Shown here piece after piece: positions 1 to 64,000 of a stretch of DNA of 64,000 nt. Each line of letters starts with the position of its first letter. Positions within the stretch are counted from its first letter, which is position 1. The DNA lies in NCBI GenBank assembly GCA_022647575.1, contig JALCKY010000001.1, positions 744,001-808,000 of the forward strand. Direction: 5' to 3'. The DNA is from Lachnospiraceae bacterium (GTDB lineage: Bacteria; Bacillota; Clostridia; Lachnospirales; Lachnospiraceae). The notes below the pieces were generated by a model. It did not search any database, was not told the origin of the DNA, and saw only the letters and a list, made by a program, of their open reading frames with translations. Made by a program: the position numbers and the translations under genes.

Positions 1-1963
1 CCTTCGGGATCCGGAGTTTCGCTGCGGCCGTTTTACCCGGAAGGACGGAAATCCGTTCAAATGCGCATAAAGAATAATTGTCTTTTGCATCTGCCGCATC
101 CTTCTTTTTCAGATACACCTGAAGGACTTCTTCGGTCTTTCGCTTCCCCGTATTCCGGACGGTCATCTGCACGAAGAGATCCTTTTCAAAGGACGGCTCT
201 CCGATCAGCTCTGCCTTCTCCACTGTGCACGGAGAATAGGTCAGTCCGAAACCGAACGGGAACTGCGCCGCTTTCTTCATGTACCGGTAAGTTCTGTCCT
301 TCATCGCATAGTCCGTGAATTCCGGCAGGTCTTTTTCGGAGCGATAGAACGTGACGGGAAGTTTCCCTCCCGGTTCTTTCTGTCCGAAGAGAACTTCCGC
401 AGCCGCCTTGCCTCCGCGTGCTCCCGGATACCAAAGATCCAGTATAGCAGAAAAATGCTGATCCGCATAGGAAAGATCAATGTCCGAACCTGCCATCAGA
501 CAGAGGATAACCGGCTTGCCGGTCTTCGCAACTGCTTCCATCAGTCTCCGCTGGGGCTCCGGAAGCAGAAGGTCCGTCTTGTCTCCTGACCCGACGTGGT
601 TCCCGGTATCCATCTCTTCGCCTTCCAGCGACTCATTCAGCCCAAGGCATAAAATAACCGCATCCGACATTTCCGCAGCGGTTACGGCTTCCGCAATCCG
701 GTCCCCGTCCTGCGCCAGGCCTTCCGTTTTCGGTTCTGAAATATCGCATCCCTCGGAATAATAAATCCGCACGGACCTGCCGGCAGTGCGGCGGATTCCT
801 TCAAGGACCGTGATGTACTCGGAAGAGGTTCCGTGGTAATTTCCGATCAGTGCAGCCCGGCTGTCTGCATTCGGCCCGATTACGCTGATGGAGTGCAGCT
901 TCTTTTTGTCGAGCGGAAGGATGCCGTCATTTTTCAGAAGGACCATGCTCCTGCAGGCAGCTTTCTCCGCAAGTGCAAGATGGCTTCCGGATTCCACGGC
1001 GCTGTAGGGAATTTTATCGTAGCTGCTCCCGTCCATGATTCCGAGCAGATAGCGTGTCGTGAAAAGACGCACCGCCGCCTCGGTAATCTGATCTTCCGTA
1101 ATCAGTCCCAGCTTTACCGCATCCGTCATGAACTGATAAGTTTTTCCGCAGTTCAGGTCGCAGCCGGCGGACATGGCAAGCGCCGCAGATTCTTCCGGCG
1201 TCTTTGTCACTTTGTGATGCTCATGAAAATCGACCAGCGCCCAGCAATCGGAAACAACGTGCCCTTCGAAGCCCCAGTCCTCCCGGAGGATTTTCTTTAA
1301 AAGGGTTTTGCTCCCGCTGCAGGGTTCGCCGTTCGTACGGTTATAGGCGCCCATGACGGCTTCCACTTTTGCTTCCGTAACCAGTGCGTGAAAAGCAGGC
1401 AGGTAAGTCTCATACAGATCCTTCTGACTGACTTCCGCATTAAAGGAATGCCGGACAGCCTCCGGCCCGCTGTGCACCGCAAAGTGCTTTGCACAGGCCG
1501 CCGCTTTCATGACCGGTCCTTTTCCCTGAAGACCTTCTACATAGCTTACCCCCAGCCGCGACGTAAGGAACGGATCCTCGCCGTAAGTCTCCTGACCGCG
1601 TCCCCATCTGGGATCGCGGAAAATGTTCACGTTCGGAGCCCAGAACGTCAGTCCTTTATAGATATCCCTGTCACCGTGTTTCGAATAGGCGTTATACTTC
1701 GCCCTTGCCTCCTCCGCAATGACAGCCGCCATGTCCCTGACCAGTTTTCGGTCAAAGGAAGCACCCATTCCGATTGCCTGCGGAAACATCGTGGCAGTGC
1801 CTGCCCGTGCGACGCCGTGCAGTGCCTCGCACCACCAGTTATAGGCAGGAACGCCCAGCCTCCTGATGGCCGGCGCATTGAATTTCAGCTGGGAAGACTT
1901 TTCTTCCAGCGTCATTTTTGAAACCAGTACCTCTGCTTTTTTTCTCGCCTCTATCCTATTCAT
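1..1963 (-). CDS. Glycoside hydrolase family 3 (beta-xylosidase/beta-glucosidase type), 3' end cut by window
   Basis: Reading from the ATG at 1963, the frame stays open to the window edge (about 653 codons). Family 3 landmarks are clear: an RWGRGQETYGEDPFL segment near residue 125, AKHFAVHSGPE, and the nucleophile region VVSDCWALVDF near residue 240. The SDC form of that motif is commoner in beta-xylosidase/arabinofuranosidase members than the SDW form of classical beta-glucosidases. The second alpha/beta domain follows, and the start of the fibronectin-like C-terminal domain lies at the edge. No signal peptide is seen, so the enzyme probably acts on imported oligosaccharides in the cytosol. 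Its start overlaps the stop of the yesN-like gene by 8 bases (ATGAATAG), which implies translational coupling. Substrate is inferred, not proven. Confidence 0.92.
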   Translation of the reverse strand, partial: MNRIEARKKAEVLVSKMTLEEKSSQLKFNAPAIRRLGVPAYNWWCEALHGVARAGTATMFPQAIGMGASFDRKLVRDMAAVIAEEARAKYNAYSKHGDRDIYKGLTFWAPNVNIFRDPRWGRGQETYGEDPFLTSRLGVSYVEGLQGKGPVMKAAACAKHFAVHSGPEAVRHSFNAEVSQKDLYETYLPAFHALVTEAKVEAVMGAYNRTNGEPCSGSKTLLKKILREDWGFEGHVVSDCWALVDFHEHHKVTKTPEESAALAMSAGCDLNCGKTYQFMTDAVKLGLITEDQITEAAVRLFTTRYLLGIMDGSSYDKIPYSAVESGSHLALAEKAACRSMVLLKNDGILPLDKKKLHSISVIGPNADSRAALIGNYHGTSSEYITVLEGIRRTAGRSVRIYYSEGCDISEPKTEGLAQDGDRIAEAVTAAEMSDAVILCLGLNESLEGEEMDTGNHVGSGDKTDLLLPEPQRRLMEAVAKTGKPVILCLMAGSDIDLSYADQHFSAILDLWYPGARGGKAAAEVLFGQKEPGGKLPVTFYRSEKDLPEFTDYAMKDRTYRYMKKAAQFPFGFGLTYSPCTVEKAELIGEPSFEKDLFVQMTVRNTGKRKTEEVLQVYLKKKDAADAKDNYSLCAFERISVLPGKTAAAKLRIPK

Positions 1964-3527
1964 GCTTCTCTCCTTCATTCCGGTAATGCAGCGGCGACTT
2001 GCCGTATCTTTTTTTAAACGTGATGGAAAAATAATTCGGGTCGCTGTATCCGACCATGGAAGCAATCCGGTTGGAAGAGAAGTTCGTCGTATCCAGAAGC
2101 TGCTTTGCTTTTTCCATTCGTTTTCTGACAATATATTCGTTGCAGCCTTCTCCCTCCATCCGCTTGAAAAGCCGCGAGAAATAATTGGGAGAAACATAGA
2201 ATATTTCCGCAAGACTTGCTACCGACAGTTCCTCTTCCAGATGCCCCTCGATGTAGATCTTCGCCTGCTTGACGATGACATGGACTTCTTCCTCTTCCTG
2301 ATTCAGCATTTTCGTGAGAATCTGCTTCGTCATGTCCAGACAGTCTTTCCTGGATCCGTCCTTGATCATGTTCATGAAACTGTCCAGGTTCAGTTCCGGC
2401 TTTATCTCTTTTGCCCCCAGGCAGGCATAATAGGTGTCCGCCGCGATCCGGAAGCAGCATTTTCGCATATAGTCCAGGGAAAGGTTGTACGAATCAACAG
2501 CCTTTTCAAAAGTATCGTAAATGTGCATGACATAGGAATAGTTTGACAGGTTCTGGATCATTTCCGAAAGCAGCGTTTCAAAAACATCCCGGAACAGCGT
2601 GGTCCTTTTTCTTTCCGACGCCGTCTGCAGGATTTCCTCGATTTTTCCCTTGTCATTTTCAAACAGGATCCGCGCCTCACTGTAGGAGCGGAAAATATTG
2701 GTCATGCCTTTTACGGTAGTCCCGACAGTGGCCTTGGGCACCGGTATCGATTCATCTGTAAAAATCGCATCCAGGTTCTTCAGCATATCAACCGGCGAAA
2801 ACAGACAGCGGCTGTTGAAAAAAACGATCAGGATACGCGCCATTTTTGCGCTCAGCACCGTGAAGCCGCAGCCTTTCGCATCAATCTCACTCATGCAGAT
2901 ATCTGTCGCCTGCCGTCCCGAAAAGACCACTTCGTCATCCTGCGGCGACTCTTTCAAGGCAGGCAGGAGAATTGCCATGGTCAGCAGTTCCTCTTCACTG
3001 AGTTCGAAATGTTTCGTCAGGCTGAAAGCCGCTTCGGCTTTCTCTTCCGGCGTTCCGGTGACTGCCAGGATCAGTTTTTCTTCCAGGGTCCGCTGCTTGG
3101 CGATTCCTTCCAGCCTTTCGCCGTCCTTCAGGGCTTCCTTTTTTTTACGCTCATTCTCCAGTTCGCTGACAACCTTCTGAATGCTGCCCGACAGGACCTC
3201 TTCCTCGATCGGTTTCAGAAGGAAGTCCTTTACATGGAGCTGCAGGGCGCGCCGCGCATATTCGAATTTATCGTATCCGGTCAGCACGATGACGGCAAGA
3301 TCCGGACGGATCTTCTGCGCCCGTTCAATCAGCTCATGTCCTGTCATGCCGGGCATGCTGATGTCGGTAATCATAATGTCCGGATTTTCCTTCCGGATGA
3401 TTTCCAGTGCTTCAGAACCCGACGAGGCTGTCAGCACTTCTTCCACTCCCAGCGGATTCCAGTTGATTGCCCGTCTCATTCCTTCCCGGATCATCCGCTC
3501 ATCATCGACGATGATTGCCTTATACAT
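1956..3527 (-). CDS. YesN-type response regulator, AraC family DNA-binding
   Basis: 523 residues. The N-terminal receiver domain has acidic residues at 8-9, the likely phosphoacceptor Asp55 in MITDISMPG and the conserved Lys in LLKPIEEE near residue 105. A variable middle region of about 280 residues follows. The C-terminal 100 residues form a double helix-turn-helix of the AraC type (SVASLAEIFYVSPNYFSRLF, then IASMVGYSDPNYFSITFKK). It is the partner of the histidine kinase directly upstream, which it overlaps by 8 bases. By family knowledge it activates carbohydrate uptake and hydrolase genes, here most likely its own operon. Start ATG at 3527 is well placed. Confidence 0.93.
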   Translation of the reverse strand: MYKAIIVDDERMIREGMRRAINWNPLGVEEVLTASSGSEALEIIRKENPDIMITDISMPGMTGHELIERAQKIRPDLAVIVLTGYDKFEYARRALQLHVKDFLLKPIEEEVLSGSIQKVVSELENERKKKEALKDGERLEGIAKQRTLEEKLILAVTGTPEEKAEAAFSLTKHFELSEEELLTMAILLPALKESPQDDEVVFSGRQATDICMSEIDAKGCGFTVLSAKMARILIVFFNSRCLFSPVDMLKNLDAIFTDESIPVPKATVGTTVKGMTNIFRSYSEARILFENDKGKIEEILQTASERKRTTLFRDVFETLLSEMIQNLSNYSYVMHIYDTFEKAVDSYNLSLDYMRKCCFRIAADTYYACLGAKEIKPELNLDSFMNMIKDGSRKDCLDMTKQILTKMLNQEEEEVHVIVKQAKIYIEGHLEEELSVASLAEIFYVSPNYFSRLFKRMEGEGCNEYIVRKRMEKAKQLLDTTNFSSNRIASMVGYSDPNYFSITFKKRYGKSPLHYRNEGEKHE

Positions 3528-5310
3528 TGCCCGCTCCTTCAGCTGCCGTATTCTCTTCTTTTCCCGGAATCCGGATTTCCACGCACAGCGATCCGTCCTG
3601 AATCAATTTGAAATGAAGACCGTAAGCCTCGCCGTACAAAAGTTTCAGCCGGCGGCTTACGTTGCGCACGCCGTATCCGAAATTCTCACTGTAATCGGAA
3701 ATCGATTCATTCATCTTCCGGATGGAATCTGCCGTCATTTCCCGGCCGCTGTCACTGACCTCGATCACAAGGTCTCTGCCTTCTTCATGCGCATCGACCG
3801 TCACCGAACCGCTTCCGCCTTCCTTCACGCGGATTCCATGATAGATGGAATTTTCAACCAGCGGCTGCAGCGTCAGTTTCGGGAGCAGCACGCCCAGATA
3901 TTTCTCATCGACCTTATTTTCATAATGGATAATGTCTCCGTACCGTTTGTTCTGGATAATGAGATAATACCGGATCTGTTCCAGTTCCACAGACAGCGGA
4001 ATAATATCCTTTCCATTGCTCAGGCAGATGCGGTAATACGCGGCAAGCGCCACGATGAGGTCCGAAACTTCCTTATTGCCGTCGGCACTTGCCTGCCAGT
4101 GGATGCAGTCCAGCGTGTTGTACAGGAAATGAGGCTGGATCTGCGACTGCAGGGAATTGAAGCGGATCTGGTCCAGCTGATGCTGTTCTTCCCGGTTCTT
4201 GATCATCAGCTGATTGATGTCATCCATCATGCCGTTGAAGCCGACACCGAGTTTTTCAAAATCCACGCCCATATCGCTGGTATTGACACGGACCGACAGA
4301 TCATTTTCACCGATCTTGTCCATGGCTGCCATGACTTTCTCGATCGGCTCATAATTCTTCCTTGCGATGGTGCGGGAAAACAGGATGGAGAGGAACATGA
4401 TCAGCAGCATCAGGGCCGCCATGACCGTAAGCGTGATGATCGCGGACTTATAGAACTCGATTGCCGGTATCATGCTGACGATGTAGTAATCCCAGCCGGA
4501 CACTTTATAAAAGAAACAGACATTCGCACCGTACCGGAAATCTCCGCTCTGCTTTCCGTCAAATGAAAAAAGGATGTCCGCGTCGGAGAGCGTTGCCTCG
4601 TCGGTTGAAGAAAGGATTCTGCCGTCCGATCCCGCTGCGCAGAGGATCAGGGAATTTCCGGTAATGGACTCCCGCATGTTGGCCAGAAGACTGTCTTTTA
4701 CATTCAGGCAGAGCATGCCGATTTCTTTGTTCAGGACACTGACCGAGTAAATTTTCTGATAAAAACTGATTGTGTTTTTTAAAATGCCGACATCGCTGTC
4801 GCCGTACCGCATGACATACGTCCCTTTTGCTCCGGACTCCCTGTACTGCTTCGTACCCTTCTCATAGATTGCTTCAAAACCGGAGTACGGGATTCCGACG
4901 TTTCCGCTGTACACATAGGAGTTCAGTGCCGTATTGTAGACTCCGATGAAATTGACCGATGAAAAAGAATTCAGGGAGTTTGCAACAGCCAGCGAAACAT
5001 AGGATTTGGTGGCCGTGTAATCGGCTGCATCCTCCGATTCAAATGAACAGAACCGCTGCACGGAAGGGTCCATCTGCAGCGCCATTCCGCTGTTCTTATA
5101 GATGTCCATCCAGTCTGCATAAGATTTCGCCACGAAAGACGTCTGATCCATTGCCATGCTTTCAGCCATCTGACGCTGCGTGCCTATGGAAAAAATCGTG
5201 ATGACCAGGAGCATCGCCACGGTCATCCCGATAATGACCGTCGTAAAATAGAGCCGGAGTTTTTCATCCAGACGAAGGCGTTTTATTCTTTTTTTCCATT
5301 TCTTAAACAT
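3520..5310 (-). CDS. YesM-type sensor histidine kinase
   Basis: 596 residues. A transmembrane helix at about 21-42 is followed by an extracellular sensor domain (about 43-285), a second helix (about 288-312), a HAMP linker (about 315-370), and the His_kinase domain with the phosphorylated histidine His394 in QSQIQPHFLYNTLD. The ATPase N box is PLVENSIYHGI. This is the layout of YesM/LytS-like sugar-responsive kinases that pair with AraC-type regulators. It sits between the second substrate-binding protein and the regulator in a single operon, so it may sense the transported sugar directly or through a binding protein. Confidence 0.93.
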   Translation of the reverse strand: MFKKWKKRIKRLRLDEKLRLYFTTVIIGMTVAMLLVITIFSIGTQRQMAESMAMDQTSFVAKSYADWMDIYKNSGMALQMDPSVQRFCSFESEDAADYTATKSYVSLAVANSLNSFSSVNFIGVYNTALNSYVYSGNVGIPYSGFEAIYEKGTKQYRESGAKGTYVMRYGDSDVGILKNTISFYQKIYSVSVLNKEIGMLCLNVKDSLLANMRESITGNSLILCAAGSDGRILSSTDEATLSDADILFSFDGKQSGDFRYGANVCFFYKVSGWDYYIVSMIPAIEFYKSAIITLTVMAALMLLIMFLSILFSRTIARKNYEPIEKVMAAMDKIGENDLSVRVNTSDMGVDFEKLGVGFNGMMDDINQLMIKNREEQHQLDQIRFNSLQSQIQPHFLYNTLDCIHWQASADGNKEVSDLIVALAAYYRICLSNGKDIIPLSVELEQIRYYLIIQNKRYGDIIHYENKVDEKYLGVLLPKLTLQPLVENSIYHGIRVKEGGSGSVTVDAHEEGRDLVIEVSDSGREMTADSIRKMNESISDYSENFGYGVRNVSRRLKLLYGEAYGLHFKLIQDGSLCVEIRIPGKEENTAAEGAGNV

Positions 5311-5338
5311 TCAGCCTCCGTGATGCAGATGACCCGGA

Positions 5339-6682
5339 TTACTCGGAGTTCAGATAGGCCTTCATAGCCTCCTGCGTTTCTGCGGCTGCCTCTCCGGGTG
5401 TTATCGAAAGATCAAAGAGCCGCTGGCATGTCCGAAGGTGTACTGCCGCAACGCTGGGCGGAAGGAACTGATCGTACCAAAGCTGTACTTCTTTTGCATT
5501 CTCGGCATAATCGCAGATTTCCAGAAGGAGCTGATCGGTCAGACGGCCGCGGATTCCCTGAACCGGCGGAATCTTTCCGGCTTCCACCATGGCATTGATT
5601 TCTTTTTCATCCGAAAAATGCCGGGCGCATCCGAACGCCGCTTTCAGCTTATCCCCTGAACAACTGAAGGATATGAACTGATCGCCGATGGTTCCGTTGC
5701 AGATGGATGCGTACTCTTTTCCCTGCGGCACTTCATCGCACTCCGGGAATGGGAACCAGCCGATCTTTTTATAGAATTCCTCTGAGTCCTGCTTGAACGT
5801 GCCCGTGTACCAGGAGCCGGAACAGAGCATCGCCGCACTCTCCTTGTACATCATCTGCTTATCCTGTCCGTCATCGGAAGAAAGCAGATTGACATCCTTC
5901 GGAAAATATCCTTTCTCTGCCCATTCCTCGATCTTCCTGCCTGCATACTGGAAGCATTCTGCTTCAAAGCTTCCGCTCCCGGCATAGGCATTCTTGAAAT
6001 CCTCCAGGCCGGCATAGCGGGTCGCAAGCTCCTGATAATACATGGAGCCCTGCCATTTCGAACTGTTTGCCAGGGCAAACGGAATGATGCCGTGTTTTTT
6101 GAGCTTGTCGCAGATCTTCTCCATTTCCGAAATCGTCTGCGGTACCTTCAGTCCGTATTCTTCAAAAATCTCCTTATTGTAAAACACGCCGCAGATGGCG
6201 GTGTTGATGATCGGTACGGCATAGATTTCCTGATTATAGGAAGCCTGCGATGTTGCCGCCGGCATATAGATCTTATCCAGTCCGGCTTCCTTATATAAAC
6301 CGGTAATCGGTTTGGCAAAGCCGGCCTTTACATATTCGACAAGCGGGCCGCCCGTCCACGACGTATACATGTCAGGACATTCATCGGAGCTCATGGCGAT
6401 CATGAGCTTTTCCTTGTACTTATCATTCTGTATGGCAGTCATTTCCACGCGATAGCCGGAGTCTGTTTCCTGATTGAACTGATCAACTGCGTACTTCATG
6501 ATTCCTGCATCCGGATCTTCCGTTGCGATGCACCAGAAATGAATCGTCCTGTCCGGATCTTCAGGGGACTGCGTGTCTTCTTGGGACAGCGCAGAAAAAG
6601 TGCCGGCAGGACTTCCGCAGGCACAAAGCGATATGACTGTCAGGACAGCTGCCGATATGGTGAACAATCTTCTGATCTTCAT
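5339..6682 (-). CDS. Extracellular sugar-binding lipoprotein, ABC family 1 (second of two)
   Basis: 447 residues with a lipoprotein signal peptide ending in LCACGS, so the mature protein would be lipid-anchored at Cys22. The body matches MalE/UgpB-type solute-binding proteins (IHFWCIATEDPDAG near the N-terminus, DMYTSWTGGPLVEYVKAG, YAVPIINTAICGVFYNKEIF). It lies downstream of both permease genes and 28 bases before the kinase gene, an arrangement often seen where a binding protein supplies a YesM-type sensor. It differs in sequence from the binding protein that opens the operon, so the two may serve different ligands, or this one may serve signalling. A strong hairpin at 6731-6761 separates it from the permeases. 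Confidence 0.9.
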   Translation of the reverse strand: MKIRRLFTISAAVLTVISLCACGSPAGTFSALSQEDTQSPEDPDRTIHFWCIATEDPDAGIMKYAVDQFNQETDSGYRVEMTAIQNDKYKEKLMIAMSSDECPDMYTSWTGGPLVEYVKAGFAKPITGLYKEAGLDKIYMPAATSQASYNQEIYAVPIINTAICGVFYNKEIFEEYGLKVPQTISEMEKICDKLKKHGIIPFALANSSKWQGSMYYQELATRYAGLEDFKNAYAGSGSFEAECFQYAGRKIEEWAEKGYFPKDVNLLSSDDGQDKQMMYKESAAMLCSGSWYTGTFKQDSEEFYKKIGWFPFPECDEVPQGKEYASICNGTIGDQFISFSCSGDKLKAAFGCARHFSDEKEINAMVEAGKIPPVQGIRGRLTDQLLLEICDYAENAKEVQLWYDQFLPPSVAAVHLRTCQRLFDLSITPGEAAAETQEAMKAYLNSE

Positions 6683-6730
6683 ATTCCTGTCTCCTGTCCG
6701 CCTGAATAATTATATCGCAAAATGAAAACA

Positions 6731-6761
6731 GAAGGAAGAGAATGGCAGGTTCTCTTCCTTC
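6731..6761. terminator. Intra-operon hairpin between permease and second binding protein
   Basis: A perfect 12-bp stem (GAAGGAAGAGAA at 6731-6742 with its complement at 6750-6761) closes a 7-base loop. There is no clear U-tract on the transcribed strand, so it looks more like a processing or attenuation hairpin than a full terminator. Confidence 0.6.
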
Positions 6762-6776
6762 CTGGAGAAAAAGGTA

Positions 6777-7619
6777 TTAGCCTTTCACTGAGCCGAGCGC
6801 CACCCCTGCAATGATATATTTTGAAAGCAGCAGATAGACAATGATGAGCGGCAGAACAGTCAGTGTAAGTCCCAGGTAAACAGATCCGTACTCTGTTTTG
6901 TAAATGTCACCCCGAAGCAGCGATACCATGATCGGCATCGTGTATTTCTTCTTATCGGTCAGCAGTACGAGAGGCGTAAACAGATTATTCCAGTTTGACA
7001 CAAAGCAGAAAATTGCCTGCGTGGCAAGCGCCGGTTTCATGATCGGCAGGGCTATCGTATTGAAAATCCGGAATTCTCCCGCGCCGTCGATCCGGGCAGA
7101 CTGCACGATTTCAAGCGAAAGCGACGGATACATATACTGCCGCATGAAAAAGACCATCGCCGGCGATGCAATTGCCGGAAGAATCAGCATCAGGATATTA
7201 TTCGTTACATGCAGCCTGTAGCACATCTGATAGAAACCGATCATGGTAACCTGTGCGGGGATCATCATGATTGCCATGATAAAGCTGAAGTATATTTTCT
7301 TCAGTCTCCACTCATAGACGACCAGACCGTAGGCTGTCAGCGTTGAGAAATAGACCGCACAAAGCGTCGCCCCTGTTGAAATGACGAGAGAGTTCATGAA
7401 GCCAACGGCCGGATTGAAGCTCTTCCCCAGGAGGATTGCCAGATTCTTCATCAGATACCCGGACGGAATGAGTGAAATTGCATGCTGCTGTATTTCCGTC
7501 GTCGATCTTGTCGCGTTCATGATCATGATCCAGAACGGCATGATGGAAAGAAGCGTCAGAAGGATGCTGACAGCATAGATCAGGATTTTGCGTCCTCTGC
7601 TGTCTTTATTTTTCAGCAT
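6777..7619 (-). CDS. Carbohydrate ABC transporter permease, MalG type
   Basis: 280 residues with six predicted membrane segments. The EAA-loop region that contacts the ATPase is seen in EIVQSARIDGAGEFRIFNTIALP (near residues 175-197). The N-terminus starts with a short basic stretch and then a hydrophobic helix. It overlaps the MalF-type permease gene by 14 bases and forms the heterodimeric channel with it. No ATPase gene is present in this operon; as in many Firmicutes, a shared MsmK-type ATPase encoded elsewhere probably drives the transporter. Confidence 0.93.
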   Translation of the reverse strand: MLKNKDSRGRKILIYAVSILLTLLSIMPFWIMIMNATRSTTEIQQHAISLIPSGYLMKNLAILLGKSFNPAVGFMNSLVISTGATLCAVYFSTLTAYGLVVYEWRLKKIYFSFIMAIMMIPAQVTMIGFYQMCYRLHVTNNILMLILPAIASPAMVFFMRQYMYPSLSLEIVQSARIDGAGEFRIFNTIALPIMKPALATQAIFCFVSNWNNLFTPLVLLTDKKKYTMPIMVSLLRGDIYKTEYGSVYLGLTLTVLPLIIVYLLLSKYIIAGVALGSVKG

Positions 7620-8583
7620 AGCGCGCGCCTCCTTTCATCAGCTTCTTCTGTTTCCGGATCTCTTTCTGAAGCTTCGCTTCATCTCTGTCACGAAGCAGAT
7701 AAAAGAGAATCGCCGCACAGACGCTGATGATCACAAACATGATCATGCTGGCCGCTGCCGCCCTGTTATACAGATAGCCGCCGCTGAAGGCCTGATTGTA
7801 AATGAAAACGGATGTTGTCAGAGTCGAATTGTCCGGTCCGCCCAGAAGGAACAGCTTCGGGATATCGAACATATTCAGACCGCCGATCAGTGAGGTGACC
7901 AGGGTGAAAAGCAGAATGGTCTTTAAATTCGGCAGCGTGATCAGGAAGAATGTCTGCACGCGGTTTGCACCGTCAACGGCCGCTGCCTCGAAGATTTCCG
8001 TGCTGATTCCAAGCACGCCGGAAATCAGGATAATCGTCGTATAGCCGTACCACATCCAGAACTGGATAAATGCCACGACTCCGCGGGCAATCGTCTTGTT
8101 GATCAGGAGATTGACGGGTCCCGAAGAAAGTCCGAGCGTCTGGATGATGTCATTTGCCGGACTCATCGGATAATCAAACAGCGCCTTGAAAAGAATGGCG
8201 ATTGACGCTGCCGTAATGATGTTCGGCATATAGAACATGACTTTAAAGAATCCCTGCCCTTTTAATTTCGTGCGCGGATCCGAATACCACGCTGTCAGCA
8301 GGAGTGCCAGAAGAATCTGAGGAATGAAATTGCTGACCCAGATGCGGCAGGTATTCTTCAGTGAAGTCAGAAATGTCGCATTGTTCAGGATGTCGCGGAA
8401 GTTCTTGAACGGGTCATCTGTCAGAAAATGAAAGTTGGTCATCGTGAGTCCGTGCAGATCCGTAAACCCGATGACCGCCGTATAGACTGTCGGATATAAG
8501 GAAAATATCAGGAATGCAATGGTAAACGGCAGACAGAAAATATAGCCGTATTTTGCATAACTGAACTGTTTTTTCTTTTTCAA
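7606..8583 (-). CDS. Carbohydrate ABC transporter permease, MalF type
   Basis: 325 residues, multi-spanning, with the EAA loop in EIFEAAAVDGANRVQTFFLITLP (around residue 200). The N-terminus has a basic leader followed by a hydrophobic segment (YIFCLPFTIAFLIFSLYPT). It partners the overlapping MalG-type permease. It lies 85 bases after the major binding-protein gene, with an attenuator-like hairpin in between, so the binding protein is probably made in excess over the channel. Confidence 0.93.
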   Translation of the reverse strand: MKKKKQFSYAKYGYIFCLPFTIAFLIFSLYPTVYTAVIGFTDLHGLTMTNFHFLTDDPFKNFRDILNNATFLTSLKNTCRIWVSNFIPQILLALLLTAWYSDPRTKLKGQGFFKVMFYMPNIITAASIAILFKALFDYPMSPANDIIQTLGLSSGPVNLLINKTIARGVVAFIQFWMWYGYTTIILISGVLGISTEIFEAAAVDGANRVQTFFLITLPNLKTILLFTLVTSLIGGLNMFDIPKLFLLGGPDNSTLTTSVFIYNQAFSGGYLYNRAAAASMIMFVIISVCAAILFYLLRDRDEAKLQKEIRKQKKLMKGGARYAEK

Positions 8584-8606
8584 TGAACGCTCCCTCCCTG
8601 TCTAAA

Positions 8607-8639
8607 GCGGCAGAAGGGAATGTGGATGCCTTCTGCCGC
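8607..8639. terminator. Attenuator-like hairpin after the first sugar-binding protein gene
   Basis: An 11-bp perfect stem (GCGGCAGAAGG at 8607-8617 with its complement at 8629-8639) and an 11-base loop. Its place between binding protein and permeases is typical for hairpins that stabilise the upstream part of the mRNA. Confidence 0.6.
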
Positions 8640-8668
8640 CCTTGCTTTTTTAATCCCGGCTACCCTAT

Positions 8669-10174
8669 TTATTCGGCCTCGATGCCAAGATTATCGGAAA
8701 CGTTCTGCTTGAAATCAGCGAGTGTCTGTTCTTTTGTCTTATTTCCTGCTGAATACTCTCTGACCTGATCGCGCCAGATGGTATTGATTGATTCGTCGTA
8801 CTGCGTAAGGTTTGTTCCTTTTGCATACTGGTTAGCCGGAACGAAAACATCAAACATGTTCTGGCCGCCGAGGAAGTCGATTGATCCGTCTGACATGCCC
8901 ATAACCGTGCCGGAAGCGACGCAGTCTTTTGTTCCGTTTTCATTCATTGTTCCATTTGCCCATGCATACTGAAGTCCGTCTTTCGTGCAGTTCAGGGTAA
9001 TCCAGTCAATCAGTTTTCCGACTGCTTCCTTCTTTGCGGAATCCTTATTGGCAAGAACCCAGGTGCCGCCCCAGAAGAAACCGACCGGAGATGTGCAGAC
9101 TGCCCAGTCACCGTAGGTTCCCTCGCCTGCTTTTTCACCGCCGCAGTTCGGAGCCAGCGTGTAGTTGATCAGCCATGCCGGACCGAAGAATCCGAAAATC
9201 GGCTGCTGTCCTTCGCCCTTCATATCTGCGAACCAGGCATCATCCCAGTCCTTTGTATCATTGGAATATCCGTTGTCTTTCAGTTTCTTGGAATAATCAA
9301 GGAAAGCTTCCCTCTTCGGATCGATATGAAGTTTTCCGTCAACCAGCCAGCCCTGATCGGAACTGTTCTCGACTGCGTGCCAGATATCTCCGTCACCGGA
9401 AACGATGCCATAGCCTTTTGCCTTTAACTTGGAAGCGGCATCAAAGAACTTATCCCATCCCGGTCCTACTTCAGCTGCAATCTTCTCAGGATCATCCGTC
9501 CCGAATACATCTTTGGCAATTGAGCGGCGATAGATGAATGCTCCGCCTGTAGCCTGATAGCCGAGTCCGACAAGCTGTTTATCCGACGGCCTGGTTCCGA
9601 TGTCCATCGTATACTGTGCGATTGCCGCATCCTTTGTTTCCTTTGCAACGTCAATTCCTAAATCAGCGTACGGAGCTGCATATTCCGCAGCATCGCCCTG
9701 TGTATATTTCAGGACAAATGCCGATTCTGCGCAGTACATATCCGGAGCATCGTCTCCGCCTGCCGCAAGTGCCTGATCCAGTGCCGGCTGATAAGCACCG
9801 TCTGTCGTCGCAATAATCGTAGAGCTGACGCTGTATCCGAAGTCCGGATTTGCATCGATATATTTCTGAACCATTTTCGGAACTTCATCCGTAAATGTCC
9901 AGAGGTTGATCGTATGAGCCGCGTCTGTCGAATTGCCCGCCGTCATCGTCGTAACCGAGGTCGTCGTGGACTCTGCGACAGATTCTGCCTCTGAAGCCGC
10001 TGCCGATTCCGCTGTTGATGCTGCTGTTGATGCCGCCGTCGATGCTGCCGTCGATGCTGCCGTCGATGCTGCCGCTGATGCCGCCGTTGAAGCTGCCGGT
10101 GCGCTGCCGCATGCACCCAGCGTCAAAGCCATTGCTGAAGCAAGAACTAAAGATAGAACCTTTTTCGCCTTCAT
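8669..10174 (-). CDS. Extracellular sugar-binding lipoprotein, ABC family 1 (first gene of operon)
   Basis: 501 residues. The signal peptide ends in TLGACGS, with the lipidated Cys at 22. A low-complexity linker rich in Ala, Ser and Thr (about residues 25-75) precedes the globular binding domain (HTINLWTFTDEVPKMVQKYI onward). The domain resembles solute-binding proteins for oligosaccharides. The ATG at 10174 is preceded by AAGGAGG at good spacing. The linker is encoded by near-perfect 12-bp repeats and may vary in length between strains; its presumed role is to hold the domain away from the membrane. It is the promoter-proximal gene of the operon that ends with the GH3 enzyme. Confidence 0.93.
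   Translation of the reverse strand: MKAKKVLSLVLASAMALTLGACGSAPAASTAASAAASTAASTAASTAASTAASTAESAAASEAESVAESTTTSVTTMTAGNSTDAAHTINLWTFTDEVPKMVQKYIDANPDFGYSVSSTIIATTDGAYQPALDQALAAGGDDAPDMYCAESAFVLKYTQGDAAEYAAPYADLGIDVAKETKDAAIAQYTMDIGTRPSDKQLVGLGYQATGGAFIYRRSIAKDVFGTDDPEKIAAEVGPGWDKFFDAASKLKAKGYGIVSGDGDIWHAVENSSDQGWLVDGKLHIDPKREAFLDYSKKLKDNGYSNDTKDWDDAWFADMKGEGQQPIFGFFGPAWLINYTLAPNCGGEKAGEGTYGDWAVCTSPVGFFWGGTWVLANKDSAKKEAVGKLIDWITLNCTKDGLQYAWANGTMNENGTKDCVASGTVMGMSDGSIDFLGGQNMFDVFVPANQYAKGTNLTQYDESINTIWRDQVREYSAGNKTKEQTLADFKQNVSDNLGIEAE
10011..10100. repeat. 12-bp tandem repeat coding for an Ala/Ser/Thr linker
   Basis: Repeats of a unit like GATGCTGCCGTC (plus-strand reading), seven to eight copies with small changes, inside the linker of the lipoprotein gene. 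The period is a multiple of three, so changes in copy number keep the frame. Confidence 0.8.
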
Positions 10175-10539
10175 TCTTATCCTCCTTGATAGGGAACCCG
10201 CCCGGGGTTCTTCCCTTTGTTATTCTGACGTTAACATTCAAACGGACAGCAGAAAATGAATTCTTCTGTCCTGTATCTATAATTTTCTGACTTGTGAAAA
10301 CGTTTAAGTTCTGACACTCGAATTTTATGACTTTCGTCTTGATTTTTGTGTCCTTAGAACCGCTGCTTCATTTACAGCCGCATCAGCGGCGGCAGAACTG
10401 CCTGCCGTTTCATGCACGGACTCTCCAATTATGGAGAGAAATGCTTTTCGCAAAGCCGGACAGAAAGAATCGATACTCAAATGTTCTGATTTGTGGTAAT
10501 CTTAAAGTGAACGTTTAATAAAATAGCGGAGGAACTTCA
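10175..10539. promoter_or_regulatory. Divergent control region with a catabolite-responsive-element-like site
   Basis: This 365-bp region separates the minus-strand sugar operon from the plus-strand partner-switch genes. TGAAAACGTTTAAG at 10295-10308 matches the CcpA cre consensus at 12 of 14 positions, which would fit catabolite control of the sugar operon. A small hairpin (CTCTCC...GGAGAG) lies at about 10420-10438. The ribosome binding site GGAGG lies just before the ATG at 10540. No consensus promoter could be assigned with confidence. Confidence 0.45.
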
Positions 10540-10836
10540 ATGACTCTTGAAAAATCACTGAACGGAACACAGATGACCATAGCAATCAAAGGAAGACTTG
10601 ATACGACGACTGCCCCGCAGCTGGATACGGAATTCAGGAATCCGGAAAATACATTCGATTCTCTGGTGCTGGATTTTGCAAATCTGGAATACATTTCATC
10701 CGCAGGCCTGCGCGTTCTTCTCAGCGAAGAAAAGGTCATGTCCAAAAAGGGCGGCATGGTTATCAGAAATGTCAATGAGATGGTCATGGAAGTCTTTCAG
10801 ATGACCGGCTTTTCAGACGTTCTGAAAATCGAGTAA
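10540..10836 (+). CDS. STAS-domain anti-sigma factor antagonist
   Basis: 98 residues, one STAS domain. The core is LVLDFANLEYISSAGLRVLL, in which Ser54 (two residues before Gly56) aligns with the phosphorylated Ser of SpoIIAA/RsbV. In family terms the unphosphorylated form binds the kinase/anti-sigma partner and frees its target. It is followed after 15 bases by the SpoIIE-type phosphatase gene and then by an RsbW-like kinase gene, so the three make a complete partner switch. GGAGG precedes the start. Confidence 0.92.
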   Translation: MTLEKSLNGTQMTIAIKGRLDTTTAPQLDTEFRNPENTFDSLVLDFANLEYISSAGLRVLLSEEKVMSKKGGMVIRNVNEMVMEVFQMTGFSDVLKIE

Positions 10837-10851
10837 CCTGAAAGGAGTCCC

Positions 10852-13335
10852 ATGACTTCGATCATTTTGGCGCTGGCCGTCAGTGCACTGCAGATGTGTG
10901 CCCTGACGGTTGCTCTGTGGGCACTTACGAAATTCACGCCGTTCGGAAAAATCCGCCTCTCTGTGCGGCGGATCATCATCGGCATTCTTTTCGGCACGGC
11001 CGCCGCCATGTCCACGCACTTCGGCATCCATTCCGAGGACATGGTCCTTACCGTAAGAAACATGGCTCCTCTGTCCGCGGGCCTTTTCTTCGACCCGTGG
11101 TCAGCGCTGATCGCCGGCGCCATCGGAGCAGCTGACCGTTACATTTCCGGCACTTTTTACATGATTGATGCCGGGACGACGCTTGCCAGCAGCCTTGCAA
11201 CCATGCTTGCCGGCGTGATCGGCTTCCTGTACGCGAAGTTCATTTTCGAAGGAAGAAAACCTTCTCCGTTCTATGCGCTGACAATCGGCGCGATCACGGA
11301 AGTTGTCCATATGTTTGCCATTTTCCTGCTTTACATCAATCAGATCAAAGATTCGTTCGGCATCATACGCTCTTCGTCTCTTCCGCTGATTCTTGTCAAT
11401 GCGTTCGGCATGAGTTTTACGGCACTTGTCCTTTATCTGCTTTCAGGAGAATTCCGAAAACACGGGCTGAAGAAGAAAGCATCGGAAGTATCCGTTTCCA
11501 AGCCGTTTCAATTCTGGCTGCTGGTCTGCATTACCGGCGCGTTCCTTCTGACATTCGCCATGACCTATCAGTCTCAGACTGCGATGGCAGCGGCAAGCGC
11601 GCAGAGCGTGCTGAAGCTGAATACGAACGATATCCGGAATGCAATCAAGGAAAATGCCAAAAGTCTTTCGGCCGCCACAAAAATGCTGCAGACTTCCGGC
11701 GTGGATCTGGCAAAAGCGATTTCCAATGATGTAAAAGCAGCCGGCGGAACCAATCAGGTCAGCAGCGATCAGATTACGAAACTCAAAGAGCAGTACAGTG
11801 TTTATGAGATTGACGTCATCAATGAAAAGGGAATCATAACCGCCAGTTCCGTTCCGGAGTATGTCGGTTTCGATATGTCAAGCGGGGAACAGTCAAGGGC
11901 GTTCCTGGTTCTTCTGGATGGGAAGACGACGGAATTCGTCCAGGATTATCAGCCGATTTCGTACAGCAGCAGCCGGGAGGTCATGTATGTCGGCGCGGCA
12001 ATGGAAAATGGATTTATCCAGGTCGGGTATGATGAATCCAGCATTGAAGGGATCCGGAAGATTGCGGACATCGGAGAGGTTGCCGTCGCACGTCATATCG
12101 GTGAAAGCGGGGCGGCATTTGTCCTTGAAAATGATCAGATCATCAGTTCAACGAGCGGAGCCAATATCGGCAGCACGCTCTCTGACCTCGGCGTGAAGAA
12201 TGCGGAAAACGGGACGTACTTTACCGCCTCCGTAAGCGGTACCCCGGGCTACTGCTACGCAGAGCAGTACAATGAGTATCAGATTTTCGTCATGATGAAT
12301 CAGCAGGAAATGTATACGGGCCGGGATATCATCACCTACGGCCTGGCTCTGGCAGAGATCCTGCTGTTTGCATTTATCTATATCCTGATCTACGTACTGG
12401 TGCGGAGAATCATCGTACGCAACCTGAACCGCATCAATGACTCGCTTGCAAAGATCACGAACGGCGATCTGAACGAAATGGTCAATGTCCGCAGCAGCGC
12501 GGAATTCACGTCGCTTTCCCATGACATCAATTCCACGGTTGCAACCCTGAAGCGGTATATCAAAGAAGCGGAAAACCGCATCAGCAAAGAGCTCGAATTC
12601 GCCAGAGAGATACAGACCTCCGCACTGCCGACGGAATTTCCGGCCTTTCCGGACCATCCGGAATTCGATCTTTTTGCCTCAATGGGACCGGCAAAGGAAG
12701 TCGGCGGCGATTTCTATGATTTCTTCATGACAGATGAAACGCATCTTGTGCTCGTCATGGCGGATGTCTCCGGCAAGGGGATTCCGGCTTCGCTTTTCAT
12801 GATGAAAAGCAAGACGCTCATCAAATCGCTTGCCGAATCCGGACTGCCTCCGGCTGAAGTGCTGAAAGAGGCAAATGAAGAACTCTGCGAAGGCAACGAT
12901 GCGGAAATGTTCGTCACGGTATGGATCGGCATTCTGGATCTTGCATCCGGACAGATGAAAACCTCCAATGCCGCCCACGAATTCCCGGCAGTTCTTCATG
13001 CCGGCGGAGACTTTGAGTACTTCCGGGATAAACACGGATTCGTCCTGGCCGGCCTGCCCGGATCAAAATACAAGGAAGAAGGTTTTTCGCTGAACGCGGG
13101 AGACTTCATTTTCGTCTACACGGACGGCGTCACGGAAGCAACCCGTGCAGACGGGGAATTATTCGGCATGAAGCGTCTGAAGCAGTCGCTCGATGCACAT
13201 AAAGAATTAAAGCCGGATGAACTTCTTCCGGCAGTCAGAAAAGACATTGATGCATTTGTAGGTGATGCCCCGCAGTTTGATGATATCACGATGCTGGCGG
13301 TCCGGCTGAATCAGCCGGGAAAGGAGAAGCGATGA
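10852..13335 (+). CDS. Membrane SpoIIE-type PP2C phosphatase with LytS-like 5TM sensor and HAMP
   Basis: 827 residues. The N-terminal third (about 1-210) is a multi-spanning region with the LytS-type 5TMR signature (GLFFDPWSALIAGAIGAADR, then the GTFYMIDAGTT segment). A transmembrane helix near 220-240 leads into an extracellular sensory region (about 245-485), then a further helix, a HAMP segment (about 515-570) and a coiled-coil link. The SpoIIE/PP2C catalytic domain (about 580-825) has its metal-binding acidic motifs: GGDFYDFF, MADVSGKG, YTDGVTEA and FDDITMLAV. It should dephosphorylate the STAS protein in response to an external signal. The stop overlaps the next start (ATGA). Confidence 0.93.
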   Translation: MTSIILALAVSALQMCALTVALWALTKFTPFGKIRLSVRRIIIGILFGTAAAMSTHFGIHSEDMVLTVRNMAPLSAGLFFDPWSALIAGAIGAADRYISGTFYMIDAGTTLASSLATMLAGVIGFLYAKFIFEGRKPSPFYALTIGAITEVVHMFAIFLLYINQIKDSFGIIRSSSLPLILVNAFGMSFTALVLYLLSGEFRKHGLKKKASEVSVSKPFQFWLLVCITGAFLLTFAMTYQSQTAMAAASAQSVLKLNTNDIRNAIKENAKSLSAATKMLQTSGVDLAKAISNDVKAAGGTNQVSSDQITKLKEQYSVYEIDVINEKGIITASSVPEYVGFDMSSGEQSRAFLVLLDGKTTEFVQDYQPISYSSSREVMYVGAAMENGFIQVGYDESSIEGIRKIADIGEVAVARHIGESGAAFVLENDQIISSTSGANIGSTLSDLGVKNAENGTYFTASVSGTPGYCYAEQYNEYQIFVMMNQQEMYTGRDIITYGLALAEILLFAFIYILIYVLVRRIIVRNLNRINDSLAKITNGDLNEMVNVRSSAEFTSLSHDINSTVATLKRYIKEAENRISKELEFAREIQTSALPTEFPAFPDHPEFDLFASMGPAKEVGGDFYDFFMTDETHLVLVMADVSGKGIPASLFMMKSKTLIKSLAESGLPPAEVLKEANEELCEGNDAEMFVTVWIGILDLASGQMKTSNAAHEFPAVLHAGGDFEYFRDKHGFVLAGLPGSKYKEEGFSLNAGDFIFVYTDGVTEATRADGELFGMKRLKQSLDAHKELKPDELLPAVRKDIDAFVGDAPQFDDITMLAVRLNQPGKEKR

Positions 13336-13778
13336 ATGAGGGTGCTGTGAAAAGGGAAATCACGCTGGATGCAACGGTCGAAAATATGGATGAGGTGATG
13401 GATTTTATCCGCGGCAGTTTTCAGGAAGCCGGCTGTCCGAAACAGGTCATTATGGCAACGCTGGTAGCTACTGAAGAAATGTACGTCAATGTCGCCCATT
13501 ATGCCTATGCGCCTGAAACGGGATCCGTGACTGTGTGCTGCGAAACCAATGCGAATGAAAAATACGGAACGATTACCCTGACCGACAGCGGCATGCCGTT
13601 CAACCCGCTTGCCAAAGAAGACGCGAATATTATGCTTTCCGCAGAAGAAAGGGAAATCGGCGGGCTCGGGATCCTCATGGTAAAACGGATCATGGATGAA
13701 GTTGCCTATTCCTATGAAGGCGGAAAGAACTGTTTTACAATGACGAAAAAATTCTATTCGGAGAAGAAGGAAGCATAA
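13332..13778 (+). CDS. RsbW/SpoIIAB-like anti-sigma serine kinase (HATPase_c_2)
   Basis: 148 residues of GHKL-type ATPase fold. The N box is ATEEMYVNVAHYAY, the G1 box is DSGMPFNPLAKED and the G2 region is GGLGILMVKRIMDE. Such kinases phosphorylate the STAS partner and hold a sigma factor or another target in check. The start overlaps the phosphatase stop by four bases. No sigma factor gene follows: the next gene is convergent and only 4 bases away, so the regulated target is encoded elsewhere or is not a sigma factor. Confidence 0.9.
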   Translation: MNEGAVKREITLDATVENMDEVMDFIRGSFQEAGCPKQVIMATLVATEEMYVNVAHYAYAPETGSVTVCCETNANEKYGTITLTDSGMPFNPLAKEDANIMLSAEEREIGGLGILMVKRIMDEVAYSYEGGKNCFTMTKKFYSEKKEA

Positions 13779-13782
13779 TCCA

Positions 13783-14490
13783 TCATTTTTTCTGCCGGTG
13801 GGAATTTTTCTTCTTCCGGGCTGCTGCCAAAATGACAGCTGCAGCCGAAACTGCCATGAGAATGATCCATGGAATCGGATTTGCAGTATCTCCCGTCTTC
13901 GGGGAAATGACAGATCCGTTATAGTTATTCCTGCCGTCAGTCGCAGGAGTGCTGATCGTTTTCTGTATCTGTGAATCCGCAGAAGCGGAACCGGGCGCCT
14001 TGTAGCGGCTGATGAACAGTGCTTTTTCCTGCTTATCAATTCCGCCTTCTCTGGCAAGATCCATTACAGCTTCCAAATCGCCGCCCACAGCATCTTTCCA
14101 TGTCACGAGGACTGAGACGGAGTATACGGCTGAAGAGTATGTATACTGACGATTGCCTCCTCCGGCCTCACTGACGGTATAGTGATATTCTCCGATATTC
14201 GTGTAGATGATCTGACCAAAAGAAACCGTTCCGTCTCCGGCGATCTGCATCGTTTTACTTCCGTTTATACTTCCATCCGGCATCGGGGCATTGCCGACGG
14301 CCTTCAGAACAAAGGTAAAAACTTCTGCCGTATTCGGCGTATCGCCGTCAATCTGTTTGTAAACAGGGATATTGACAGCTGCCTTCGCTGTTTCCTCAGC
14401 CATGGCAGATACGGGGGATAGGAAAAGTATAAGCAGTATCACTGCAGCAGTCAGCATTCCCTGCCAGCCCTGATGTTTCCTGATTATCAT
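13783..14490 (-). CDS. Pilin-type protein with FctA/Spy0128-like isopeptide domain and sortase signal
   Basis: 235 residues. A signal peptide (about 1-31, ending SAMAEE) is followed by one FctA-type domain (NIPVYKQIDGDTPNTAEVFT, GDGTVSFGQIIYTNIGEYHY, YTYSSAVYSVSVLVTW). The C-terminus has a sorting signal: SPKTGDTAN, a hydrophobic stretch and a basic tail. The pattern is that of a basal or minor pilin. It is the last gene of the pilus operon and starts where the sortase gene stops. Its SPKTG motif differs from the PPTG motifs of the two upstream pilins, so it may be handled by the housekeeping sortase for wall anchoring. Confidence 0.85.
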   Translation of the reverse strand: MIIRKHQGWQGMLTAAVILLILFLSPVSAMAEETAKAAVNIPVYKQIDGDTPNTAEVFTFVLKAVGNAPMPDGSINGSKTMQIAGDGTVSFGQIIYTNIGEYHYTVSEAGGGNRQYTYSSAVYSVSVLVTWKDAVGGDLEAVMDLAREGGIDKQEKALFISRYKAPGSASADSQIQKTISTPATDGRNNYNGSVISPKTGDTANPIPWIILMAVSAAAVILAAARKKKNSHRQKK

Positions 14491-15254
14491 TACCCTCTAC
14501 CTCCCGTATCTTTTTCCTCCGACATCCGCGCAACTATGATTGTTCTTCCGTTGGTCGTTGCTGAAGAACAGGTAGACAAAGCAAGGATCCTGCTGTCTGT
14601 ATCAATACCGGTTTCCCGGTAGTGCAGTGCATTCTTTTGTATATACGATAAAAGTGCCTGCCGGCCGGTTCCTGTCGGCACACCGGGAGTAAACATATAG
14701 GTGTCATAGGCGTCTACATGCATGCAGGCAGCTATTTCCAGCCGGAAGCTTTTTCCTGAAGCAATCAGGGTGCCCGTCCTGTGGGAATCAAAATAATCTG
14801 CCTGTTCAAAGTTTTTGACGTCGCCGAACATAGCTCCGCCATCCATATGGTGCCCGTACAGCAGGGAATAGAAATCAGTAAAATCCGGCTTGTTCTGGCA
14901 GTCCAGGAAAATGCTACCGCCCAGTGAATATTCATCATAAATGTTCTTATTCAGATATTCCGAATTATCTGTTCCATGAAGCACGGGGTAATCAATATGC
15001 GTGCCGTCAATAGTCAGCCAGGCACATACGTCTTCATTGACTGCCTGCAGTTCACTCAGCGTCGGGTTGGAAATGTCAGGTTTAAAATGCATGATTTCCC
15101 CGGAAACAGCTGTTTTATTGTATACGGAGTAAGTATCCCACAGTGCATAGCCGCCGTACAGCAGAACGACCGTCAGCGCGATGGCAACAGCTGTATCCAG
15201 TACCCTATTCATTCCGCGGATTAATTTCTGTCCTGCTGTCTTCATTTCATCCAT
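14490..15254 (-). CDS. Class B sortase (pilus-associated)
   Basis: 254 residues. A membrane anchor near 16-36 is followed by the sortase fold, with the catalytic His in LYGHHMDGGAMFG, the Cys in LALSTCSSATTNG and the Arg in TIIVARMSE. The class B type is supported by overall length and the TLSTC-like active site. Its place between pilin genes indicates that it polymerises or attaches those subunits. The start is ATG 15254; an in-frame ATG at 15245 is an alternative. It overlaps the next gene by one base. Confidence 0.9.
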   Translation of the reverse strand: MDEMKTAGQKLIRGMNRVLDTAVAIALTVVLLYGGYALWDTYSVYNKTAVSGEIMHFKPDISNPTLSELQAVNEDVCAWLTIDGTHIDYPVLHGTDNSEYLNKNIYDEYSLGGSIFLDCQNKPDFTDFYSLLYGHHMDGGAMFGDVKNFEQADYFDSHRTGTLIASGKSFRLEIAACMHVDAYDTYMFTPGVPTGTGRQALLSYIQKNALHYRETGIDTDSRILALSTCSSATTNGRTIIVARMSEEKDTGGRG

Positions 15255-15286
15255 GTCCGCCTCTGCCTGAAACCAAACCGCTTTTC

Positions 15287-16478
15287 TTATCTTTGTCTTT
15301 TCCTGCTGTTTCTGATAAACAGATACAAGGCTGCAAATCCCGCGAAAATCACCAGGATAACAAACGGAAGGACATCCATGGCAATTCCGGTCGGAGGCGT
15401 TATTCCCTTGCTGTTGGTAAATGCCTGGGTATCAGCCTTGGTAAGGCTGTATGTCTGGACACCCGCTGTTTTGCTGTCTTCTGCAGCGGAGATCACATCC
15501 GTACTTCCGGACGAACCGGCAATGGAAGTCTTGTAATCCGCTGCATTCTGCTCTGTGATGGTATAGGTATCGTTGGCAGAAAGTCCGTAAATGTGTACCG
15601 TCTCCCCGTTCTTCAGCGTAAAGGTTCCGTTGTTCGCGATTGTCCCCGATTTTCCGGTTTCCGTCACAGCGGCCGAGCCTTTAAATACCTGATAGGCAAG
15701 GGTGGAAGTATTGGAAGTCGTGAATAAAAAGCTGAACTGCTCATTCGTATTTCCAGCCGCACCTTTTACAGTCTTTGAAACTTCAAGACGGGAATTTGCG
15801 GTATTTCCGAATGTATTCATAAAAGATGCGGTAACCGTGCCGGAATCCGTTACACTGTCCTTGGCAGAAGCATCACCGGTAACCGTTCCGAGCTGATTGG
15901 TCCCTTTCCAGACTGTGATGCCGGACACAGCGACCCACGGTGTCCCGTCGGCATTCAATGTCACATTTCCATCTGCATCAACCACGTTATCGACATAAAC
16001 GTTGATATACCGTACGGTTCCGTCATAGGTGATCCCGGGGACGGTGCCTGCAGTTTCGGCAAGCTTATAAGTGTAAATTCCCGGAGTCGTAAAGGAGATA
16101 TCCCCAAAGGCTGCAGAACCGGATTTACTCAGATTGTCAGCAGCATTCGTAAAGGCGGAACCTGCAATCGAAACTGTCGCCTTCCTGGTTTCTCCGGTAC
16201 CTGTTACTCCGGAAGACGGCATCGGCATATCTGCTTTTGTGTAGGTAACCCCGGTCAGGCTGCTGACAGCAGAGTCCGGGGGTAAGCTCAAAGCTTGCTG
16301 AATCCAGCTTGCTGAGGTTAACAGCATTGTCTACCTGAAAAACCTTTGCTGCAGTAATCGAAGCAGTCGGATATACCGTCTGGTCAGCTGCATATACTGC
16401 CGGATTAAATCCTGCAGCCAGCATCAGCGCCATAGCTGATGACAGGATGCCTGAAAGAACTTTCTTTCCGAATTTCAT
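15287..16478 (-). pseudogene. Major pilin-like gene with FctA domains, broken by a one-base insertion at 16278-16282
   Basis: The start at 16478 has a strong AAGGGAGG site and opens a signal peptide (MKFGKKVLSGILSSAMALML...). The frame runs correctly to SASFELTP and is then lost. Dropping one base from the run of five Gs (plus strand, 16278-16282) restores continuous pilin sequence (ELTPDSAVSSLTG) to the stop at 15287, giving about 396 residues. The restored protein has two pilin isopeptide domains, a TPPTGIAMDVLP sorting signal, a membrane stretch and a basic tail. It parallels the next gene upstream. It may be a phase-variable switch, true decay or an error in the assembly. Confidence 0.8.
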
Positions 16479-16541
16479 TGCAGATTCCTCCCTTATAGAT
16501 CCAAGAAAGATCAATCTAAGTTTCCTTGCAGCTTATGACTT

Positions 16542-17733
16542 TCAGGAAACCCTGCGCTTCCTGATGATCATGACGATTACGGCACATCCCGCTAAAATGA
16601 ACATCAGCGCAAACGGAAGAACTTCCATCGTAATTCCGGTGGGGGGTGTTACCCCTTTATTATTGACGAATGCCTGACGGTCGATTGCATTGAGTGCAAA
16701 GGTCTGTTCGCCGGCTGTTTTAGCTCCGTCCGTTATATCCGTGACGGCTGTAATGGCTGTTCCGGCTGCAGTTCCGGAAATGGACGTCTTGTACCCGTTG
16801 GCCGTTGTACTGCTTTTCTCAGTAACCGTATATTTATTTCCGCCTGCCAGATTATAAATACGTGCCGTTTCACCATGCTTCAGGAAGAAAGAACCGCCGC
16901 TTACTATGGCACCGGATTTCCCTGTTCCGGATGTCACTGCTGCACCGGCAGCATCGAAAACCTGATAAGCCAGGGAATTCGTTGAATCTGTCGTCAGCGT
17001 AAATTCAAATTCCGTGTCCGGATTGCCCAGCGCACCTGTGACCGTCTTGCTGACCTGAAAGGACGGTATTCCCGGCCGTATCCCCGAATGTATTGGTAAA
17101 ACCAACCGTTACTGTGCCGTTAATTCCGGTAATGGTGCCGGTTTCACCTGTTTTGGCATCCGGGTTTCCTGCATTCTCATTTCCTATGCTGTTCCAGTTC
17201 AGCGTCCCATTTGTTTCTTTATAGACGGTGATCGCTTTCACTTCAACCTGAGGTGTCCCGTTGTCATTCAGGATCAGCTGATTGTTTGCATCGAGCAGAT
17301 TGGTGACATATACATTGACAAAGCGTTCTGCCGTATCATACGTGACGCCGGGAACAGCAGTGTCGACGGTTTCTACTAATTTATACGTATAGATGCCCGG
17401 AACGCTGTACGGAATCGCATCAAAGACCGTACTCCCGCTCGCGCTGTTTCCGGAAGCAGTCAGTGCGGCTGTTTTGACTGTCGCTGCCGGCATCGGAACG
17501 GTCGTACCGGTTACCTCGCCTGTATAGCCGACTGATGTCAAAGTGAATTTTGCTTCCGTGATTTTGCTGTTGTTGACCGGTGCATCCGCATTGAAAATTT
17601 TGGATGCCGTAATTGTTGCCGTGGGCAATGGATCCTGATTTGCTGCAAAGACTGTCGTGTTCAATCCTATGGTCATTGTCAGTGCCATGGCTGCTGTTAA
17701 GAGACCCGTCAAAAATTGATTCCTGATTTTCAT
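16542..17733 (-). pseudogene. Major pilin-like gene with FctA domains, broken by a one-base insertion near 17058-17060
   Basis: From the ATG at 17733 there is a signal peptide (MKIRNQFLTGLLTAAMALTM...) and a first pilin domain up to TNTFGDTAGNTVL. The frame is then lost. Removing one base from the AAA at 17058-17060 joins NTVL to QVSKTVTGALGN and gives a single protein to 16542. The sister gene reads NSRLEVSKTVKGAAGN at the same place, which supports this correction. The C-terminus carries TPPTGITMEVLP, a membrane segment and a basic tail. The two pilins are clear paralogues and both are broken, which is unusual. Confidence 0.8.
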
Positions 17734-17801
17734 AGTTTCTCCTCGCTTTCCTTTATTGAATAATGGTTGTTTCCATTGAGTGAATACTGAAGCTTTGCCC
17801 G

Positions 17802-18383
17802 TCAGAGTCCCCGCCGTCTTAAAAGAGAAATGGCTTTTCCGTCGATGTCAGAAGTCCTGACTGTTCCGTAATCCCGGCTGTCCCGGGCTTTCGTACGGTT
17901 ATCGCAGAGAACAAAAACTGCATCATTTTCAACCGTACAGGGAAAAGTTGTCTGTCTGCCTTCCTTGGTAGTGGCATAGAAGACCTCCTCTTCCTGGATA
18001 TTTCCGTTAACGACAAGCTGGCCGTCTTCCGTCAGGTCTACGACATCTCCGCCTCTGGCCGCAACGCGGGCATACTGCCGCTTGCCGTCAATCTGAAAGG
18101 TTACAATATCGCCGATATTGAACTCTGAATTGATTCGAAAGAAAACCACCAGATCTCCGTCCCGCATTCTCGGATACATTCCTTCGCCGTTCACGATTCC
18201 GATGCCGAAAATAAAGCTGAACAGCACCCATACAATGAATGCGATACAGAAAACTTTACAGATCAGGCTCAAAAACTCACGGCGCGTTTCCAGATTTCTT
18301 CTCCGTTTTTCAATCACCCTCTCCGGTGTAAGGGGCGGAGGGTCTTTGCCCGGCGGACCATGTGATTTATTGACTGGTTTCAT
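17802..18383 (-). CDS. Signal peptidase I-like protein lacking catalytic residues (SipA-like pilus factor)
   Basis: 193 residues. A cytosolic N-terminus rich in Pro and Arg and one membrane helix (about 40-62) precede an S26 fold. In active enzymes the first conserved box has a Ser before Met (SMxP); here it reads GEGMYPRMRDGD, with Gly in place of Ser. The second box normally has the general-base Lys before Arg; here it reads YARVAARGGDVV, with Ala in that place. The later box VLCDNRTKARDSRDYG is intact. So the fold is kept but both catalytic residues are lost. Streptococcal pilus loci encode a comparable inactive homologue, SipA, needed for pilus assembly. A non-catalytic assembly role is inferred. 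Confidence 0.82.
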   Translation of the reverse strand: MKPVNKSHGPPGKDPPPLTPERVIEKRRRNLETRREFLSLICKVFCIAFIVWVLFSFIFGIGIVNGEGMYPRMRDGDLVVFFRINSEFNIGDIVTFQIDGKRQYARVAARGGDVVDLTEDGQLVVNGNIQEEEVFYATTKEGRQTTFPCTVENDAVFVLCDNRTKARDSRDYGTVRTSDIDGKAISLLRRRGL

Positions 18384-18579
18384 CCTGTCTCCTGTTTTTC
18401 ATGGCTTCTTCTGCAGCAGCATCACTTTGGCGCTTCACTTCTTTAATCAATTCGGAGTATTCCTCCTGAAGCCGCCCGAGTTTGACCCAGACGTCTTCTT
18501 CATCAACACCGCCAAACCACCTGCGTTTGAATTTGGTATGCTTCAGCAGATTTGCGATTTCTTCAGAACTTTTTGCCAC
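18367..18579 (-). CDS. Small conserved-looking cytosolic protein of the pilus operon
   Basis: 70 residues with no signal peptide. It reads MAKSSEEIANLLKHTKFKRR followed by WFGGVDEEDVWVKL and then a charged helical part (LQEEYSELIKEVKRQ). The GGVDEEDVW segment recalls the start of DivIVA-like proteins, but the match is too short to name a family. It lies between the adhesin and the signal-peptidase-like gene and overlaps the latter by 17 bases, so it is probably expressed with them. An AGGAGAG-like site precedes the ATG. Function unknown. Confidence 0.65.
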   Translation of the reverse strand: MAKSSEEIANLLKHTKFKRRWFGGVDEEDVWVKLGRLQEEYSELIKEVKRQSDAAAEEAMKNRRQDETSQ

Positions 18580-18590
18580 GGTTTCTCTCC

Positions 18591-21584
18591 TTATAACCCT
18601 TCGTCGTCGCTATCCGGATCAGATTGACTGTTCTTCCCGTATCTGTCCCTGTTTTTCTTCCCGCGGACCCGGAGGACAATCAGTACAATTCCGATGCCGG
18701 ACACAATCAGAACCGCAAGAATATACGGCCAGAATTCAAGCAGGATGCCTGTCGGGACCGCTCTGTTTTTTACGTTGGTATAATGGATCTCTGCATCGTT
18801 GTAATTCAGGACTGCCCGTACATTTCCGTACTGAGGATAGTAATCTCCCGTATTTGCGGCACCGCCGTTGACGGTCTTATTGTCAATCGATACCGAAACG
18901 GCGTAATCCGTATTGTCCGTCTCCATGATGGTATAGGCCAGATTGACCGGCAGATCGCTGATGGTGATGCTTTGTCCGTTCTTCAGGCTGATATTTGTGC
19001 TTGAACCATAGGCAGCGGTCGTTCCGGCGGAAACACCGGTATTATTCAAATCATCATGAATCACATAAGGACTTGTAAGCGCAGAAAGACCGTTCAGAGC
19101 AGATGTTCCTGCCTGCCCGTAGCCGGGGTTGATAGAAAATGAGAAGCTTTTCCGTATATCTGCAGCCCCTCCCTTGACAGTTTTGGTAATCTTCAGCACA
19201 AGGCCTTTTGAATGCTGATAGGTTCCGTTGGAAACATTCTGTGTGCCGTCAAGATCTGTATAGGCAGCGGTGTTGACCAGCGAAGTATTGGGCGATATAA
19301 CGCGTGCCGTAACAGTGATCGTCAGCGTACCGCCCTGGGAAATGCCCGGCAGACTGCGGAATGTCAGTGTCTGTCCTGATATTTCCGGAACGGCTGCGGC
19401 ACCCCCGACAGTTGAAGAAACATAAGCCGTTCCGGCCGGAAGCGTGTCCGCAGCGGATGTTCCTGCGGCTGTGTCCAGGCTGTTTCCTGTTCCGCTGAGT
19501 GTTCCGTATGGACTGCCCGTCGAACCGGATCCCATATTGCTGAGAACAATTGAATATTTGATGCTGTCGCCGTAAAGCACATCTGCAGGTGCTCCCGCTG
19601 TACCGGTTGCGTCCGCACCCGTTCCGACAGCTACCGCCGTTTTCTGGAGCTTTACGGTCGGCACGATGCCAAAATCAACATTATGGGTATAATACGTGCT
19701 GGCAGAAGGGGTAAATGTACTGCTGGTCTTGTTCAATGTCTGTACTGCAGCCCATGTCACATTGCTATCCGTTATCAGGGCCGTCAGCGCATCATTATCA
19801 ACGCTGCCCTGTGTACCGGAGGCTGTCGTCACTTCACCCGGCAGCGATGTGCTTTTCTTATTGACAATGCGATTGGCTGCGGAAGCCGCCTGATTGGAAG
19901 AAACTGCCGCCAGAACACGGTATTGGCCGGTTCGGACTCCTTTGAATTCATATTTCCCATCAGATCCGCTCACTGTCGTGAGTGGAGAGCCGGACCAGTC
20001 GGCTGCATCCGTCCAGGTCGTACCGCCGTCGGCGGTCACCTGCAGTTTGAGCTTCGTACCGGAGAAAATCTTTTCTCCGCTGTCAATCATTCCGTTCTCA
20101 TTGAGGTCGTTCCAGACAGTGCCGTCTACTCTGCGGTCCACGATCGTGAACTGATTGACGTACGAATTCTCCACGCTTGTGTTTACGTTTCTGTAAGTAG
20201 CTGCAATCGTTCCGTTCGCGTTCAGGATATTCATCGCATAGCCCTGCGTACTCGTGCCCAGCTGATTCGCGTTGGCAATGTTATAGTCAATCAGGGAATA
20301 TGCCGTTTTACCGTTCGGATTATAATTTTCATAATGCTTGTCGTTGTAGGTGACTGTCGCCTGATTTTTTACAGTCGAACCCGGCGCGCCGGTGATTTTG
20401 GCGTGAATCGTCACAATGGCCTGCTGTCCCTTGCCGGTCGTGCCGGAAGTGCCCTGTGCCTGGCTTCCCTTAATGGTGCCGCCCGCTGAACCTGTCGCGC
20501 CTTCACCGATATTCGCCGTGACCTTCTGTGTCGAAGCGTTATAGGAAACTGTGCCCGTAATGCCGGAGTCGCCGCTGACAGAGCCATCCACGAATGTAAG
20601 CCCGTTCCAAAGCACGTCTGTCAATACACAGGGTGCCGCGTCCGCTTCGCCCCAGTTGGTTACTTTCGTTTTGATGGTAATAATGTCCGAATACTTGCCA
20701 TATGCCCCGTCAATACGGTTTCCTGACGAATCAGTGATTGATTTCTCCGCGATCAGCTTGGACTCTGTCACGAATTTGATATCATCGAGATAATTTCCGG
20801 CCCCTACATTCCAGATGGCGCTGTTGGACTGCCATCCGAATTCCGTGGTTGTATAAGCAGTAGGGATTGTGAACTGCCCTCTGTAGTATGCCCAGTCCGT
20901 TCCGTTGGCATGTTCCTCTACGGTTGCATTTCTTAAACCAATGGTTCCGATAGTCCCGCCCATATGCATGCCGTGAATATCTGTCGCGGCAGTCGTCATT
21001 ATCTCAGAACTGACCGGCGCAACTGATCCATTGTTTCCGCCTTTCCGCAGATAGAAATTCATAGTATCATAACCGGTTGTCGTTGTTCTCGTGGTATCAT
21101 CATCTCTTGCTCTGGCTGCGTGCGCAAACTGCCAGTAGACGACCGCTCCCGGAGTTGTGTTCACTGTCTGATTCAGACGTCCCCGCACATTTGCGTTTTC
21201 TTCTACATACTGGCTGCTGCCGTTGACCGTGCTGTGAACAAACCCAAAATAAACACCCGGTTTCTGGAATTCAATCATATCCCATCCGGAAACCAGATTG
21301 CCATCATACGGATACGTGTACCATCCCGGAACATTATTCATACTGTACTGTGCATATTGTCCTGATACAGAGGGCGTCTCAAAATCACCGTTCTGAAAAT
21401 TCATTGGCTTATACAGCTTAATGTCCGGTGCCGTAAAAGAATAGGTCGCCGCCTGTATTTCAGCCGTATTTGAAAGAGGCATAATCAGCATCGCTGCAGA
21501 CAGGATGATGCCCAGTAATGCCGGATGCCTTTTTCGTCTGACTGTACCCGCTGTCTTTTTCAACAAACTTGCGCCCCCTCTCAT
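18591..21584 (-). CDS. Large pilus-tip adhesin-like protein with DUF11, SdrD-B-like and pilin domains
   Basis: 997 residues. A signal peptide (about 1-45) is followed by a lectin-like region (about 50-270; NGDFETPSVSGQYAQYSMNN, VPGWYTYPYDG). Then come a DUF11-type repeat (about 280-420), an SdrD B-like segment (DGTVWNDLNENGMIDSGE, about 485-570), a second DUF11 region (about 640-790), a pilin-type domain (LVLKITKTVKGGAADIRKSF) and a VPTGILLEFWPYIL sorting signal with a basic tail. This order is common for ancillary tip proteins of sortase-built pili. It starts inside the stop of the preceding secreted-protein gene. Confidence 0.88.
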   Translation of the reverse strand: MRGGASLLKKTAGTVRRKRHPALLGIILSAAMLIMPLSNTAEIQAATYSFTAPDIKLYKPMNFQNGDFETPSVSGQYAQYSMNNVPGWYTYPYDGNLVSGWDMIEFQKPGVYFGFVHSTVNGSSQYVEENANVRGRLNQTVNTTPGAVVYWQFAHAARARDDDTTRTTTTGYDTMNFYLRKGGNNGSVAPVSSEIMTTAATDIHGMHMGGTIGTIGLRNATVEEHANGTDWAYYRGQFTIPTAYTTTEFGWQSNSAIWNVGAGNYLDDIKFVTESKLIAEKSITDSSGNRIDGAYGKYSDIITIKTKVTNWGEADAAPCVLTDVLWNGLTFVDGSVSGDSGITGTVSYNASTQKVTANIGEGATGSAGGTIKGSQAQGTSGTTGKGQQAIVTIHAKITGAPGSTVKNQATVTYNDKHYENYNPNGKTAYSLIDYNIANANQLGTSTQGYAMNILNANGTIAATYRNVNTSVENSYVNQFTIVDRRVDGTVWNDLNENGMIDSGEKIFSGTKLKLQVTADGGTTWTDAADWSGSPLTTVSGSDGKYEFKGVRTGQYRVLAAVSSNQAASAANRIVNKKSTSLPGEVTTASGTQGSVDNDALTALITDSNVTWAAVQTLNKTSSTFTPSASTYYTHNVDFGIVPTVKLQKTAVAVGTGADATGTAGAPADVLYGDSIKYSIVLSNMGSGSTGSPYGTLSGTGNSLDTAAGTSAADTLPAGTAYVSSTVGGAAAVPEISGQTLTFRSLPGISQGGTLTITVTARVISPNTSLVNTAAYTDLDGTQNVSNGTYQHSKGLVLKITKTVKGGAADIRKSFSFSINPGYGQAGTSALNGLSALTSPYVIHDDLNNTGVSAGTTAAYGSSTNISLKNGQSITISDLPVNLAYTIMETDNTDYAVSVSIDNKTVNGGAANTGDYYPQYGNVRAVLNYNDAEIHYTNVKNRAVPTGILLEFWPYILAVLIVSGIGIVLIVLRVRGKKNRDRYGKNSQSDPDSDDEGL

Positions 21585-22303
21585 GATTCGCTGTCTCCTA
21601 CCACGATCTCGGCATAGGTGCTCAGCACGCCCGTATAGTCTCCGAGAACATCAATTGAGATCCTGTAGGTGCCGGGGACATCCTTCTCATACGTTCCGGA
21701 CCAGGAGACCGGTACTTTCTTGCATCCTCCGTCCGCCATTATCGCATCGACACTGTTCATGGCACTTAAGTCGAATTCACAGCCGGACGGAATTGTGAAC
21801 TTATAAAGCAGGCCGTCGCTTGAAGCACCGCAGAATCCTGCGATCTCCGTGCAGTCCCGAATGGATACGGCTGCAGTCATTTCCTCTCCGGAATCATTCA
21901 CCGCAGGATCAGCGGCTGCTGTAAAAATCCAGGGTCCGTAGCCATACCGGCTGTAATACGTGTAGGCGTCTTCTCCGTACATTCCGCTCGTTCCGTCCGG
22001 AGCCGGGGCATTCCATGTCACCGGCACTTCAATCGGTTCGCCGTTTTCATCCTTCACAGTCATCGTCCCGGGCAGTTCCGCACAGACTTCTTCAGCAGAA
22101 GTTCCTCTGGCCGCCTCCAGCGCAATCTGACTGACGGGAAATGGTTCCGTTTGTTCTTCTGTCAGTTCCTGTGCCCACACGCCATCCTGACCGGAAGCAG
22201 CTGTCGCCACAGGCAGCGCAAGACCGAAGAGAATGATGAAAGTAATCCGCCATCCTTTTTGAATCGCGTTTTTTGCACGTCCGCACCCGCGTTTTGCTTT
22301 CAT
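21581..22303 (-). CDS. Secreted Ig-like protein, first gene of the pilus operon
   Basis: 240 residues. A basic N-terminus and a hydrophobic segment (ITFIILFGLALPVATAASG) form a signal peptide or anchor. Repeated short beta-type modules follow, such as MTVKDENGEPIEVPVTWNAP and KKVPVSWSGTYEKDVPGTYR, which resemble bacterial Ig-like (Big-type) repeats. No sortase signal is found. An AGAGAGGAG site precedes ATG 22303. It overlaps the adhesin gene by four bases, so it belongs to the same transcript. The exact role is not known; it could be a stalk or chaperone-like partner of the adhesin. Confidence 0.75.
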   Translation of the reverse strand: MKAKRGCGRAKNAIQKGWRITFIILFGLALPVATAASGQDGVWAQELTEEQTEPFPVSQIALEAARGTSAEEVCAELPGTMTVKDENGEPIEVPVTWNAPAPDGTSGMYGEDAYTYYSRYGYGPWIFTAAADPAVNDSGEEMTAAVSIRDCTEIAGFCGASSDGLLYKFTIPSGCEFDLSAMNSVDAIMADGGCKKVPVSWSGTYEKDVPGTYRISIDVLGDYTGVLSTYAEIVVGDSES

Positions 22304-22401
22304 GGAAGCTCCTCTCTTTACTTCATGTCACTGCTTGTAAAACTGCCTTGTTTATATATTTTTCCGGGAAAATACGGTTGTGATTTGTTGTGAATAAAAA
22401 A

Positions 22402-22710
22402 TCAGGTAGTATATAGCCTTCCCGATCTTTCTTCCAGCCACTCGAGAATATGCATTCTTGCTTCAGCCGTATCTTTATATTCCCGCCTGCTGCCGGTCAG
22501 ATAGTTTCCGGCATCTGCCCATTCTGAAAGGGAATAACTCTCTTCCGGTATATTGCTGACAGCTTTCAGAATGAGATCTGCACCCGCAAAATGCAGGTCA
22601 GAGATATACGTGCATCCCGTTTTCCGACTCAGGACTGAGAGGATTTCGGGTTTCGGTTCTTTGTGAATTCCGTAATACTCGATGTCTGCACTCTTGATAA
22701 TTGAAATCAT
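22402..22710 (-). CDS. Small protein of unknown function
   Basis: 102 residues, soluble, no motif that I recognise. It begins MISIIKSADIEYYGIHKEPK and ends with a helix (EARMHILEWLEERSGRLYTT). AAGGAGAAAAGC stands before the ATG. It is transcribed toward the pilus operon, with 98 bases between its stop and that operon's first start, so it could be the leader gene of the same transcript. Confidence 0.6.
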   Translation of the reverse strand: MISIIKSADIEYYGIHKEPKPEILSVLSRKTGCTYISDLHFAGADLILKAVSNIPEESYSLSEWADAGNYLTGSRREYKDTAEARMHILEWLEERSGRLYTT

Positions 22711-23125
22711 GCTTTTCTCCTTCCCGGGGATTATTCCTGTACTTCAGAAGCAATTCCTTTATAGTATGTTTCCTGTGTCTTTTGGGTTCTTTTGTTGTAA
22801 AGGAAGATTTCTGTGTTGTATAGCCGACAGATGGATTCTATTTTTATATTCTTTCTGCCCTCTTTACTCCGAACTCTCTCAATAAATAAAACCGGACATC
22901 AAAAAGGCCTGGCCGATTTTTCAGTCAGCAAGGTCTTTTTTTGTCTGCACCGGCCTGCATTCAGAACTATGCAAGTCATAGTTTTGTTGTGGGTTTCATA
23001 TTATCTTTAAAACAAAGACGATAAATAGAAACAGGCTGCCGCAGGACAGGGAACATGATTTCGTGACGCGGATGGCGTAACCGGAACGATGACTGCATAA
23101 AAAAGATAAATGAGGAAACTGAACA
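22711..23125. promoter_or_regulatory. Divergent intergenic region with a terminator-like repeat and a 7-bp palindrome
   Basis: This 415-bp gap holds a hairpin at 22901-22940 whose arms resemble AAAAAGACCT/AGGTCTTTTT and whose left flank (CCGAACT...ACCGGACATC) matches a copy near 60650-60683. Further on, AACTATG at 22965-22971 and CATAGTT at 22977-22983 form a perfect inverted repeat with a 5-base spacer, suitable as an operator for the downstream plus-strand operon. A run near TATTAT at about 22999 could be a -10 element, but no good -35 is seen. Confidence 0.45.
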
Positions 23126-23860
23126 ATGACTGCAAAGATAATCGTCAGCATCATTGGAATCCTGATCGGCCTGTGCTTTTCATTTTTCAAAAGCAGGAAT
23201 TCCAGGAAGATCCTGATCATACTGTGCATCTCTTCTTTCGTTGATTTTATTATTTATCGCACATGGGCTATCTGGTGTGATGCCTATATCGACACTTACG
23301 GTCTCGGGGAATTTATCATAAGGGCAATTCCTCTCCAGCTATGCTACCAGCTCATGATTGCCACGCTGATCGGCCTGCTGAAAAACAACAGGACTCTGAT
23401 GGCAGTCGGTTTTCTGGTGATGCCGATCGGAGGCGTCATCACGCTTCTTTTCCCGGATTCAGGTTTTAACGGAATGAACTATCTGCATCCGACTTATTTC
23501 ATGTTCATGATTATTCATGTGACGATGATCGCCGTCGGTATCGGGATCTACTCGATGAATGTCTATCACCCTTCCTATCGTGATGTTCCGAAAGTCGGGC
23601 TGTTCCTTGCATTGATTGCCGTGGAAACATTCATCATCAACAAACTGTTTAACCTGATCGGGCTGAATCCCAATTATATGTATACTCTCGGACCGAACGG
23701 GAATGCAGCCCTGAGCTTTTTCTATAACATGCTTCCCGTGCCGCTGCTGTATACGTTCCTGATTATCCTGGTATTCATGGGACTTGCAATGATTGAACTG
23801 TTCCTGATACGATGCGCTTCCAAAATCAGGGCATTCACACAAAACCGAAAGAAGGAATAA
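23126..23860 (+). CDS. Multi-spanning membrane protein, YwaF/TMEM164-like
   Basis: 244 residues with about seven hydrophobic segments. Family-like marks are IPLQLCYQ (conserved Cys after a Pro-x-x-Leu stretch) and FMIIHVTMIAVGIG (conserved His), followed by LNPNYMYTLGPNGNAAL near the end. The YwaF/TMEM164 family includes eukaryotic acyltransferases in which a Cys and a His are needed, but the bacterial role is unsettled. It is the first gene of a three-gene operon; the next start follows after 3 bases. Assignment is from pattern only. Confidence 0.65.
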   Translation: MTAKIIVSIIGILIGLCFSFFKSRNSRKILIILCISSFVDFIIYRTWAIWCDAYIDTYGLGEFIIRAIPLQLCYQLMIATLIGLLKNNRTLMAVGFLVMPIGGVITLLFPDSGFNGMNYLHPTYFMFMIIHVTMIAVGIGIYSMNVYHPSYRDVPKVGLFLALIAVETFIINKLFNLIGLNPNYMYTLGPNGNAALSFFYNMLPVPLLYTFLIILVFMGLAMIELFLIRCASKIRAFTQNRKKE

Positions 23861-23863
23861 GAA

Positions 23864-24895
23864 ATGGCGCAGACAGAGGAGAATCTTGACCAGAACGTAG
23901 AAAAGAAAATCCTGGAAAATATGACGGAAGGAGTCGTATGGACATCAAAAGGCGATGTCGTCTATATGAATGACTCTGCCCGCAGACTGATGGGGCTTCA
24001 GCCATCAGACACAGGAAAAAAGTTTGCCGAGGTCTTCGTGAGCCGTAAGGAAAACGATGATTTTGTTCAGTCCGTCATTGATTCCCTGTCTCAGGAAACC
24101 GGCACAGCCCATGTAACGGAATCGGATTTCGTAACAGAAGACGGTAAACAGATGCGTTTCCATCTTGTCAATACCAGCATGAAGGATGAAAAGAGAAAAG
24201 GCATCCTTTCCGTCATCACGGACATCACGGAAAAAACGCGAATGCAGGAACAGCAGAAAGAAGCCACCCGGATCGTTGCTGCTTTCTTTGCCTTCCTTTG
24301 CGGATTCCTGCTCCTGTACCGGCTCTTCGTGGATTATTTCCCGGATGCAGGTACCGTGTATCTGTCGCGCGCATCCGAATACGGGGCCATGCTGATGTGC
24401 ATCCTGCTGTTCCGGAAGACATTCGTGTGGGAAGTGAAGAACCGCGTCTTCTTCAAGGGTGCATGGAAAGGCATCCGTTCAGGCCTGATTCTGACAGGAA
24501 TCGGTGCTGCCCTGCTGATTGCGGCCAAGCTGATCCTGATCAGCAGGTTTCCTGCAGACAGAAATTTCTTCGATTTCGGTTATTTTCTGCGTGATCCCAG
24601 CCACTTCTATTATCCGCTGACAGTCCTCGTCCAGGAATTCGTTGCCAGATGCTTTCTTCTGGAAAGCATGGACCGCACGTACGTCGGAAAGCACTCGGCC
24701 GTACTCGCCATCCTGACGACATCGCTGATTTTCGGAGTGTTTCATATCCACCATAATTTCATCTACATGATTCTTGCCGGCGTCCTGATGGGCGTACTGG
24801 GCACCTTCTATCTCAAGACGAAAAATCTGTGGTCGACCACAATCGTACACTATGTTCTTGGTGAAATGATCTATATCCTGAGTTTTGTGAGCTGA
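23864..24895 (+). CDS. PAS domain fused to CPBP-type intramembrane protease-like domain (copy 1)
   Basis: 343 residues. Residues about 10-125 form a PAS sensor (ILENMTEGVVWTSKGDVVYM, LMGLQPSDTGKKFAEVF, GILSVITDITEKTRM). About eight hydrophobic segments follow. The second half carries the CPBP/CAAX-protease motifs: QEFVARCFLLES (motif 1, with Gln where many have Glu), FGVFHIHHN (motif 2) and TTIVHYVLGEM (motif 3). CPBP proteins are membrane metallo-like proteases or scaffolds, some linked to immunity or peptide export. A PAS domain at the front suggests ligand- or redox-controlled activity. The gene is followed by a paralogue. Confidence 0.82.
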   Translation: MAQTEENLDQNVEKKILENMTEGVVWTSKGDVVYMNDSARRLMGLQPSDTGKKFAEVFVSRKENDDFVQSVIDSLSQETGTAHVTESDFVTEDGKQMRFHLVNTSMKDEKRKGILSVITDITEKTRMQEQQKEATRIVAAFFAFLCGFLLLYRLFVDYFPDAGTVYLSRASEYGAMLMCILLFRKTFVWEVKNRVFFKGAWKGIRSGLILTGIGAALLIAAKLILISRFPADRNFFDFGYFLRDPSHFYYPLTVLVQEFVARCFLLESMDRTYVGKHSAVLAILTTSLIFGVFHIHHNFIYMILAGVLMGVLGTFYLKTKNLWSTTIVHYVLGEMIYILSFVS

Positions 24896-24923
24896 ATATC
24901 CGGAGAAGGCAGACTGAAAGAAA

Positions 24924-25925
24924 ATGAGCGATGATGTTCTGGAAAATATACTGGAAGATACCAATCAGGCTATTTTTGTCCTGCAGCCGAACGGAACCAT
25001 TACGCATATTTCACAGGAAGCAAAAAAAATCTTCGGCATAACCGAAGATATGTCCTTCAATGTTTTGATTCAGGATGAACGGAATGATGCCCTGTCAGAA
25101 TTCATCCTGGAATCGATACAGGAAAAGGCACGGCAGCATCATTCCAAAATCGTCAATTTTTTTCCGTTCGGATCCGAAACCCCGCGAATGCTGGAAATGA
25201 AAACAGTCCCGGCCAGATCGCCGGGAACCGGAAAAACCGCCCTGCTGGTTTTTGTCGAGGACTGTACCGAAAGAGAAATGCTGCGGATAGGCCGAAAGGA
25301 TTCAAGCCTGCTCGTAGCACTCTCGATGGTTTACATCTCTTTATTTCTGTTTCTATGGGAACTGAACGTTCAGTTCGGCACTCCCGTCACGCCGCAGACG
25401 GCAACAGATTTCGCATTGATCATGGCCGCCGCTGTCTCATTTATCAGCATTTGGAAAACGTCTCTCCGCAGCCGTCTCAAGTCAGACTGGACGATCAATA
25501 AGAAAACCCTCTGTATTACAATCATTGCTTTAATTGCATTTACGGCATTCATGATCGGTACGCGAAGTGTTCTGACTGCGGCCGACATCATGATGCCGCT
25601 TCAGATTGACTGGAACTATGATTTTTCGCCGTTCCGCCTTCTGAGCTACTTTTTCATCGCCCTTATGCAGGAGTTTCTTGCCCGCAGTTTTTTCCAGAAC
25701 AGTCTGCAATATGTTTTCTGGGGTAAATACAGCCGGCTGCTGGCAATCATCTGCTCCTCGCTGATCTTCGGCGTTCTCCACCTTCCATTCGGATTCAGCC
25801 TGATGTTCGGAGCTGCCGCCCTCATGGGAGTCCTCGGCTTATATTATGACAAAACGCACAGCATTCCATCCACCACTGCCGTACATTTTATCTGCGGCTG
25901 GATGTTCATGGTATTGTTTCTCTGA
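24924..25925 (+). CDS. PAS domain fused to CPBP-type intramembrane protease-like domain (copy 2)
   Basis: 333 residues with the same architecture as the preceding gene. The PAS-like part is ILEDTNQAIFVLQPNGTITH and AKKIFGITEDMSFNVLIQDE. The CPBP motifs are MQEFLARSFFQNS, FGVLHLPFG and TTAVHFICGW. The first motif again has Gln-Glu instead of Glu-Glu. Sequence similarity between the two copies is clear in the CPBP half and weak in the PAS half, so they may sense different cues and act as a pair. AGAAAGAAA-like purines precede the ATG. Confidence 0.82.
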   Translation: MSDDVLENILEDTNQAIFVLQPNGTITHISQEAKKIFGITEDMSFNVLIQDERNDALSEFILESIQEKARQHHSKIVNFFPFGSETPRMLEMKTVPARSPGTGKTALLVFVEDCTEREMLRIGRKDSSLLVALSMVYISLFLFLWELNVQFGTPVTPQTATDFALIMAAAVSFISIWKTSLRSRLKSDWTINKKTLCITIIALIAFTAFMIGTRSVLTAADIMMPLQIDWNYDFSPFRLLSYFFIALMQEFLARSFFQNSLQYVFWGKYSRLLAIICSSLIFGVLHLPFGFSLMFGAAALMGVLGLYYDKTHSIPSTTAVHFICGWMFMVLFL

Positions 25926-25969
25926 AGCAGTCCTGTCCGACAGTTCCTCCGCACATAAGACGGCCTTTG

Positions 25970-26470
25970 TCATCCGGTGATATCCGGGTTTTCATCCCCA
26001 TTTGCCTGGCACCAGTCCGAAATCTTAATGAGGTTATTTTCTATCGTCCCAAACACTGCTTTCATCTGCTTAAACTGTTCATCCGAAATGCCTTCAAAAA
26101 GCATTTCCATGATTTTCTCATCCTGGTTCTCATACCTTTTCCGGAGCTGCAGCGCACTGTCTGTAAGAGATACCCTCTGCTTGCGTCTATCCTTACTGTC
26201 CGTACGCATTTTAATGTATCCGCTGTCAGCAAGTTTCTGTGCTATCACTCTTGCATTCTGCCTTGAACATCCCATCGCTTCGGATAATTCATTCAGGGAA
26301 GGGTGACTTTCTCCGAATAGCTGCATGCATGCCAAAAGAAAAAACTGCTTAAAAGTCATTTCCTTATAAAATCGATCTCCCTCAGCCTGCAGGCGATTAT
26401 TCAAAGAAAAAAATTCCATAGCCAATTCATATCTTCTGTCTGCCTCTTTATTGCTGCTGATCCGTTCCAT
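25970..26470 (-). CDS. MarR family transcriptional regulator
   Basis: 166 residues. The winged helix is visible in HPSLNELSEAMGCSRQNARV, with the wing in MRTDSKDRRKQRVSLTD. Dimerisation helices lie at both ends. A GGGAGGA site precedes ATG 26470. Directly upstream is a 43-bp near-perfect inverted repeat that overlaps a consensus promoter, so autorepression is very likely. It lies downstream of, and in the same direction as, the large fusion gene, whose 3' end is 88 bases away. Confidence 0.92.
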   Translation of the reverse strand: MERISSNKEADRRYELAMEFFSLNNRLQAEGDRFYKEMTFKQFFLLACMQLFGESHPSLNELSEAMGCSRQNARVIAQKLADSGYIKMRTDSKDRRKQRVSLTDSALQLRKRYENQDEKIMEMLFEGISDEQFKQMKAVFGTIENNLIKISDWCQANGDENPDITG

Positions 26471-26492
26471 GAAAAAATCCTCCCAGAAATAT

Positions 26493-26540
26493 AATAAGCA
26501 ATATGCTGCATATTATATGCAGTATATTGCTTATTGTCAA
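26493..26540 (-). promoter_or_regulatory. Consensus promoter and 43-bp operator of the marR-like gene
   Basis: On the minus strand TTGACA (26535-26540) and TATAAT (26512-26517) are separated by exactly 17 bases, a perfect sigma-A promoter. An inverted repeat at 26493-26535 (arms beginning AATAAGCAATAT) pairs 20 of 21 positions and covers the -10 and the whole spacer. Binding there would block RNA polymerase, as expected for a self-repressing MarR protein. The same palindrome could also fold in RNA at the end of the upstream gene. Confidence 0.85.
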
Positions 26541-26558
26541 GAATATGCTTACATATTC

Positions 26559-29267
26559 CTATTCCGTTTTTCTGTATTCCGCATGCGCCATTCCAAGATT
26601 CCGCATATGTTCCGCAAGATCCGCAGCATATTCCTTCCCATCAAAACTCCCAAACCAGCAAAGATAGAAGATCCCGCCGATTTCCGCCATCTGGACCATG
26701 GCACCCGTCGATCCCATGGCGTGGAAAGCATTGAGCCTGATTCTTGACCCGTATTCACCGGTCAGAATGGTACCGATGTAGCTTGCGGAGACAGTCATGT
26801 TCGCTTCGCTTTTACTGATCTTCTCCAGAACGACGTTCATCATATCCGCCGCAATCGCCTTCTGATAGCCTTCAATGATTCCCGCATAAATGCCGGTCAT
26901 CATTCTGATATTCTGTTCCGAAGCAAAGCCTTTCAGATATGTCCTGAAAGCAGTATTCCGTTCTTCGTTCCTGCTGTCGTCGCAAAGATCGCCGGTCTGA
27001 AACCGGTAAGTCGCATGGACAACCTGATTCAGCAGGGAATTTTCTGTGCCCATTATTTTTCTGGTACTGACCGGAATCCACACGGCAACCGGACTCGAAT
27101 TTTCAGGATGGAGTCTTTCGACAGACTGCGCCAAAAGCAGTGCAAGGAGCGACATGGGGCTTCCCTTTATGCTTTTTGCATATGCCATGAATTCATCCCC
27201 CGGCACGGAAACCATATATCCGCTGCACTCATCAAGCGGATACCATGGCTTCGACCAGTCCGTTTCAGGCAAAAGGAAAATCGGATCCTCTTTCGGCTTC
27301 TGATTCATCATGGCCTGCGGATCAATCGGCGTCACCATCTTAAAGGCATCCATTTCAAGTCCGTCAACCGTGCCTTCCTCAAGAGTATGCACTCCGTCCG
27401 GAACCGGATAGGTTTGGTGATCTGCCTCGCAGTAGTAATAATAGAACAGCGTCTCCAGAACGAATTTACACCCGGTGCCGTCCATGATGGTGTGGTCGAT
27501 ATAGATATGCAGGATGTTTCCCTGATATCCGAATGCCGTTGAATGATAGTTGGATGCATCCTGTGTCGGTTCAATCCTCTCCGTCGTTTCTCTGAAGACG
27601 AAATCCAGCTTGTCTTCCGTAAAACAATACCGGTGCTCGCATTTGGCAACGGCATAGGTAAGCATCGGATATACCGCGCAGGTCTTCTCCCACGCGGATT
27701 TCAGTACAGATACATCCACCGCCTCTTTCAGTTCAAACTCAAAGGTCATGTAGAAAGTCCGCTCTTCCGGATAGATTGCCCTGGCAAATAAACCCGCATA
27801 GATCGGGCGGACCATCGGCCACGCAGCCGATTTCTGTACCCCGACCTGAAACTTATAGCATCTCCTGAATCCATCCCCCCTGAAGGACCTGACGACATCC
27901 CAGCCGTTGCATTGGCCGGAACACATGAAACTGTCGCATTTGGAAAGCATGTACAGGGCATAAAAATAATTGACCGTATCATCCTCCAGGATTGCATCAT
28001 AATCCTTCTCTGCGCCCTCTTCTTTCTCAATGCCGGCAATTGTCACCGTATTCTTAAAGTCGCTGACCCTGCGACGCTCCTGCGAAATCACGCGTATCTT
28101 TCCCGGGAATTCCTTTACCATCCGGTCAAGAATATCCTGATCCTCGGTTGCCAGGAAGATTGCGTCATATCCATCTTTCTCCATCCATTCCCGAAGCATC
28201 GGCAGCATATCGTCCACCGTGGCCATCTTCCGTTCGCCCGTCATTTTCGTCGTGATGTAGTCGGTGCCGCGTATCAGGGCCCCCAGCATGTGCTTATTTC
28301 CGATCACCGCATCCTTATACTCATTCAGTTCCTTCGCAAATGAGGGATTGAGAATCGATTCATCGAATTCACAGCTGCTTGAGGATACAAAGCGGGAAAT
28401 AACTGCCGGAATGGTATTCGGGATATAGACCGTATTGGTCTCATCAGAATCCTCGCAGCAGATATCCAGGTTGAAATACTTTTCCAGCATCTCATCCTTA
28501 AACCGGGTGGTCTCCTGCTTCAGAATGACCTTCCAGCCAAGCTTTGAAAATGCGTTGTTCATGCGCGTGTACTGCGCAAGCACTGACCCGACACCCGCGA
28601 TATGGCCGATTGCCACTTCCGCATATTTCACCTGGTCAGTCGGCAGATCCGTCAGCCACTGCCAGAGAAATACGTTGTGGAAAAGCGGGGTCGGACTGAT
28701 GCTGTCCGGATTGCCTCCGCCATAGCCGACCGAAACCGTCCTGCCGGAATAGATTGCATGAATCCTTCTGTAATCCGGCAGGTCTTCTGTAACATGCAGA
28801 CGTTCGTCAGACTCTGCGAACCAGTAAATCCGTTTGTCCGGAATATAGACCTCTTTATCGGTATACCGCAGGATGATGCCTGTGAGCACGACGCTGTATT
28901 CGTTGAGTTCCTCGAAAATGACACCGCTGTAGGGAGCAAACATTTCCAGATACAGAGCCTCTTTTTTATATTCATCATACATAAAATATGGCGGCAGAAG
29001 AGTTTTCCCCTCTGTCGTCGGTCCCGGCGGAATCAGGGAATTGTTTTCCCTGTATTCCAGATCATAATCCTCGCCCCGGTCGTTTTTAACGTGGAACCGA
29101 TATTCCCCGTTCAGTACTGCCCTCAGCGCATGATGAAAAACCTCCGGTCCGTGATTCAGCGACCTGCAGGTCTTTTCATTGTCTGCTTCCACAATTTTCA
29201 GCATCTTCTTTGCATACCTCCATAGACAAGGGATTCCCTGATTTTTCTTCCTCATCTTAGTTGGCAA
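26559..29267 (-). CDS. Fusion of a fucosyltransferase-like domain and a condensation-type acyltransferase-like domain
   Basis: 902 residues without a signal peptide. The N-terminal half (about 1-490) has features of GT-B fucosyltransferase-like folds: LGALIRGTDYITT (RGTDY at 334-338), DAIFLATEDQDIL and LSKCDSFMCSGQCNGWDVVR. The C-terminal half (about 500-900) resembles the condensation/alcohol-acyltransferase superfamily, with IYIDHTIMDGTG (residues 589-600) in place of the HHxxxDG active-site motif, and VAVWIPVSTRKIMGTENSLL. The first active-site His is Asp here, while the second is kept. The two halves probably make and acylate one glycan or glycolipid. Neither substrate can be named from sequence. 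I see no frameshift, so it is a true single chain. Confidence 0.65.
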   Translation of the reverse strand: MPTKMRKKNQGIPCLWRYAKKMLKIVEADNEKTCRSLNHGPEVFHHALRAVLNGEYRFHVKNDRGEDYDLEYRENNSLIPPGPTTEGKTLLPPYFMYDEYKKEALYLEMFAPYSGVIFEELNEYSVVLTGIILRYTDKEVYIPDKRIYWFAESDERLHVTEDLPDYRRIHAIYSGRTVSVGYGGGNPDSISPTPLFHNVFLWQWLTDLPTDQVKYAEVAIGHIAGVGSVLAQYTRMNNAFSKLGWKVILKQETTRFKDEMLEKYFNLDICCEDSDETNTVYIPNTIPAVISRFVSSSSCEFDESILNPSFAKELNEYKDAVIGNKHMLGALIRGTDYITTKMTGERKMATVDDMLPMLREWMEKDGYDAIFLATEDQDILDRMVKEFPGKIRVISQERRRVSDFKNTVTIAGIEKEEGAEKDYDAILEDDTVNYFYALYMLSKCDSFMCSGQCNGWDVVRSFRGDGFRRCYKFQVGVQKSAAWPMVRPIYAGLFARAIYPEERTFYMTFEFELKEAVDVSVLKSAWEKTCAVYPMLTYAVAKCEHRYCFTEDKLDFVFRETTERIEPTQDASNYHSTAFGYQGNILHIYIDHTIMDGTGCKFVLETLFYYYYCEADHQTYPVPDGVHTLEEGTVDGLEMDAFKMVTPIDPQAMMNQKPKEDPIFLLPETDWSKPWYPLDECSGYMVSVPGDEFMAYAKSIKGSPMSLLALLLAQSVERLHPENSSPVAVWIPVSTRKIMGTENSLLNQVVHATYRFQTGDLCDDSRNEERNTAFRTYLKGFASEQNIRMMTGIYAGIIEGYQKAIAADMMNVVLEKISKSEANMTVSASYIGTILTGEYGSRIRLNAFHAMGSTGAMVQMAEIGGIFYLCWFGSFDGKEYAADLAEHMRNLGMAHAEYRKTE

Positions 29268-29353
29268 CCAACAACGAATCTACAACAAAGTTTTATCGAC
29301 ATGATAAAAGATTATCTCAAACAGCTAAGCGTCCCTCTCTTTTATGCAAAGAA

Positions 29354-29380
29354 GACCGGAGCAAACTGCATGCTCCGGTC
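29354..29380 (-). terminator. Terminator after the CWB2 surface-protein gene
   Basis: Perfect 10-bp stem (GACCGGAGCA at 29354-29363 with its complement at 29371-29380) and a 7-base loop. On the minus strand it is followed by TTCTTT. It lies between the surface protein and the fusion gene. Confidence 0.7.
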
Positions 29381-29454
29381 CTTACCCTTTGAAGGTATGT
29401 TGTTCTTAAAAGTATCTTGTTCTTAATTGTCATGTGTTATCCGGAATAGAATTG

Positions 29455-31800
29455 TTATGTGTTGTCCGGAATACGAACGACGCTGCTCCAGTTGCTCATG
29501 ACTGCAGCTGCTGTCTCTTCTGATACTGCAGCCGTTCCGCCGGCAACATAAAGCATGCTGATATCTGCCTTTACATATTCATTCTTTACCAAATCGAATC
29601 CTGCACCGCTTGTTCCATCGACCAGAAGAATCGGTGCTGCTGCGGAAGAGCCGTCTGCCTTTTTATACCGTGCCTGAAGCATTGAGGAAACAAGGGAATC
29701 CGTATAGTGTGTGTCTCCGCCTGCTGCAAACATCGTATTGTTGTACTCGCCGGTCTTGCCCATCGGATCGATCTTATCGCCGGCAAAATATTTGGCAATC
29801 ATGGCGGAGGTATCATAACGGTCAAAGCCTGCGAATCTGTGTACCTTTATGCCTGCTGCCCGGAGTTCATCTTCTGCCTCCATGTTAACTGCAGATGATC
29901 CGCCGCAGATGAACGCATATTTTGACGATGCGTTTGCAAGCTTTGCAATTTCAAGAGATCTTGCACTTACAATGCCCTTGTTTGCCAAAAGGACCGGCAT
30001 GCCGTAGGCATAACTCCACGGAGAAATTGAAAGTGCATCTGCCGCGCTGTTTCCGGAGGCAATGACCGGAACACTGTCTTTTGTCCATATGCCTTCTTTA
30101 ACTCCCTGATCATATACTGCTTCTGCTGTTTCATATCTGTCGCTTCCGGCGACACGGAGGATTCCGTCTGCCGGTACACCGGCAGCCGTTGTCAGCTGGT
30201 TTTTAACAGAATCTGACACAGCCGCCGTACCGCCGACAATGGTAACTTTCTTAACACCCCAGGCTTTGATCACGTCCGCTGTTGCTCTTGAAAGATTTGC
30301 TGTTGTCGTAATCATAATCGGGATCTTCCTGACGCCTGCAAAGCCGCTGACTGAAAGAGCATCCGGGAAATTCTCGCCGGTCACGAGTACGATGGAATCG
30401 GAACCGTTCGGGAATGCTTTCTTTGCGATGACCGCCGCCGTTTCATATCTGTCAGCTCCGCCCAGACGTTCCCATGCGATGTTTCGTTCCCATGAACTGT
30501 CTGCAGCTTTATTATGGAAGATCACATCAAGGTCTATGATTTCATCCGTCGGCCCTTTGTCTGTGATGTTTTTGTAGTATGTCACAGTCATACCGCTGCC
30601 GTCATTGCTGCCGCCTACAACAACATAGTATTTTTCTCTGCTGTAAATAATATCCGGATTATTGCCTGCAACTTCACTCATTTCGAAAACAGTCATTGCC
30701 CTTGGATCATTTTCAAAATCGACACTGCTCATATCGAATGGAATCGATCCATCAGAAAGATTCGCTGCAAAGATATCTGCAGGTTTATTAACAAGTGAGC
30801 CTCTCAGATAAGAAAGCTTAAACCGGAACTGCCCGTCTGTAAGATTCAGCTGATTTCCCTTGCTGTCTTTCAGAATCTTGATTCCATGTACAACAGGCGT
30901 ATTCAGCGTATTATGGAAAACCACTTCAGACTCATCAATTCCATTCGTCGCATCATCTACCGACATGCTTTTGAAGTAAAGTACTGTTGCACCGCCGTCG
31001 CTTATCGTCACATAGTATTTTTCGGTACTGTAGGAGATGTCCGATCGATTCCCCGGGACTTCACTCATTTCAAAAAGAGTAACTGCCCCCAAATCAGCTG
31101 AATAATCAAAATTGCTCATATCGAACGATATGGAGCCGTCAGCAAGATTCGCTGCAGAAATATCTGCCGGTTTCTGAGAATAGCCTGCAGCTGCCAGGCA
31201 GGTAAGCTTAAACTTGAACTGCCCGTCTGTAAGCGCCTGCTGATTTCCCAGGCTGTCTGCCAGAATTTTTGCAGCTTTTACCTGAACCGTATGGATATTT
31301 TTGAACATCACCTCATCGGCGGAGATTTTATTGACAGGTCCGTCTGCTTCTAACCCTGTATAGAACTCTGAAGAATACACTCCTTCAGAGCTGACTCCAA
31401 ATCCCATATAATATTTTGCTGAACTGTATTGAATAGACGCATCATTTCCCCTGACCTCGGTAAGTTCGAAAACTGCAATCGGGATCTCCCCATTTACCGT
31501 TGTGAGATCCGCCTTGCTTAAATCAAACTCTATGGATCCACCATCCTTATTCGTTGTCGTAAGCTCTGTAAAATTTGCAAGATTGCCGCGTAAATAAGTC
31601 AGTTTAAAACTAAACTGCCCAGCCTTCGGCAGCAGCTTCCCGCCGTTTGCGTCAAAAAATCCTGTAACCCCGCTGGCGACAGGCACAAGCGTCGGCGGGC
31701 TGCCGGCCCAGACCGGAATACTGCTGCCCATAGTACCCAGCACCAATAAAACCGATGTCAATAATGCCAGGACCCTCCTCAGAATTTCTTTTTCTCTCAT
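29455..31800 (-). CDS. Secreted surface protein: three pilin-like repeats plus three CWB2 cell-wall binding repeats
   Basis: 781 residues. A signal peptide (about 1-32) is followed by three FctA/Spy0128-like repeats (about 36-165, 170-295, 300-430), each with a QFxFKLTxL strand (GQFSFKLTYLRG, GQFKFKLTCL, GQFRFKLSYLRG) and a closing F-E-x-S/T-E-V segment. Three CWB2 repeats then fill the C-terminus (RLGGADRYETAAVIAKKA; RVAGSDRYETAEAVYDQG; RFAGFDRYDTSAMIAKYF). CWB2 repeats bind anionic wall polymers non-covalently, so no sortase motif is needed and none is present. The gene is monocistronic, with hairpins on both sides. It could act as an adhesin or spacer. The RBS is AGGAGG. Confidence 0.88.
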   Translation of the reverse strand: MREKEILRRVLALLTSVLLVLGTMGSSIPVWAGSPPTLVPVASGVTGFFDANGGKLLPKAGQFSFKLTYLRGNLANFTELTTTNKDGGSIEFDLSKADLTTVNGEIPIAVFELTEVRGNDASIQYSSAKYYMGFGVSSEGVYSSEFYTGLEADGPVNKISADEVMFKNIHTVQVKAAKILADSLGNQQALTDGQFKFKLTCLAAAGYSQKPADISAANLADGSISFDMSNFDYSADLGAVTLFEMSEVPGNRSDISYSTEKYYVTISDGGATVLYFKSMSVDDATNGIDESEVVFHNTLNTPVVHGIKILKDSKGNQLNLTDGQFRFKLSYLRGSLVNKPADIFAANLSDGSIPFDMSSVDFENDPRAMTVFEMSEVAGNNPDIIYSREKYYVVVGGSNDGSGMTVTYYKNITDKGPTDEIIDLDVIFHNKAADSSWERNIAWERLGGADRYETAAVIAKKAFPNGSDSIVLVTGENFPDALSVSGFAGVRKIPIMITTTANLSRATADVIKAWGVKKVTIVGGTAAVSDSVKNQLTTAAGVPADGILRVAGSDRYETAEAVYDQGVKEGIWTKDSVPVIASGNSAADALSISPWSYAYGMPVLLANKGIVSARSLEIAKLANASSKYAFICGGSSAVNMEAEDELRAAGIKVHRFAGFDRYDTSAMIAKYFAGDKIDPMGKTGEYNNTMFAAGGDTHYTDSLVSSMLQARYKKADGSSAAAPILLVDGTSGAGFDLVKNEYVKADISMLYVAGGTAAVSEETAAAVMSNWSSVVRIPDNT

Positions 31801-32134
31801 ATTTTTCCTCCTGATAATAAATAAGTACTAGAGAATATGACATCTGACTGACACGCCATTCCCATAGTTTTTTTTATCACAGAAGCTATTGCTGTATTCC
31901 TGCTTTGTTGCCAATGGCACGAATTCAGATGCAAAAACGACAGCCATTCCGGATTCTTGCAATAGCAGAAAAACCTGTAAAGAAAAGACCTTACTGATTT
32001 AATCAGTAAAGTCTTTTCTTCAATAAAATCTCTTTATATTCATCTAAGATAATGTGCTGCCAAAATGCTGCCGTGATACAGTCATCCCTGCATCAAATGA
32101 ATCGGCCTGTAAGGATAAACAGAAGTCCCCTGAA
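31801..32134. repeat. Intergenic region with bidirectional hairpin and TGCTGCC pair
   Basis: The 334-bp gap contains a 19-bp inverted repeat (31981-31999 with 32001-32019, one mismatch) with U-rich ends, usable as a terminator of the amino-acid ABC operon on the minus strand. The pair TGCTGCC-AAAA-TGCTGCC lies at 32055-32072. The same arrangement, hairpin AAAGACCTTACTGATT then GTGCTGCCAAAA, recurs near 60684-60765. Confidence 0.65.
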
Positions 32135-32929
32135 TTATTTTTCTGCGGTAATGTCGACGCCGAAGTATTTTTCAGAGATGCTTGCCAGGGTGCCGTCGGC
32201 GCGCAGATCTTCGACGGCTTTGTCGAGAGCCTCTCGCAGCGACGTACTGTCCGTGCCCTTGCGCAGGGGAAAGGCGACCCGGGAGGCCATGTCGGTCAGA
32301 GCGGCAATTTTGAGTTTGGTATCGGGGTGCTGCTTCTTATAATCGTAATAGGTAACCTCGGCATTGAGCGTCGCATCCACGCGGCCCGCCAGAAGCAGCT
32401 CGATGGTTTGGTTGAGATCATCGACACCGGTTGTTTTGGCACCGTACTGCTCGGCCAGCTCCGCATAGGTACTCGAGAGCGTATTCGCTGTGGTCTTGCC
32501 TTTTAGGTCGGCAAATGAGGCAATGGTACTGTCTTCCGGGACAATGATTGCCGTGCGGATGTAACCGTAAGGTGTGCTGAAATCGTACTTTTCCTCTCGT
32601 TCGTCTGTTATCTCGACGCCGTTCGCCATGGAATCGTAGCGCCCTGTCTCCAGACCCGCGAGCAGGCCGTCCCATTCGCCCTCCGTAAAGACCGCCCGGA
32701 CGCCCAGCTTATTCGCGGCCGCCTTGGCGATCTCGATATCAAAGCCCACGAGCTGATCGTCCTTGTCGTGATACGTCCAGGGCGACCAGGTACCCTCAGT
32801 GGCAAAGACAATCTCGCCTTTCTGCTTAATCTGTGCCAATTCGTCGCCCTTTTGGGAAGAAGCACAGCCGGAGAGCAGCCCCAGAAGCGCGGCAAAAAGA
32901 AGTAAAAACACAGGCAGACTTTTTTTCAT
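32135..32929 (-). CDS. Polar amino acid ABC transporter substrate-binding lipoprotein
   Basis: About 264 residues from the ATG at 32929, chosen because AAAGGA lies before it and it opens directly into a lipoprotein signal ([17 protein letters not shown]... SGCASS). The body has the SBP family 3 pattern: WSPWTYHDKDDQLVGFDIEI, GRYDSMANGVEITDER, YDFSTPYGY and LKGKTTANTLSSTYAELA. It resembles cystine/polar amino acid binders. It is the last of three genes in the transporter operon. Ligand not known; the neighbourhood of amino-acid catabolism could mean an imino acid, but that is a guess. Confidence 0.9.
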   Translation of the reverse strand: MKKSLPVFLLLFAALLGLLSGCASSQKGDELAQIKQKGEIVFATEGTWSPWTYHDKDDQLVGFDIEIAKAAANKLGVRAVFTEGEWDGLLAGLETGRYDSMANGVEITDEREEKYDFSTPYGYIRTAIIVPEDSTIASFADLKGKTTANTLSSTYAELAEQYGAKTTGVDDLNQTIELLLAGRVDATLNAEVTYYDYKKQHPDTKLKIAALTDMASRVAFPLRKGTDSTSLREALDKAVEDLRADGTLASISEKYFGVDITAEK

Positions 32930-33696
32930 AGTGCAGTTCCTTTCTGACATGCCTCTTCCGGCCCGTGATGCACGGCGCGGAGGAAAGCCTGCACCCGCGG
33001 TTCGCGCGGATGATCGAAAAATTCCCTTGAGGGACCGGACTCCAGCACACGGCCGTCCTCCAGGAAGACAGCTCTGGTGGAGACGGTGCGCGCAAAGCCG
33101 ATTTCGTGCGTGACGACCAGCATGGTCCGTCCCTCTTCGGCCAGCGTCTGCATGACGTTCAGCACCCCGCCGATGAGTTCGGGGTCAAGGGCACTGGTAG
33201 GCTCGTCAAAGAAAATAATCTCCGGATCCCCCGCCAGCGCCCGCGCGATTCCCACGCGCTGCTGCTGGCCGCCGGAAAGCTGGTTCGGATAACAGTCGCA
33301 GCGATCCGAGAGGCCCACCTTATCGAGCAGGTGGCGTCCCAGCTCCTCGGCCTGCTTCTTCGGCATATGGCGCGCGACAACCAGACCCTCCGTCACATTT
33401 CCGAGAGCGGTCTTGTTGAGAAAAAGATTGTAATTCTGGAAGACAAAGGCTGTTTTGCGCCGGATGCGGAAGATATCGCGTTTAGAGACGTGTCCGAAGG
33501 ATAACGTCTCGCCGTCAAAGGTCATTGTACCGGCATCGGCCTGCTCAAGAAAATTGAGACAGCGCAGGAGTGTCGTCTTGCCCGCGCCGCTAGGACCGAG
33601 AATCGCCACCATGTCGCCGCGGCTGACCTGCAGGTCGATTCCGCGCAGCACCGGCGTCGTGCCGAAGGATTTTGTAAGATTGTGAACTTCCAGCAT
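32926..33696 (-). CDS. Amino acid ABC transporter ATP-binding protein
   Basis: 256 residues. Walker A is [13 protein letters not shown], the signature is [15 protein letters not shown], Walker B is [12 protein letters not shown] and the switch His is VVTHEIGFA. It matches GlnQ/TcyC-type ATPases. It starts one base after the permease stop and overlaps the binding-protein start by a few bases, so the three subunits are made together. Confidence 0.95.
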
Positions 33697-34368
33697 TTAC
33701 GCCTCCTCGCCGAGGATGGCAAGCCGCTTTTCGCCCCGGCGCTGCAGCCAGGTCAGCACGGTACTGAAAAGCAGATAGATGAGTCCCACCTCGCAGTACA
33801 GGGCGAAGGGCTCGTAAGTCCGCGCTACGATGCGCTGCGTTGCCATAAACATTTCGAGCACTGTGATATTGGCCGCAAGCGAGGTATCCTTGACCAGACT
33901 GATGAGCGAATTGGACAGCGGCGGAAAAGCCGTTCGGAAGGCCTGCGGCAATACGATGCACCGCATCGTCTGCCAATAGGACATGCCTGCGCAGTATCCG
34001 GCTTCAAGCTGCCCCTTGGACACAGAACCGATCGCCGCGCGCATCGTCTCGGCATCATAAGCGCCTGTGTTGACGGAAAAGACAATCACCGCTGCCGGGA
34101 ATGGCGCGAGGACGATGCCGAGCCGCGGCAGACCGTAGAAAGCAATGTAGAGCTGCACGAGCAGGGGTGTCCCGCGGATGACCCAGATGTAGAACCTGGC
34201 AAGCTGCCGCAGGACCGGAATCTTCGCATGCTGAACCATCGCCGTTGCCAAGGCCAGCACCAGACCGAGAGAAAAGGAAATGAGCGTCAAAGGCACGGTC
34301 ATGACGAGGCCGGGGACGAGTATCTTGACGAAGGAGTCAGCCAAAATACCGATGAGGCGACTGTCCAT
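33697..34368 (-). CDS. Amino acid ABC transporter permease
   Basis: 223 residues with about five membrane segments and the HisM-type EAA loop (AETMRAAIGSVSKGQLEAGY, then VLPQAFRTAFPPLSNSLISL). First gene of the operon, with TTTCATATATATGAAA, a perfect palindrome, about 33 bases before the start. It shares the intergenic region with the plus-strand molybdenum enzyme gene. Confidence 0.95.
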   Translation of the reverse strand: MDSRLIGILADSFVKILVPGLVMTVPLTLISFSLGLVLALATAMVQHAKIPVLRQLARFYIWVIRGTPLLVQLYIAFYGLPRLGIVLAPFPAAVIVFSVNTGAYDAETMRAAIGSVSKGQLEAGYCAGMSYWQTMRCIVLPQAFRTAFPPLSNSLISLVKDTSLAANITVLEMFMATQRIVARTYEPFALYCEVGLIYLLFSTVLTWLQRRGEKRLAILGEEA

Positions 34369-34400
34369 GCTGCCTGCCCCCTTTCCGGAGAACGTTTTAT

Positions 34401-34416
34401 TTTCATATATATGAAA
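34401..34416. promoter_or_regulatory. 16-bp perfect palindrome upstream of the amino-acid transporter operon
   Basis: TTTCATATATATGAAA at 34401-34416 is fully self-complementary and lies in the expected promoter/leader zone of the minus-strand transporter operon. It could be an operator. A -35/-10 pair for this operon could not be fixed. Confidence 0.4.
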
Positions 34417-34494
34417 TTCTGATTTTGATTTAGTGAAAGCATTTCAAGGCGGAACCGCCGTCTGTTTTTTCTATTATATCCATTCTTTTCGCTA

Positions 34495-34523
34495 TTGACA
34501 AGCCTTTTGCAATCATATACGAT
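34495..34523 (+). promoter_or_regulatory. Sigma-A type promoter for the molybdenum aldehyde oxidoreductase gene
   Basis: TTGACA at 34495-34500 and TACGAT at 34518-34523 are 17 bases apart. A leader of about 110 bases would follow up to the ATG at 34640, which has the RBS AGGGAGG. No known riboswitch pattern was recognised in the leader. Confidence 0.65.
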
Positions 34524-34639
34524 AAGAATATCGAAGATTATGTAAAAGAGGTCTTTCTTTGTCGGCATGAATCTCGGAGTGTCAAAATCGGCATACCGTG
34601 AAATCGTGCCCGCAGTAAATTTCAGTAGGGAGGCACAGC

Positions 34640-37408
34640 ATGTCGGAGATCAAAAAACTCATCAAAAAAAATCTGATCGTCAATGGCCAGCACATCAGCA
34701 TTCTGGTAGACGGGAATGATACTCTCGCCCACGTCATCCGCAGCCAGCTCGGGCTGACCGGCACCAAGGTGGGCTGCCGGCAGGGACAGTGCGGCATCTG
34801 CAACGTGATTCTGAACGGCAAGGTAACACCATCCTGCATCATGAAAATGAACCGCGTACCCGACGGCTCCGAACTTCTCACGATTGAGGGCATCGGCACG
34901 CCGGAGCATCCGCATCCGCTCCAGCTCGCCTGGTCGAAGCTGGGCGCAGCCCAGTGCGGCTTCTGTACGCCGGGTTTCATCATTTCAGCCTACAGCCTGC
35001 TGCAGAAGAACCCCAATCCTACCCGCGAGGAAGTGCGCGAACAGTTCCGCATGACCCGGAACGCCTGCCGCTGCACCGGCTACAAGCCGAATGTCGACGC
35101 CACGATGGCCGCCGCCGCCGTGATGCGCGGGGACGCCGATATCACAACGCTTTTGCCCGACGCCAAAGAAGGCGAGCATCTCTACGGCTCCAGCTATCCC
35201 CGTCCTTCGGCCATTCCGAAGGCCTGCGGAACGTGGGAATTTTCCGCCGACACGATGGAGAAGATGCCCGGCATGTTCCTCCATCTGGCTCTCGTGCAGG
35301 CAAAGGTTTCGCACGCTAAGATTCTCTCGATCGACACAAGCGAGGCGGAGAAAATGCCCGGCGTCGCACGCGTACTTACCGCGAAGGACGTACAGGGCAC
35401 GAACCGCATCCAAAATATGAACTGCTACTCCTGGGACAAAGGCACCAATGCCGACCGTCCCATCCTCTGCGACGACAAGGTATACATGTACGGCGATGCC
35501 CTCGCCGTCGTGGCAGCGGACTCGAAGGAAGAGGCTGAAGCAGCGGCAGCAAAGGTAAAAGTGGAACTGCAGGAACTCCCGGCCTACATGAGCGCACCCG
35601 CAGCCGCCGCACCGGATGCGAAGGAGATCCACGAAGGCACACCCAATATCTTCTGCGAGCAGGATACCGTAAAGGGCGCTGACCCGAAGGAGCTGTTCAA
35701 GGACCCGGATGTTGTCACGGTGACGGGCGACTACTACACCCAGCGCGTTCCCCATCTTGTGCTCGAACCGGACGTGGGCTATGCGTACTTTGACGAAGAC
35801 GGCCTTCTCACGATTCACTCCAAGTCCGTCGGCATCTATATGACGCGCGACCAGATTGCCGAGGGCCTTGGCCTCGATGCCGAAAAGATCCGCATCGTGC
35901 AGAATAACTGCGGCGCCACCTTCGGCTATAAGCTGGTCGCCACAATCGAGGGTCTGCTCGGCGTCGCCGTCATGGCGACAGGACGGCCCTGCTACCTCGA
36001 GTTCAGCATGGAGCAGCAAATCACCTACACCGGCAAGCGTTCGCCGTTCTTCATGCACCTGGAGCTCGGTGCGAACAAAAAAACCGGCAGGCTCGTCGGT
36101 CTGAACGCCAACTTCCTCATCGACCACGGGGCCTACGCCGAGATTGCGGATTTGCTGCTCACACGCGGCAACCAGTTCATCGGCAGCGGCTACCACATCG
36201 AAAACGTCCGCAACCACGGGGCCATCACCGCGACAAATCACGCCTACGGCGCAGCCTTCCGCGGCTACGGCAGTCCCCAGTCCCTTTTCTCCACTGAGAG
36301 CATCATCGACGAGATGGCGCGGAAGCTGGGCGAGGATCCGTTTGAATTCCGCATGAAGAACCTCTATACATCGGAGAGCACCACGCCCTACGGCGACAAG
36401 CCGGATATCCTGCCCTACAACCAGCTCATGGAAATGATCCGTCCGTACTACGACGATGCAGTAAAGCGGACGAAGGCCAATTCGACCGAGACAAAAAAGC
36501 AGGGCGTCGGACTTTCCCTGGCCTGCTACTGCATCGGCGACGAGAACTGCGACGCGGCCGAAGCTGCGATGGAGCTGCTGCCGGACGGCCGCTTCGCCAC
36601 CTACAGCACCTGGGAGGACCACGGCCAGGGCGCAGATATCGGCATACTTACGGTCACGCAGGAGACACTGGCCAAGAACGGCATCCATGTCCGGCCGGAT
36701 GAAATTGTGATGATTTCCAATGACACGTCCAAATGTCCGAACTCCGGCAGCGCGGCGGGCAGCCGCAGCCAGCTCATCATCGGCAACGCGATTTACGACG
36801 CCGGTGAAAAACTGGCGAAGGCCATGCGGAAGGACGACGGGACGTTCCGCACTTATGATGAAATGAAGGCCGAGTCCATCGACACCTATTACAATGGTTC
36901 TTTCTCAACAGGCCTGTACTGCACTCCGCTCGACCCGCAGACCGGTCTGAGCAAGTACCCTCATATCGCCTTTATGTACGGTGTTTTCATGACCGAGGCT
37001 GAGGTCGACATCACGACCGGCAAGGTCCGTGTCACGAAAGTCCGGGTAGCCGTGGACGCCGGCAAAATCGGCAATAAGCTTGCAGTGGACGGCCAGTACT
37101 ACGGCGGCATCGCTCAGGGCATCGGCATGGCGCTCAGCGAGGACTTCGAGGACATTCACAAGCAGACAACACTCATGAAGTGCGGTTTCCCAACGATCGA
37201 CATGATCCCTGACGATCTTGAAATCATCTATCTGGAAACTCCGCGTAAGCACAGCGTCTTCGGCTCCTCCGGCTGCGGCGAAGTAGTGCTCAGCAGTCCG
37301 CACGCATCCGTAATCAATGCGATTGATGACGCCTGCGGCGCGCGCATCCGCGATCTGCCGGCTTACCCTGAAAAGGTACTGAAAGCACTGCAGGAAAAAC
37401 AGAGATAA
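34640..37408 (+). CDS. Molybdenum-dependent aldehyde oxidoreductase (xanthine oxidase family), single chain, no FAD domain
   Basis: 922 residues. Residues 1-85 are a plant-type [2Fe-2S] domain (Cys46, 51, 54, 66 in CRQGQCGIC...). Residues 86-165 are the second [2Fe-2S] domain (AQCGFCTPGF and NACRCTGY). The rest is the molybdopterin-binding domain. The catalytic Glu is visible near residue 881 in SSGCGEVVLS. The length and the lack of an FAD module match Desulfovibrio gigas-type aldehyde oxidoreductase (about 907 residues) rather than xanthine dehydrogenase. It is convergent with the hydroxyproline-type operon and shares a terminator with it, so oxidation of 2-oxoglutarate semialdehyde is a tempting role. 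Moco synthesis genes are not in the window. Confidence 0.9.
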   Translation: MSEIKKLIKKNLIVNGQHISILVDGNDTLAHVIRSQLGLTGTKVGCRQGQCGICNVILNGKVTPSCIMKMNRVPDGSELLTIEGIGTPEHPHPLQLAWSKLGAAQCGFCTPGFIISAYSLLQKNPNPTREEVREQFRMTRNACRCTGYKPNVDATMAAAAVMRGDADITTLLPDAKEGEHLYGSSYPRPSAIPKACGTWEFSADTMEKMPGMFLHLALVQAKVSHAKILSIDTSEAEKMPGVARVLTAKDVQGTNRIQNMNCYSWDKGTNADRPILCDDKVYMYGDALAVVAADSKEEAEAAAAKVKVELQELPAYMSAPAAAAPDAKEIHEGTPNIFCEQDTVKGADPKELFKDPDVVTVTGDYYTQRVPHLVLEPDVGYAYFDEDGLLTIHSKSVGIYMTRDQIAEGLGLDAEKIRIVQNNCGATFGYKLVATIEGLLGVAVMATGRPCYLEFSMEQQITYTGKRSPFFMHLELGANKKTGRLVGLNANFLIDHGAYAEIADLLLTRGNQFIGSGYHIENVRNHGAITATNHAYGAAFRGYGSPQSLFSTESIIDEMARKLGEDPFEFRMKNLYTSESTTPYGDKPDILPYNQLMEMIRPYYDDAVKRTKANSTETKKQGVGLSLACYCIGDENCDAAEAAMELLPDGRFATYSTWEDHGQGADIGILTVTQETLAKNGIHVRPDEIVMISNDTSKCPNSGSAAGSRSQLIIGNAIYDAGEKLAKAMRKDDGTFRTYDEMKAESIDTYYNGSFSTGLYCTPLDPQTGLSKYPHIAFMYGVFMTEAEVDITTGKVRVTKVRVAVDAGKIGNKLAVDGQYYGGIAQGIGMALSEDFEDIHKQTTLMKCGFPTIDMIPDDLEIIYLETPRKHSVFGSSGCGEVVLSSPHASVINAIDDACGARIRDLPAYPEKVLKALQEKQR

Positions 37409-37420
37409 TAAGTAAAAAAA

Positions 37421-37460
37421 AAATTCCCGGAAACGGCCGATAAACCGTTTCCGGGAATTT
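37421..37460. terminator. Bidirectional terminator between convergent genes
   Basis: A perfect 16-bp stem (37421-37436 with 37445-37460) with an 8-base loop, A-run on the left and T-run on the right. It ends both the plus-strand oxidoreductase gene and the ten-gene minus-strand operon. Confidence 0.9.
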
Positions 37461-37468
37461 TTTATCGC

Positions 37469-38359
37469 TTATTGAATCTCATCCGCGTGCATTTCCGCAT
37501 ACACATAATTTTTTTCCTTATCGGTCAGCTCCATGCGCGGTCTGCGGGAGAAACCGCCATTGTCGGTCTTGCGGTCGACGACGTATTTCATTGCCTGAAC
37601 AGGCTTCGGGAAATTCTCCAACAGATTGAGACCCGGCAGCAGCCTGCGGTAAATCTTCCAGCCTTCGGCCAGATCTTTGCGGCAGTAAACTGCGTCATAC
37701 AGAGCTACACAGTCCTTCGGCGCGACATTTGCAAGCATGCTGATCCAGCCGCACGCTCCCGCTGCAAAGCTCTCATAGGCAAGCGTGTCGCAGCCGCAGA
37801 AGACGCTGATCCGCTCGGGCGCGTCCATTAAAACTTCTGTCACTTTCTGCATGGAACCGCTGGACTCCTTGACAACGGCGGCGTAGGGAAGCTGGAAAAG
37901 CTTCTGGAACGTGTCACGCTCCAGGTTGACGCCGCAGCTGCCGGGGTTATTGTAGAGCATGATGGGGAACTGAGTCTTCTCCATTATATAGCGATAGTTT
38001 TCGACAATCTCATCCTGCGCCGGATGGCAGTACGGCGGAGTCAGAACCATTGCAGCGTCACCGCCGCAGTCTTTGATGTTGCTGACCAGTTCAATCACGT
38101 CGTCGGCCCGCTCACGGGTCGCGCCGACCATCACGCCCACACGTCCCTTGATGTAGGGGACGATTTCGCGAACGTAGGCCTTGTGCTCCTCGAGTGTGAC
38201 GCTCTGATATTCACCAGTCGCGCCTAAAAGGCAGATGCCCTGGACGCCGTTTTCAATCAGCCAGTCCAGATGTTTCTTGGCCTTGTCAAAATCAAAGCTG
38301 CCGTCCTTGTGGAAGGGCGTGATGGCGACCGCGTAAATACCTGCAAATTTTGGATTCAT
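37469..38359 (-). CDS. DapA-family lyase, probable 1-pyrroline-4-hydroxy-2-carboxylate deaminase
   Basis: 296 residues, TIM-barrel class I aldolase fold. The family motif GATGEYQSVTLEEH (about 47-60), the Tyr in MLYNNPGSCG (Tyr136) and the Schiff-base Lys164 in VVKESSGS are present. DapA homologues include dihydrodipicolinate synthase, N-acetylneuraminate lyase and the deaminase of the hydroxyproline pathway. The neighbours (Cys/Cys racemase-epimerase and D-amino-acid dehydrogenase subunits in the same operon) make the deaminase, which yields 2-oxoglutarate semialdehyde and ammonia, the best guess. Last gene of the operon, with a strong terminator after it. Confidence 0.8.
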   Translation of the reverse strand: MNPKFAGIYAVAITPFHKDGSFDFDKAKKHLDWLIENGVQGICLLGATGEYQSVTLEEHKAYVREIVPYIKGRVGVMVGATRERADDVIELVSNIKDCGGDAAMVLTPPYCHPAQDEIVENYRYIMEKTQFPIMLYNNPGSCGVNLERDTFQKLFQLPYAAVVKESSGSMQKVTEVLMDAPERISVFCGCDTLAYESFAAGACGWISMLANVAPKDCVALYDAVYCRKDLAEGWKIYRRLLPGLNLLENFPKPVQAMKYVVDRKTDNGGFSRRPRMELTDKEKNYVYAEMHADEIQ

Positions 38360-38378
38360 GTGTTTGCCTCCATATGAT

Positions 38379-39548
38379 TTATTGTTTTAGAAAACGGTTG
38401 TAACTGACTGGACTCAGATCCATGAACGTGGGACGTCCTGCAATCATATCTGCGATACTCTTGCCCGTGATAGCAGAAAGGCCGATGCCGTCGCCCTCGT
38501 GGCCGGCCGCAATGTAGAAGCCGGGAACAGGCGTATCGGAAACGATAGGCAGATGATCCGGCGTAAAAGGCCTGAGGCCGCTGTAGCCGCGGATGACCTT
38601 GATGTTCCGAATGACCGGGAAGAAGCGGATGGCCCGCTCGGCCAGCGCCTGCATGACTTCAATATCGTTCGAGATGTCCTCGCCCACAAAGCTGCGGGAG
38701 GAGCCGATCAGGAAGTTATTCGAAGCAGTGGGCTCGAAAACGAATGCGACTCCGTTGCGCTCAACACGTTCGGAGACCTTGCGCTTGTAATTGCTGCTGC
38801 CGAACTTCGTCAGCATGTAGCCGAATTCATGTACCTTGCGCCGTGCGACCCGGAAGGTCTGCTCGGATACGAGGATCTGCCCCTGACGGGCCTGGATGGG
38901 AATTTCCAGCCCTACCATGCGGCCGATGACCGGCGACCAGACGCCCGCGCAGTCGACCACGTATTTGGCCGCGACGTCGCACTGCTCGCTGTGGACGAGA
39001 AAACCATTCCCGTCGCGATCTATGCCGGTGACAGGGTTGTGGAACAGCAGCTCTGCGCCCATCTTCTTCGCGCCGAGAGCGTATCCGTAGCACAGGCCGA
39101 TCGGATAGAGTGAGCCGTCGCATGCCGTTTCGAGGCCGCCGTAAAGGTCGTCCGCGAGATAGCGCTCGTCCTGATGGATTTCATACTTGTCCATCATGCG
39201 CATGGGCAGCCCGCAGGCCACCATGTCTTTACAGAATTTCGCGGCGATCTCATATTGTTCCTCGTCTTCGACGATATAGAGGCTGCCGCGCTGATGCCAC
39301 TGAATATCAAAGTCCAGCTCTTTGCTGAGAGGACCGAACATGTCCTGGCTTGCTTTGGCAAATTTGGCGTCGAAACCGGGCATCTTGTCACAGACAAGAA
39401 TGTTGCCGTCGCTCTTGCTGCTGGTACCCTCGGCCATGTCGCCGCGGTCAATCAGTATGACCTTCGCACCGGATTTGGCGTTGAAGTATGCCACGGAAGC
39501 GCCGATGACACCGGAACCGATCACGACTACATCTGCGGATTTAATCAT
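38379..39548 (-). CDS. FAD-dependent D-amino-acid (probable D-hydroxyproline) dehydrogenase, catalytic beta-type subunit
   Basis: 389 residues of the DAO superfamily. The FAD Rossmann motif is VVVIGSGVIGASVAYFNAKSG near the N-terminus, and the C-terminal part has YSGLRPFTPDHLPIVSDTPV with GHEGDGIGLSAITGKSIADM. Such subunits oxidise D-hydroxyproline, sarcosine or proline and pass electrons to partner flavin/Fe-S subunits. Here three such partners lie immediately upstream with overlapping ends. The substrate is inferred from the epimerase and the lyase in the operon. Confidence 0.85.
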   Translation of the reverse strand: MIKSADVVVIGSGVIGASVAYFNAKSGAKVILIDRGDMAEGTSSKSDGNILVCDKMPGFDAKFAKASQDMFGPLSKELDFDIQWHQRGSLYIVEDEEQYEIAAKFCKDMVACGLPMRMMDKYEIHQDERYLADDLYGGLETACDGSLYPIGLCYGYALGAKKMGAELLFHNPVTGIDRDGNGFLVHSEQCDVAAKYVVDCAGVWSPVIGRMVGLEIPIQARQGQILVSEQTFRVARRKVHEFGYMLTKFGSSNYKRKVSERVERNGVAFVFEPTASNNFLIGSSRSFVGEDISNDIEVMQALAERAIRFFPVIRNIKVIRGYSGLRPFTPDHLPIVSDTPVPGFYIAAGHEGDGIGLSAITGKSIADMIAGRPTFMDLSPVSYNRFLKQ

Positions 39549-40377
39549 TGTGCTTCCCTCCTTCTTCGCCGTCCATGAGCTCGCCGAACGTCACCGGACG
39601 AATGGGAGGCCGGGACGTCGCCGGAAGCACATCGCTGGGAGCCTTGCTGAGTTCTTCGTTGATGATCCGGGTCACAAGCCGGCTGCAGGTTTTGCCCTGG
39701 CACAGGCCCATGCCCGCGCGGACGCGGCGCTTGATTTCCGTCACGGAAGTGCCTCCGTATTCCCGCACTGCCTTTCGGATTTCTCCCGCGGTAATTTCCT
39801 CGCAGCGGCAGACCAGCACATCATCATCCATGTACTCGACATGTTCTTCAGGCGTGAATTCGGCATCTTCCGGAATGTTCAGGCGGCGCATTGTGCGTAC
39901 GTCGTCGCAGTATTTTTTGGGAACAGCCATTGTGACGACCGGTGTATGGTCGTTTTTGGCCGTGTTTTTCACACGGACAATCGTACCTTTGCAGATGAAT
40001 TCACCTGCTCTGCTGAGGGCGTCCACCGTATCACCGGGATTCGGCAGCGGCAGATACTCGAACGGAAAACTGACCGTACCCTCAGTCTCACTGTAAGTCT
40101 TGTCAATCACGAAGATTGCAAGGCCCGAGCATGCCGATACGCAGGTGCAGCAGCCGGTACATTTATCTTCATCCACGTGCGGGCAGTTGGTGATGGGCTC
40201 ACCCACCGTGATTGCGTGGAAGGGGCACGCCCCTTCGCATGGGTTGCAGGGAATCTCCTGCACGCACTCCGTTACCGCCACGGGGCCTTTGGCAAACCGT
40301 TCCTCCGAGGGGTAGCCGTTTGCCCGGCGGATTTCCTCCATCGAAGGATAGCCGTTATATAAAATATTATTCTCCAT
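39541..40377 (-). CDS. Ferredoxin/BFD-type Fe-S electron transfer subunit of the D-amino-acid dehydrogenase
   Basis: 278 residues. There are two [4Fe-4S] cysteine clusters (IPCNPCEGACPFHA and CTGCCTCVSAC, about 42-85) and a BFD-like [2Fe-2S] domain near residues 188-240 (VCRCEEITAGEIRKAV, LCQGKTC). In related dehydrogenases the BFD piece is fused to the flavin subunit; here it is on the ferredoxin subunit instead. The gene overlaps both neighbours by a few bases, which supports a fixed complex. Electrons might go to a quinone, ferredoxin or NAD. Confidence 0.82.
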   Translation of the reverse strand: MENNILYNGYPSMEEIRRANGYPSEERFAKGPVAVTECVQEIPCNPCEGACPFHAITVGEPITNCPHVDEDKCTGCCTCVSACSGLAIFVIDKTYSETEGTVSFPFEYLPLPNPGDTVDALSRAGEFICKGTIVRVKNTAKNDHTPVVTMAVPKKYCDDVRTMRRLNIPEDAEFTPEEHVEYMDDDVLVCRCEEITAGEIRKAVREYGGTSVTEIKRRVRAGMGLCQGKTCSRLVTRIINEELSKAPSDVLPATSRPPIRPVTFGELMDGEEGGKHND

Positions 40378-41465
40378 TATCGAACAGCTCCTTTCTGCAT
40401 AATGGCCTCTTTGGCCTTGAGCCGCCGTTCGCCGAACGGACCCTGCCGCAGGGCGACAAGACGTTTCCGAATCTCGTCCTTTGCGCTCTGCGCTTCATCC
40501 TTGCCGAGATAGCCGAGCGATTCTGCGATTGCCGTACCCACAAGACGTCCCTCGTCCATGGCCGTATTGGCCTCCTCCACGCCGGCGGTGTCGCCCGCTA
40601 CGTAGATGCCGTCCAGGTTCGTCTCCATATTGTCGTCGTGCATCGGCATCCAGCCGCCCATGGCGGGAATGAACTCCTGATGTACACCGGCCATCCACTC
40701 AAGCTCCGTCATCGGATGCATGCCGACTGCCATGCAGATGACATCGACGTCGACGCCCATCTCCGTACCCGGCACGACCTTGCCGTCCTTAAATTCACCG
40801 ATCACCGCTCGCTCAACCTTGTCCTCACCTTCAGCTCGGACAATCGTATGGCTGAGGAAGAAGGGTACGCCCGCGCGGCGCAGCTTTGCCGCATGCACGC
40901 CGTAAGCACCAACGTGATCCATACCTTCGACAATACCGACGACCTGCGCACCGGCCTGCATGAGCTGATAGGCTACGATGACGCCCACGTTGCCGGAGCC
41001 GACCATTAGAATCCGCTTGCCGGGCAGCACCCGGTTCACGTTGACCATCGTCTGCGCCGCACCCGCGCCCATGACGCCGGGAAGCGTCCAGCCGGGGAAG
41101 CGCAGCGCGTTCTCACCGCCGCCTGTGCTGATAAGTATTTTCTTGGCCTTGATGACCTCGGTCGCACCGTCGTGCAGCACAGCCAGGGTGTGGTCTTTAA
41201 AGATGCCGTATACCGGGCTGTCCAGCCACACCTCGACACCGCTGTCCTGAGTCTCTTTCAACAGCTTCTTCGCAATATCGATGCCGCGCACGCCGGCATT
41301 GTGTGCTTTCGAGCCGAAGAACTTATGAATCTGCTTAAAAAGCTGACCGCCGGGGCGCTTGTTCTCATCACAGACGAGCACCTTGGCGCCGCGTTTTGCG
41401 GCTTCGATTGCCGCCGACAGCCCTGCCGGACCGCCTCCGATAATGACGACTTCACGTTCAGTCAT
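40377..41465 (-). CDS. FAD/NAD-binding alpha-type subunit of the D-amino-acid dehydrogenase
   Basis: About 362 residues from ATG 41465 (MTEREVVIIGGGPAGLSAA); an upstream ATG at 41486 is possible. Two dinucleotide-binding motifs are present: the first at the N-terminus, the second in RILMVGSGNVGVIVAYQL. The ending GIYVAGDTAGVEEANTAMDE is typical of pyridine nucleotide-disulfide oxidoreductases such as the alpha subunits of sarcosine oxidase or hydroxyproline dehydrogenase. It overlaps the [2Fe-2S] subunit gene upstream by 8 bases and the ferredoxin subunit gene downstream by one base. Confidence 0.87.
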   Translation of the reverse strand: MTEREVVIIGGGPAGLSAAIEAAKRGAKVLVCDENKRPGGQLFKQIHKFFGSKAHNAGVRGIDIAKKLLKETQDSGVEVWLDSPVYGIFKDHTLAVLHDGATEVIKAKKILISTGGGENALRFPGWTLPGVMGAGAAQTMVNVNRVLPGKRILMVGSGNVGVIVAYQLMQAGAQVVGIVEGMDHVGAYGVHAAKLRRAGVPFFLSHTIVRAEGEDKVERAVIGEFKDGKVVPGTEMGVDVDVICMAVGMHPMTELEWMAGVHQEFIPAMGGWMPMHDDNMETNLDGIYVAGDTAGVEEANTAMDEGRLVGTAIAESLGYLGKDEAQSAKDEIRKRLVALRQGPFGERRLKAKEAIMQKGAVR

Positions 41466-41784
41466 GCGTTTCCACCCCCGTTCCATAGCCCTGCTGCGTT
41501 TCGATGACCATGCCGTCTTCGACCGGCGTGATGCATGTGCGAACGTTCGGATTGCCGTCGACCGTCATGACGCAGTCGGTGCACTGGCCGATCCCGCAGT
41601 AAATTCCGCGGGGCTCATGGCGTTTCGCCGTGTAGCGATGGATCCGGATGCCGTTTGCCAGCAGCGCAGCCGCGATCATTTCGCCCTTCTTCGCCGTCAG
41701 CTTCTTTCCGTCCACAGTGATTTCGACAGTCCCATTGTCTTCTGCGGGGCCTAGAATAGGATGATTTACCACTCGCAATTCCAT
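41458..41784 (-). CDS. (2Fe-2S)-binding gamma-type subunit of the D-amino-acid dehydrogenase
   Basis: 108 residues. It has the small Fer2_4 fold seen in heterotrimeric sarcosine oxidase-like and hydroxyproline dehydrogenase complexes. The cysteines lie in GIYCGIGQCTDCVMTVDG and VRTCITPVEDG. AAGGAAGGGTTAAC precedes the ATG at 41784. First of four dehydrogenase subunit genes, directly after the racemase/epimerase gene. Confidence 0.87.
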   Translation of the reverse strand: MELRVVNHPILGPAEDNGTVEITVDGKKLTAKKGEMIAAALLANGIRIHRYTAKRHEPRGIYCGIGQCTDCVMTVDGNPNVRTCITPVEDGMVIETQQGYGTGVETHD

Positions 41785-41826
41785 GTTAACCCTTCCTTTC
41801 TATCATCAAAATAAAAATATTTACAA

Positions 41827-42834
41827 TTATTTAAGTTGAAACCCCATCGGAAACGGATCATCCGGAGCAATCATATAGGTGTTGATGCCCGTGACCCATG
41901 CCCTGCCCGTTACCCGCGGGATGACCGCTGGGATGCCGCAGACTTCGGCGTCGTCCAGGTATTGGCAGGTAAAACGGCTGCCGATGATGCTTTCGTGTAC
42001 AAAGCTCCCGCCTTTTTTCAGCAGTCCCTCCGCCGCGAGCACTGAGCACTTCGCGGATGTGCCGGTTCCGCAGGGAGAGCGGTCGATAGCACCGGGCGGA
42101 ATGACGACCGCATTGCGGATGGGATCGCCGGGATTCGAACCAAGCTGGTAGAACTCTACGTGTGTGACCTGGTTTTCCATCGGCAGTTCGGGGTGCTGCA
42201 CCTTGATCTGGCGGTTAATATCGTCTTTGAGCGAACACCCCGCCGCAACCAGCGCGGAGGCCGTTGCCGGGCAGATCTCCAGACCGACCGATTTGGCCGG
42301 CAGAATGGCGTAAATATTGCCGCCGTAGGCGATATCGAGTTTCAATTCGCCGTATTCGGCAGTGCGGACCTTCGCATCCCTGGCCATGACAAAAGCAGGG
42401 GCATTGATGAAACTGACAGATTTGGCCGTGCTGTCCTCGACTTCGACCTCGAGCCGGACCAGACCCGCGGGGGTATCGAGCGTGATATGCGTGATGGGCT
42501 CGGTCACATTCACAAGGCCGGCTTCAACAAGCGCAGTGGCGACGCCGATGGTATCGTGGCCGCACATCGGCATCCAGTTGCCGACCTCGAAATAGAGAAC
42601 GCCGATATCCGCTTCGGGGTGGCATGGTTCAGTCAGAAGCGTACCGGACATGACGTCATTGCCGCGGGGCTCAAAGCAGAGAAGCTGCCGCAGCCAGTCG
42701 CCCTTCTCCATCATGTAGATCATTTTGTCCTTCATGGTGGCGCCGGGCACTTTGGGAAAGCCGCGCACGACGGTCCTGGTGGGTTCGCCGCCGGTGTGGG
42801 TGTCTATCGTCTGAAAAGTGTGCTTGATGTTCAT
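41827..42834 (-). CDS. Proline racemase / 4-hydroxyproline epimerase family protein
   Basis: 335 residues, the usual length. Both acid/base cysteines of true racemases/epimerases are present: Cys91 in MPMCGHDTIG and Cys255 in DRSPCGTGTSAK. A Thr in the second place would indicate a trans-3-hydroxyproline dehydratase, so that option is excluded. Proline racemase (feeding D-proline reductase) and hydroxyproline 2-epimerase cannot be told apart by the cysteines alone; the absence of prd genes and the presence of the dehydrogenase and lyase genes favour the epimerase. The start overlaps the ATPase gene stop by four bases. Confidence 0.87.
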   Translation of the reverse strand: MNIKHTFQTIDTHTGGEPTRTVVRGFPKVPGATMKDKMIYMMEKGDWLRQLLCFEPRGNDVMSGTLLTEPCHPEADIGVLYFEVGNWMPMCGHDTIGVATALVEAGLVNVTEPITHITLDTPAGLVRLEVEVEDSTAKSVSFINAPAFVMARDAKVRTAEYGELKLDIAYGGNIYAILPAKSVGLEICPATASALVAAGCSLKDDINRQIKVQHPELPMENQVTHVEFYQLGSNPGDPIRNAVVIPPGAIDRSPCGTGTSAKCSVLAAEGLLKKGGSFVHESIIGSRFTCQYLDDAEVCGIPAVIPRVTGRAWVTGINTYMIAPDDPFPMGFQLK

Positions 42835-43826
42835 GCTTTTTCTCCCTTCATCTTCTCCGCCAGATGGCAGGCAATCAGGTGCCCGGGCTCGATCTCCCGC
42901 AGTTCAGGGATGGATTGCCGGCAGATCGGTTCCACGAACGGACAGCGGCCTGCAAACTTGCAGTAGGGCTTGGGATTGATGGGACTGGGAATCTCGCCCT
43001 TGATGATATCCTTGGCCTGCTTGGCCCGGATCGGATCCGGTTCCGGAATCGCGGAGAGAAGGCCCTGGGTGTAGGGATGGAGCGGGTGCTCATACAAGAC
43101 GCGTGCGCTGCACTCTTCCATCACAGAACCGAGATACATCACGACGATGCGATCAGAGATATATTTGACCATCGAGAGATCGTGGGCGATGAACATATAT
43201 GTCAGGCCCATATCCTTCTGCAGATGCTTAAGCATATTGATGACCTGCGCCTGAATGGATACGTCCAGCGCGGAAATCGGCTCGTCGCAGACAATGAACT
43301 CAGGGTTGACGGACAGAGCCCTGGCGATTCCTATGCGCTGTTTCTGGCCGCCGGAAAACTCGTGCATGAAACGGGATATGTGGTCCCGGCCAAGGCCGAC
43401 CTTCTCAAGCAGCTCCTCGACCGCATCGCTGACCTGCTGGCGGTTGTAGTCCTTGTGGTACAGGCGGATGCCCTCGCCCACCGTGTCGAGCACCGTCATG
43501 CGCGGATTGAGCGACGAGTAGGGGTTCTGGAAGATCATCTGAACGCGTTTGCAGTAATTGAGCTCCTCTGCGCGGTTCTTAAGAGTGGTGATGTCCTGAC
43601 CGTCGTACTCGATTTTACCGGACGTAGGCTTGTACAGCCGTACGATACAGCGTCCGAGCGTGGATTTGCCGCAGCCGGATTCTCCGACGACGCCTAGTGT
43701 TTCACCTTTGAAGATGTCAAAGGAGATACCGTCAACTGCCTTCAGAGTTTCGTGCTTCGTAATCTGGAAATACTTGCAGAGGTTCTCCACGTGCAGCAGG
43801 GGCTTACGGTTTGTCTCATTTTCCAT
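42831..43826 (-). CDS. dppF: Dipeptide/oligopeptide ABC transporter ATP-binding protein, DppF/OppF type
   Basis: 331 residues. Walker A is [13 protein letters not shown], the signature is [14 protein letters not shown], Walker B is [12 protein letters not shown], and the C-terminal oligopeptide-type extension has a Cys-containing iron-sulfur-like segment ([18 protein letters not shown]). It overlaps dppD upstream and the epimerase gene downstream. It powers uptake of peptides together with DppD. Confidence 0.93.
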
Positions 43827-44841
43827 TTGTGCTGCCTCCCCGATAAATAAGGTCCACCTTGGGTGCTCTTGCGTCCTGAAGCCAGCAGCAGGTGCTGTGC
43901 TCTGCGGTGAGCTGAGTCACAGGCGGAGGCGTCTCAGCGCAGACTTCCATCGCGTATTCGCACCGGGCGGCAAATGGGCAGCCTCTGGGTGGGCAGAACA
44001 GGTCCGGAGGCGTTCCCTCGATGGGACGCAGCTCCTGGTTTTTGTCCATTTCCAGCCGGGCGACAGAATGCAGAAGCCCTGAAATATAGGGATGGGCGGT
44101 GTGATAGAAAATTTCCTCGACTGTTCCGCGCTCAAGGATTTTGCCGCCGTACATGACCAGCACTCGGTCGCAGAGCCTCGCTATGACGCCGAGGTCATGG
44201 GTGATAATGATGACGGAGGTATTCGTCTCGCGGCTCATCTTGCGCAGAAGCTGAAGAATCTGTGCTTCGATGGTCACGTCCAGCGAGGTCGTGGGCTCGT
44301 CCGCGATGATGATGTCCGGCCCGCCGATCAGGGCAATGGCAATCATCACGCGCTGTTTCATGCCGCCGGAGAGCTCGTGCGGGTACTGATTGAGCCGCCG
44401 CTCCGGATCGGATATGCCAAGGCGTTCAAACATGTCCAGTGCCTTCTGCCTGGCCTGCGCGGCCGTGACTGTCCGGTCGCCCAGGAAAATTTCCTCAACC
44501 TGCTTGCCGATGCGCATGGTAGGATTCAGGGAGGTCATCGGGTCCTGAAAAATGTAGCCAATACGGCGGCCGCGGATCTTGCGCAGCTGCTTGTCGCTCT
44601 TTTTAAGAAGATCTTCGCCGTTATAGAGGATGGAGCCGCCTTCGAAAAAGCCTGGCGGTTCCGGGTTCAGCTTGACGATGCACTGTGTAGCGACGCTCTT
44701 GCCGCAGCCGGACTCGCCGACAATGCCGAGAATTTCGCCGCGGCGCAGCCTGAAGCTGACGTCACGCACGGCCTTGACGGTGCCTCCGTAGGTACGAAAG
44801 GAAAAACTCAGGTTTTTGACTTCGAGAATATTGTCACTCAT
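43816..44841 (-). CDS. dppD: Dipeptide/oligopeptide ABC transporter ATP-binding protein, DppD/OppD type
   Basis: About 341 residues from ATG 44841, preferred because AGAGGAG stands at a proper distance; the ATG at 44850 is too close to it. Walker A is [13 protein letters not shown], the signature is [14 protein letters not shown], Walker B is [12 protein letters not shown], and the C-terminal Cys cluster is [17 protein letters not shown]. Second ATPase of the peptide transporter. Confidence 0.93.
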
Positions 44842-44856
44842 GATATCCATCTCCTC

Positions 44857-45798
44857 TCAGTCGGTGCCACGCAGCAGAGGGTCAAACGCATCGCGCAGAC
44901 CGTCGCCGAGCAGATTCAGTGCCAACATGGTGGTACAGATAAAGAAGGAGGGGATGAAGAGCTGCATAGGATAGCTTCGCAGCATATTGATGCCCTCTTT
45001 GGCCAGTACGCCCCAGCTGCTGTTCGGAGGCGCAATGCCGAGGCCGATAAAGCTGAGGAATGCCTCCGAGAAAATGGCTCCCGGCACGGCCATAGTGAGG
45101 TTCGTGATGAGAAGCCCCAGCATATTGGGGAGAATATGGCGAAAGATAATCGTGCGGTTGTGTACGCCGAGCACCCGCGCCGCACTCACGAAGTCGAGAT
45201 TTTTAAGCCGCAGCATTTCGCCGCGGGCAAAACGGCACGCACCTATCCAGCCTACGATGCACATGGCGATAATCAGGCACTTGACGCCCCGGCCCAGGAT
45301 CATCATAACAAGCATCGTTACGATGAGGCTCGGGATGCCGTAGAGCACGTCAACGAGACGCATGATAAACATGTCAAGGCGGCCTCCGTAGTAACCGGAA
45401 ATGCAGCCGATGATTGCGCCGATCACGGCATTAATCATGGCCGCAGCGAAGCCGATGGACAAAGACACCCGCGCACCCTCCCACACGCGTACGAACAGGT
45501 CGCGTCCGAGGGAATCGGTACCGAACCAGTGCTGTGCAGAGCATCCGAGGTTGATGGCATCCGCGTCCTGCGTAGCCATGTCGTAGGGACAGAAAATTGG
45601 TGCGAAGACAGCTAAGAGAATATAGATGACGAGAACAATCATCGACACAAGCGCTACGCGGTTGCCTTTAAGACGCCGCCAGGCGTCCTGCGTATAAGAG
45701 AGGCTTGGTCGGGAGATGGCGTCCATCTTGGTGATGTTCTTGCCGATGACACGAAATTTCTCGGCGGGGATGTCTTCCGCCATAACAGTGTCCGTCAT
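44857..45798 (-). CDS. dppC: Dipeptide/oligopeptide ABC transporter permease, DppC type
   Basis: 313 residues. A cytosolic N-terminal stretch, the helix VALVSMIVLVIYILLAVFAP, and the EAA region FVSAARVLGVHNRTIIFRHI are typical of DppC/OppC. GGAGG stands 7 bases before ATG 45798. The gene begins 2 bases after the dppB stop. Confidence 0.94.
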   Translation of the reverse strand: MTDTVMAEDIPAEKFRVIGKNITKMDAISRPSLSYTQDAWRRLKGNRVALVSMIVLVIYILLAVFAPIFCPYDMATQDADAINLGCSAQHWFGTDSLGRDLFVRVWEGARVSLSIGFAAAMINAVIGAIIGCISGYYGGRLDMFIMRLVDVLYGIPSLIVTMLVMMILGRGVKCLIIAMCIVGWIGACRFARGEMLRLKNLDFVSAARVLGVHNRTIIFRHILPNMLGLLITNLTMAVPGAIFSEAFLSFIGLGIAPPNSSWGVLAKEGINMLRSYPMQLFIPSFFICTTMLALNLLGDGLRDAFDPLLRGTD

Positions 45799-45800
45799 AT

Positions 45801-46730
45801 TCAGGCCTCCGATTTCTTGTCTACGCGGATTCTGGGATCAACGATGCCGTAGAGAATATCCACGACCATATTTGCCAGAATCAGCACCGCGCCATAGAAA
45901 AGAGTCATCCCCATGATAAGGGTATAGTCATTGGCGTTGATGCTGTCCACGTAATATTTGCCCATGCCGGGAATGGCGAAGATTGATTCGATAACGAAGG
46001 TGCCGGTAAGGATACTGGCTACCATAGGACCCAAGATCGTAATGATGGGAATAATCGCGTTGCGGATTTCATGCTTCGTGGTGATGCGGAAATTGGACAG
46101 ACCCTTCGAACGGGCTGTCTTGATGTAATCCTGCCCGACGACCTCGAGCATGCTCGAACGCATGACCCGGGAAACCGTGGCAAGTGTCAAAAGGCCCAGT
46201 GCAACCGAGGGCAGAATGGTGTATTGAAAACCATAGTATTCCGCTACCGGCAGCAGTCCCCACTTGACGCCGAAGAAGTACTGCAGTATGCCGCCCATGA
46301 TGAAGTCCGGGACGCTGGTGCCGATGATGGCGATGATGATGCAGACGTAGTCCATGGTCTTTCCGCGGTGCAAAGCCGCGATGACGCCCAGCACGATGCC
46401 CAGCGAAATCGCCATGACGAGGGCGCGTATTCCGAGGTCAAAGGAGAACGGGAAAGACGCCGCCAGGATATCGTTGACGGAGCGGTTCATATACCGCATG
46501 GAGTAGCCGAGATCCCCGTGAAGAATATTGCTGATGTACTGGAAAAACTGGATGTAGATCGGCTTGTCGAGACCGTAGTATGCCTCCAGCCGGGCTTTGA
46601 TTGCGGGCGTCATCTTCGGGTCAACGAACGGCCCGCCCGGCATCAGCCGGACAAGTATGAAAACGACCGTCATCAAAACCAGCAGCGTGACGAGCGAAAT
46701 CAGGATTCGTTTTGCGATGTATTTTCCCAT
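45801..46730 (-). CDS. dppB: Dipeptide/oligopeptide ABC transporter permease, DppB type
   Basis: About 309 residues. The ATG at 46730 (MGKYIAKRILISLVTLLVLM) is chosen over one 90 bases earlier because GAGAGGG lies before it and the N-terminus then begins with the usual DppB first helix. The EAA loop is DYIKTARSKGLSNFRITTKH. A hairpin lies between dppA and this gene. Confidence 0.93.
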   Translation of the reverse strand: MGKYIAKRILISLVTLLVLMTVVFILVRLMPGGPFVDPKMTPAIKARLEAYYGLDKPIYIQFFQYISNILHGDLGYSMRYMNRSVNDILAASFPFSFDLGIRALVMAISLGIVLGVIAALHRGKTMDYVCIIIAIIGTSVPDFIMGGILQYFFGVKWGLLPVAEYYGFQYTILPSVALGLLTLATVSRVMRSSMLEVVGQDYIKTARSKGLSNFRITTKHEIRNAIIPIITILGPMVASILTGTFVIESIFAIPGMGKYYVDSINANDYTLIMGMTLFYGAVLILANMVVDILYGIVDPRIRVDKKSEA

Positions 46731-46783
46731 AGCGAAATTCCCTCTCAGCGTATGCTCCGCCGGCAGAATGGCCTGCACAACCG

Positions 46784-46822
46784 GGATGCCCCCGGACTTC
46801 CGGAAAAAGTTCGGGGGCATCC
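46784..46822. terminator. Strong hairpin between dppA and dppB
   Basis: A 16-bp stem (46784-46799 with 46807-46822, one G-U pair) with a 7-base loop. There is no U-run, so it probably protects or attenuates, allowing more binding protein than permease. Confidence 0.7.
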
Positions 46823-46842
46823 TGCCGCGCTGTTTCGATTTA

Positions 46843-48555
46843 TCAATTCATGGTGATCGTGGTGAAGTTCATGTTGGTGCCTACGTAGTAGGGATTGTAA
46901 CCCTGCACGTTGTCGGCGATAAGATAATAGTTATTGGTGGCATCCAGGTTGATGATCGGCAGATCATCGCAGAGGACCTTCTCGGCATTGAACAGGGCCG
47001 TGAAGCGGGCCTTCGGATCGGTCGTGGTCTGAGACTCGGTCATATACTTGTCAAATTCGGCATTGCTGTGCTGTGAATAATTGTAGCCGCCGTCGGTGGA
47101 GAAGAGTTCCAGATAGGCGTTCGGGTCGTCATAGTCAGGTGTCCAGCCGGTGTACATCATTTCAAAGTCCTCACTTGCCTGATTGTCATACAGTACAGCG
47201 TAAGGCAGCGGGTTCAGAGTGATGTCGATGCCGATGTTCTGTTTCCACTGGGCCTGAATGGCCTCAACGATCTTGCGGGTATTGTCGTTGTCAGAGTAGT
47301 TCAGCTTAAAGGTCATCTGGCTGATGTCGGTCACGCCCAGTTCAGTCATGGCCTTCTGCAGATAATCCTTCGCCTGCGTCATATCGCCATCGAGCGGATA
47401 CGGCGTGAAGTCGAATTCATCGCCCCAGTTGCCGGAGTCACCCTGCATAACGGGCAGCACCGCACGGCTGGTCGGTTTGTTCATGTTGTTGCGGCTCAGC
47501 TTAGCAAACGCGTTGCGGTCGATGCCATAGCTCAAAGCTTTGCGGAAATTCTGGTTTTCAAGAGCGGCATTGCCGCATTTGAGATTGATCTGCAGATAAT
47601 CCATGCTGCCGGTGTACCAGGCAGTAGCCTTGTCCTTGTACTGTTCGAAGGAAGCGGCCGGAATGTCCACATAGTCGAGCTGCTGAGTCTCATACATGCT
47701 GATCGGAGTGTTCGCATCCGTGAGAATGGAGACTTCCACTTTGTCGATCTTGATGGCGTCTTTGTTCCAGAACTTGTCGTTTTTAACAAGGGTCAGCTTG
47801 CTGTCGTGTTCCCAGCTTTCGAGCTTGAACGGACCGTTGTAGGCATTCTTGTCTGCTGTAGAAGCAAAGTCCTTGCCGTACTTTTCAACCAGATCCTTGC
47901 GGACCGGGAAGTATGAGGCGCTGGATAACATTGTGGGGAAATAGGCAGCGGGATGGTCGAGCGTGATGACGACGGTCTTGTCGTCGGGAGCGGATACACC
48001 CAGCTGGTCAACTGTCATCTTCCCGGCTTCAACATCCTTGCCGTTTTTCAGGACCTCGCCCATGTATGCACCGCTGGCTGCAGTAGCCGGATCCATAAGG
48101 CGCTGGAGTCCGTAGACGAAATCGCCCGCTTTGACCTGCACGCCGTCGCTCCACATCGCGTCGTCGCGAAGATGGAAGGTATAGGTAAGACCGTCGGAAG
48201 AAACATCATAGTCTGTTGCGACGCCCGGTTCAATTTTGCCGTTGTTGTTGCGCATCAGGCCGTCCATCAGGTTGTAGAGCATGTCGGAGCCTGCCATGGA
48301 GTTGCAGAGTTCAGGGTCGAGTGAAGGCGGTTCAGTAGTCATGTAGATTCGGAAGTTCTTTTCACCTCCGGTGCTGGTAGCGGAGTTTGCCGTGCTGGCC
48401 GCAACCGAAGCGCTGGTGGATGCTGAAGCTGAAGCCGCCGCGCTTGAGGTCGCTGTGCTCTCCTGCTTCTGGTAAGTTCCGCACCCGCCAAGTAGGCTCA
48501 GGGGCAAGAGAACCGCCATCGATGCTGTCAAAAGCCGAATTTTAACGTTTTTCAT
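46843..48555 (-). CDS. dppA: Dipeptide/oligopeptide-binding lipoprotein, DppA/OppA type
   Basis: About 570 residues. Two ATGs stand in tandem (48558 and 48555); the second is 6 bases from GGAGG. The signal peptide ends in LLGGCGT, followed by a Ser/Ala/Thr linker (about 25-55) and then the SBP family 5 fold (FRIYMTTEPPSLDPELCNSM, DDAMWSDGVQVKAGDFVYGL, FRKALSYGIDRNAFAKL). It binds peptides outside the cell. First gene of the ten-gene operon that runs to the DapA-family lyase, linking peptide uptake to imino-acid breakdown. Confidence 0.93.
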   Translation of the reverse strand: MKNVKIRLLTASMAVLLPLSLLGGCGTYQKQESTATSSAAASASASTSASVAASTANSATSTGGEKNFRIYMTTEPPSLDPELCNSMAGSDMLYNLMDGLMRNNNGKIEPGVATDYDVSSDGLTYTFHLRDDAMWSDGVQVKAGDFVYGLQRLMDPATAASGAYMGEVLKNGKDVEAGKMTVDQLGVSAPDDKTVVITLDHPAAYFPTMLSSASYFPVRKDLVEKYGKDFASTADKNAYNGPFKLESWEHDSKLTLVKNDKFWNKDAIKIDKVEVSILTDANTPISMYETQQLDYVDIPAASFEQYKDKATAWYTGSMDYLQINLKCGNAALENQNFRKALSYGIDRNAFAKLSRNNMNKPTSRAVLPVMQGDSGNWGDEFDFTPYPLDGDMTQAKDYLQKAMTELGVTDISQMTFKLNYSDNDNTRKIVEAIQAQWKQNIGIDITLNPLPYAVLYDNQASEDFEMMYTGWTPDYDDPNAYLELFSTDGGYNYSQHSNAEFDKYMTESQTTTDPKARFTALFNAEKVLCDDLPIINLDATNNYYLIADNVQGYNPYYVGTNMNFTTITMN

Positions 48556-48586
48556 CATATTCCTCCTTCTTTTACCTGTCACTATG

Positions 48587-48896
48587 CTATGAACAGTGTT
48601 GACGTGGGAGCCATAATGGCCTCCTCATCTGCGGGGAAACAGAAAACCGTCGGAAAATTCTGAAAATCTGCTCTAGGTGAACGACCTTTTCGACAAATTG
48701 ATTATAGTTCACAGTTTGTTCATTGTAAACTGATTTCTTTGCCAATATTTCATATTTGCGAAATTTTACCAAGTTTTTGTTCACGATTTGTGAACTTTTA
48801 CGATGCAAGTTCGTGAATTTGTTCACACTCTGCAGCCGGACTCTGCATTTTCAGGAAACTGGCCTCAGGTAAAGAAAAGTCCGCAGAAAAGACAAA
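48587..48896. promoter_or_regulatory. Control region of the dpp-epimerase operon with repeated GTTCAC/GTGAAC half sites
   Basis: Half sites occur at 48677-48682 (GTGAAC), 48707-48712 (GTTCAC), 48718-48723 (GTTCAT), 48725-48730 (GTAAAC), 48779-48784 and 48790-48795 (GTTCAC and GTGAAC, a palindrome with a 5-base spacer) and 48813-48826 (GTGAATTTGTTCAC). They are dense and AT-rich, as expected of an operator cluster. No promoter boxes could be fixed. The XRE-cupin regulator encoded at 50391 is a candidate ligand-responsive binder. Confidence 0.55.
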
Positions 48897-48921
48897 GAGC
48901 CGCCTGATCTGCAGGCGGCTC
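48897..48921 (-). terminator. Terminator after the first Xaa-Pro peptidase gene
   Basis: Perfect 10-bp GC-rich stem (GAGCCGCCTG at 48897-48906 with its complement at 48912-48921) followed on the minus strand by TTTGTCTTTTC. Confidence 0.85.
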
Positions 48922-48989
48922 CGAATCAACTGTGAATTGATAAATAGAAATTCATATTAATGAATATTACAGATCATATTTTTACGGAA

Positions 48990-50246
48990 TCAAGCCCTGT
49001 CTGCCATAAATCGCTCGATTTCATCAATGGAACGCGGTATTTCACGGGAGAGGTTCTCACATCCGCTCTCAGTAACAAGGCAGTTGTCCTCCACCCGGAA
49101 ACCAATGCCCCACTCCTCCACGTAAATGCCGATGTCCACGCAGAAAACCATGCCCGGGGCGACGGGGCGGGTCATATCCACGGCATCATGTACGTCGAAG
49201 CCCACGTGGTGCGCTCCGCCGTGCCACATATACTTGTTCACGTTCTCGCCGGGCTTCAGCAAGCCCAAAGCTTCCAGCTTCTTTGCACAGTAGGCATGGG
49301 AAACTTTGTCCACGTCGGCCATGGGCATGCCCGGACGGATGGTATGAAACATGTATTCCGACGTCTCGTAGGCACACAGATACAAAGCACGCTGTTTTTC
49401 AGAGAAGACGCCATTGCAGGGCCAGCCCCGGGAGACGTCGTTGCATTCGTTGTCCCAGCATGCGCCGACATCGTTCAGGATCATGTCGCCGTCCTGTACC
49501 TGTCCCTGGTAACTGTAGTAGTGGATGCAGAAGTTGTTTTTGCCGGCGGAAATGATGGAAGGAAATGCCGGAAACAGGACGTTGCGCTCGGTCAGTGCCT
49601 TGTCGAAAAGGGCCTTATACTGGTATTCATACATGCCGGGCTTCGAGCCGCGCATCATTGCCTCGATGCCGGCCTTCGTGATCTTCATAGCGGTTCTCAT
49701 AGCCTCGATCTCACATGGCTTTTTGATGGTGCGCTGGGCTGAGAGCTGAGCGTGGACGTTGGCGATGCGCAGGGCGGGATAGCGGCGGGCTGCTTCTTCG
49801 GCAAAGGCATGGGCTTCGTCCGGTACCTCGTCAGGCATGTGCTTCCACAAATCGAGCGCGAGCGTATGGAAGGCGCCGGATTCCGCTGCACGATGGAACC
49901 GGGCTTCAAAGTCCTTAACGAAGGCGATCTCTGTCATATTTCCTGCCGCACGTGCTTCGTCCTGCTTGATTCTGCGGCCCGTCCAGCGCTCGGCCAAATC
50001 ATCGGGCGGCAGCAGAAAGAGCGTCTCGCGGACATCGCCGGCGCTCTTTTCCGCCAGCAGAATAAAATGGTGCGAGGCGGCAGAACTGAGGCCTGTCAGA
50101 TAGGCGAAGTTGCGATTGCAGAAAAAGGGATAGTAGGCATCCGCAGACTGACGCGGCTCCTGCCCGGCGAAAATAACGAGCAGCGAGCCGTCCTCCAGAG
50201 AATCATAGAGCGTCCGACGGTTTTCCTGATAAAATGATGCGTCCAT
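48990..50246 (-). CDS. M24 family Xaa-Pro aminopeptidase/dipeptidase
   Basis: About 418 residues from ATG 50246 (MDASFYQENRR), which has AGGAGGG before it. Metal-binding residues are present: two Asp in NDVGACWDNECNDVSRGWP, His in GGAHHVGFDVHD and Glu in RVEDNCLVTE. The usual Glu in the EPGxY motif is replaced by Asp (VFCVDIGIYV), a conservative but unusual change. The N-terminal domain is of the aminopeptidase P type. It should cleave peptides with Pro or hydroxyproline in second position after uptake by the Dpp transporter. It is divergent from the XRE-cupin regulator. Confidence 0.87.
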   Translation of the reverse strand: MDASFYQENRRTLYDSLEDGSLLVIFAGQEPRQSADAYYPFFCNRNFAYLTGLSSAASHHFILLAEKSAGDVRETLFLLPPDDLAERWTGRRIKQDEARAAGNMTEIAFVKDFEARFHRAAESGAFHTLALDLWKHMPDEVPDEAHAFAEEAARRYPALRIANVHAQLSAQRTIKKPCEIEAMRTAMKITKAGIEAMMRGSKPGMYEYQYKALFDKALTERNVLFPAFPSIISAGKNNFCIHYYSYQGQVQDGDMILNDVGACWDNECNDVSRGWPCNGVFSEKQRALYLCAYETSEYMFHTIRPGMPMADVDKVSHAYCAKKLEALGLLKPGENVNKYMWHGGAHHVGFDVHDAVDMTRPVAPGMVFCVDIGIYVEEWGIGFRVEDNCLVTESGCENLSREIPRSIDEIERFMADRA

Positions 50247-50315
50247 GGAATTTCCCTCCTGAAAATATATTTCTCCGGAGCTTTGTCCGTTTTCCGAAAA
50301 TTTTATCGGCTTCGA

Positions 50316-50344
50316 TTGACAGCCCCCGGTGGTTTTTGTATGAT
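50316..50344 (+). promoter_or_regulatory. Sigma-A type promoter for the XRE-cupin regulator
   Basis: TTGACA at 50316-50321 and TATGAT at 50339-50344 with a 17-base spacer. The gene starts with GTG at 50391, preceded by TAGGAGTG. Confidence 0.8.
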
Positions 50345-50390
50345 TGATTGAAAGAATTAAATAATTAAATAATAACATAGGAGTGATATC

Positions 50391-50984
50391 GTGAACCACA
50401 ATTCGACAATAGGTGCACAGATCAAGGCGCTGCGCACCGGGAAAAAGTATACGCTCAAGCAGCTCAGCAAAGAGACAGGGCTGTCAGTTGGTTTTCTCTC
50501 GCAGATTGAACGGGGCATTTCCTCAATCGCGATTGACTCACTGGCGAAGATTGCGGAGTGTCTTGACGTGTCGCTGTCAAGCTTTTTCACAGAGAACCAA
50601 CCGAAACCCACGGACCCTGTCGTGCACGCCTTCGACCTCCAGTACACTGCCAACAGCCCGCAGATCGTGCAGGCGATTCTCAGTCACAATAACCTCAAAT
50701 ATGACATGCTGCCCCGCATCTTCCGCCTGATGCCCATAGCCGGATCAGAGAAGTCCCAGCCGGAGATGTACACTCACAGCGGCGAGGAATACATTTATGT
50801 TCTTTCCGGCGTGGTCACCGTATGGCTCGACGGACGCAGTTACACGCTCTACCCCGGCGACAGCATGCAGATCCTGTCAAAGCTGCCCCACAACTGGGTC
50901 AACAACACGAACAAGCTCGCGGAACTTTTGTCCGTCAACTATCCGAATCCTTTCAAAATGGACGCGGAGAAGCTGGTACACTGA
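50391..50984 (+). CDS. XRE-family regulator with C-terminal cupin domain
   Basis: 197 residues, GTG start. The N-terminal HTH reads IGAQIKALRTGKKYTLKQLS and GLSVGFLSQIERGISSIAID. The C-terminal cupin domain (about 110-190) has the PEMYTHSGEEYIYVLSGVVT strand, a possible metal- or ligand-binding His and Glu set, and the closing ending LYPGDSMQILSKLPHNWVN. Such regulators often control amino-acid or osmolyte catabolism. Between two divergent catabolic units, it probably regulates the peptidase and the dpp-epimerase operon. Three 22-bp repeats lie just after its stop. Confidence 0.9.
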   Translation: MNHNSTIGAQIKALRTGKKYTLKQLSKETGLSVGFLSQIERGISSIAIDSLAKIAECLDVSLSSFFTENQPKPTDPVVHAFDLQYTANSPQIVQAILSHNNLKYDMLPRIFRLMPIAGSEKSQPEMYTHSGEEYIYVLSGVVTVWLDGRSYTLYPGDSMQILSKLPHNWVNNTNKLAELLSVNYPNPFKMDAEKLVH

Positions 50985-50989
50985 AAGCT

Positions 50990-51055
50990 GCAGCACAATC
51001 AGCTCATGTCTGCAGCACGTTCAGCTCATGTCTAAAGCACAATCAGCTCATGTGT
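50990..51055. repeat. Three 22-bp tandem repeats overlapping the end of the second peptidase gene
   Basis: Units at 50990-51011, 51012-51033 and 51034-51055 share AGCAC..TCAGCTCATGT. The rightmost unit codes for the last residues (HELIVL and stop) of the minus-strand peptidase, so the other two look like duplicates of the gene end, placed between two convergent genes. Confidence 0.8.
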
Positions 51056-52102
51056 CGTGGAGATCATATTGTCGTAGCCGTCCTCGGTGACGAGAATCTG
51101 GTCCTCGATGCGCACTCCGCCCCAGCCTGGGATATAGATGCCGGGCTCGATCGTGCGAACGTTGCCGGCCATCAGAATGTCGGGACTGACCGCGCTGGAA
51201 TAGGGCAGCTCATGGACGAACAAACCGATGCCGTGGCCGATATTTCCGTAGGTGTACGGTTCGTATTCGGTTCCCGCCACAGCGTGCAGGGAGGCTTTGT
51301 AGATTTCGGGGCAAGGCGTACCTGCCTTCGTAACGTCAAGAGAATCCTGAATCATGCGCTGCGTCAGTTCATAGACCTCCCGCTGTTTGGGGGTCGGCCT
51401 GCCGACAATCACGGTGCGGGTCATGTCGGAGAGATAGCCATGGTACTGGCAGCCGAAATCCATGAGTACGAAATCGCCGTATTCCACGGCTTTCTCGGAC
51501 GGAATGCCATGCAGCAGTGAGGTGCGCGCACCGGAAATGAGGATGTTGCCGTAAGGCATGGTATCCGAGCCTTCCTGTACCATGAAAAGAGACAGCTTGG
51601 CCGCCAGTTCCTTCTCCGTAACGCCGATGCGGATCTCCTTCAGAATGCGCTCGAAGGCGCGGCAGGAGATATCGCACGCGGCACGCAGACAGGCGATCTC
51701 GGCCGGACTTTTAATGATTCGCATCTGCTCGATGATCTGGGACGTGGGCACCAGCTCGCCCTGGAAAGCAGCGCGGAAGCCCTCGTAGTCGCGGAAGTTC
51801 ATCATTTCATCCTCAAAGCCGAGCCGGCGGACGTTCTCCTTGGCTGCCAGCTCCGCAACGATTGTCCCCAGCGGCGTGCCGGGCTTAGCGCGGACATTCA
51901 CAAGCCGGTAGTCCGGGCACTCCAGCGCGGCCTGTTCGGTATAGCGCGGATCCGTCAGAAAATAGAGCGCACCGCGCGTCACGAAAAGGCTGCTGTCGTC
52001 GCCCGTGTAACCGCTCAGATACCGTACGTTTACCTTTTTCCTCACCAGAAAGCCATCCAGGCTTTCTTTTTTCATGTATTCCAGCAGTTTCTCCTCATTC
52101 AT
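51032..52102 (-). CDS. M24 family Xaa-Pro dipeptidase/aminopeptidase (second copy)
   Basis: 356 residues. An N-terminal creatinase-like domain (about 1-125) is followed by the pita-bread metalloprotease domain with a complete set of ligands: LMDFGCQYHGYLSDMTRTV (two Asp), GNIGHGIGLFVHE (His), RTIEPGIYIP (Glu) and VRIEDQILVTEDG (Glu). This copy keeps the Glu that the other M24 protein has lost. It overlaps the amidohydrolase gene by 8 bases and belongs to the operon that starts with the arabinofuranosidase gene. Confidence 0.93.
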   Translation of the reverse strand: MNEEKLLEYMKKESLDGFLVRKKVNVRYLSGYTGDDSSLFVTRGALYFLTDPRYTEQAALECPDYRLVNVRAKPGTPLGTIVAELAAKENVRRLGFEDEMMNFRDYEGFRAAFQGELVPTSQIIEQMRIIKSPAEIACLRAACDISCRAFERILKEIRIGVTEKELAAKLSLFMVQEGSDTMPYGNILISGARTSLLHGIPSEKAVEYGDFVLMDFGCQYHGYLSDMTRTVIVGRPTPKQREVYELTQRMIQDSLDVTKAGTPCPEIYKASLHAVAGTEYEPYTYGNIGHGIGLFVHELPYSSAVSPDILMAGNVRTIEPGIYIPGWGGVRIEDQILVTEDGYDNMISTTHELIVL

Positions 52103-53312
52103 TTTTATTTTCTCCTTTCGATACGATTTTTCCCTGCATCATAACCTGCTCCACCCTGTCAAGCGCCTCAATATTCCTGGACGCATCGCCGCGCACGACC
52201 AAAAGATCTGCAGCAAGACCGGGACGCAGCGTACCCGTGACATTTTCCAGGCCCAGCACCCGCGCGGGATTTCCGGTCGCGGTCTGGATAGCCTGCAGAG
52301 GCGTGATGCCGTACTGCACCATATAGCCAAGTTCCTGGTGGATGGGCAGGGGAGGCGCGCCCAGAAGCACCATGTCACTGCCTGCAAGGACGGTCACGCC
52401 GGTGTCATAGAGTTCTTTGAAGTGATCGCGATAAGCTGCGGCAGCCGGGCCGAAAAACGCTTTGTCCCGGATGGCACGGCGTGCGACGGAGTTGCTGTCC
52501 GCGCCGCCGCCCTCGCGCTCGAGCCGGCAGCAGTATTCATAGAGATAGGTATAGGCTGTGATGGTGGGCGTCCATGCCTGGCCATTTTCCGCCATCTGCC
52601 GGGCCTGCGGAACTGTCAGGAAGGTGCCGTGTTCGATCGTGTCGAAACCCGCGTCGATGCACATCTGGATTGCAGGGGGCAGACCTGCGTGGACAGCGGT
52701 TTTTATGCGGCGGCGATGACACTCGTCCACGGCAGCATCCAGTTCCTCCTGCGTGAACTCGGGAATGTCGGCGCGATTGCTCGTCAGCAGCTTCACCCAG
52801 TCGGCTCCGTCCCGCACCTGGCGGCGGATAGCCGCACGAATCGCCCAGGGACCGTCCGCCTGTTCAATGCCGTCAGTCCAGCCGTGGCCGCCGCTCATGC
52901 AGATGCCGGCGTCGGCATGCAGGATGCGGGGCGCGGGAACAAAGTTCTCTTCTGACGCTTCCCGCAGCGCGCGGCAGAGGCCGTGGGGTGAACTGAGGTC
53001 CCGGACGGTCGTGATGCCAAGCGTGAGAGCCAGCTGCGCCTGCTTCGCGGCATACAGGGCGATGCGGAAATCGTTGTACGACGCGCAGTCCGGCTGACTG
53101 TAATAATAGCCGAGATGGACGTGCATGTCGAAAAGACCTGGCAGAATGGTGGCATCGCCAAAGTCCTCTGCCTGTTCGCCGGGATATTGACGGCGCAGAT
53201 TCTCCGCCGTATCCACCGCCGCGAGATTGCCTGCCTTGTCCGTGAGGACGCCGGCTTTTTGCAGGCACGTCCTGCCGTCCCCCAAAATCACATGATCCGC
53301 CAAAAGCAGCAT
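52095..53312 (-). CDS. Amidohydrolase, probably a metal-dependent Xaa-Pro dipeptidase
   Basis: 405 residues with the amidohydrolase superfamily fold. Metal-ligand motifs are LPGLFDMHVHLGYY (HxH), the Lys/His segment IKTAVHAGLPPAIQ, DTIEHGTFLTVPQ (His) and TVLAGSDMVLLGAPP (Asp). Members of this group (for example the Sgx9260 type) cleave Xaa-Pro dipeptides, and others act on imidazolonepropionate. The neighbouring M24 genes support the dipeptidase reading. GGGAG before ATG 53312 overlaps the end of the arabinofuranosidase gene. Confidence 0.8.
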   Translation of the reverse strand: MLLLADHVILGDGRTCLQKAGVLTDKAGNLAAVDTAENLRRQYPGEQAEDFGDATILPGLFDMHVHLGYYYSQPDCASYNDFRIALYAAKQAQLALTLGITTVRDLSSPHGLCRALREASEENFVPAPRILHADAGICMSGGHGWTDGIEQADGPWAIRAAIRRQVRDGADWVKLLTSNRADIPEFTQEELDAAVDECHRRRIKTAVHAGLPPAIQMCIDAGFDTIEHGTFLTVPQARQMAENGQAWTPTITAYTYLYEYCCRLEREGGGADSNSVARRAIRDKAFFGPAAAAYRDHFKELYDTGVTVLAGSDMVLLGAPPLPIHQELGYMVQYGITPLQAIQTATGNPARVLGLENVTGTLRPGLAADLLVVRGDASRNIEALDRVEQVMMQGKIVSKGENKNE

Positions 53313-53327
53313 CTTATATTCTCCCTT

Positions 53328-55554
53328 CTATGGCCGCGCCAGATAGACCTGGTACGGTTCATCTTTGATCATATACAGAGGCATCAGCTGCGCACCCGCT
53401 GCCCCCAGACGAAAATACGGCCCGTCTCCCGTCTGCTCAAGAGATGAGGCCAGGGAAAGCGGCTTCTTCTCAGGGCTGACTGCCGCCAGAACCCAGGGAC
53501 CCCAGCAGACGGAGGCCAGTTCCGGCGCGTCCTGAGGAGACTCGAGGTGAACTTTACAGGGAAAACGGCACACCAAAATGTCTCCGTCCGACAGAAGTCC
53601 CGCCGCGAAATAACTGTCCGCCTCCTGCAAAACAGCGGGTTTTCCGTTCAGGGAAAAAAACGGCTTCTCCGGACAGCCAAGCGGGACGGCGAACGTGCAG
53701 ACGCACGGTCCCTGCTCCTGACAGACGCAGGGAAGAAACGATTCCGTCCCGCTCCTCACGCACCGTCTGATACAATACGATATTCTTTTCTTTCCACCGG
53801 ATATGAGAGTTGATGAACAGATTGACCGCGAGCGCATCGCCGAACCTGGCATATGCGCAGTCCGCATACTTGAACGCACTCTCGAGGCCCGTGCCGTGGC
53901 AGCAGGTATTTTCGTCATCACCGCTGTAAAGCTTCCGGAAACCGGGCGCGAGGGGCAGAAAATAGGTCGTGCCGCCGTGGTCGTTCGGTTCAGCGGCAGC
54001 GAGAATGTGGTTATAGAGCGTACGCTCGAAGTATTCCATAAGGACGGACTCCGGCTCGTAGCGATACAGTTCGCCTGTCAGCTTGAGCATGTTGTACGAT
54101 GCACAGGATTCCGCTGTCTGATCGCTCAGAAGACGGCCGATCAGCCCCGGCTGGTGGAACATCTCCCCCTCGCCTGTGCCGCCGACGGCATAGACATGAG
54201 AGTTTGTGACGATATCCCAGAAATGCGAGGCGATTTGGTAATAACGCTCTTCTCCGCACACGGCGTACATGCGCAGGGCGCCGATTGCCTGCGGGATGTG
54301 CTGGTTAGCGTGCAGGCCCGTCAGCGCGTCGAGGCCGAGAGACATAGGATAGAACAGCTTGTCGTTATCCAGCCTGCGCGCCGCGCGCAGATACCGCCGG
54401 TCTCCGGTCAGCTCACACAGCCGGGCCAGGGATTCTCCGAGGCCGCCGAATTCGCCGGCAATATAAGTACTCCACATGGCGGAGAGCTGTTCGTGCGTCA
54501 GTCCCTCCAGCCGACGGCAGACCCAGCCGCCCAAACTAACGGCCGTTTGCAGCGCCGTCTCCGACTGAAAAGCCCTGCTGCAGTCGAGCAGACCCGCCAG
54601 CAGCTTATGCAGCGTGTAGTAGGGAGCCCAGATGGCGGGGTATGGTGTCAGATTCTCGAGTTCGTCGAACGGTTCCTCGGGAAAACCGCCGAGATAGCCG
54701 GACGGCGCCTGACATTCCTGCAGGCCGCCCAGCAGAGTTACCGCCTTTTCCCGGATTTTCACCTCTCCCGTCGCTTCCCAGGCGAGGGCCAGCGCAGAGA
54801 GGCAGTGTCCTGTTGTGTGTCCGCGCAGCTTGGAATCCGGAGCATCCCAGCCCTCCATGGGCTGTGCCCCCCGCGTATCGAGGCCGGCAGTCACGCGGAA
54901 ATTCCAAAGCAGCCGGTCGACGTCCAGTGTGAGCAGATGCCTCAGCCCCCGACACTGCGCGTCCCAGAAAGGTCCGCCCTCATCCAGAACAGACATGGGG
55001 GAGAGAAACGGCTCAGCCCAGATTTTCCGCGGTGCTGCGGGCATCGTCCGCTGAACAGTAATTTCTGCGGTGACCGGCGTCATAGTGTCTTTGAGAACGC
55101 CGGAAGCACGTTTTTGTCCGCATTCTGCATACATCCGCTCCGCGCCGTCGTCCCAGATGACCGGCACGGCAATGAGCTCTCCGTTTTCCGCCTGTGCAAC
55201 GGCAGCGGAGGGAAGAAAGAACGTCTCAACCGGGGTATAGCTGAGACGGTCACAGGACGGACGGAACCAAGGCGAACGGGAATCTTCTCCCTCTAAAATA
55301 TGGACAGTGAACGAGCGCTCCGCCGTTTGTTCTCCGTATTGCAGCCTGGCCTGCAGCGTCACATCCCGGCTGCCGCGCCCGTAGGCCGGACGGACAACGC
55401 GTCCGTCGGGCCGCAGAAAGAGGGGATTGTCCGACGTCCAGGCAATCTCGGAACCCTGTTTGCCGCGCTGCGGCAGAGAGAGATCGAACGAGACTGTGTT
55501 AAGGTTGCCGAGATACAGCGCCTCTGCATCCTCACGCGCGATGTTCCGCTCCAT
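53328..55554 (-). pseudogene. GH127/GH146 beta-L-arabinofuranosidase gene with a frameshift in a T7 run (53654-53660)
   Basis: The start at 55554 (MERNIAREDAEAL) has GGAGG at good distance. The N-terminal part (about 1-100) resembles an atrophied bacterial Ig domain; the (alpha/alpha)6 barrel follows, then a beta domain. The family signature QTAESCASYNMLKLTGELY and the pair NTCCHGTGLE give the metal-binding Glu and Cys residues and the nucleophile Cys. The frame breaks after RPAWLSGEAVFF in a run of seven As (plus strand); six would restore SLNGKPAVLQ through to the stop at 53328, about 740 residues. No signal peptide, so a cytosolic enzyme. Family members remove beta-L-arabinofuranose, including from hydroxyproline-linked chains. 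First gene of an operon with two peptidases. Confidence 0.85.
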
Positions 55555-55796
55555 GGCCACGCCTCCGTTCACATATAAATACGTTATTTTATGCTGGTGA
55601 AATTTTAACGTATATTTCTTTACCTATCTTACATTTCGTGAACATGAATGGCAAATACGCAAATTCAACAAGAATCGAATCCATTTCTGCACGCCGTCCT
55701 GCAGAGAACTGTCCCGGATCGGCCGCCGGCAGTTTCATTTTCCTAAATGATGTGCATTTGGTATAATTGACATATAAAAATGAGGGGGACATTCGT

Positions 55797-56585
55797 ATGA
55801 AAAAGATATTAATATTGCTCATAGCACTATTAATGCTGTTTTCTCTCTGCTCCTGCGCGGGACAGATAGCTTCCGATGGCGAAAGAACAATAAAGACGAC
55901 AGCGGAAAACGCTGTCGAGGGTAAGATCTCCGGTCCTGCTGCCCTCAAAGACGACGGCAATGTGAAGGATTCACCCTATTTTAAAACGCCTGATTACTAT
56001 AACGGCGATGTTACAAAGACACTGATCATACTGAAACATTTCAAAACGTATCAGCAGACGTCAGAGTATTCGTGCGGCCCGGCTTGTGCGCTAATGGTGC
56101 TGAATTGGTTTGGAATAGAGGACTCTGAAAAACAGCTTGCCATCGATACTGACGCACGTTATTACGACAATCCGAGAGCGGACGGTTCCTATGGAGCATC
56201 CACTTCTAAACTGGCGGAGGCGTTCAGAGCACGAGGCCTCAGTGTCAAGACATCGGCAGATACTGCCGACAGCTCAGGCTGTTCATTTCCCACAGAGGAT
56301 GACTTTAAAAAATATGCTGAGGAAAAATTGAAGAGCGGCATTCCAATCATGACGGAGAACGTGGAGTGGGGCGGACACTGGATGGTGATAATCGGCTATG
56401 ATGACATGGGGACGGATACGAACCTCGATGATGTGCTGATTTTCGCTGATCCATACGACACGAGCGACCAGTGCCGCGACGGCTACTACACAAAGAATTT
56501 CGAGCGCTATTTCTATGAATGGTTCGATTTCAGCGTAATGAGCAAAGCAGAAAAGATCCAGCAGTACATATGTGCGGAGAAATAA
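55797..56585 (+). CDS. Secreted lipoprotein with C39-like peptidase domain
   Basis: About 262 residues from ATG 55797 (MKKILILLIALLML), with GAGGGGG before it. The lipobox is LCSCAG. The catalytic domain has the Cys in YSCGPACALMVLN, the His in GGHWMVIIGYDD and a likely Asp in LIFADPYD, as in C39-like papain-fold peptidases. These proteins act at the cell surface on unknown peptides, some on bacteriocin-type leaders. Its stop lies 5 bases before the end of the insertion sequence. No partner gene is seen. Confidence 0.82.
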   Translation: MKKILILLIALLMLFSLCSCAGQIASDGERTIKTTAENAVEGKISGPAALKDDGNVKDSPYFKTPDYYNGDVTKTLIILKHFKTYQQTSEYSCGPACALMVLNWFGIEDSEKQLAIDTDARYYDNPRADGSYGASTSKLAEAFRARGLSVKTSADTADSSGCSFPTEDDFKKYAEEKLKSGIPIMTENVEWGGHWMVIIGYDDMGTDTNLDDVLIFADPYDTSDQCRDGYYTKNFERYFYEWFDFSVMSKAEKIQQYICAEK

Positions 56586-56617
56586 TCTTAACTTCCAGAG
56601 TTTTTGACACTCAATGA

Positions 56618-56640
56618 GGCATCGGTCAGTCACCGACGCC
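56618..56640. terminator. Hairpin near the left IS end
   Basis: A 9-bp stem (56618-56626 with 56632-56640, one mismatch) with a 5-base loop and TTTT directly to its right. It could end plus-strand transcription from the lipoprotein gene, and it overlaps the end of the small IS frame. Confidence 0.55.
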
Positions 56641-56856
56641 TTTTATAAAGGCTAAGATCTCATCGTAAGAACGGTCACTCTTGATGACTGCCTCCATCAA
56701 TTCTTCCTTCCGCATCTCGTTGCGGAGTTTAATCAGATGGGCCAGTTCTTCTTTCTCTGCATCATATTTCATCTTGGCTTTTTCCAGAGCTGCCTTCTGC
56801 TGTTCGATCTTTGCATCCATTGCTTCTGTTGGTATTTTTCGTTTTCCTCGTGCCAT
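56626..56856 (-). CDS. Small coiled-coil protein inside the IS, downstream of the transposase
   Basis: 76 residues, highly charged, almost all helical (AKIEQQKAALEKAKMKYDAE, then LAHLIKLRNEMRKEELMEAV). It resembles in style the small helical proteins common on Clostridia mobile elements, but no family could be fixed. AGGAGGCGC lies before the ATG at 56856. The gene begins 11 bases after the transposase stop and lies within the proposed inverted ends, so it may be a passenger or accessory of the IS. Confidence 0.6.
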   Translation of the reverse strand: MARGKRKIPTEAMDAKIEQQKAALEKAKMKYDAEKEELAHLIKLRNEMRKEELMEAVIKSDRSYDEILAFIKGVGD

Positions 56857-56866
56857 TTCGCGCCTC

Positions 56867-58588
56867 CTATATCCTGACCTTTAGAACTTTCGGATTCAGC
56901 TGATCACTGATCTCTTTTGACTTTCTTTTTACATAGTTCGCATCGATCCCGAACGCTTTCAGGATCGTCTTCTGTGTAGCGGTAACGGCATGATCCAACC
57001 GGTATACACCGTCTGCCTGCCGGACCATTTCTATTTTTTCCAGTTCCCGAATAGATGCCGGTACGTTCATGTAGTTCGGTCTTTCCAGCATTTCCTCCTC
57101 GGCATCCTTCAGCTTTGCGTACATCCGGTTCCTTATGATCAGGGCAACAAAGGCGATCAGCATTTTCCCTTCCAGTGATTCACCGGTATAAACTCTCAGG
57201 CTCCGGTTCCCAAGGAAACTCTTGTCCGCTTTGAACAGCTTTTCTGAAGCATCCCTGCTTTTGTACAGATCCAGTGCCTCTTTTGCAGTCATTTCTGCGG
57301 ATGTGATAATGCAGAAGTATCCGCACATTTTCAATTCTTCCTCTATGACGGAAGCTTTCTCGATACCGCAGACAAAGCACTGATCTTCTTTTCCTTCATG
57401 ATAGTATTCCAGGCTGAAGTATTTTTCATAAGTCTTATCTATGACAACTTCCTGCCCTTCCTGCTTTTTCAGATATGCTGCGATACGGTCGATCTTCGAT
57501 TCCAGGTCCTCGCGTTCAGCCGCAGCCTTACTGTAGCTATAATAAATGTGGAGATATCGGTCTCTTTCATCAGAATAGAAGACTTTTGTTTTCACGGTCG
57601 TGCCATTTACCTGGTAACGGCGGATCGTATACTGTCTTTTCTCTTCAAAACTCCCCTGGACTTCCCGGATCTTGTCATTTACGAAGGACTTCATCCCCTT
57701 GACCATGATCACGAAATCATAGCCCAGGCGGTCCATGTAGCGTATGTTCTCTCTGGAAAAGTAGCCGCGGTCCAGGATGAATCCCGCATTCTTATAACCG
57801 TAAGCTGCAGCCTTGTCCAGCATCAGCTGCAACTGAGATATATCAACAATACTGCCGGGATATGTCTCGTAAAAAAGCGGTTCCCGGTTGTTACAGTCAT
57901 ACGCGATAGAATAGTTGAAGATCGGCAGTCCTTTATCTTCCTTGGCGTGGCCGAACTCAACGATCTCGATATCACCAGCCTGGCAGTTTTTATTGGTAGA
58001 GTCATAAGAAATGTAGATCTTATCCTGTTTCTTTTTGATGCTGTTCCATTCGTTCTGGAACGATACACTGTCTTCTACAGAGATCTGGCTGATAAAAGTT
58101 GAAACTGTGGAATCGCTGTAGATCTTATACTCCGGCGCAAACAGCGGATGGTTGTAAGCGTAGTCGGGATAGTACTGGCCGGCATTGTTTTCCGTCGTCA
58201 GATAGTACACCGCCAGATCCAGGAACAGGCCGGTACCACGCGTATCACCATACAGTCCGTCTATGATCTTATCAACCAGGCTTTCCATCATCAGCTTTTG
58301 GATCACCAACCATGTCCCGATTCGAAGACAGCTGCTGCGTGTGCCTCGCCCCTGGTCATCAGGAAGTTCTGCATCCGGGAAATAGGTCAAAAAGTTTGGA
58401 TTCGGATACATCATTCCCGGATCATCCTCGCACTTCTTCCCGATGGTGGTACGTTTGGGAATGTTGTACTTCTTATCAGGTTTGTAGACCCTGTCGTATT
58501 CGTAGTTGATATAGACAACACTTTTGATCGTTCGCTCGTAGATCTTCCCCTTAATCTCCGGGATTTTCACCTTGAAATCATAATACAT
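56867..58588 (-). CDS. IS1634-family (DDE, IS4 superfamily) transposase
   Basis: 573 residues. DDE residues are plausible in IYISYDSTNK (Asp), AGFILDRGYFSRENI (Asp) and KSRDASEKLFKADKSFLGNR (Glu), the last within the Y-(2)-R-(3)-E-(6)-K-like signature of the IS4 superfamily. The full length appears intact with no frameshift, so the element may be active. AGGTG-like bases stand before ATG 58588. The promoter lies just inside the right end. Confidence 0.9.
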   Translation of the reverse strand: MYYDFKVKIPEIKGKIYERTIKSVVYINYEYDRVYKPDKKYNIPKRTTIGKKCEDDPGMMYPNPNFLTYFPDAELPDDQGRGTRSSCLRIGTWLVIQKLMMESLVDKIIDGLYGDTRGTGLFLDLAVYYLTTENNAGQYYPDYAYNHPLFAPEYKIYSDSTVSTFISQISVEDSVSFQNEWNSIKKKQDKIYISYDSTNKNCQAGDIEIVEFGHAKEDKGLPIFNYSIAYDCNNREPLFYETYPGSIVDISQLQLMLDKAAAYGYKNAGFILDRGYFSRENIRYMDRLGYDFVIMVKGMKSFVNDKIREVQGSFEEKRQYTIRRYQVNGTTVKTKVFYSDERDRYLHIYYSYSKAAAEREDLESKIDRIAAYLKKQEGQEVVIDKTYEKYFSLEYYHEGKEDQCFVCGIEKASVIEEELKMCGYFCIITSAEMTAKEALDLYKSRDASEKLFKADKSFLGNRSLRVYTGESLEGKMLIAFVALIIRNRMYAKLKDAEEEMLERPNYMNVPASIRELEKIEMVRQADGVYRLDHAVTATQKTILKAFGIDANYVKRKSKEISDQLNPKVLKVRI

Positions 58589-58634
58589 TCAGCAGTTTTA
58601 CACCTCGTAAATAAGTCTGTATACCTACTCAATT

Positions 58635-58685
58635 ATTATACTAAAAATAGCCCGGAAAATCAAGAGAAATGCTGATTTTCCGGGC
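58635..58685 (-). promoter_or_regulatory. Transposase promoter inside a 13-bp stem hairpin
   Basis: On the minus strand TTGATT (58658-58663) and TATAAT (58635-58640) are 17 bases apart. The -35 box lies in a hairpin with a perfect 13-bp stem (58650-58662 with 58673-58685). Incoming transcription could fold this hairpin and stop, which would protect the IS from outside read-through. Confidence 0.65.
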
Positions 58686-58783
58686 TGCTCAGGCCACATA
58701 TTTTCTTTGAGTGTTAGCTCTCACTGGAAGTCAAGAAATAAAGGCGGCAGTAAAAAAGTGGAACATAAAAAAGACCTTCAGCC

Positions 58784-58875
58784 TTCGGTTATTTGTCAAT
58801 ATTTTTTTCGGTTATTTGGCTACTTGCTTTTCGGTAATCTGGCAATTATTGTTTCCGTTGATTGGCGTTTTGCTT
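58784..58875. repeat. Four degenerate 23-bp tandem repeats
   Basis: Units begin at 58784, 58807, 58830 and 58853, exactly 23 bases apart. Each starts TTCGGT (TTCCGT in the last) followed by TATTTG/AATCTG/TGATTG and an AT-rich tail. They follow a segment (58745-58778) that resembles the left flank of the dispersed hairpin repeat at 60658-60692. No gene is seen here. Confidence 0.75.
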
Positions 58876-58988
58876 CTCTATGACTTGTACTTATCTATGT
58901 TGCTATTTTCTTAGTAAAACATTATAGATTTACAGAGACTCAGCATAAATCAACAGCAGGATATAGAAAATTTCATATCCTGCTGTTC

Positions 58989-59032
58989 TGTTTAAGATTG
59001 CTGATTTCAATGCACGTTTTTATTCTAAATGA
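58989..59032. repeat. 44-bp direct repeat, copy A (with copy B at 60887-60930)
   Basis: 39 of 44 bases are identical to 60887-60930. Copy A covers the last codons and the region just after the stop of the DUF7695-type gene. Confidence 0.8.
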
Positions 59033-59349
59033 TCTCCTGATGTACATGGTGGTATATCAGCCGATTCACTCAGATCAATAAAATCATCCTCGGGGGAAGT
59101 AATATAACTTCTGCGAAGATAATCATGTCCACCATCCACACTACACGCACCGCAACTACAGGTTACATAGTCATGTACATTCACCGATTCAATTGTATCG
59201 CCACAGTGCCTGCACTGGATGGCGTTTCTAATGATCTTTCGCATGTTCCATCTCCCAAGCTGATATTCTGGCTCCAATGCATCCCATTCTGTCTTAAATT
59301 CAGGATTTTTCAGCTGTTTAACCAGAGTCTCACGAAAATTTTTTTCCAT
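59020..59349 (-). CDS. Antitoxin N-terminal stub fused to a zinc-ribbon-like DUF7695 domain
   Basis: 109 residues. Residues 1-31 (LVKQLKNPEFKTEWDALEPE) match the beginning of HigA-type antitoxins, which normally continue into an HTH. Here the HTH is missing, and residues about 38-85 instead form a Cys-rich domain (IQCRHCGDTIESVNVHDY, VTCSCGACSVDGGHDYLRR) of the DUF7695 kind, likely metal-binding. It starts 3 bases after the stop of the truncated toxin gene. A working antitoxin function is doubtful. The last bases are part of a 44-bp repeat that recurs at 60887. Confidence 0.72.
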   Translation of the reverse strand: MEKNFRETLVKQLKNPEFKTEWDALEPEYQLGRWNMRKIIRNAIQCRHCGDTIESVNVHDYVTCSCGACSVDGGHDYLRRSYITSPEDDFIDLSESADIPPCTSGDHLE

Positions 59350-59352
59350 CGC

Positions 59353-59586
59353 TCATCGCTCCCTTCGCAGATAATCTGAACGATATTGAATTGCTGTCTC
59401 AATTTCCTGTACAGGAATTGTCTGCGATTTCTTGATAAATCCATTTGTTAATACCGCCTTTTTACCAACCATAAAAAAGTAAAGAATTCCTTCTTCTAAA
59501 TCTCGAGCATTCAATGATCTCATAAAAACATTCGTCATTATGTTTTTCAGCATCCATGATACGCCTTTTTCAAAATGGATTATCAA
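59353..59586 (-). pseudogene. Remnant of a RelE/HigB (Gp49-like) toxin
   Basis: The frame could start with TTG at 59586 (overlapping the stop of the upstream gene) or ATG at 59553. The last 45 residues (ILYFFMVGKKAVLTNGFIKK, TIPVQEIETAIQYRSDYL) are the typical C-terminal half of Gp49/HigB toxins. The N-terminal half, including the usual LEGGLFELR region and the strands before it, is missing or altered. It is therefore probably inactive. It shares a transcript with the HTH-HD gene upstream and the chimeric antitoxin gene downstream. Confidence 0.7.
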
Positions 59587-60410
59587 TCGTTCAGTACCAG
59601 CATCCTCTTCATGCTGTCTAGCACGGTCAGCATCTGGTATTTTATGAGAAAAGCCGCATTATAGAATTCGGGGTAGTCTGTCTTCATCTTATTAAGCAGG
59701 GGAAGCGTATATTTTTCCGTTTCATCGATATACTCCGCTATCTTCAGCGAGGAAAAAGCGCCGGCCATGGTGGATATGTTATTGCATCTGTCCAATATTT
59801 TCACTACCGTGGCTTCCCTGTTTTCCGAAATTGCCTTGTAATATTTATCGTCGTCATTCACAGGATCCTTTGTCAGAAGCTTTACCGTTTTCCGGATATC
59901 CTCACTCATCGGGAGCTCGTCCGGTGCTATCCCACAATCCTCGCATACGTCATGCAGAAGGACAGAGGCCAGGATTGTATCCTCATTGATTCCAAGTGCC
60001 AGGGCATGGCAGGCCATCATAAGCGGATGATAGATATACGGTATATGCTCAGTTCCTTTTCTCACCTGATCTTTATGGCATTTTTTCATGAAAGGAAGTG
60101 CCTTCAATGTCTGAACCATGTTCAGGGATACGGCTGCTGCCTTTACAAATGTGTACATATGCTGTTCGGAAAACATCCGGTCATGCAGTTGCCATCTGTC
60201 GGCGGGAATAACCGCATGATCAGAAAGAAGTCCGGATAACGGAATGTGCAGTGCATCTGCAATGTTTTCCAGCTTATCCATATCCGGCAGCGATTCATTT
60301 CTTTCCCAGCTGCTGACAGTCTGGAATGTAACATCGAGTTTTTCAGCCAATTCCTGCTGCGTCAGACCCTGCGCCTTCCTTTGTTCACGGATCTTGTTCC
60401 CTATTTCCAT
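59583..60410 (-). CDS. XRE-type HTH fused to a (p)ppGpp-hydrolase-like HD domain
   Basis: About 275 residues from ATG 60410, which has GGGGAGG before it; an upstream ATG at 60479 has none. Residues 1-62 are an XRE HTH (IREQRKAQGLTQQELAEKLD, VTFQTVSSWERNESLP). Residues about 115-265 follow the RelA/SpoT/MESH1 pattern: YIYHPLMMACHALALG (His128), LASVLLHDVCEDCG (His153, Asp154, Glu157, Asp158) and VVKILDRCNNIST (Asp207, Asn211). All typical metal-binding and ED residues appear. No synthetase domain. It could be a regulator responding to an alarmone or nucleotide, or a hydrolase. Confidence 0.75.
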   Translation of the reverse strand: MEIGNKIREQRKAQGLTQQELAEKLDVTFQTVSSWERNESLPDMDKLENIADALHIPLSGLLSDHAVIPADRWQLHDRMFSEQHMYTFVKAAAVSLNMVQTLKALPFMKKCHKDQVRKGTEHIPYIYHPLMMACHALALGINEDTILASVLLHDVCEDCGIAPDELPMSEDIRKTVKLLTKDPVNDDDKYYKAISENREATVVKILDRCNNISTMAGAFSSLKIAEYIDETEKYTLPLLNKMKTDYPEFYNAAFLIKYQMLTVLDSMKRMLVLND

Positions 60411-60447
60411 GCCATTCCTCCCCTGGATGAGATTGATCACATTATTC

Positions 60448-60475
60448 ATGATACGCTTCAGTAAAACAATGTAAA
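60448..60475 (-). promoter_or_regulatory. Possible promoter of the HTH-HD/TA-remnant operon
   Basis: TTTACA (60470-60475, minus strand) and TATCAT (60448-60453) with a 16-base spacer, about 40 bases before the chosen start. Confidence 0.4.
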
Positions 60476-60683
60476 GCAATTCATGCCTGAATATCCATTC
60501 TGAGATTCAGGCATGAATTGAAATCATTTTCTGCAGTTCTGCGTTTCTTGTTTTCTTCTCTGTTTTTATCCTGCAAAATTTGAGGCGAAATTTTTTTACC
60601 TCCTTTACCATCTCTTTTCTTATCAACTTTTCGTACCCCTTTTATCCCGAACTTCCTCCGACAGTAAAAAACCGGAACATCAA

Positions 60684-60725
60684 AAAAGACCTTACTGATT
60701 TTTTCTTCAATCAGTAAGGCCTTTT
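60684..60725. terminator. Hairpin of the dispersed repeat, copy near 60.7 kb
   Basis: A 17-bp stem (60684-60700 with 60709-60725, one G-U pair) with an 8-base loop. The left flank (60646-60683) resembles 22869-22900, and the right flank leads into GTGCTGCC, as at 32055. Confidence 0.7.
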
Positions 60726-60745
60726 CCTGTTCATCAGGAATAAAG

Positions 60746-60765
60746 TGCTGCCAAAACGTTGCCAG
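60746..60765. repeat. TTGCCA-type motif, copy 1 (60.7 kb)
   Basis: TGCTGCCAAAACGTTGCCAG, two TTGCC-like half sites spaced by five bases, as found at 32055, 60959 and (inverted) 62493. Confidence 0.65.
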
Positions 60766-60789
60766 ACAGCTGTTCTGAGCGTGACTCCC

Positions 60790-60854
60790 TTCTTGAATCC
60801 CTGCGGGATTCAAGAAGTATCGTTCGGATAGAAGCCTCCGGCTTCTATTCGAAC
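60790..60854. repeat. Two tandem hairpins with three-base loops
   Basis: Stem 1: 60790-60801 with 60805-60816 (12 bp, loop TGC). Stem 2: 60822-60836 with 60840-60854 (15 bp, one G-U pair, loop TCC). They are six bases apart. They lie in a 527-bp stretch without a gene (60480-61006), which otherwise holds only dispersed repeats. Confidence 0.7.
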
Positions 60855-60886
60855 TCTCTTAAACGGTTTGTGATGTTAAGCATTTC

Positions 60887-60930
60887 TGTTTAAGAATGCT
60901 GGTTTCAATGCACGCTTTTATTTCAAATGA
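60887..60930. repeat. 44-bp direct repeat, copy B
   Basis: Matches 58989-59032 at 39 of 44 bases. On the minus strand it still codes for HLK and a stop, like the HLE end of the DUF7695-type gene, so it looks like the tail of a lost second copy. Confidence 0.75.
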
Positions 60931-60958
60931 AGAATAAAATTCCGGCTTACTGATTTTT

Positions 60959-60978
60959 TGTTGCCAAAATGTTGCCAG
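60959..60978. repeat. TTGCCA-type motif flanking the AlbA gene, left side
   Basis: TGTTGCCAAAATGTTGCCAG lies 28 bases after the end of the AlbA-type gene. An inverted partner is found at 62493-62511 beyond its start. Confidence 0.65.
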
Positions 60979-61006
60979 TAACTTATGACGCTTTTATACA
61001 AGCTCA

Positions 61007-62458
61007 TTACTCTTTTGATCCGGCAGACACTCTCCAGTATCCTCCTTTGTTCGGTCCTACCCTTTCTATCATTTTTTTCTTCTTTAAACCTTTAATTGCA
61101 TATCTGACACCGCCCTCACTAAGACCAATCTTCGCTGCCAGCGCCGGCTGTGTAATACCCGGTTCTGAAGAAAGTATCTGAAGTATGTGCTTCTCTGTCT
61201 TGCTGGGTTTATTTTCTATGCCAGTTTCTCCACTAGTTTCTCCGCTAGTTTCTCCGCTAGTTTCTCCGCTAGTTTTTATTTTGACCTGATTAGATTTTTG
61301 ATAATTCAGATTCCAAAGTGTGACCGTAAAAACCGTTCTTTCCGAAAAGAAATCCGGTTTCAATTCAGGTAAATAGTTCGCTGCTCCCATGTAACCATCT
61401 ATTATTTTTTTTATTCCGCTTCCTTGACGTTCCATATACCCCAGCCGGGCAAATATATCTGCTAAGACTGGATTTCTTCTTCTCGACGGTACCTTGGCAA
61501 GATTCCAATCTTGTATTTGTGTCCCATCGATCATTCCTCCTGGAGAATATATCTCCAGTCGATTATCGAAAATATCAATGTGTACTTCACTTCCCACATC
61601 CAGATAATCACGATGAACAAGTGCGTTTACAAGAGTTTCAAAAACACTGCGTTCAATATAATCAGGCAGCTCAAGTCTTGATTGCGGCAATTTCTTCCAG
61701 AGAATGTGGTTATTCCTCTTCACGAATTCCATTCCTCCATCCAACAGCTTTATAATACTTCCTTTGTATTCAGCGCTATCGGATGCTTCTATGATTCCTC
61801 CCGCCTTATCGATTCCATTCCAGCGAGTACAGAACAGGCGTGAATACCAAACAGGTGATTCATCCGCTATTAATGCTCCTGCATTTGTCAAATTGCCTTT
61901 ATCATCACAAAGGCCAAATGAATTATAATTTTTCTCCTGAAAACTATCCTTTGTCCATGATTTATATCGTTCCTTAAGTTTACTGAAAGCAAAATCATCA
62001 AACAGGTATCCTGAATTCAGAGCATCCCAGGAGGTATTCCTTCCATGGAGAATCAATCTTTTTATTTCCGCAGCATCCGCAGGAACACTTTCATTTCCGA
62101 TTCTAATGAATGCCTCCAGTCTTCCGTCAGCGGAATAATAATATGGTGTCTCTTCGCCTCTAAAAACATCCAGTAACAAGAGGGACACGCCTTTTTCCTG
62201 CTTGATCCGCATTCTGGTTTCAGGAATTGGCTGCATTTTGACCTTCAGTAATTCACTGATTTTTTCTGACACATGGCGAACATCCTTAATACCGATGATT
62301 TCATCAGTATCGGAAATACCAAAAATCAATGTTCCGCCAAGAGAATTTGCAAAAGCACTGACACTCTTCAGCCAGCTTTTCGGTTTCTTCTCCTCGAGTT
62401 CTGCTTTTTTATCGTATTCTGTTGTCTCACCAAGATACTTTTTAAGTTCTATATTCAT
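61007..62458 (-). CDS. AlbA_2 (Schlafen-type) DNA-binding protein with GHKL-like C-terminal half and HTH
   Basis: 483 residues. Residues about 1-135 form the AlbA_2 domain (TEYDKKAELEEKKPKSWLKS, GTLIFGISDTDEIIGIKDV). A middle region with FETLVNALVHRDYLDVGSEV, YSPGGMIDGTQIQ and RQGSGIKKI fits the HATPase_c_4 type. A linker of four SGET units comes from a 12-bp repeat (61223-61270). The last 60 residues are a winged helix (PALAAKIGLSEGGVRYAIKG). Such proteins are usually called transcriptional regulators; some are linked to defence. The gene is flanked by inverted TTGCCA-type motifs. AT-rich compared with the catabolic block. Confidence 0.88.
   Translation of the reverse strand: MNIELKKYLGETTEYDKKAELEEKKPKSWLKSVSAFANSLGGTLIFGISDTDEIIGIKDVRHVSEKISELLKVKMQPIPETRMRIKQEKGVSLLLLDVFRGEETPYYYSADGRLEAFIRIGNESVPADAAEIKRLILHGRNTSWDALNSGYLFDDFAFSKLKERYKSWTKDSFQEKNYNSFGLCDDKGNLTNAGALIADESPVWYSRLFCTRWNGIDKAGGIIEASDSAEYKGSIIKLLDGGMEFVKRNNHILWKKLPQSRLELPDYIERSVFETLVNALVHRDYLDVGSEVHIDIFDNRLEIYSPGGMIDGTQIQDWNLAKVPSRRRNPVLADIFARLGYMERQGSGIKKIIDGYMGAANYLPELKPDFFSERTVFTVTLWNLNYQKSNQVKIKTSGETSGETSGETSGETGIENKPSKTEKHILQILSSEPGITQPALAAKIGLSEGGVRYAIKGLKKKKMIERVGPNKGGYWRVSAGSKE
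61223..61270. repeat. Four 12-bp tandem repeats coding for SGET units
   Basis: Units AGTTTCTCC(A/G)CT at 61223, 61235, 61247 and 61259; the first differs by one base. In-frame within the linker of the AlbA-type gene. Confidence 0.9.
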
Positions 62459-62492
62459 AATTCTATCTTAACGCTCCTAATACAATAAAACC

Positions 62493-62511
62493 CTGGCAAC
62501 AATTGGCAACA
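62493..62511. repeat. TTGCCA-type motif flanking the AlbA gene, right side (inverted)
   Basis: CTGGCAACAATTGGCAACA is the inverse of the left motif, one base shorter. It lies 35 bases before the AlbA-type start. Confidence 0.65.
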
Positions 62512-62608
62512 GATCTACCGGATAATACAAATAATCGATGGAAATAGAAATCACTGATGCTAGTGGTATTCATTATCTGCTATTAAGTTATCCGAAAAGA
62601 ATTTTTTC

Positions 62609-64000
62609 CTATTCGAACTCAATGGTTGCCGGCGGCTTGCTGGTGCAGTCATACAGCACTCTGTTCACATGTTTGACTTCATTCACGATCCGGCTGGCCA
62701 CAATATGCAGCACCTCATACGGGATATCCGCAGAGTCCGCCGTCATGAAATCGATCGTATTGACCGCACGCAGGACGATTGCATAATCGTAAGTGCGCTC
62801 GTCACCCATGACGCCGACGGAGCGCATGTTGGTAAGCGCCGCGAAATACTGTCCGACCGTTTTATTCATTCCTGCGCGGTCCATTTCCTCGCGGTAAATG
62901 GCATCCGCTTCCTGGACGATTTTTACTTTTTCTTCCGTGATCTCACCGATGATGCGGATGCCGAGTCCCGGACCCGGGAACGGCTGACGCATGACAAGTT
63001 TTTCCGGAATCCCGAGATGAAGTCCTACCTTCCGTACCTCATCCTTGAACAGGTAGCGCAGCGGCTCGATGATTTCCTTGAAATCAACATAGTCCGGAAG
63101 TCCGCCGACATTGTGGTGCGATTTGATGACGGCCGATTCACCGCCCAGTCCGCTTTCCACGACGTCCGGATAAATAGTGCCCTGTACCAGATAATCCACC
63201 GTTCCGATTTTCTTCGCTTCTTCTTCGAAGACGCGTATGAATTCCTCGCCGATGATTTTTCTCTTTTTTTCGGGTTCCGTCACGCCTGACAGTTTATCAT
63301 AGAATCTCTGCTGAGCATTGACGCGCACGAAATTCAGGTCATACGGTCCTTCCGGTCCGAAGACTCCCGAAACCAGATCGCCCTCATCTTTTCTTAAAAG
63401 ACCGTGATCGACAAATACGCAGGTCAGGTTTTTTCCGACTGCCTTAGAAAGCAGGACCGCTGCCACGGAAGAATCAACGCCTCCGGAAAGCGCACACAGC
63501 ACTTTCCCGTCACCAACTTTTTCGCGGATTTCGCGGACCGTCCTCTCGGCAAAATCTTCCATCTTCCAGTCGCCGGAGCAGCCGCAGACACCCATCACGA
63601 AATTATGCAGCATTTCCTTCCCCTGTACGGTATGCAGGACTTCCGGATGGAACTGGAATGCATAAAGTTTCTTCGATTCATTTTCCGCAGCAGCATAGGG
63701 GCAGTCCGCCGTGTTGGCGCTGACCTCAAATCCCGGTGCCAGTGCTGAAATGTAATCGGTGTGGCTCATCCAGCAGACGGTCGGTGAATCAATCCCCTGA
63801 AACACTCTGGATTCTTTTCGGTCAAGAAGCACCTCCGTTTTTCCGTATTCACGGACAGGCGCCTTTTCGACATTTCCGCCCAGCACGAACTGCATCAGCT
63901 GGGCACCGTAGCACAGTCCGAGGACCGGCACTCCCATGTCAAATAATTCCGGCGTGCACGTCGGCGCACCCTGTTCATAGCAGCTGTTCGGACCGCCGGT
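62609..64000 (-). CDS. guaA: GMP synthase (glutamine-hydrolysing), N-terminus beyond the window
   Basis: 463 codons lie in the window. The glutamine amidotransferase part holds the Cys nucleophile in [11 protein letters not shown] and the His/Glu in [10 protein letters not shown]. The ATP pyrophosphatase P-loop is [12 protein letters not shown], and the C-terminal dimerisation domain ends with [13 protein letters not shown]. It converts XMP to GMP in purine synthesis. It is a core gene, so the mosaic region on its 3' side probably marks the edge of conserved chromosome. The first about 60 residues and any riboswitch are outside the window. Confidence 0.96.

Follow-up and report, generated by a model that had tools for sequence, protein, structure and literature searches.

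Organization of the locus

The window analyzed here is a 64,000-nucleotide stretch (bases 744001-808000 of contig 1) of a 3.03 Mb Lachnospiraceae genome, and gene families were assigned by Pfam and NCBIfam scans of its open reading frames. An earlier note on this DNA had named, in one block, a peptide ABC transporter, a proline racemase/hydroxyproline (Hyp) epimerase, a four-part D-amino-acid dehydrogenase, a DapA-family lyase, several peptidases, an aldehyde oxidoreductase and a GH127/GH146 glycosidase. All of the genes it named were present and scored well, and it had overlooked an XRE-cupin regulator (Table 1). The minus-strand genes probably form three units, whose borders we place by spacing. 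Unit A (55554 to 51032) consists of the glycosidase gene, the amidohydrolase gene 15 bp further on and an M24 prolidase gene that overlaps the latter by 8 bp. Unit B is the aminopeptidase P gene (50246 to 48990), whose start is more likely at 50246 than at 50399, with an 11-pair terminator-like hairpin behind it. Unit C (48558 to 37469) carries oppABCDF, the epimerase gene, the 2Fe-2S, Pyr_redox, Fer4/BFD and DAO genes of the dehydrogenase and the lyase gene, with no intergenic gap or overlap longer than 42 bp and a 20-pair hairpin at its end, across which the aldehyde oxidoreductase gene faces it. Promoter-like sites (14 versus 10.9 in shuffles) and terminator-like sites (24 versus 18.3) in the window did not exceed chance in number, and scans for tRNAs and Rfam families found none there.

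Table 1. Genes and features of the locus, listed along the minus strand
Feature	Position	Strand	Remarks
GH146-like beta-L-arabinofuranosidase with N-terminal aBig_2 domain	53328..55554	-	frame lost at T7 run
Amidohydrolase, Xaa-Pro dipeptidase-like	52095..53312	-	NF051886, 203 bits vs cut-off 500
M24 prolidase, PepQ-like	51032..52102	-	
XRE-cupin regulator, divergent from aminopeptidase P	50391..50984	+	
M24 aminopeptidase P	48990..50246	-	
OppA-like substrate-binding lipoprotein	46843..48558	-	
OppB-like permease	45801..46820	-	
OppC-like permease	44857..45798	-	
OppD-like ATPase	43816..44850	-	
OppF-like ATPase	42831..43826	-	
Putative 4-hydroxyproline 2-epimerase (HypE), Pro_racemase family	41827..42834	-	S63, C91, H225, I245, C255
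Dehydrogenase part: 2Fe-2S protein	41458..41784	-	
Dehydrogenase part: Pyr_redox flavoprotein	40377..41486	-	
Dehydrogenase part: Fer4 and BFD-like 2Fe-2S protein	39541..40377	-	
Dehydrogenase part: DAO flavoprotein (catalytic)	38379..39548	-	
DapA-family lyase	37469..38359	-	below DapA cut-off; Schiff-base Lys K164
20-pair terminator-like hairpin, between lyase and aldehyde oxidoreductase	37418..37463		
Molybdopterin-dependent aldehyde oxidoreductase, doubtful member of the system	34640..37408	+	1354 bits vs cut-off 1100

Genes for a probable hydroxyproline pathway

Proline racemases are described as having Phe at discriminating sites 1 and 5, and HypE enzymes as having Ser or Val at site 1 and His at site 4 (PMC4364671, in excerpt). 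The window epimerase has both catalytic cysteines (C91 and C255), with S63 and H225 at sites 1 and 4 and Ile (I245) rather than Phe at site 5. Among 34 homologues, tabulated after one duplicate row was dropped, with the P_oralis2 row set aside for having landed on the adjacent gene, 15 carry S/H like the window, 18 carry F/L/F and 1 carries neither; the homologues found in 4 of 36 other genus members (42-43% identity) are all F/L/F. Judged by these residues, the window epimerase appears to be of the HypE type and not the proline-racemase type, although swaps at the discriminating sites mostly reduce activity (excerpts of PMC4364671), so that the residues mark a family rather than prove a substrate.

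Five other genomes, those of CE91-St56, Drancourtella, Sellimonas, Faecalicatena and Bariatricus, have counterparts of the epimerase, 2Fe-2S, Pyr_redox, Fer4/BFD, DAO and lyase genes that are 64-82% identical and arranged in this order. This conserved order and the HypE residues uphold the hydroxyproline pathway that the earlier note had read from the genes. The four-part dehydrogenase was rejected as a marker for Hyp use because it also adjoins proline-racemase-type epimerases in two loci (L050 and L056), a hint of an oxidative D-proline route there. The lyase scores 194.3 bits against the curated DapA model (cut-off 206.15). It keeps K164, the Schiff-base lysine; at a position where 10 of the 12 aligned sequences not belonging to Hyp clusters carry Arg, presumably a substrate-binding residue of DapA, it has Ser. 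The retained lysine and a context with HypE and D-Hyp dehydrogenase place the lyase with the Hyp-type deaminases, in which case its product would be alpha-ketoglutarate semialdehyde; in this gene context a sugar-acid aldolase is unlikely.

In four of these five relatives the gene after the lyase encodes an aldehyde dehydrogenase, and in CE91-St56 an Fe-alcohol dehydrogenase. The window's cluster holds no ALDH-family gene, and the same-strand place after the lyase is empty. Aldehyde dehydrogenases elsewhere in the genome share 28-39% identity with those of Sellimonas and P. pabuli, the best of them scoring as AldA-type (NF007497); none stands out, and none was retained as the last-step enzyme. 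Two aldehyde dehydrogenase matches in the genome (G000:C1:865545-866944 and G000:C5:152566-153940) are split across frames. The aldehyde oxidoreductase, which the earlier note had counted in the pathway, was also set aside: it lies on the opposite strand past the hairpin, shows no tie to Hyp and has no match in the best 80 of 567 GH146 loci described below or in 14 stretches from related loci. Matches to it at E <= 1e-100 occur in 2 of 24 genus members searched (31-32% identity), and its GC3 of 0.77 is like that of the rest of the block, which makes a joint gain possible.

The glycosidase of unit A

The glycosidase matches PF07944, starting at 55554, and its closest characterized relatives are GH146 enzymes, the nearest solved chains being BT0349 and Bll3HypBA1. 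The GH127 enzyme HypBA1 is absent from the six solved chains matched at E <= 0.001; it is 15-17% identical to the window glycosidase, with a lower Z than the GH146 relatives. The GH146 half of the proposed GH127/GH146 assignment is therefore kept, and the analogy with HypBA1 is given up. Residues E482, C484, C551 and C552 are invariant in a four-row GH146 alignment, and we take them to be the Cys3-Glu zinc site of the GH146/GH127 clan. No signal peptide was seen in the glycosidase, and we infer a cytosolic site. The N-terminal domain (model md2cf80bb2bfa, residues 1-91) resembles one found in AbnA, an extracellular arabinanase (29% identity, 1.2 Å). Within the family, Bll4HypBA1 (BAJ65759) of B. 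longum is reported to cleave Araf-beta1-Hyp, BT0349 (AAO75456) and Bll3HypBA1 to act on arabinan- or AGP-type beta-arabinofuranosides, and further GH146 enzymes to cleave other beta-arabinofuranosides (PMC10850190, in excerpt).

At seven consecutive T residues (53654-53660) the glycosidase gene loses its reading frame, and the annotated frame ends at 53554. A conserved-looking C-terminus, judged by eye against the ends of the relatives, can be followed in a different frame as far as 53328, which is 15 bp upstream of the amidohydrolase ATG. With a C-terminus that reaches this point, the glycosidase would be the first gene of an operon that also includes the amidohydrolase and one of the M24 prolidases. 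The glycosidase-peptidase operon that had been proposed is thus probable with these two partners, with a glycosidase gene that is broken as assembled; because of the broken frame, the function of the glycosidase in this strain is unsure.

Recurrence of GH146 with peptidases and hydroxyproline genes

Named genomes were scanned with the four-row GH146 alignment, and the best 80 of 567 relatives were kept as loci, with both flanks nearly full in 51 and shortened flanks in 29. An M24 peptidase lies in the flanks of 26 of these best 80 loci, and within 1.5 kb of GH146 in 16. With 263 M24 genes counted over the 191.6 Mb of forty genomes from this set, about 2.1 of the 80 loci would be expected to have one by chance (binomial P 2e-21, uncorrected for relatedness). 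Flanks of the same best 80 also contain the epimerase family (10 loci), dehydrogenase parts (10), the DapA family (7) and aldehyde dehydrogenases (9). Of the ten epimerase loci, L158 is of the proline-racemase type and the other nine have HypE residues, and HypE-type clusters of varying gene order accordingly occur in 9 of the 80 flanks: six in Paenibacillus and one each in Neobacillus niacini, CE91-St56 (Lachnospiraceae) and Sellimonas caecigallum. Opp matches, present in 37 of the best 80 loci, were rejected as a marker because the ATPases match any ABC transporter. On a GH146 tree, from which row L140 was set aside since its branch length suggests a wrong frame, neighbour labels change 13 times versus 26.6 in shuffles, a figure from a quick tree with L158 mislabelled as Hyp. 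The union of the Hyp pathway with a beta-L-arabinofuranosidase-like enzyme and prolidases, as first proposed for this window, thus recurs in other lineages, among both soil and gut bacteria.

Gene orders in individual genomes differ. In P. pabuli (L049/L088, on a contig shared with L108) a co-directional run leads from a two-component system and a sugar-type ABC importer through the genes for prolidase, DAO, two epimerase-family proteins, lyase and aldehyde dehydrogenase to those for redox proteins, a laminin-G protein and GH146. CE91-St56 has a co-directional set of GH146, two-component-system, sugar-type importer, HypE, dehydrogenase and lyase genes, from which aminopeptidase P diverges. Sellimonas has GH146, PepQ and OppABCDF followed by HypE, dehydrogenase, lyase and aldehyde dehydrogenase. 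In Bariatricus and in a Lachnospiraceae MAG, GH146 lies beside PepQ and Opp genes and HypE is on a different contig, and Drancourtella has PepQ, Opp, HypE, dehydrogenase and lyase genes in a row and GH146 on another contig. Peptide-type and sugar-type importers thus accompany the same enzymes, which suggests that the substrate is both, a glycosylated Hyp compound.

Both GH146 and an epimerase of the S/H type occur in eight of 19 genomes searched. Less than 10 kb separates the two genes in CE91-St56 and Sellimonas, and about 30 kb in Bacillus sp. SA1-12; in the other five genomes they are far apart or on separate contigs. The closest tree neighbours of the window GH146 are four loci (SH-aLRT 92, long branch) with aminopeptidase P adjoining; no Hyp genes lie beside them in the fetched stretch, and in L116, the one of the four that was annotated further, a histidine operon follows.

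Two observations concern Paenibacillus. A second proline-racemase-family gene, lacking both catalytic cysteines at the aligned places, follows HypE (L049 8194-9216; also L098-L101, L103 and L108). The laminin-G/F5-F8 protein of P. pabuli (L049 1272-3941), encoded between the redox genes and GH146, has a sub-threshold matrixin match and is possibly a secreted protease for wall glycoproteins.

Origin of the block

The window's GH146 has no match at E <= 1e-20 in 36 other genus members. GC3 is 0.66-0.77 for the genes from 32135 to 55554 and 0.35-0.64 for twelve genes tested outside, and an IS1634 transposase gene (56867-58588) lies just past the block, which was likely gained horizontally. The transposase gene and a C39-like peptidase gene (GC3 0.54) together flank the block at 55767-58588. 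At its other end, a cystine-type amino-acid ABC transporter (32135-34368) shares the high GC3 and may have arrived together with the block.

A proposed route and its alternatives

We consider it very probable that the locus carries out hydroxyproline breakdown. Our preferred reading, to which we assign a probability of roughly 65%, is that it serves the cytosolic utilization of arabinosylated Hyp peptides from extensin-type plant wall glycoproteins. The Opp-type importer would take up short Hyp peptides, some with arabinose on the Hyp hydroxyl, and GH146, acting on Araf-beta1-Hyp, would remove the last Hyp-linked beta-L-arabinofuranose in the cytosol. Aminopeptidase P, the M24 prolidase and the amidohydrolase would release Hyp, which the epimerase would convert to cis-4-hydroxy-D-proline; the four-part flavoprotein would oxidize this product, the DapA-family lyase would yield alpha-ketoglutarate semialdehyde, and a putative aldehyde-handling enzyme would complete the pathway. 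No match to the L-arabinose isomerase AraA was found in this genome, which is 94% complete, so that released arabinose would be without the standard route and the amino acid, not the sugar, may be the prize in this strain. Several results count against the preferred reading: the broken GH146 frame, the separation of GH146 and HypE in five of eight genomes with both, the lack of Hyp genes next to the closest tree neighbours in the fetched stretch, the other substrates cleaved within the GH146 family, the missing ALDH-family gene in the window's cluster and the failure to find an AraA match.

Instead, the locus could serve unglycosylated Pro/Hyp peptides from collagen, gelatin or plant protein, with GH146 as a neighbour that has another job. 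Such a reading fits the intact Hyp row of Drancourtella, apart from its GH146, and the 71 of the best 80 of 567 GH146 flanks (29 of the 80 shortened) that have no HypE-type cluster. We nevertheless think it unlikely, as GH146 and HypE cluster in varying orders in Paenibacillus, Neobacillus, CE91-St56 and Sellimonas, and M24 peptidases stand beside GH146 far above their base rate. Still less probable is a GH146 for arabinan or arabinogalactan oligosaccharides that is linked to peptide genes through a shared plant diet only: the substrates of BT0349 and Bll3HypBA1 (excerpts of PMC10850190) speak for it, but the scanned genes of the block include no second glycosidase, the genome no AraA match, and the GH146 gene shares its probable operon with the amidohydrolase and prolidase.

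A pathway for proline itself, built from a proline racemase and a D-proline dehydrogenase, would account for the top NCBIfam model of the epimerase (proline racemase, at 362 of 556 bits, below its cut-off), for the proline racemase that is its nearest solved chain, and for the dehydrogenase beside proline-racemase-type genes in L050 and L056. The S/H/I residues of the window epimerase, where 18 of 34 homologues have F/L/F, oppose a proline-only enzyme, and a DapA-family lyase is what one expects for a 4-hydroxy imine (PMC4113996, in excerpt); we regard the proline pathway as very improbable. Extending the preferred reading of arabinosylated Hyp peptides to the family, we tentatively speculate, at somewhat under even odds, that a conserved cytosolic clade of Bacillota GH146 enzymes is a dedicated Hyp-O-arabinosidase, that glycosylated Hyp is imported intact via peptide- or sugar-type ABC importers, and that the extensin backbone rather than arabinose is the nutrient.

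Relation to known systems

Clusters for trans-4-hydroxy-L-proline, as excerpted from PMC4113996, comprise 4HypE, c4Hyp oxidase, a DHDPS-family deaminase and KGSA dehydrogenase. The window shares with them the adjacent epimerase, DAO-family oxidation and DapA-family lyase, but adds GH146, two M24 peptidases, an amidohydrolase and an Opp importer and has no ALDH-family gene; no words beginning with "glycos" were found in that paper. The Araf-beta1-Hyp enzymes Bll4HypBA1 of B. longum and XeHypBA1 (CAJ24403) of Xanthomonas share the family of the window enzyme, as judged via its closest solved relatives, whereas their clusters are reported without Hyp breakdown genes (excerpts of PMC10850190). The HypBA1/HypBA2/HypAA system of B. 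longum likewise strips arabinose from hydroxyproline-rich glycoproteins, but is built on GH127 and GH121, is directed at the sugar and apparently leaves Hyp unused (PMC10850190 and PMC7263609, in excerpt). Like the window dehydrogenase, the D-hydroxyproline dehydrogenase and the four-part L-proline dehydrogenase of Thermococcus combine a DAO part with tandem redox partners; the heteromeric D-hydroxyproline dehydrogenase has three subunits, whereas we read four genes from the sequence (excerpts of PMC4575208 and PMC4364671). Gut anaerobes also use Hyp through the glycyl radical dehydratase HypD, by other chemistry (PMC7077986, in excerpt).

Use of extensin sugar by GH127 has been proposed (excerpt of PMC4454575). 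A search of open PMC full text, with hits judged by title, abstract or excerpt, found no description that joins GH127/GH146 with hydroxyproline breakdown, in line with the earlier note, which knew of no locus joining all these parts. The locus thus apparently holds known enzymes in a recurring combination that is undescribed in the open PMC literature searched. In plant walls, extensins and further glycoproteins rich in hydroxyproline form a resistant pool of protein; arabinose-stripping enzymes and hydroxyproline breakdown are each known, and their union was not found in the open PMC literature searched. From the gene set one can derive a testable way in which bacteria of gut and soil could use the peptide backbone, and it suggests Araf-beta1-Hyp as a natural substrate for a GH146 clade and for many of the prolidases that adjoin it.
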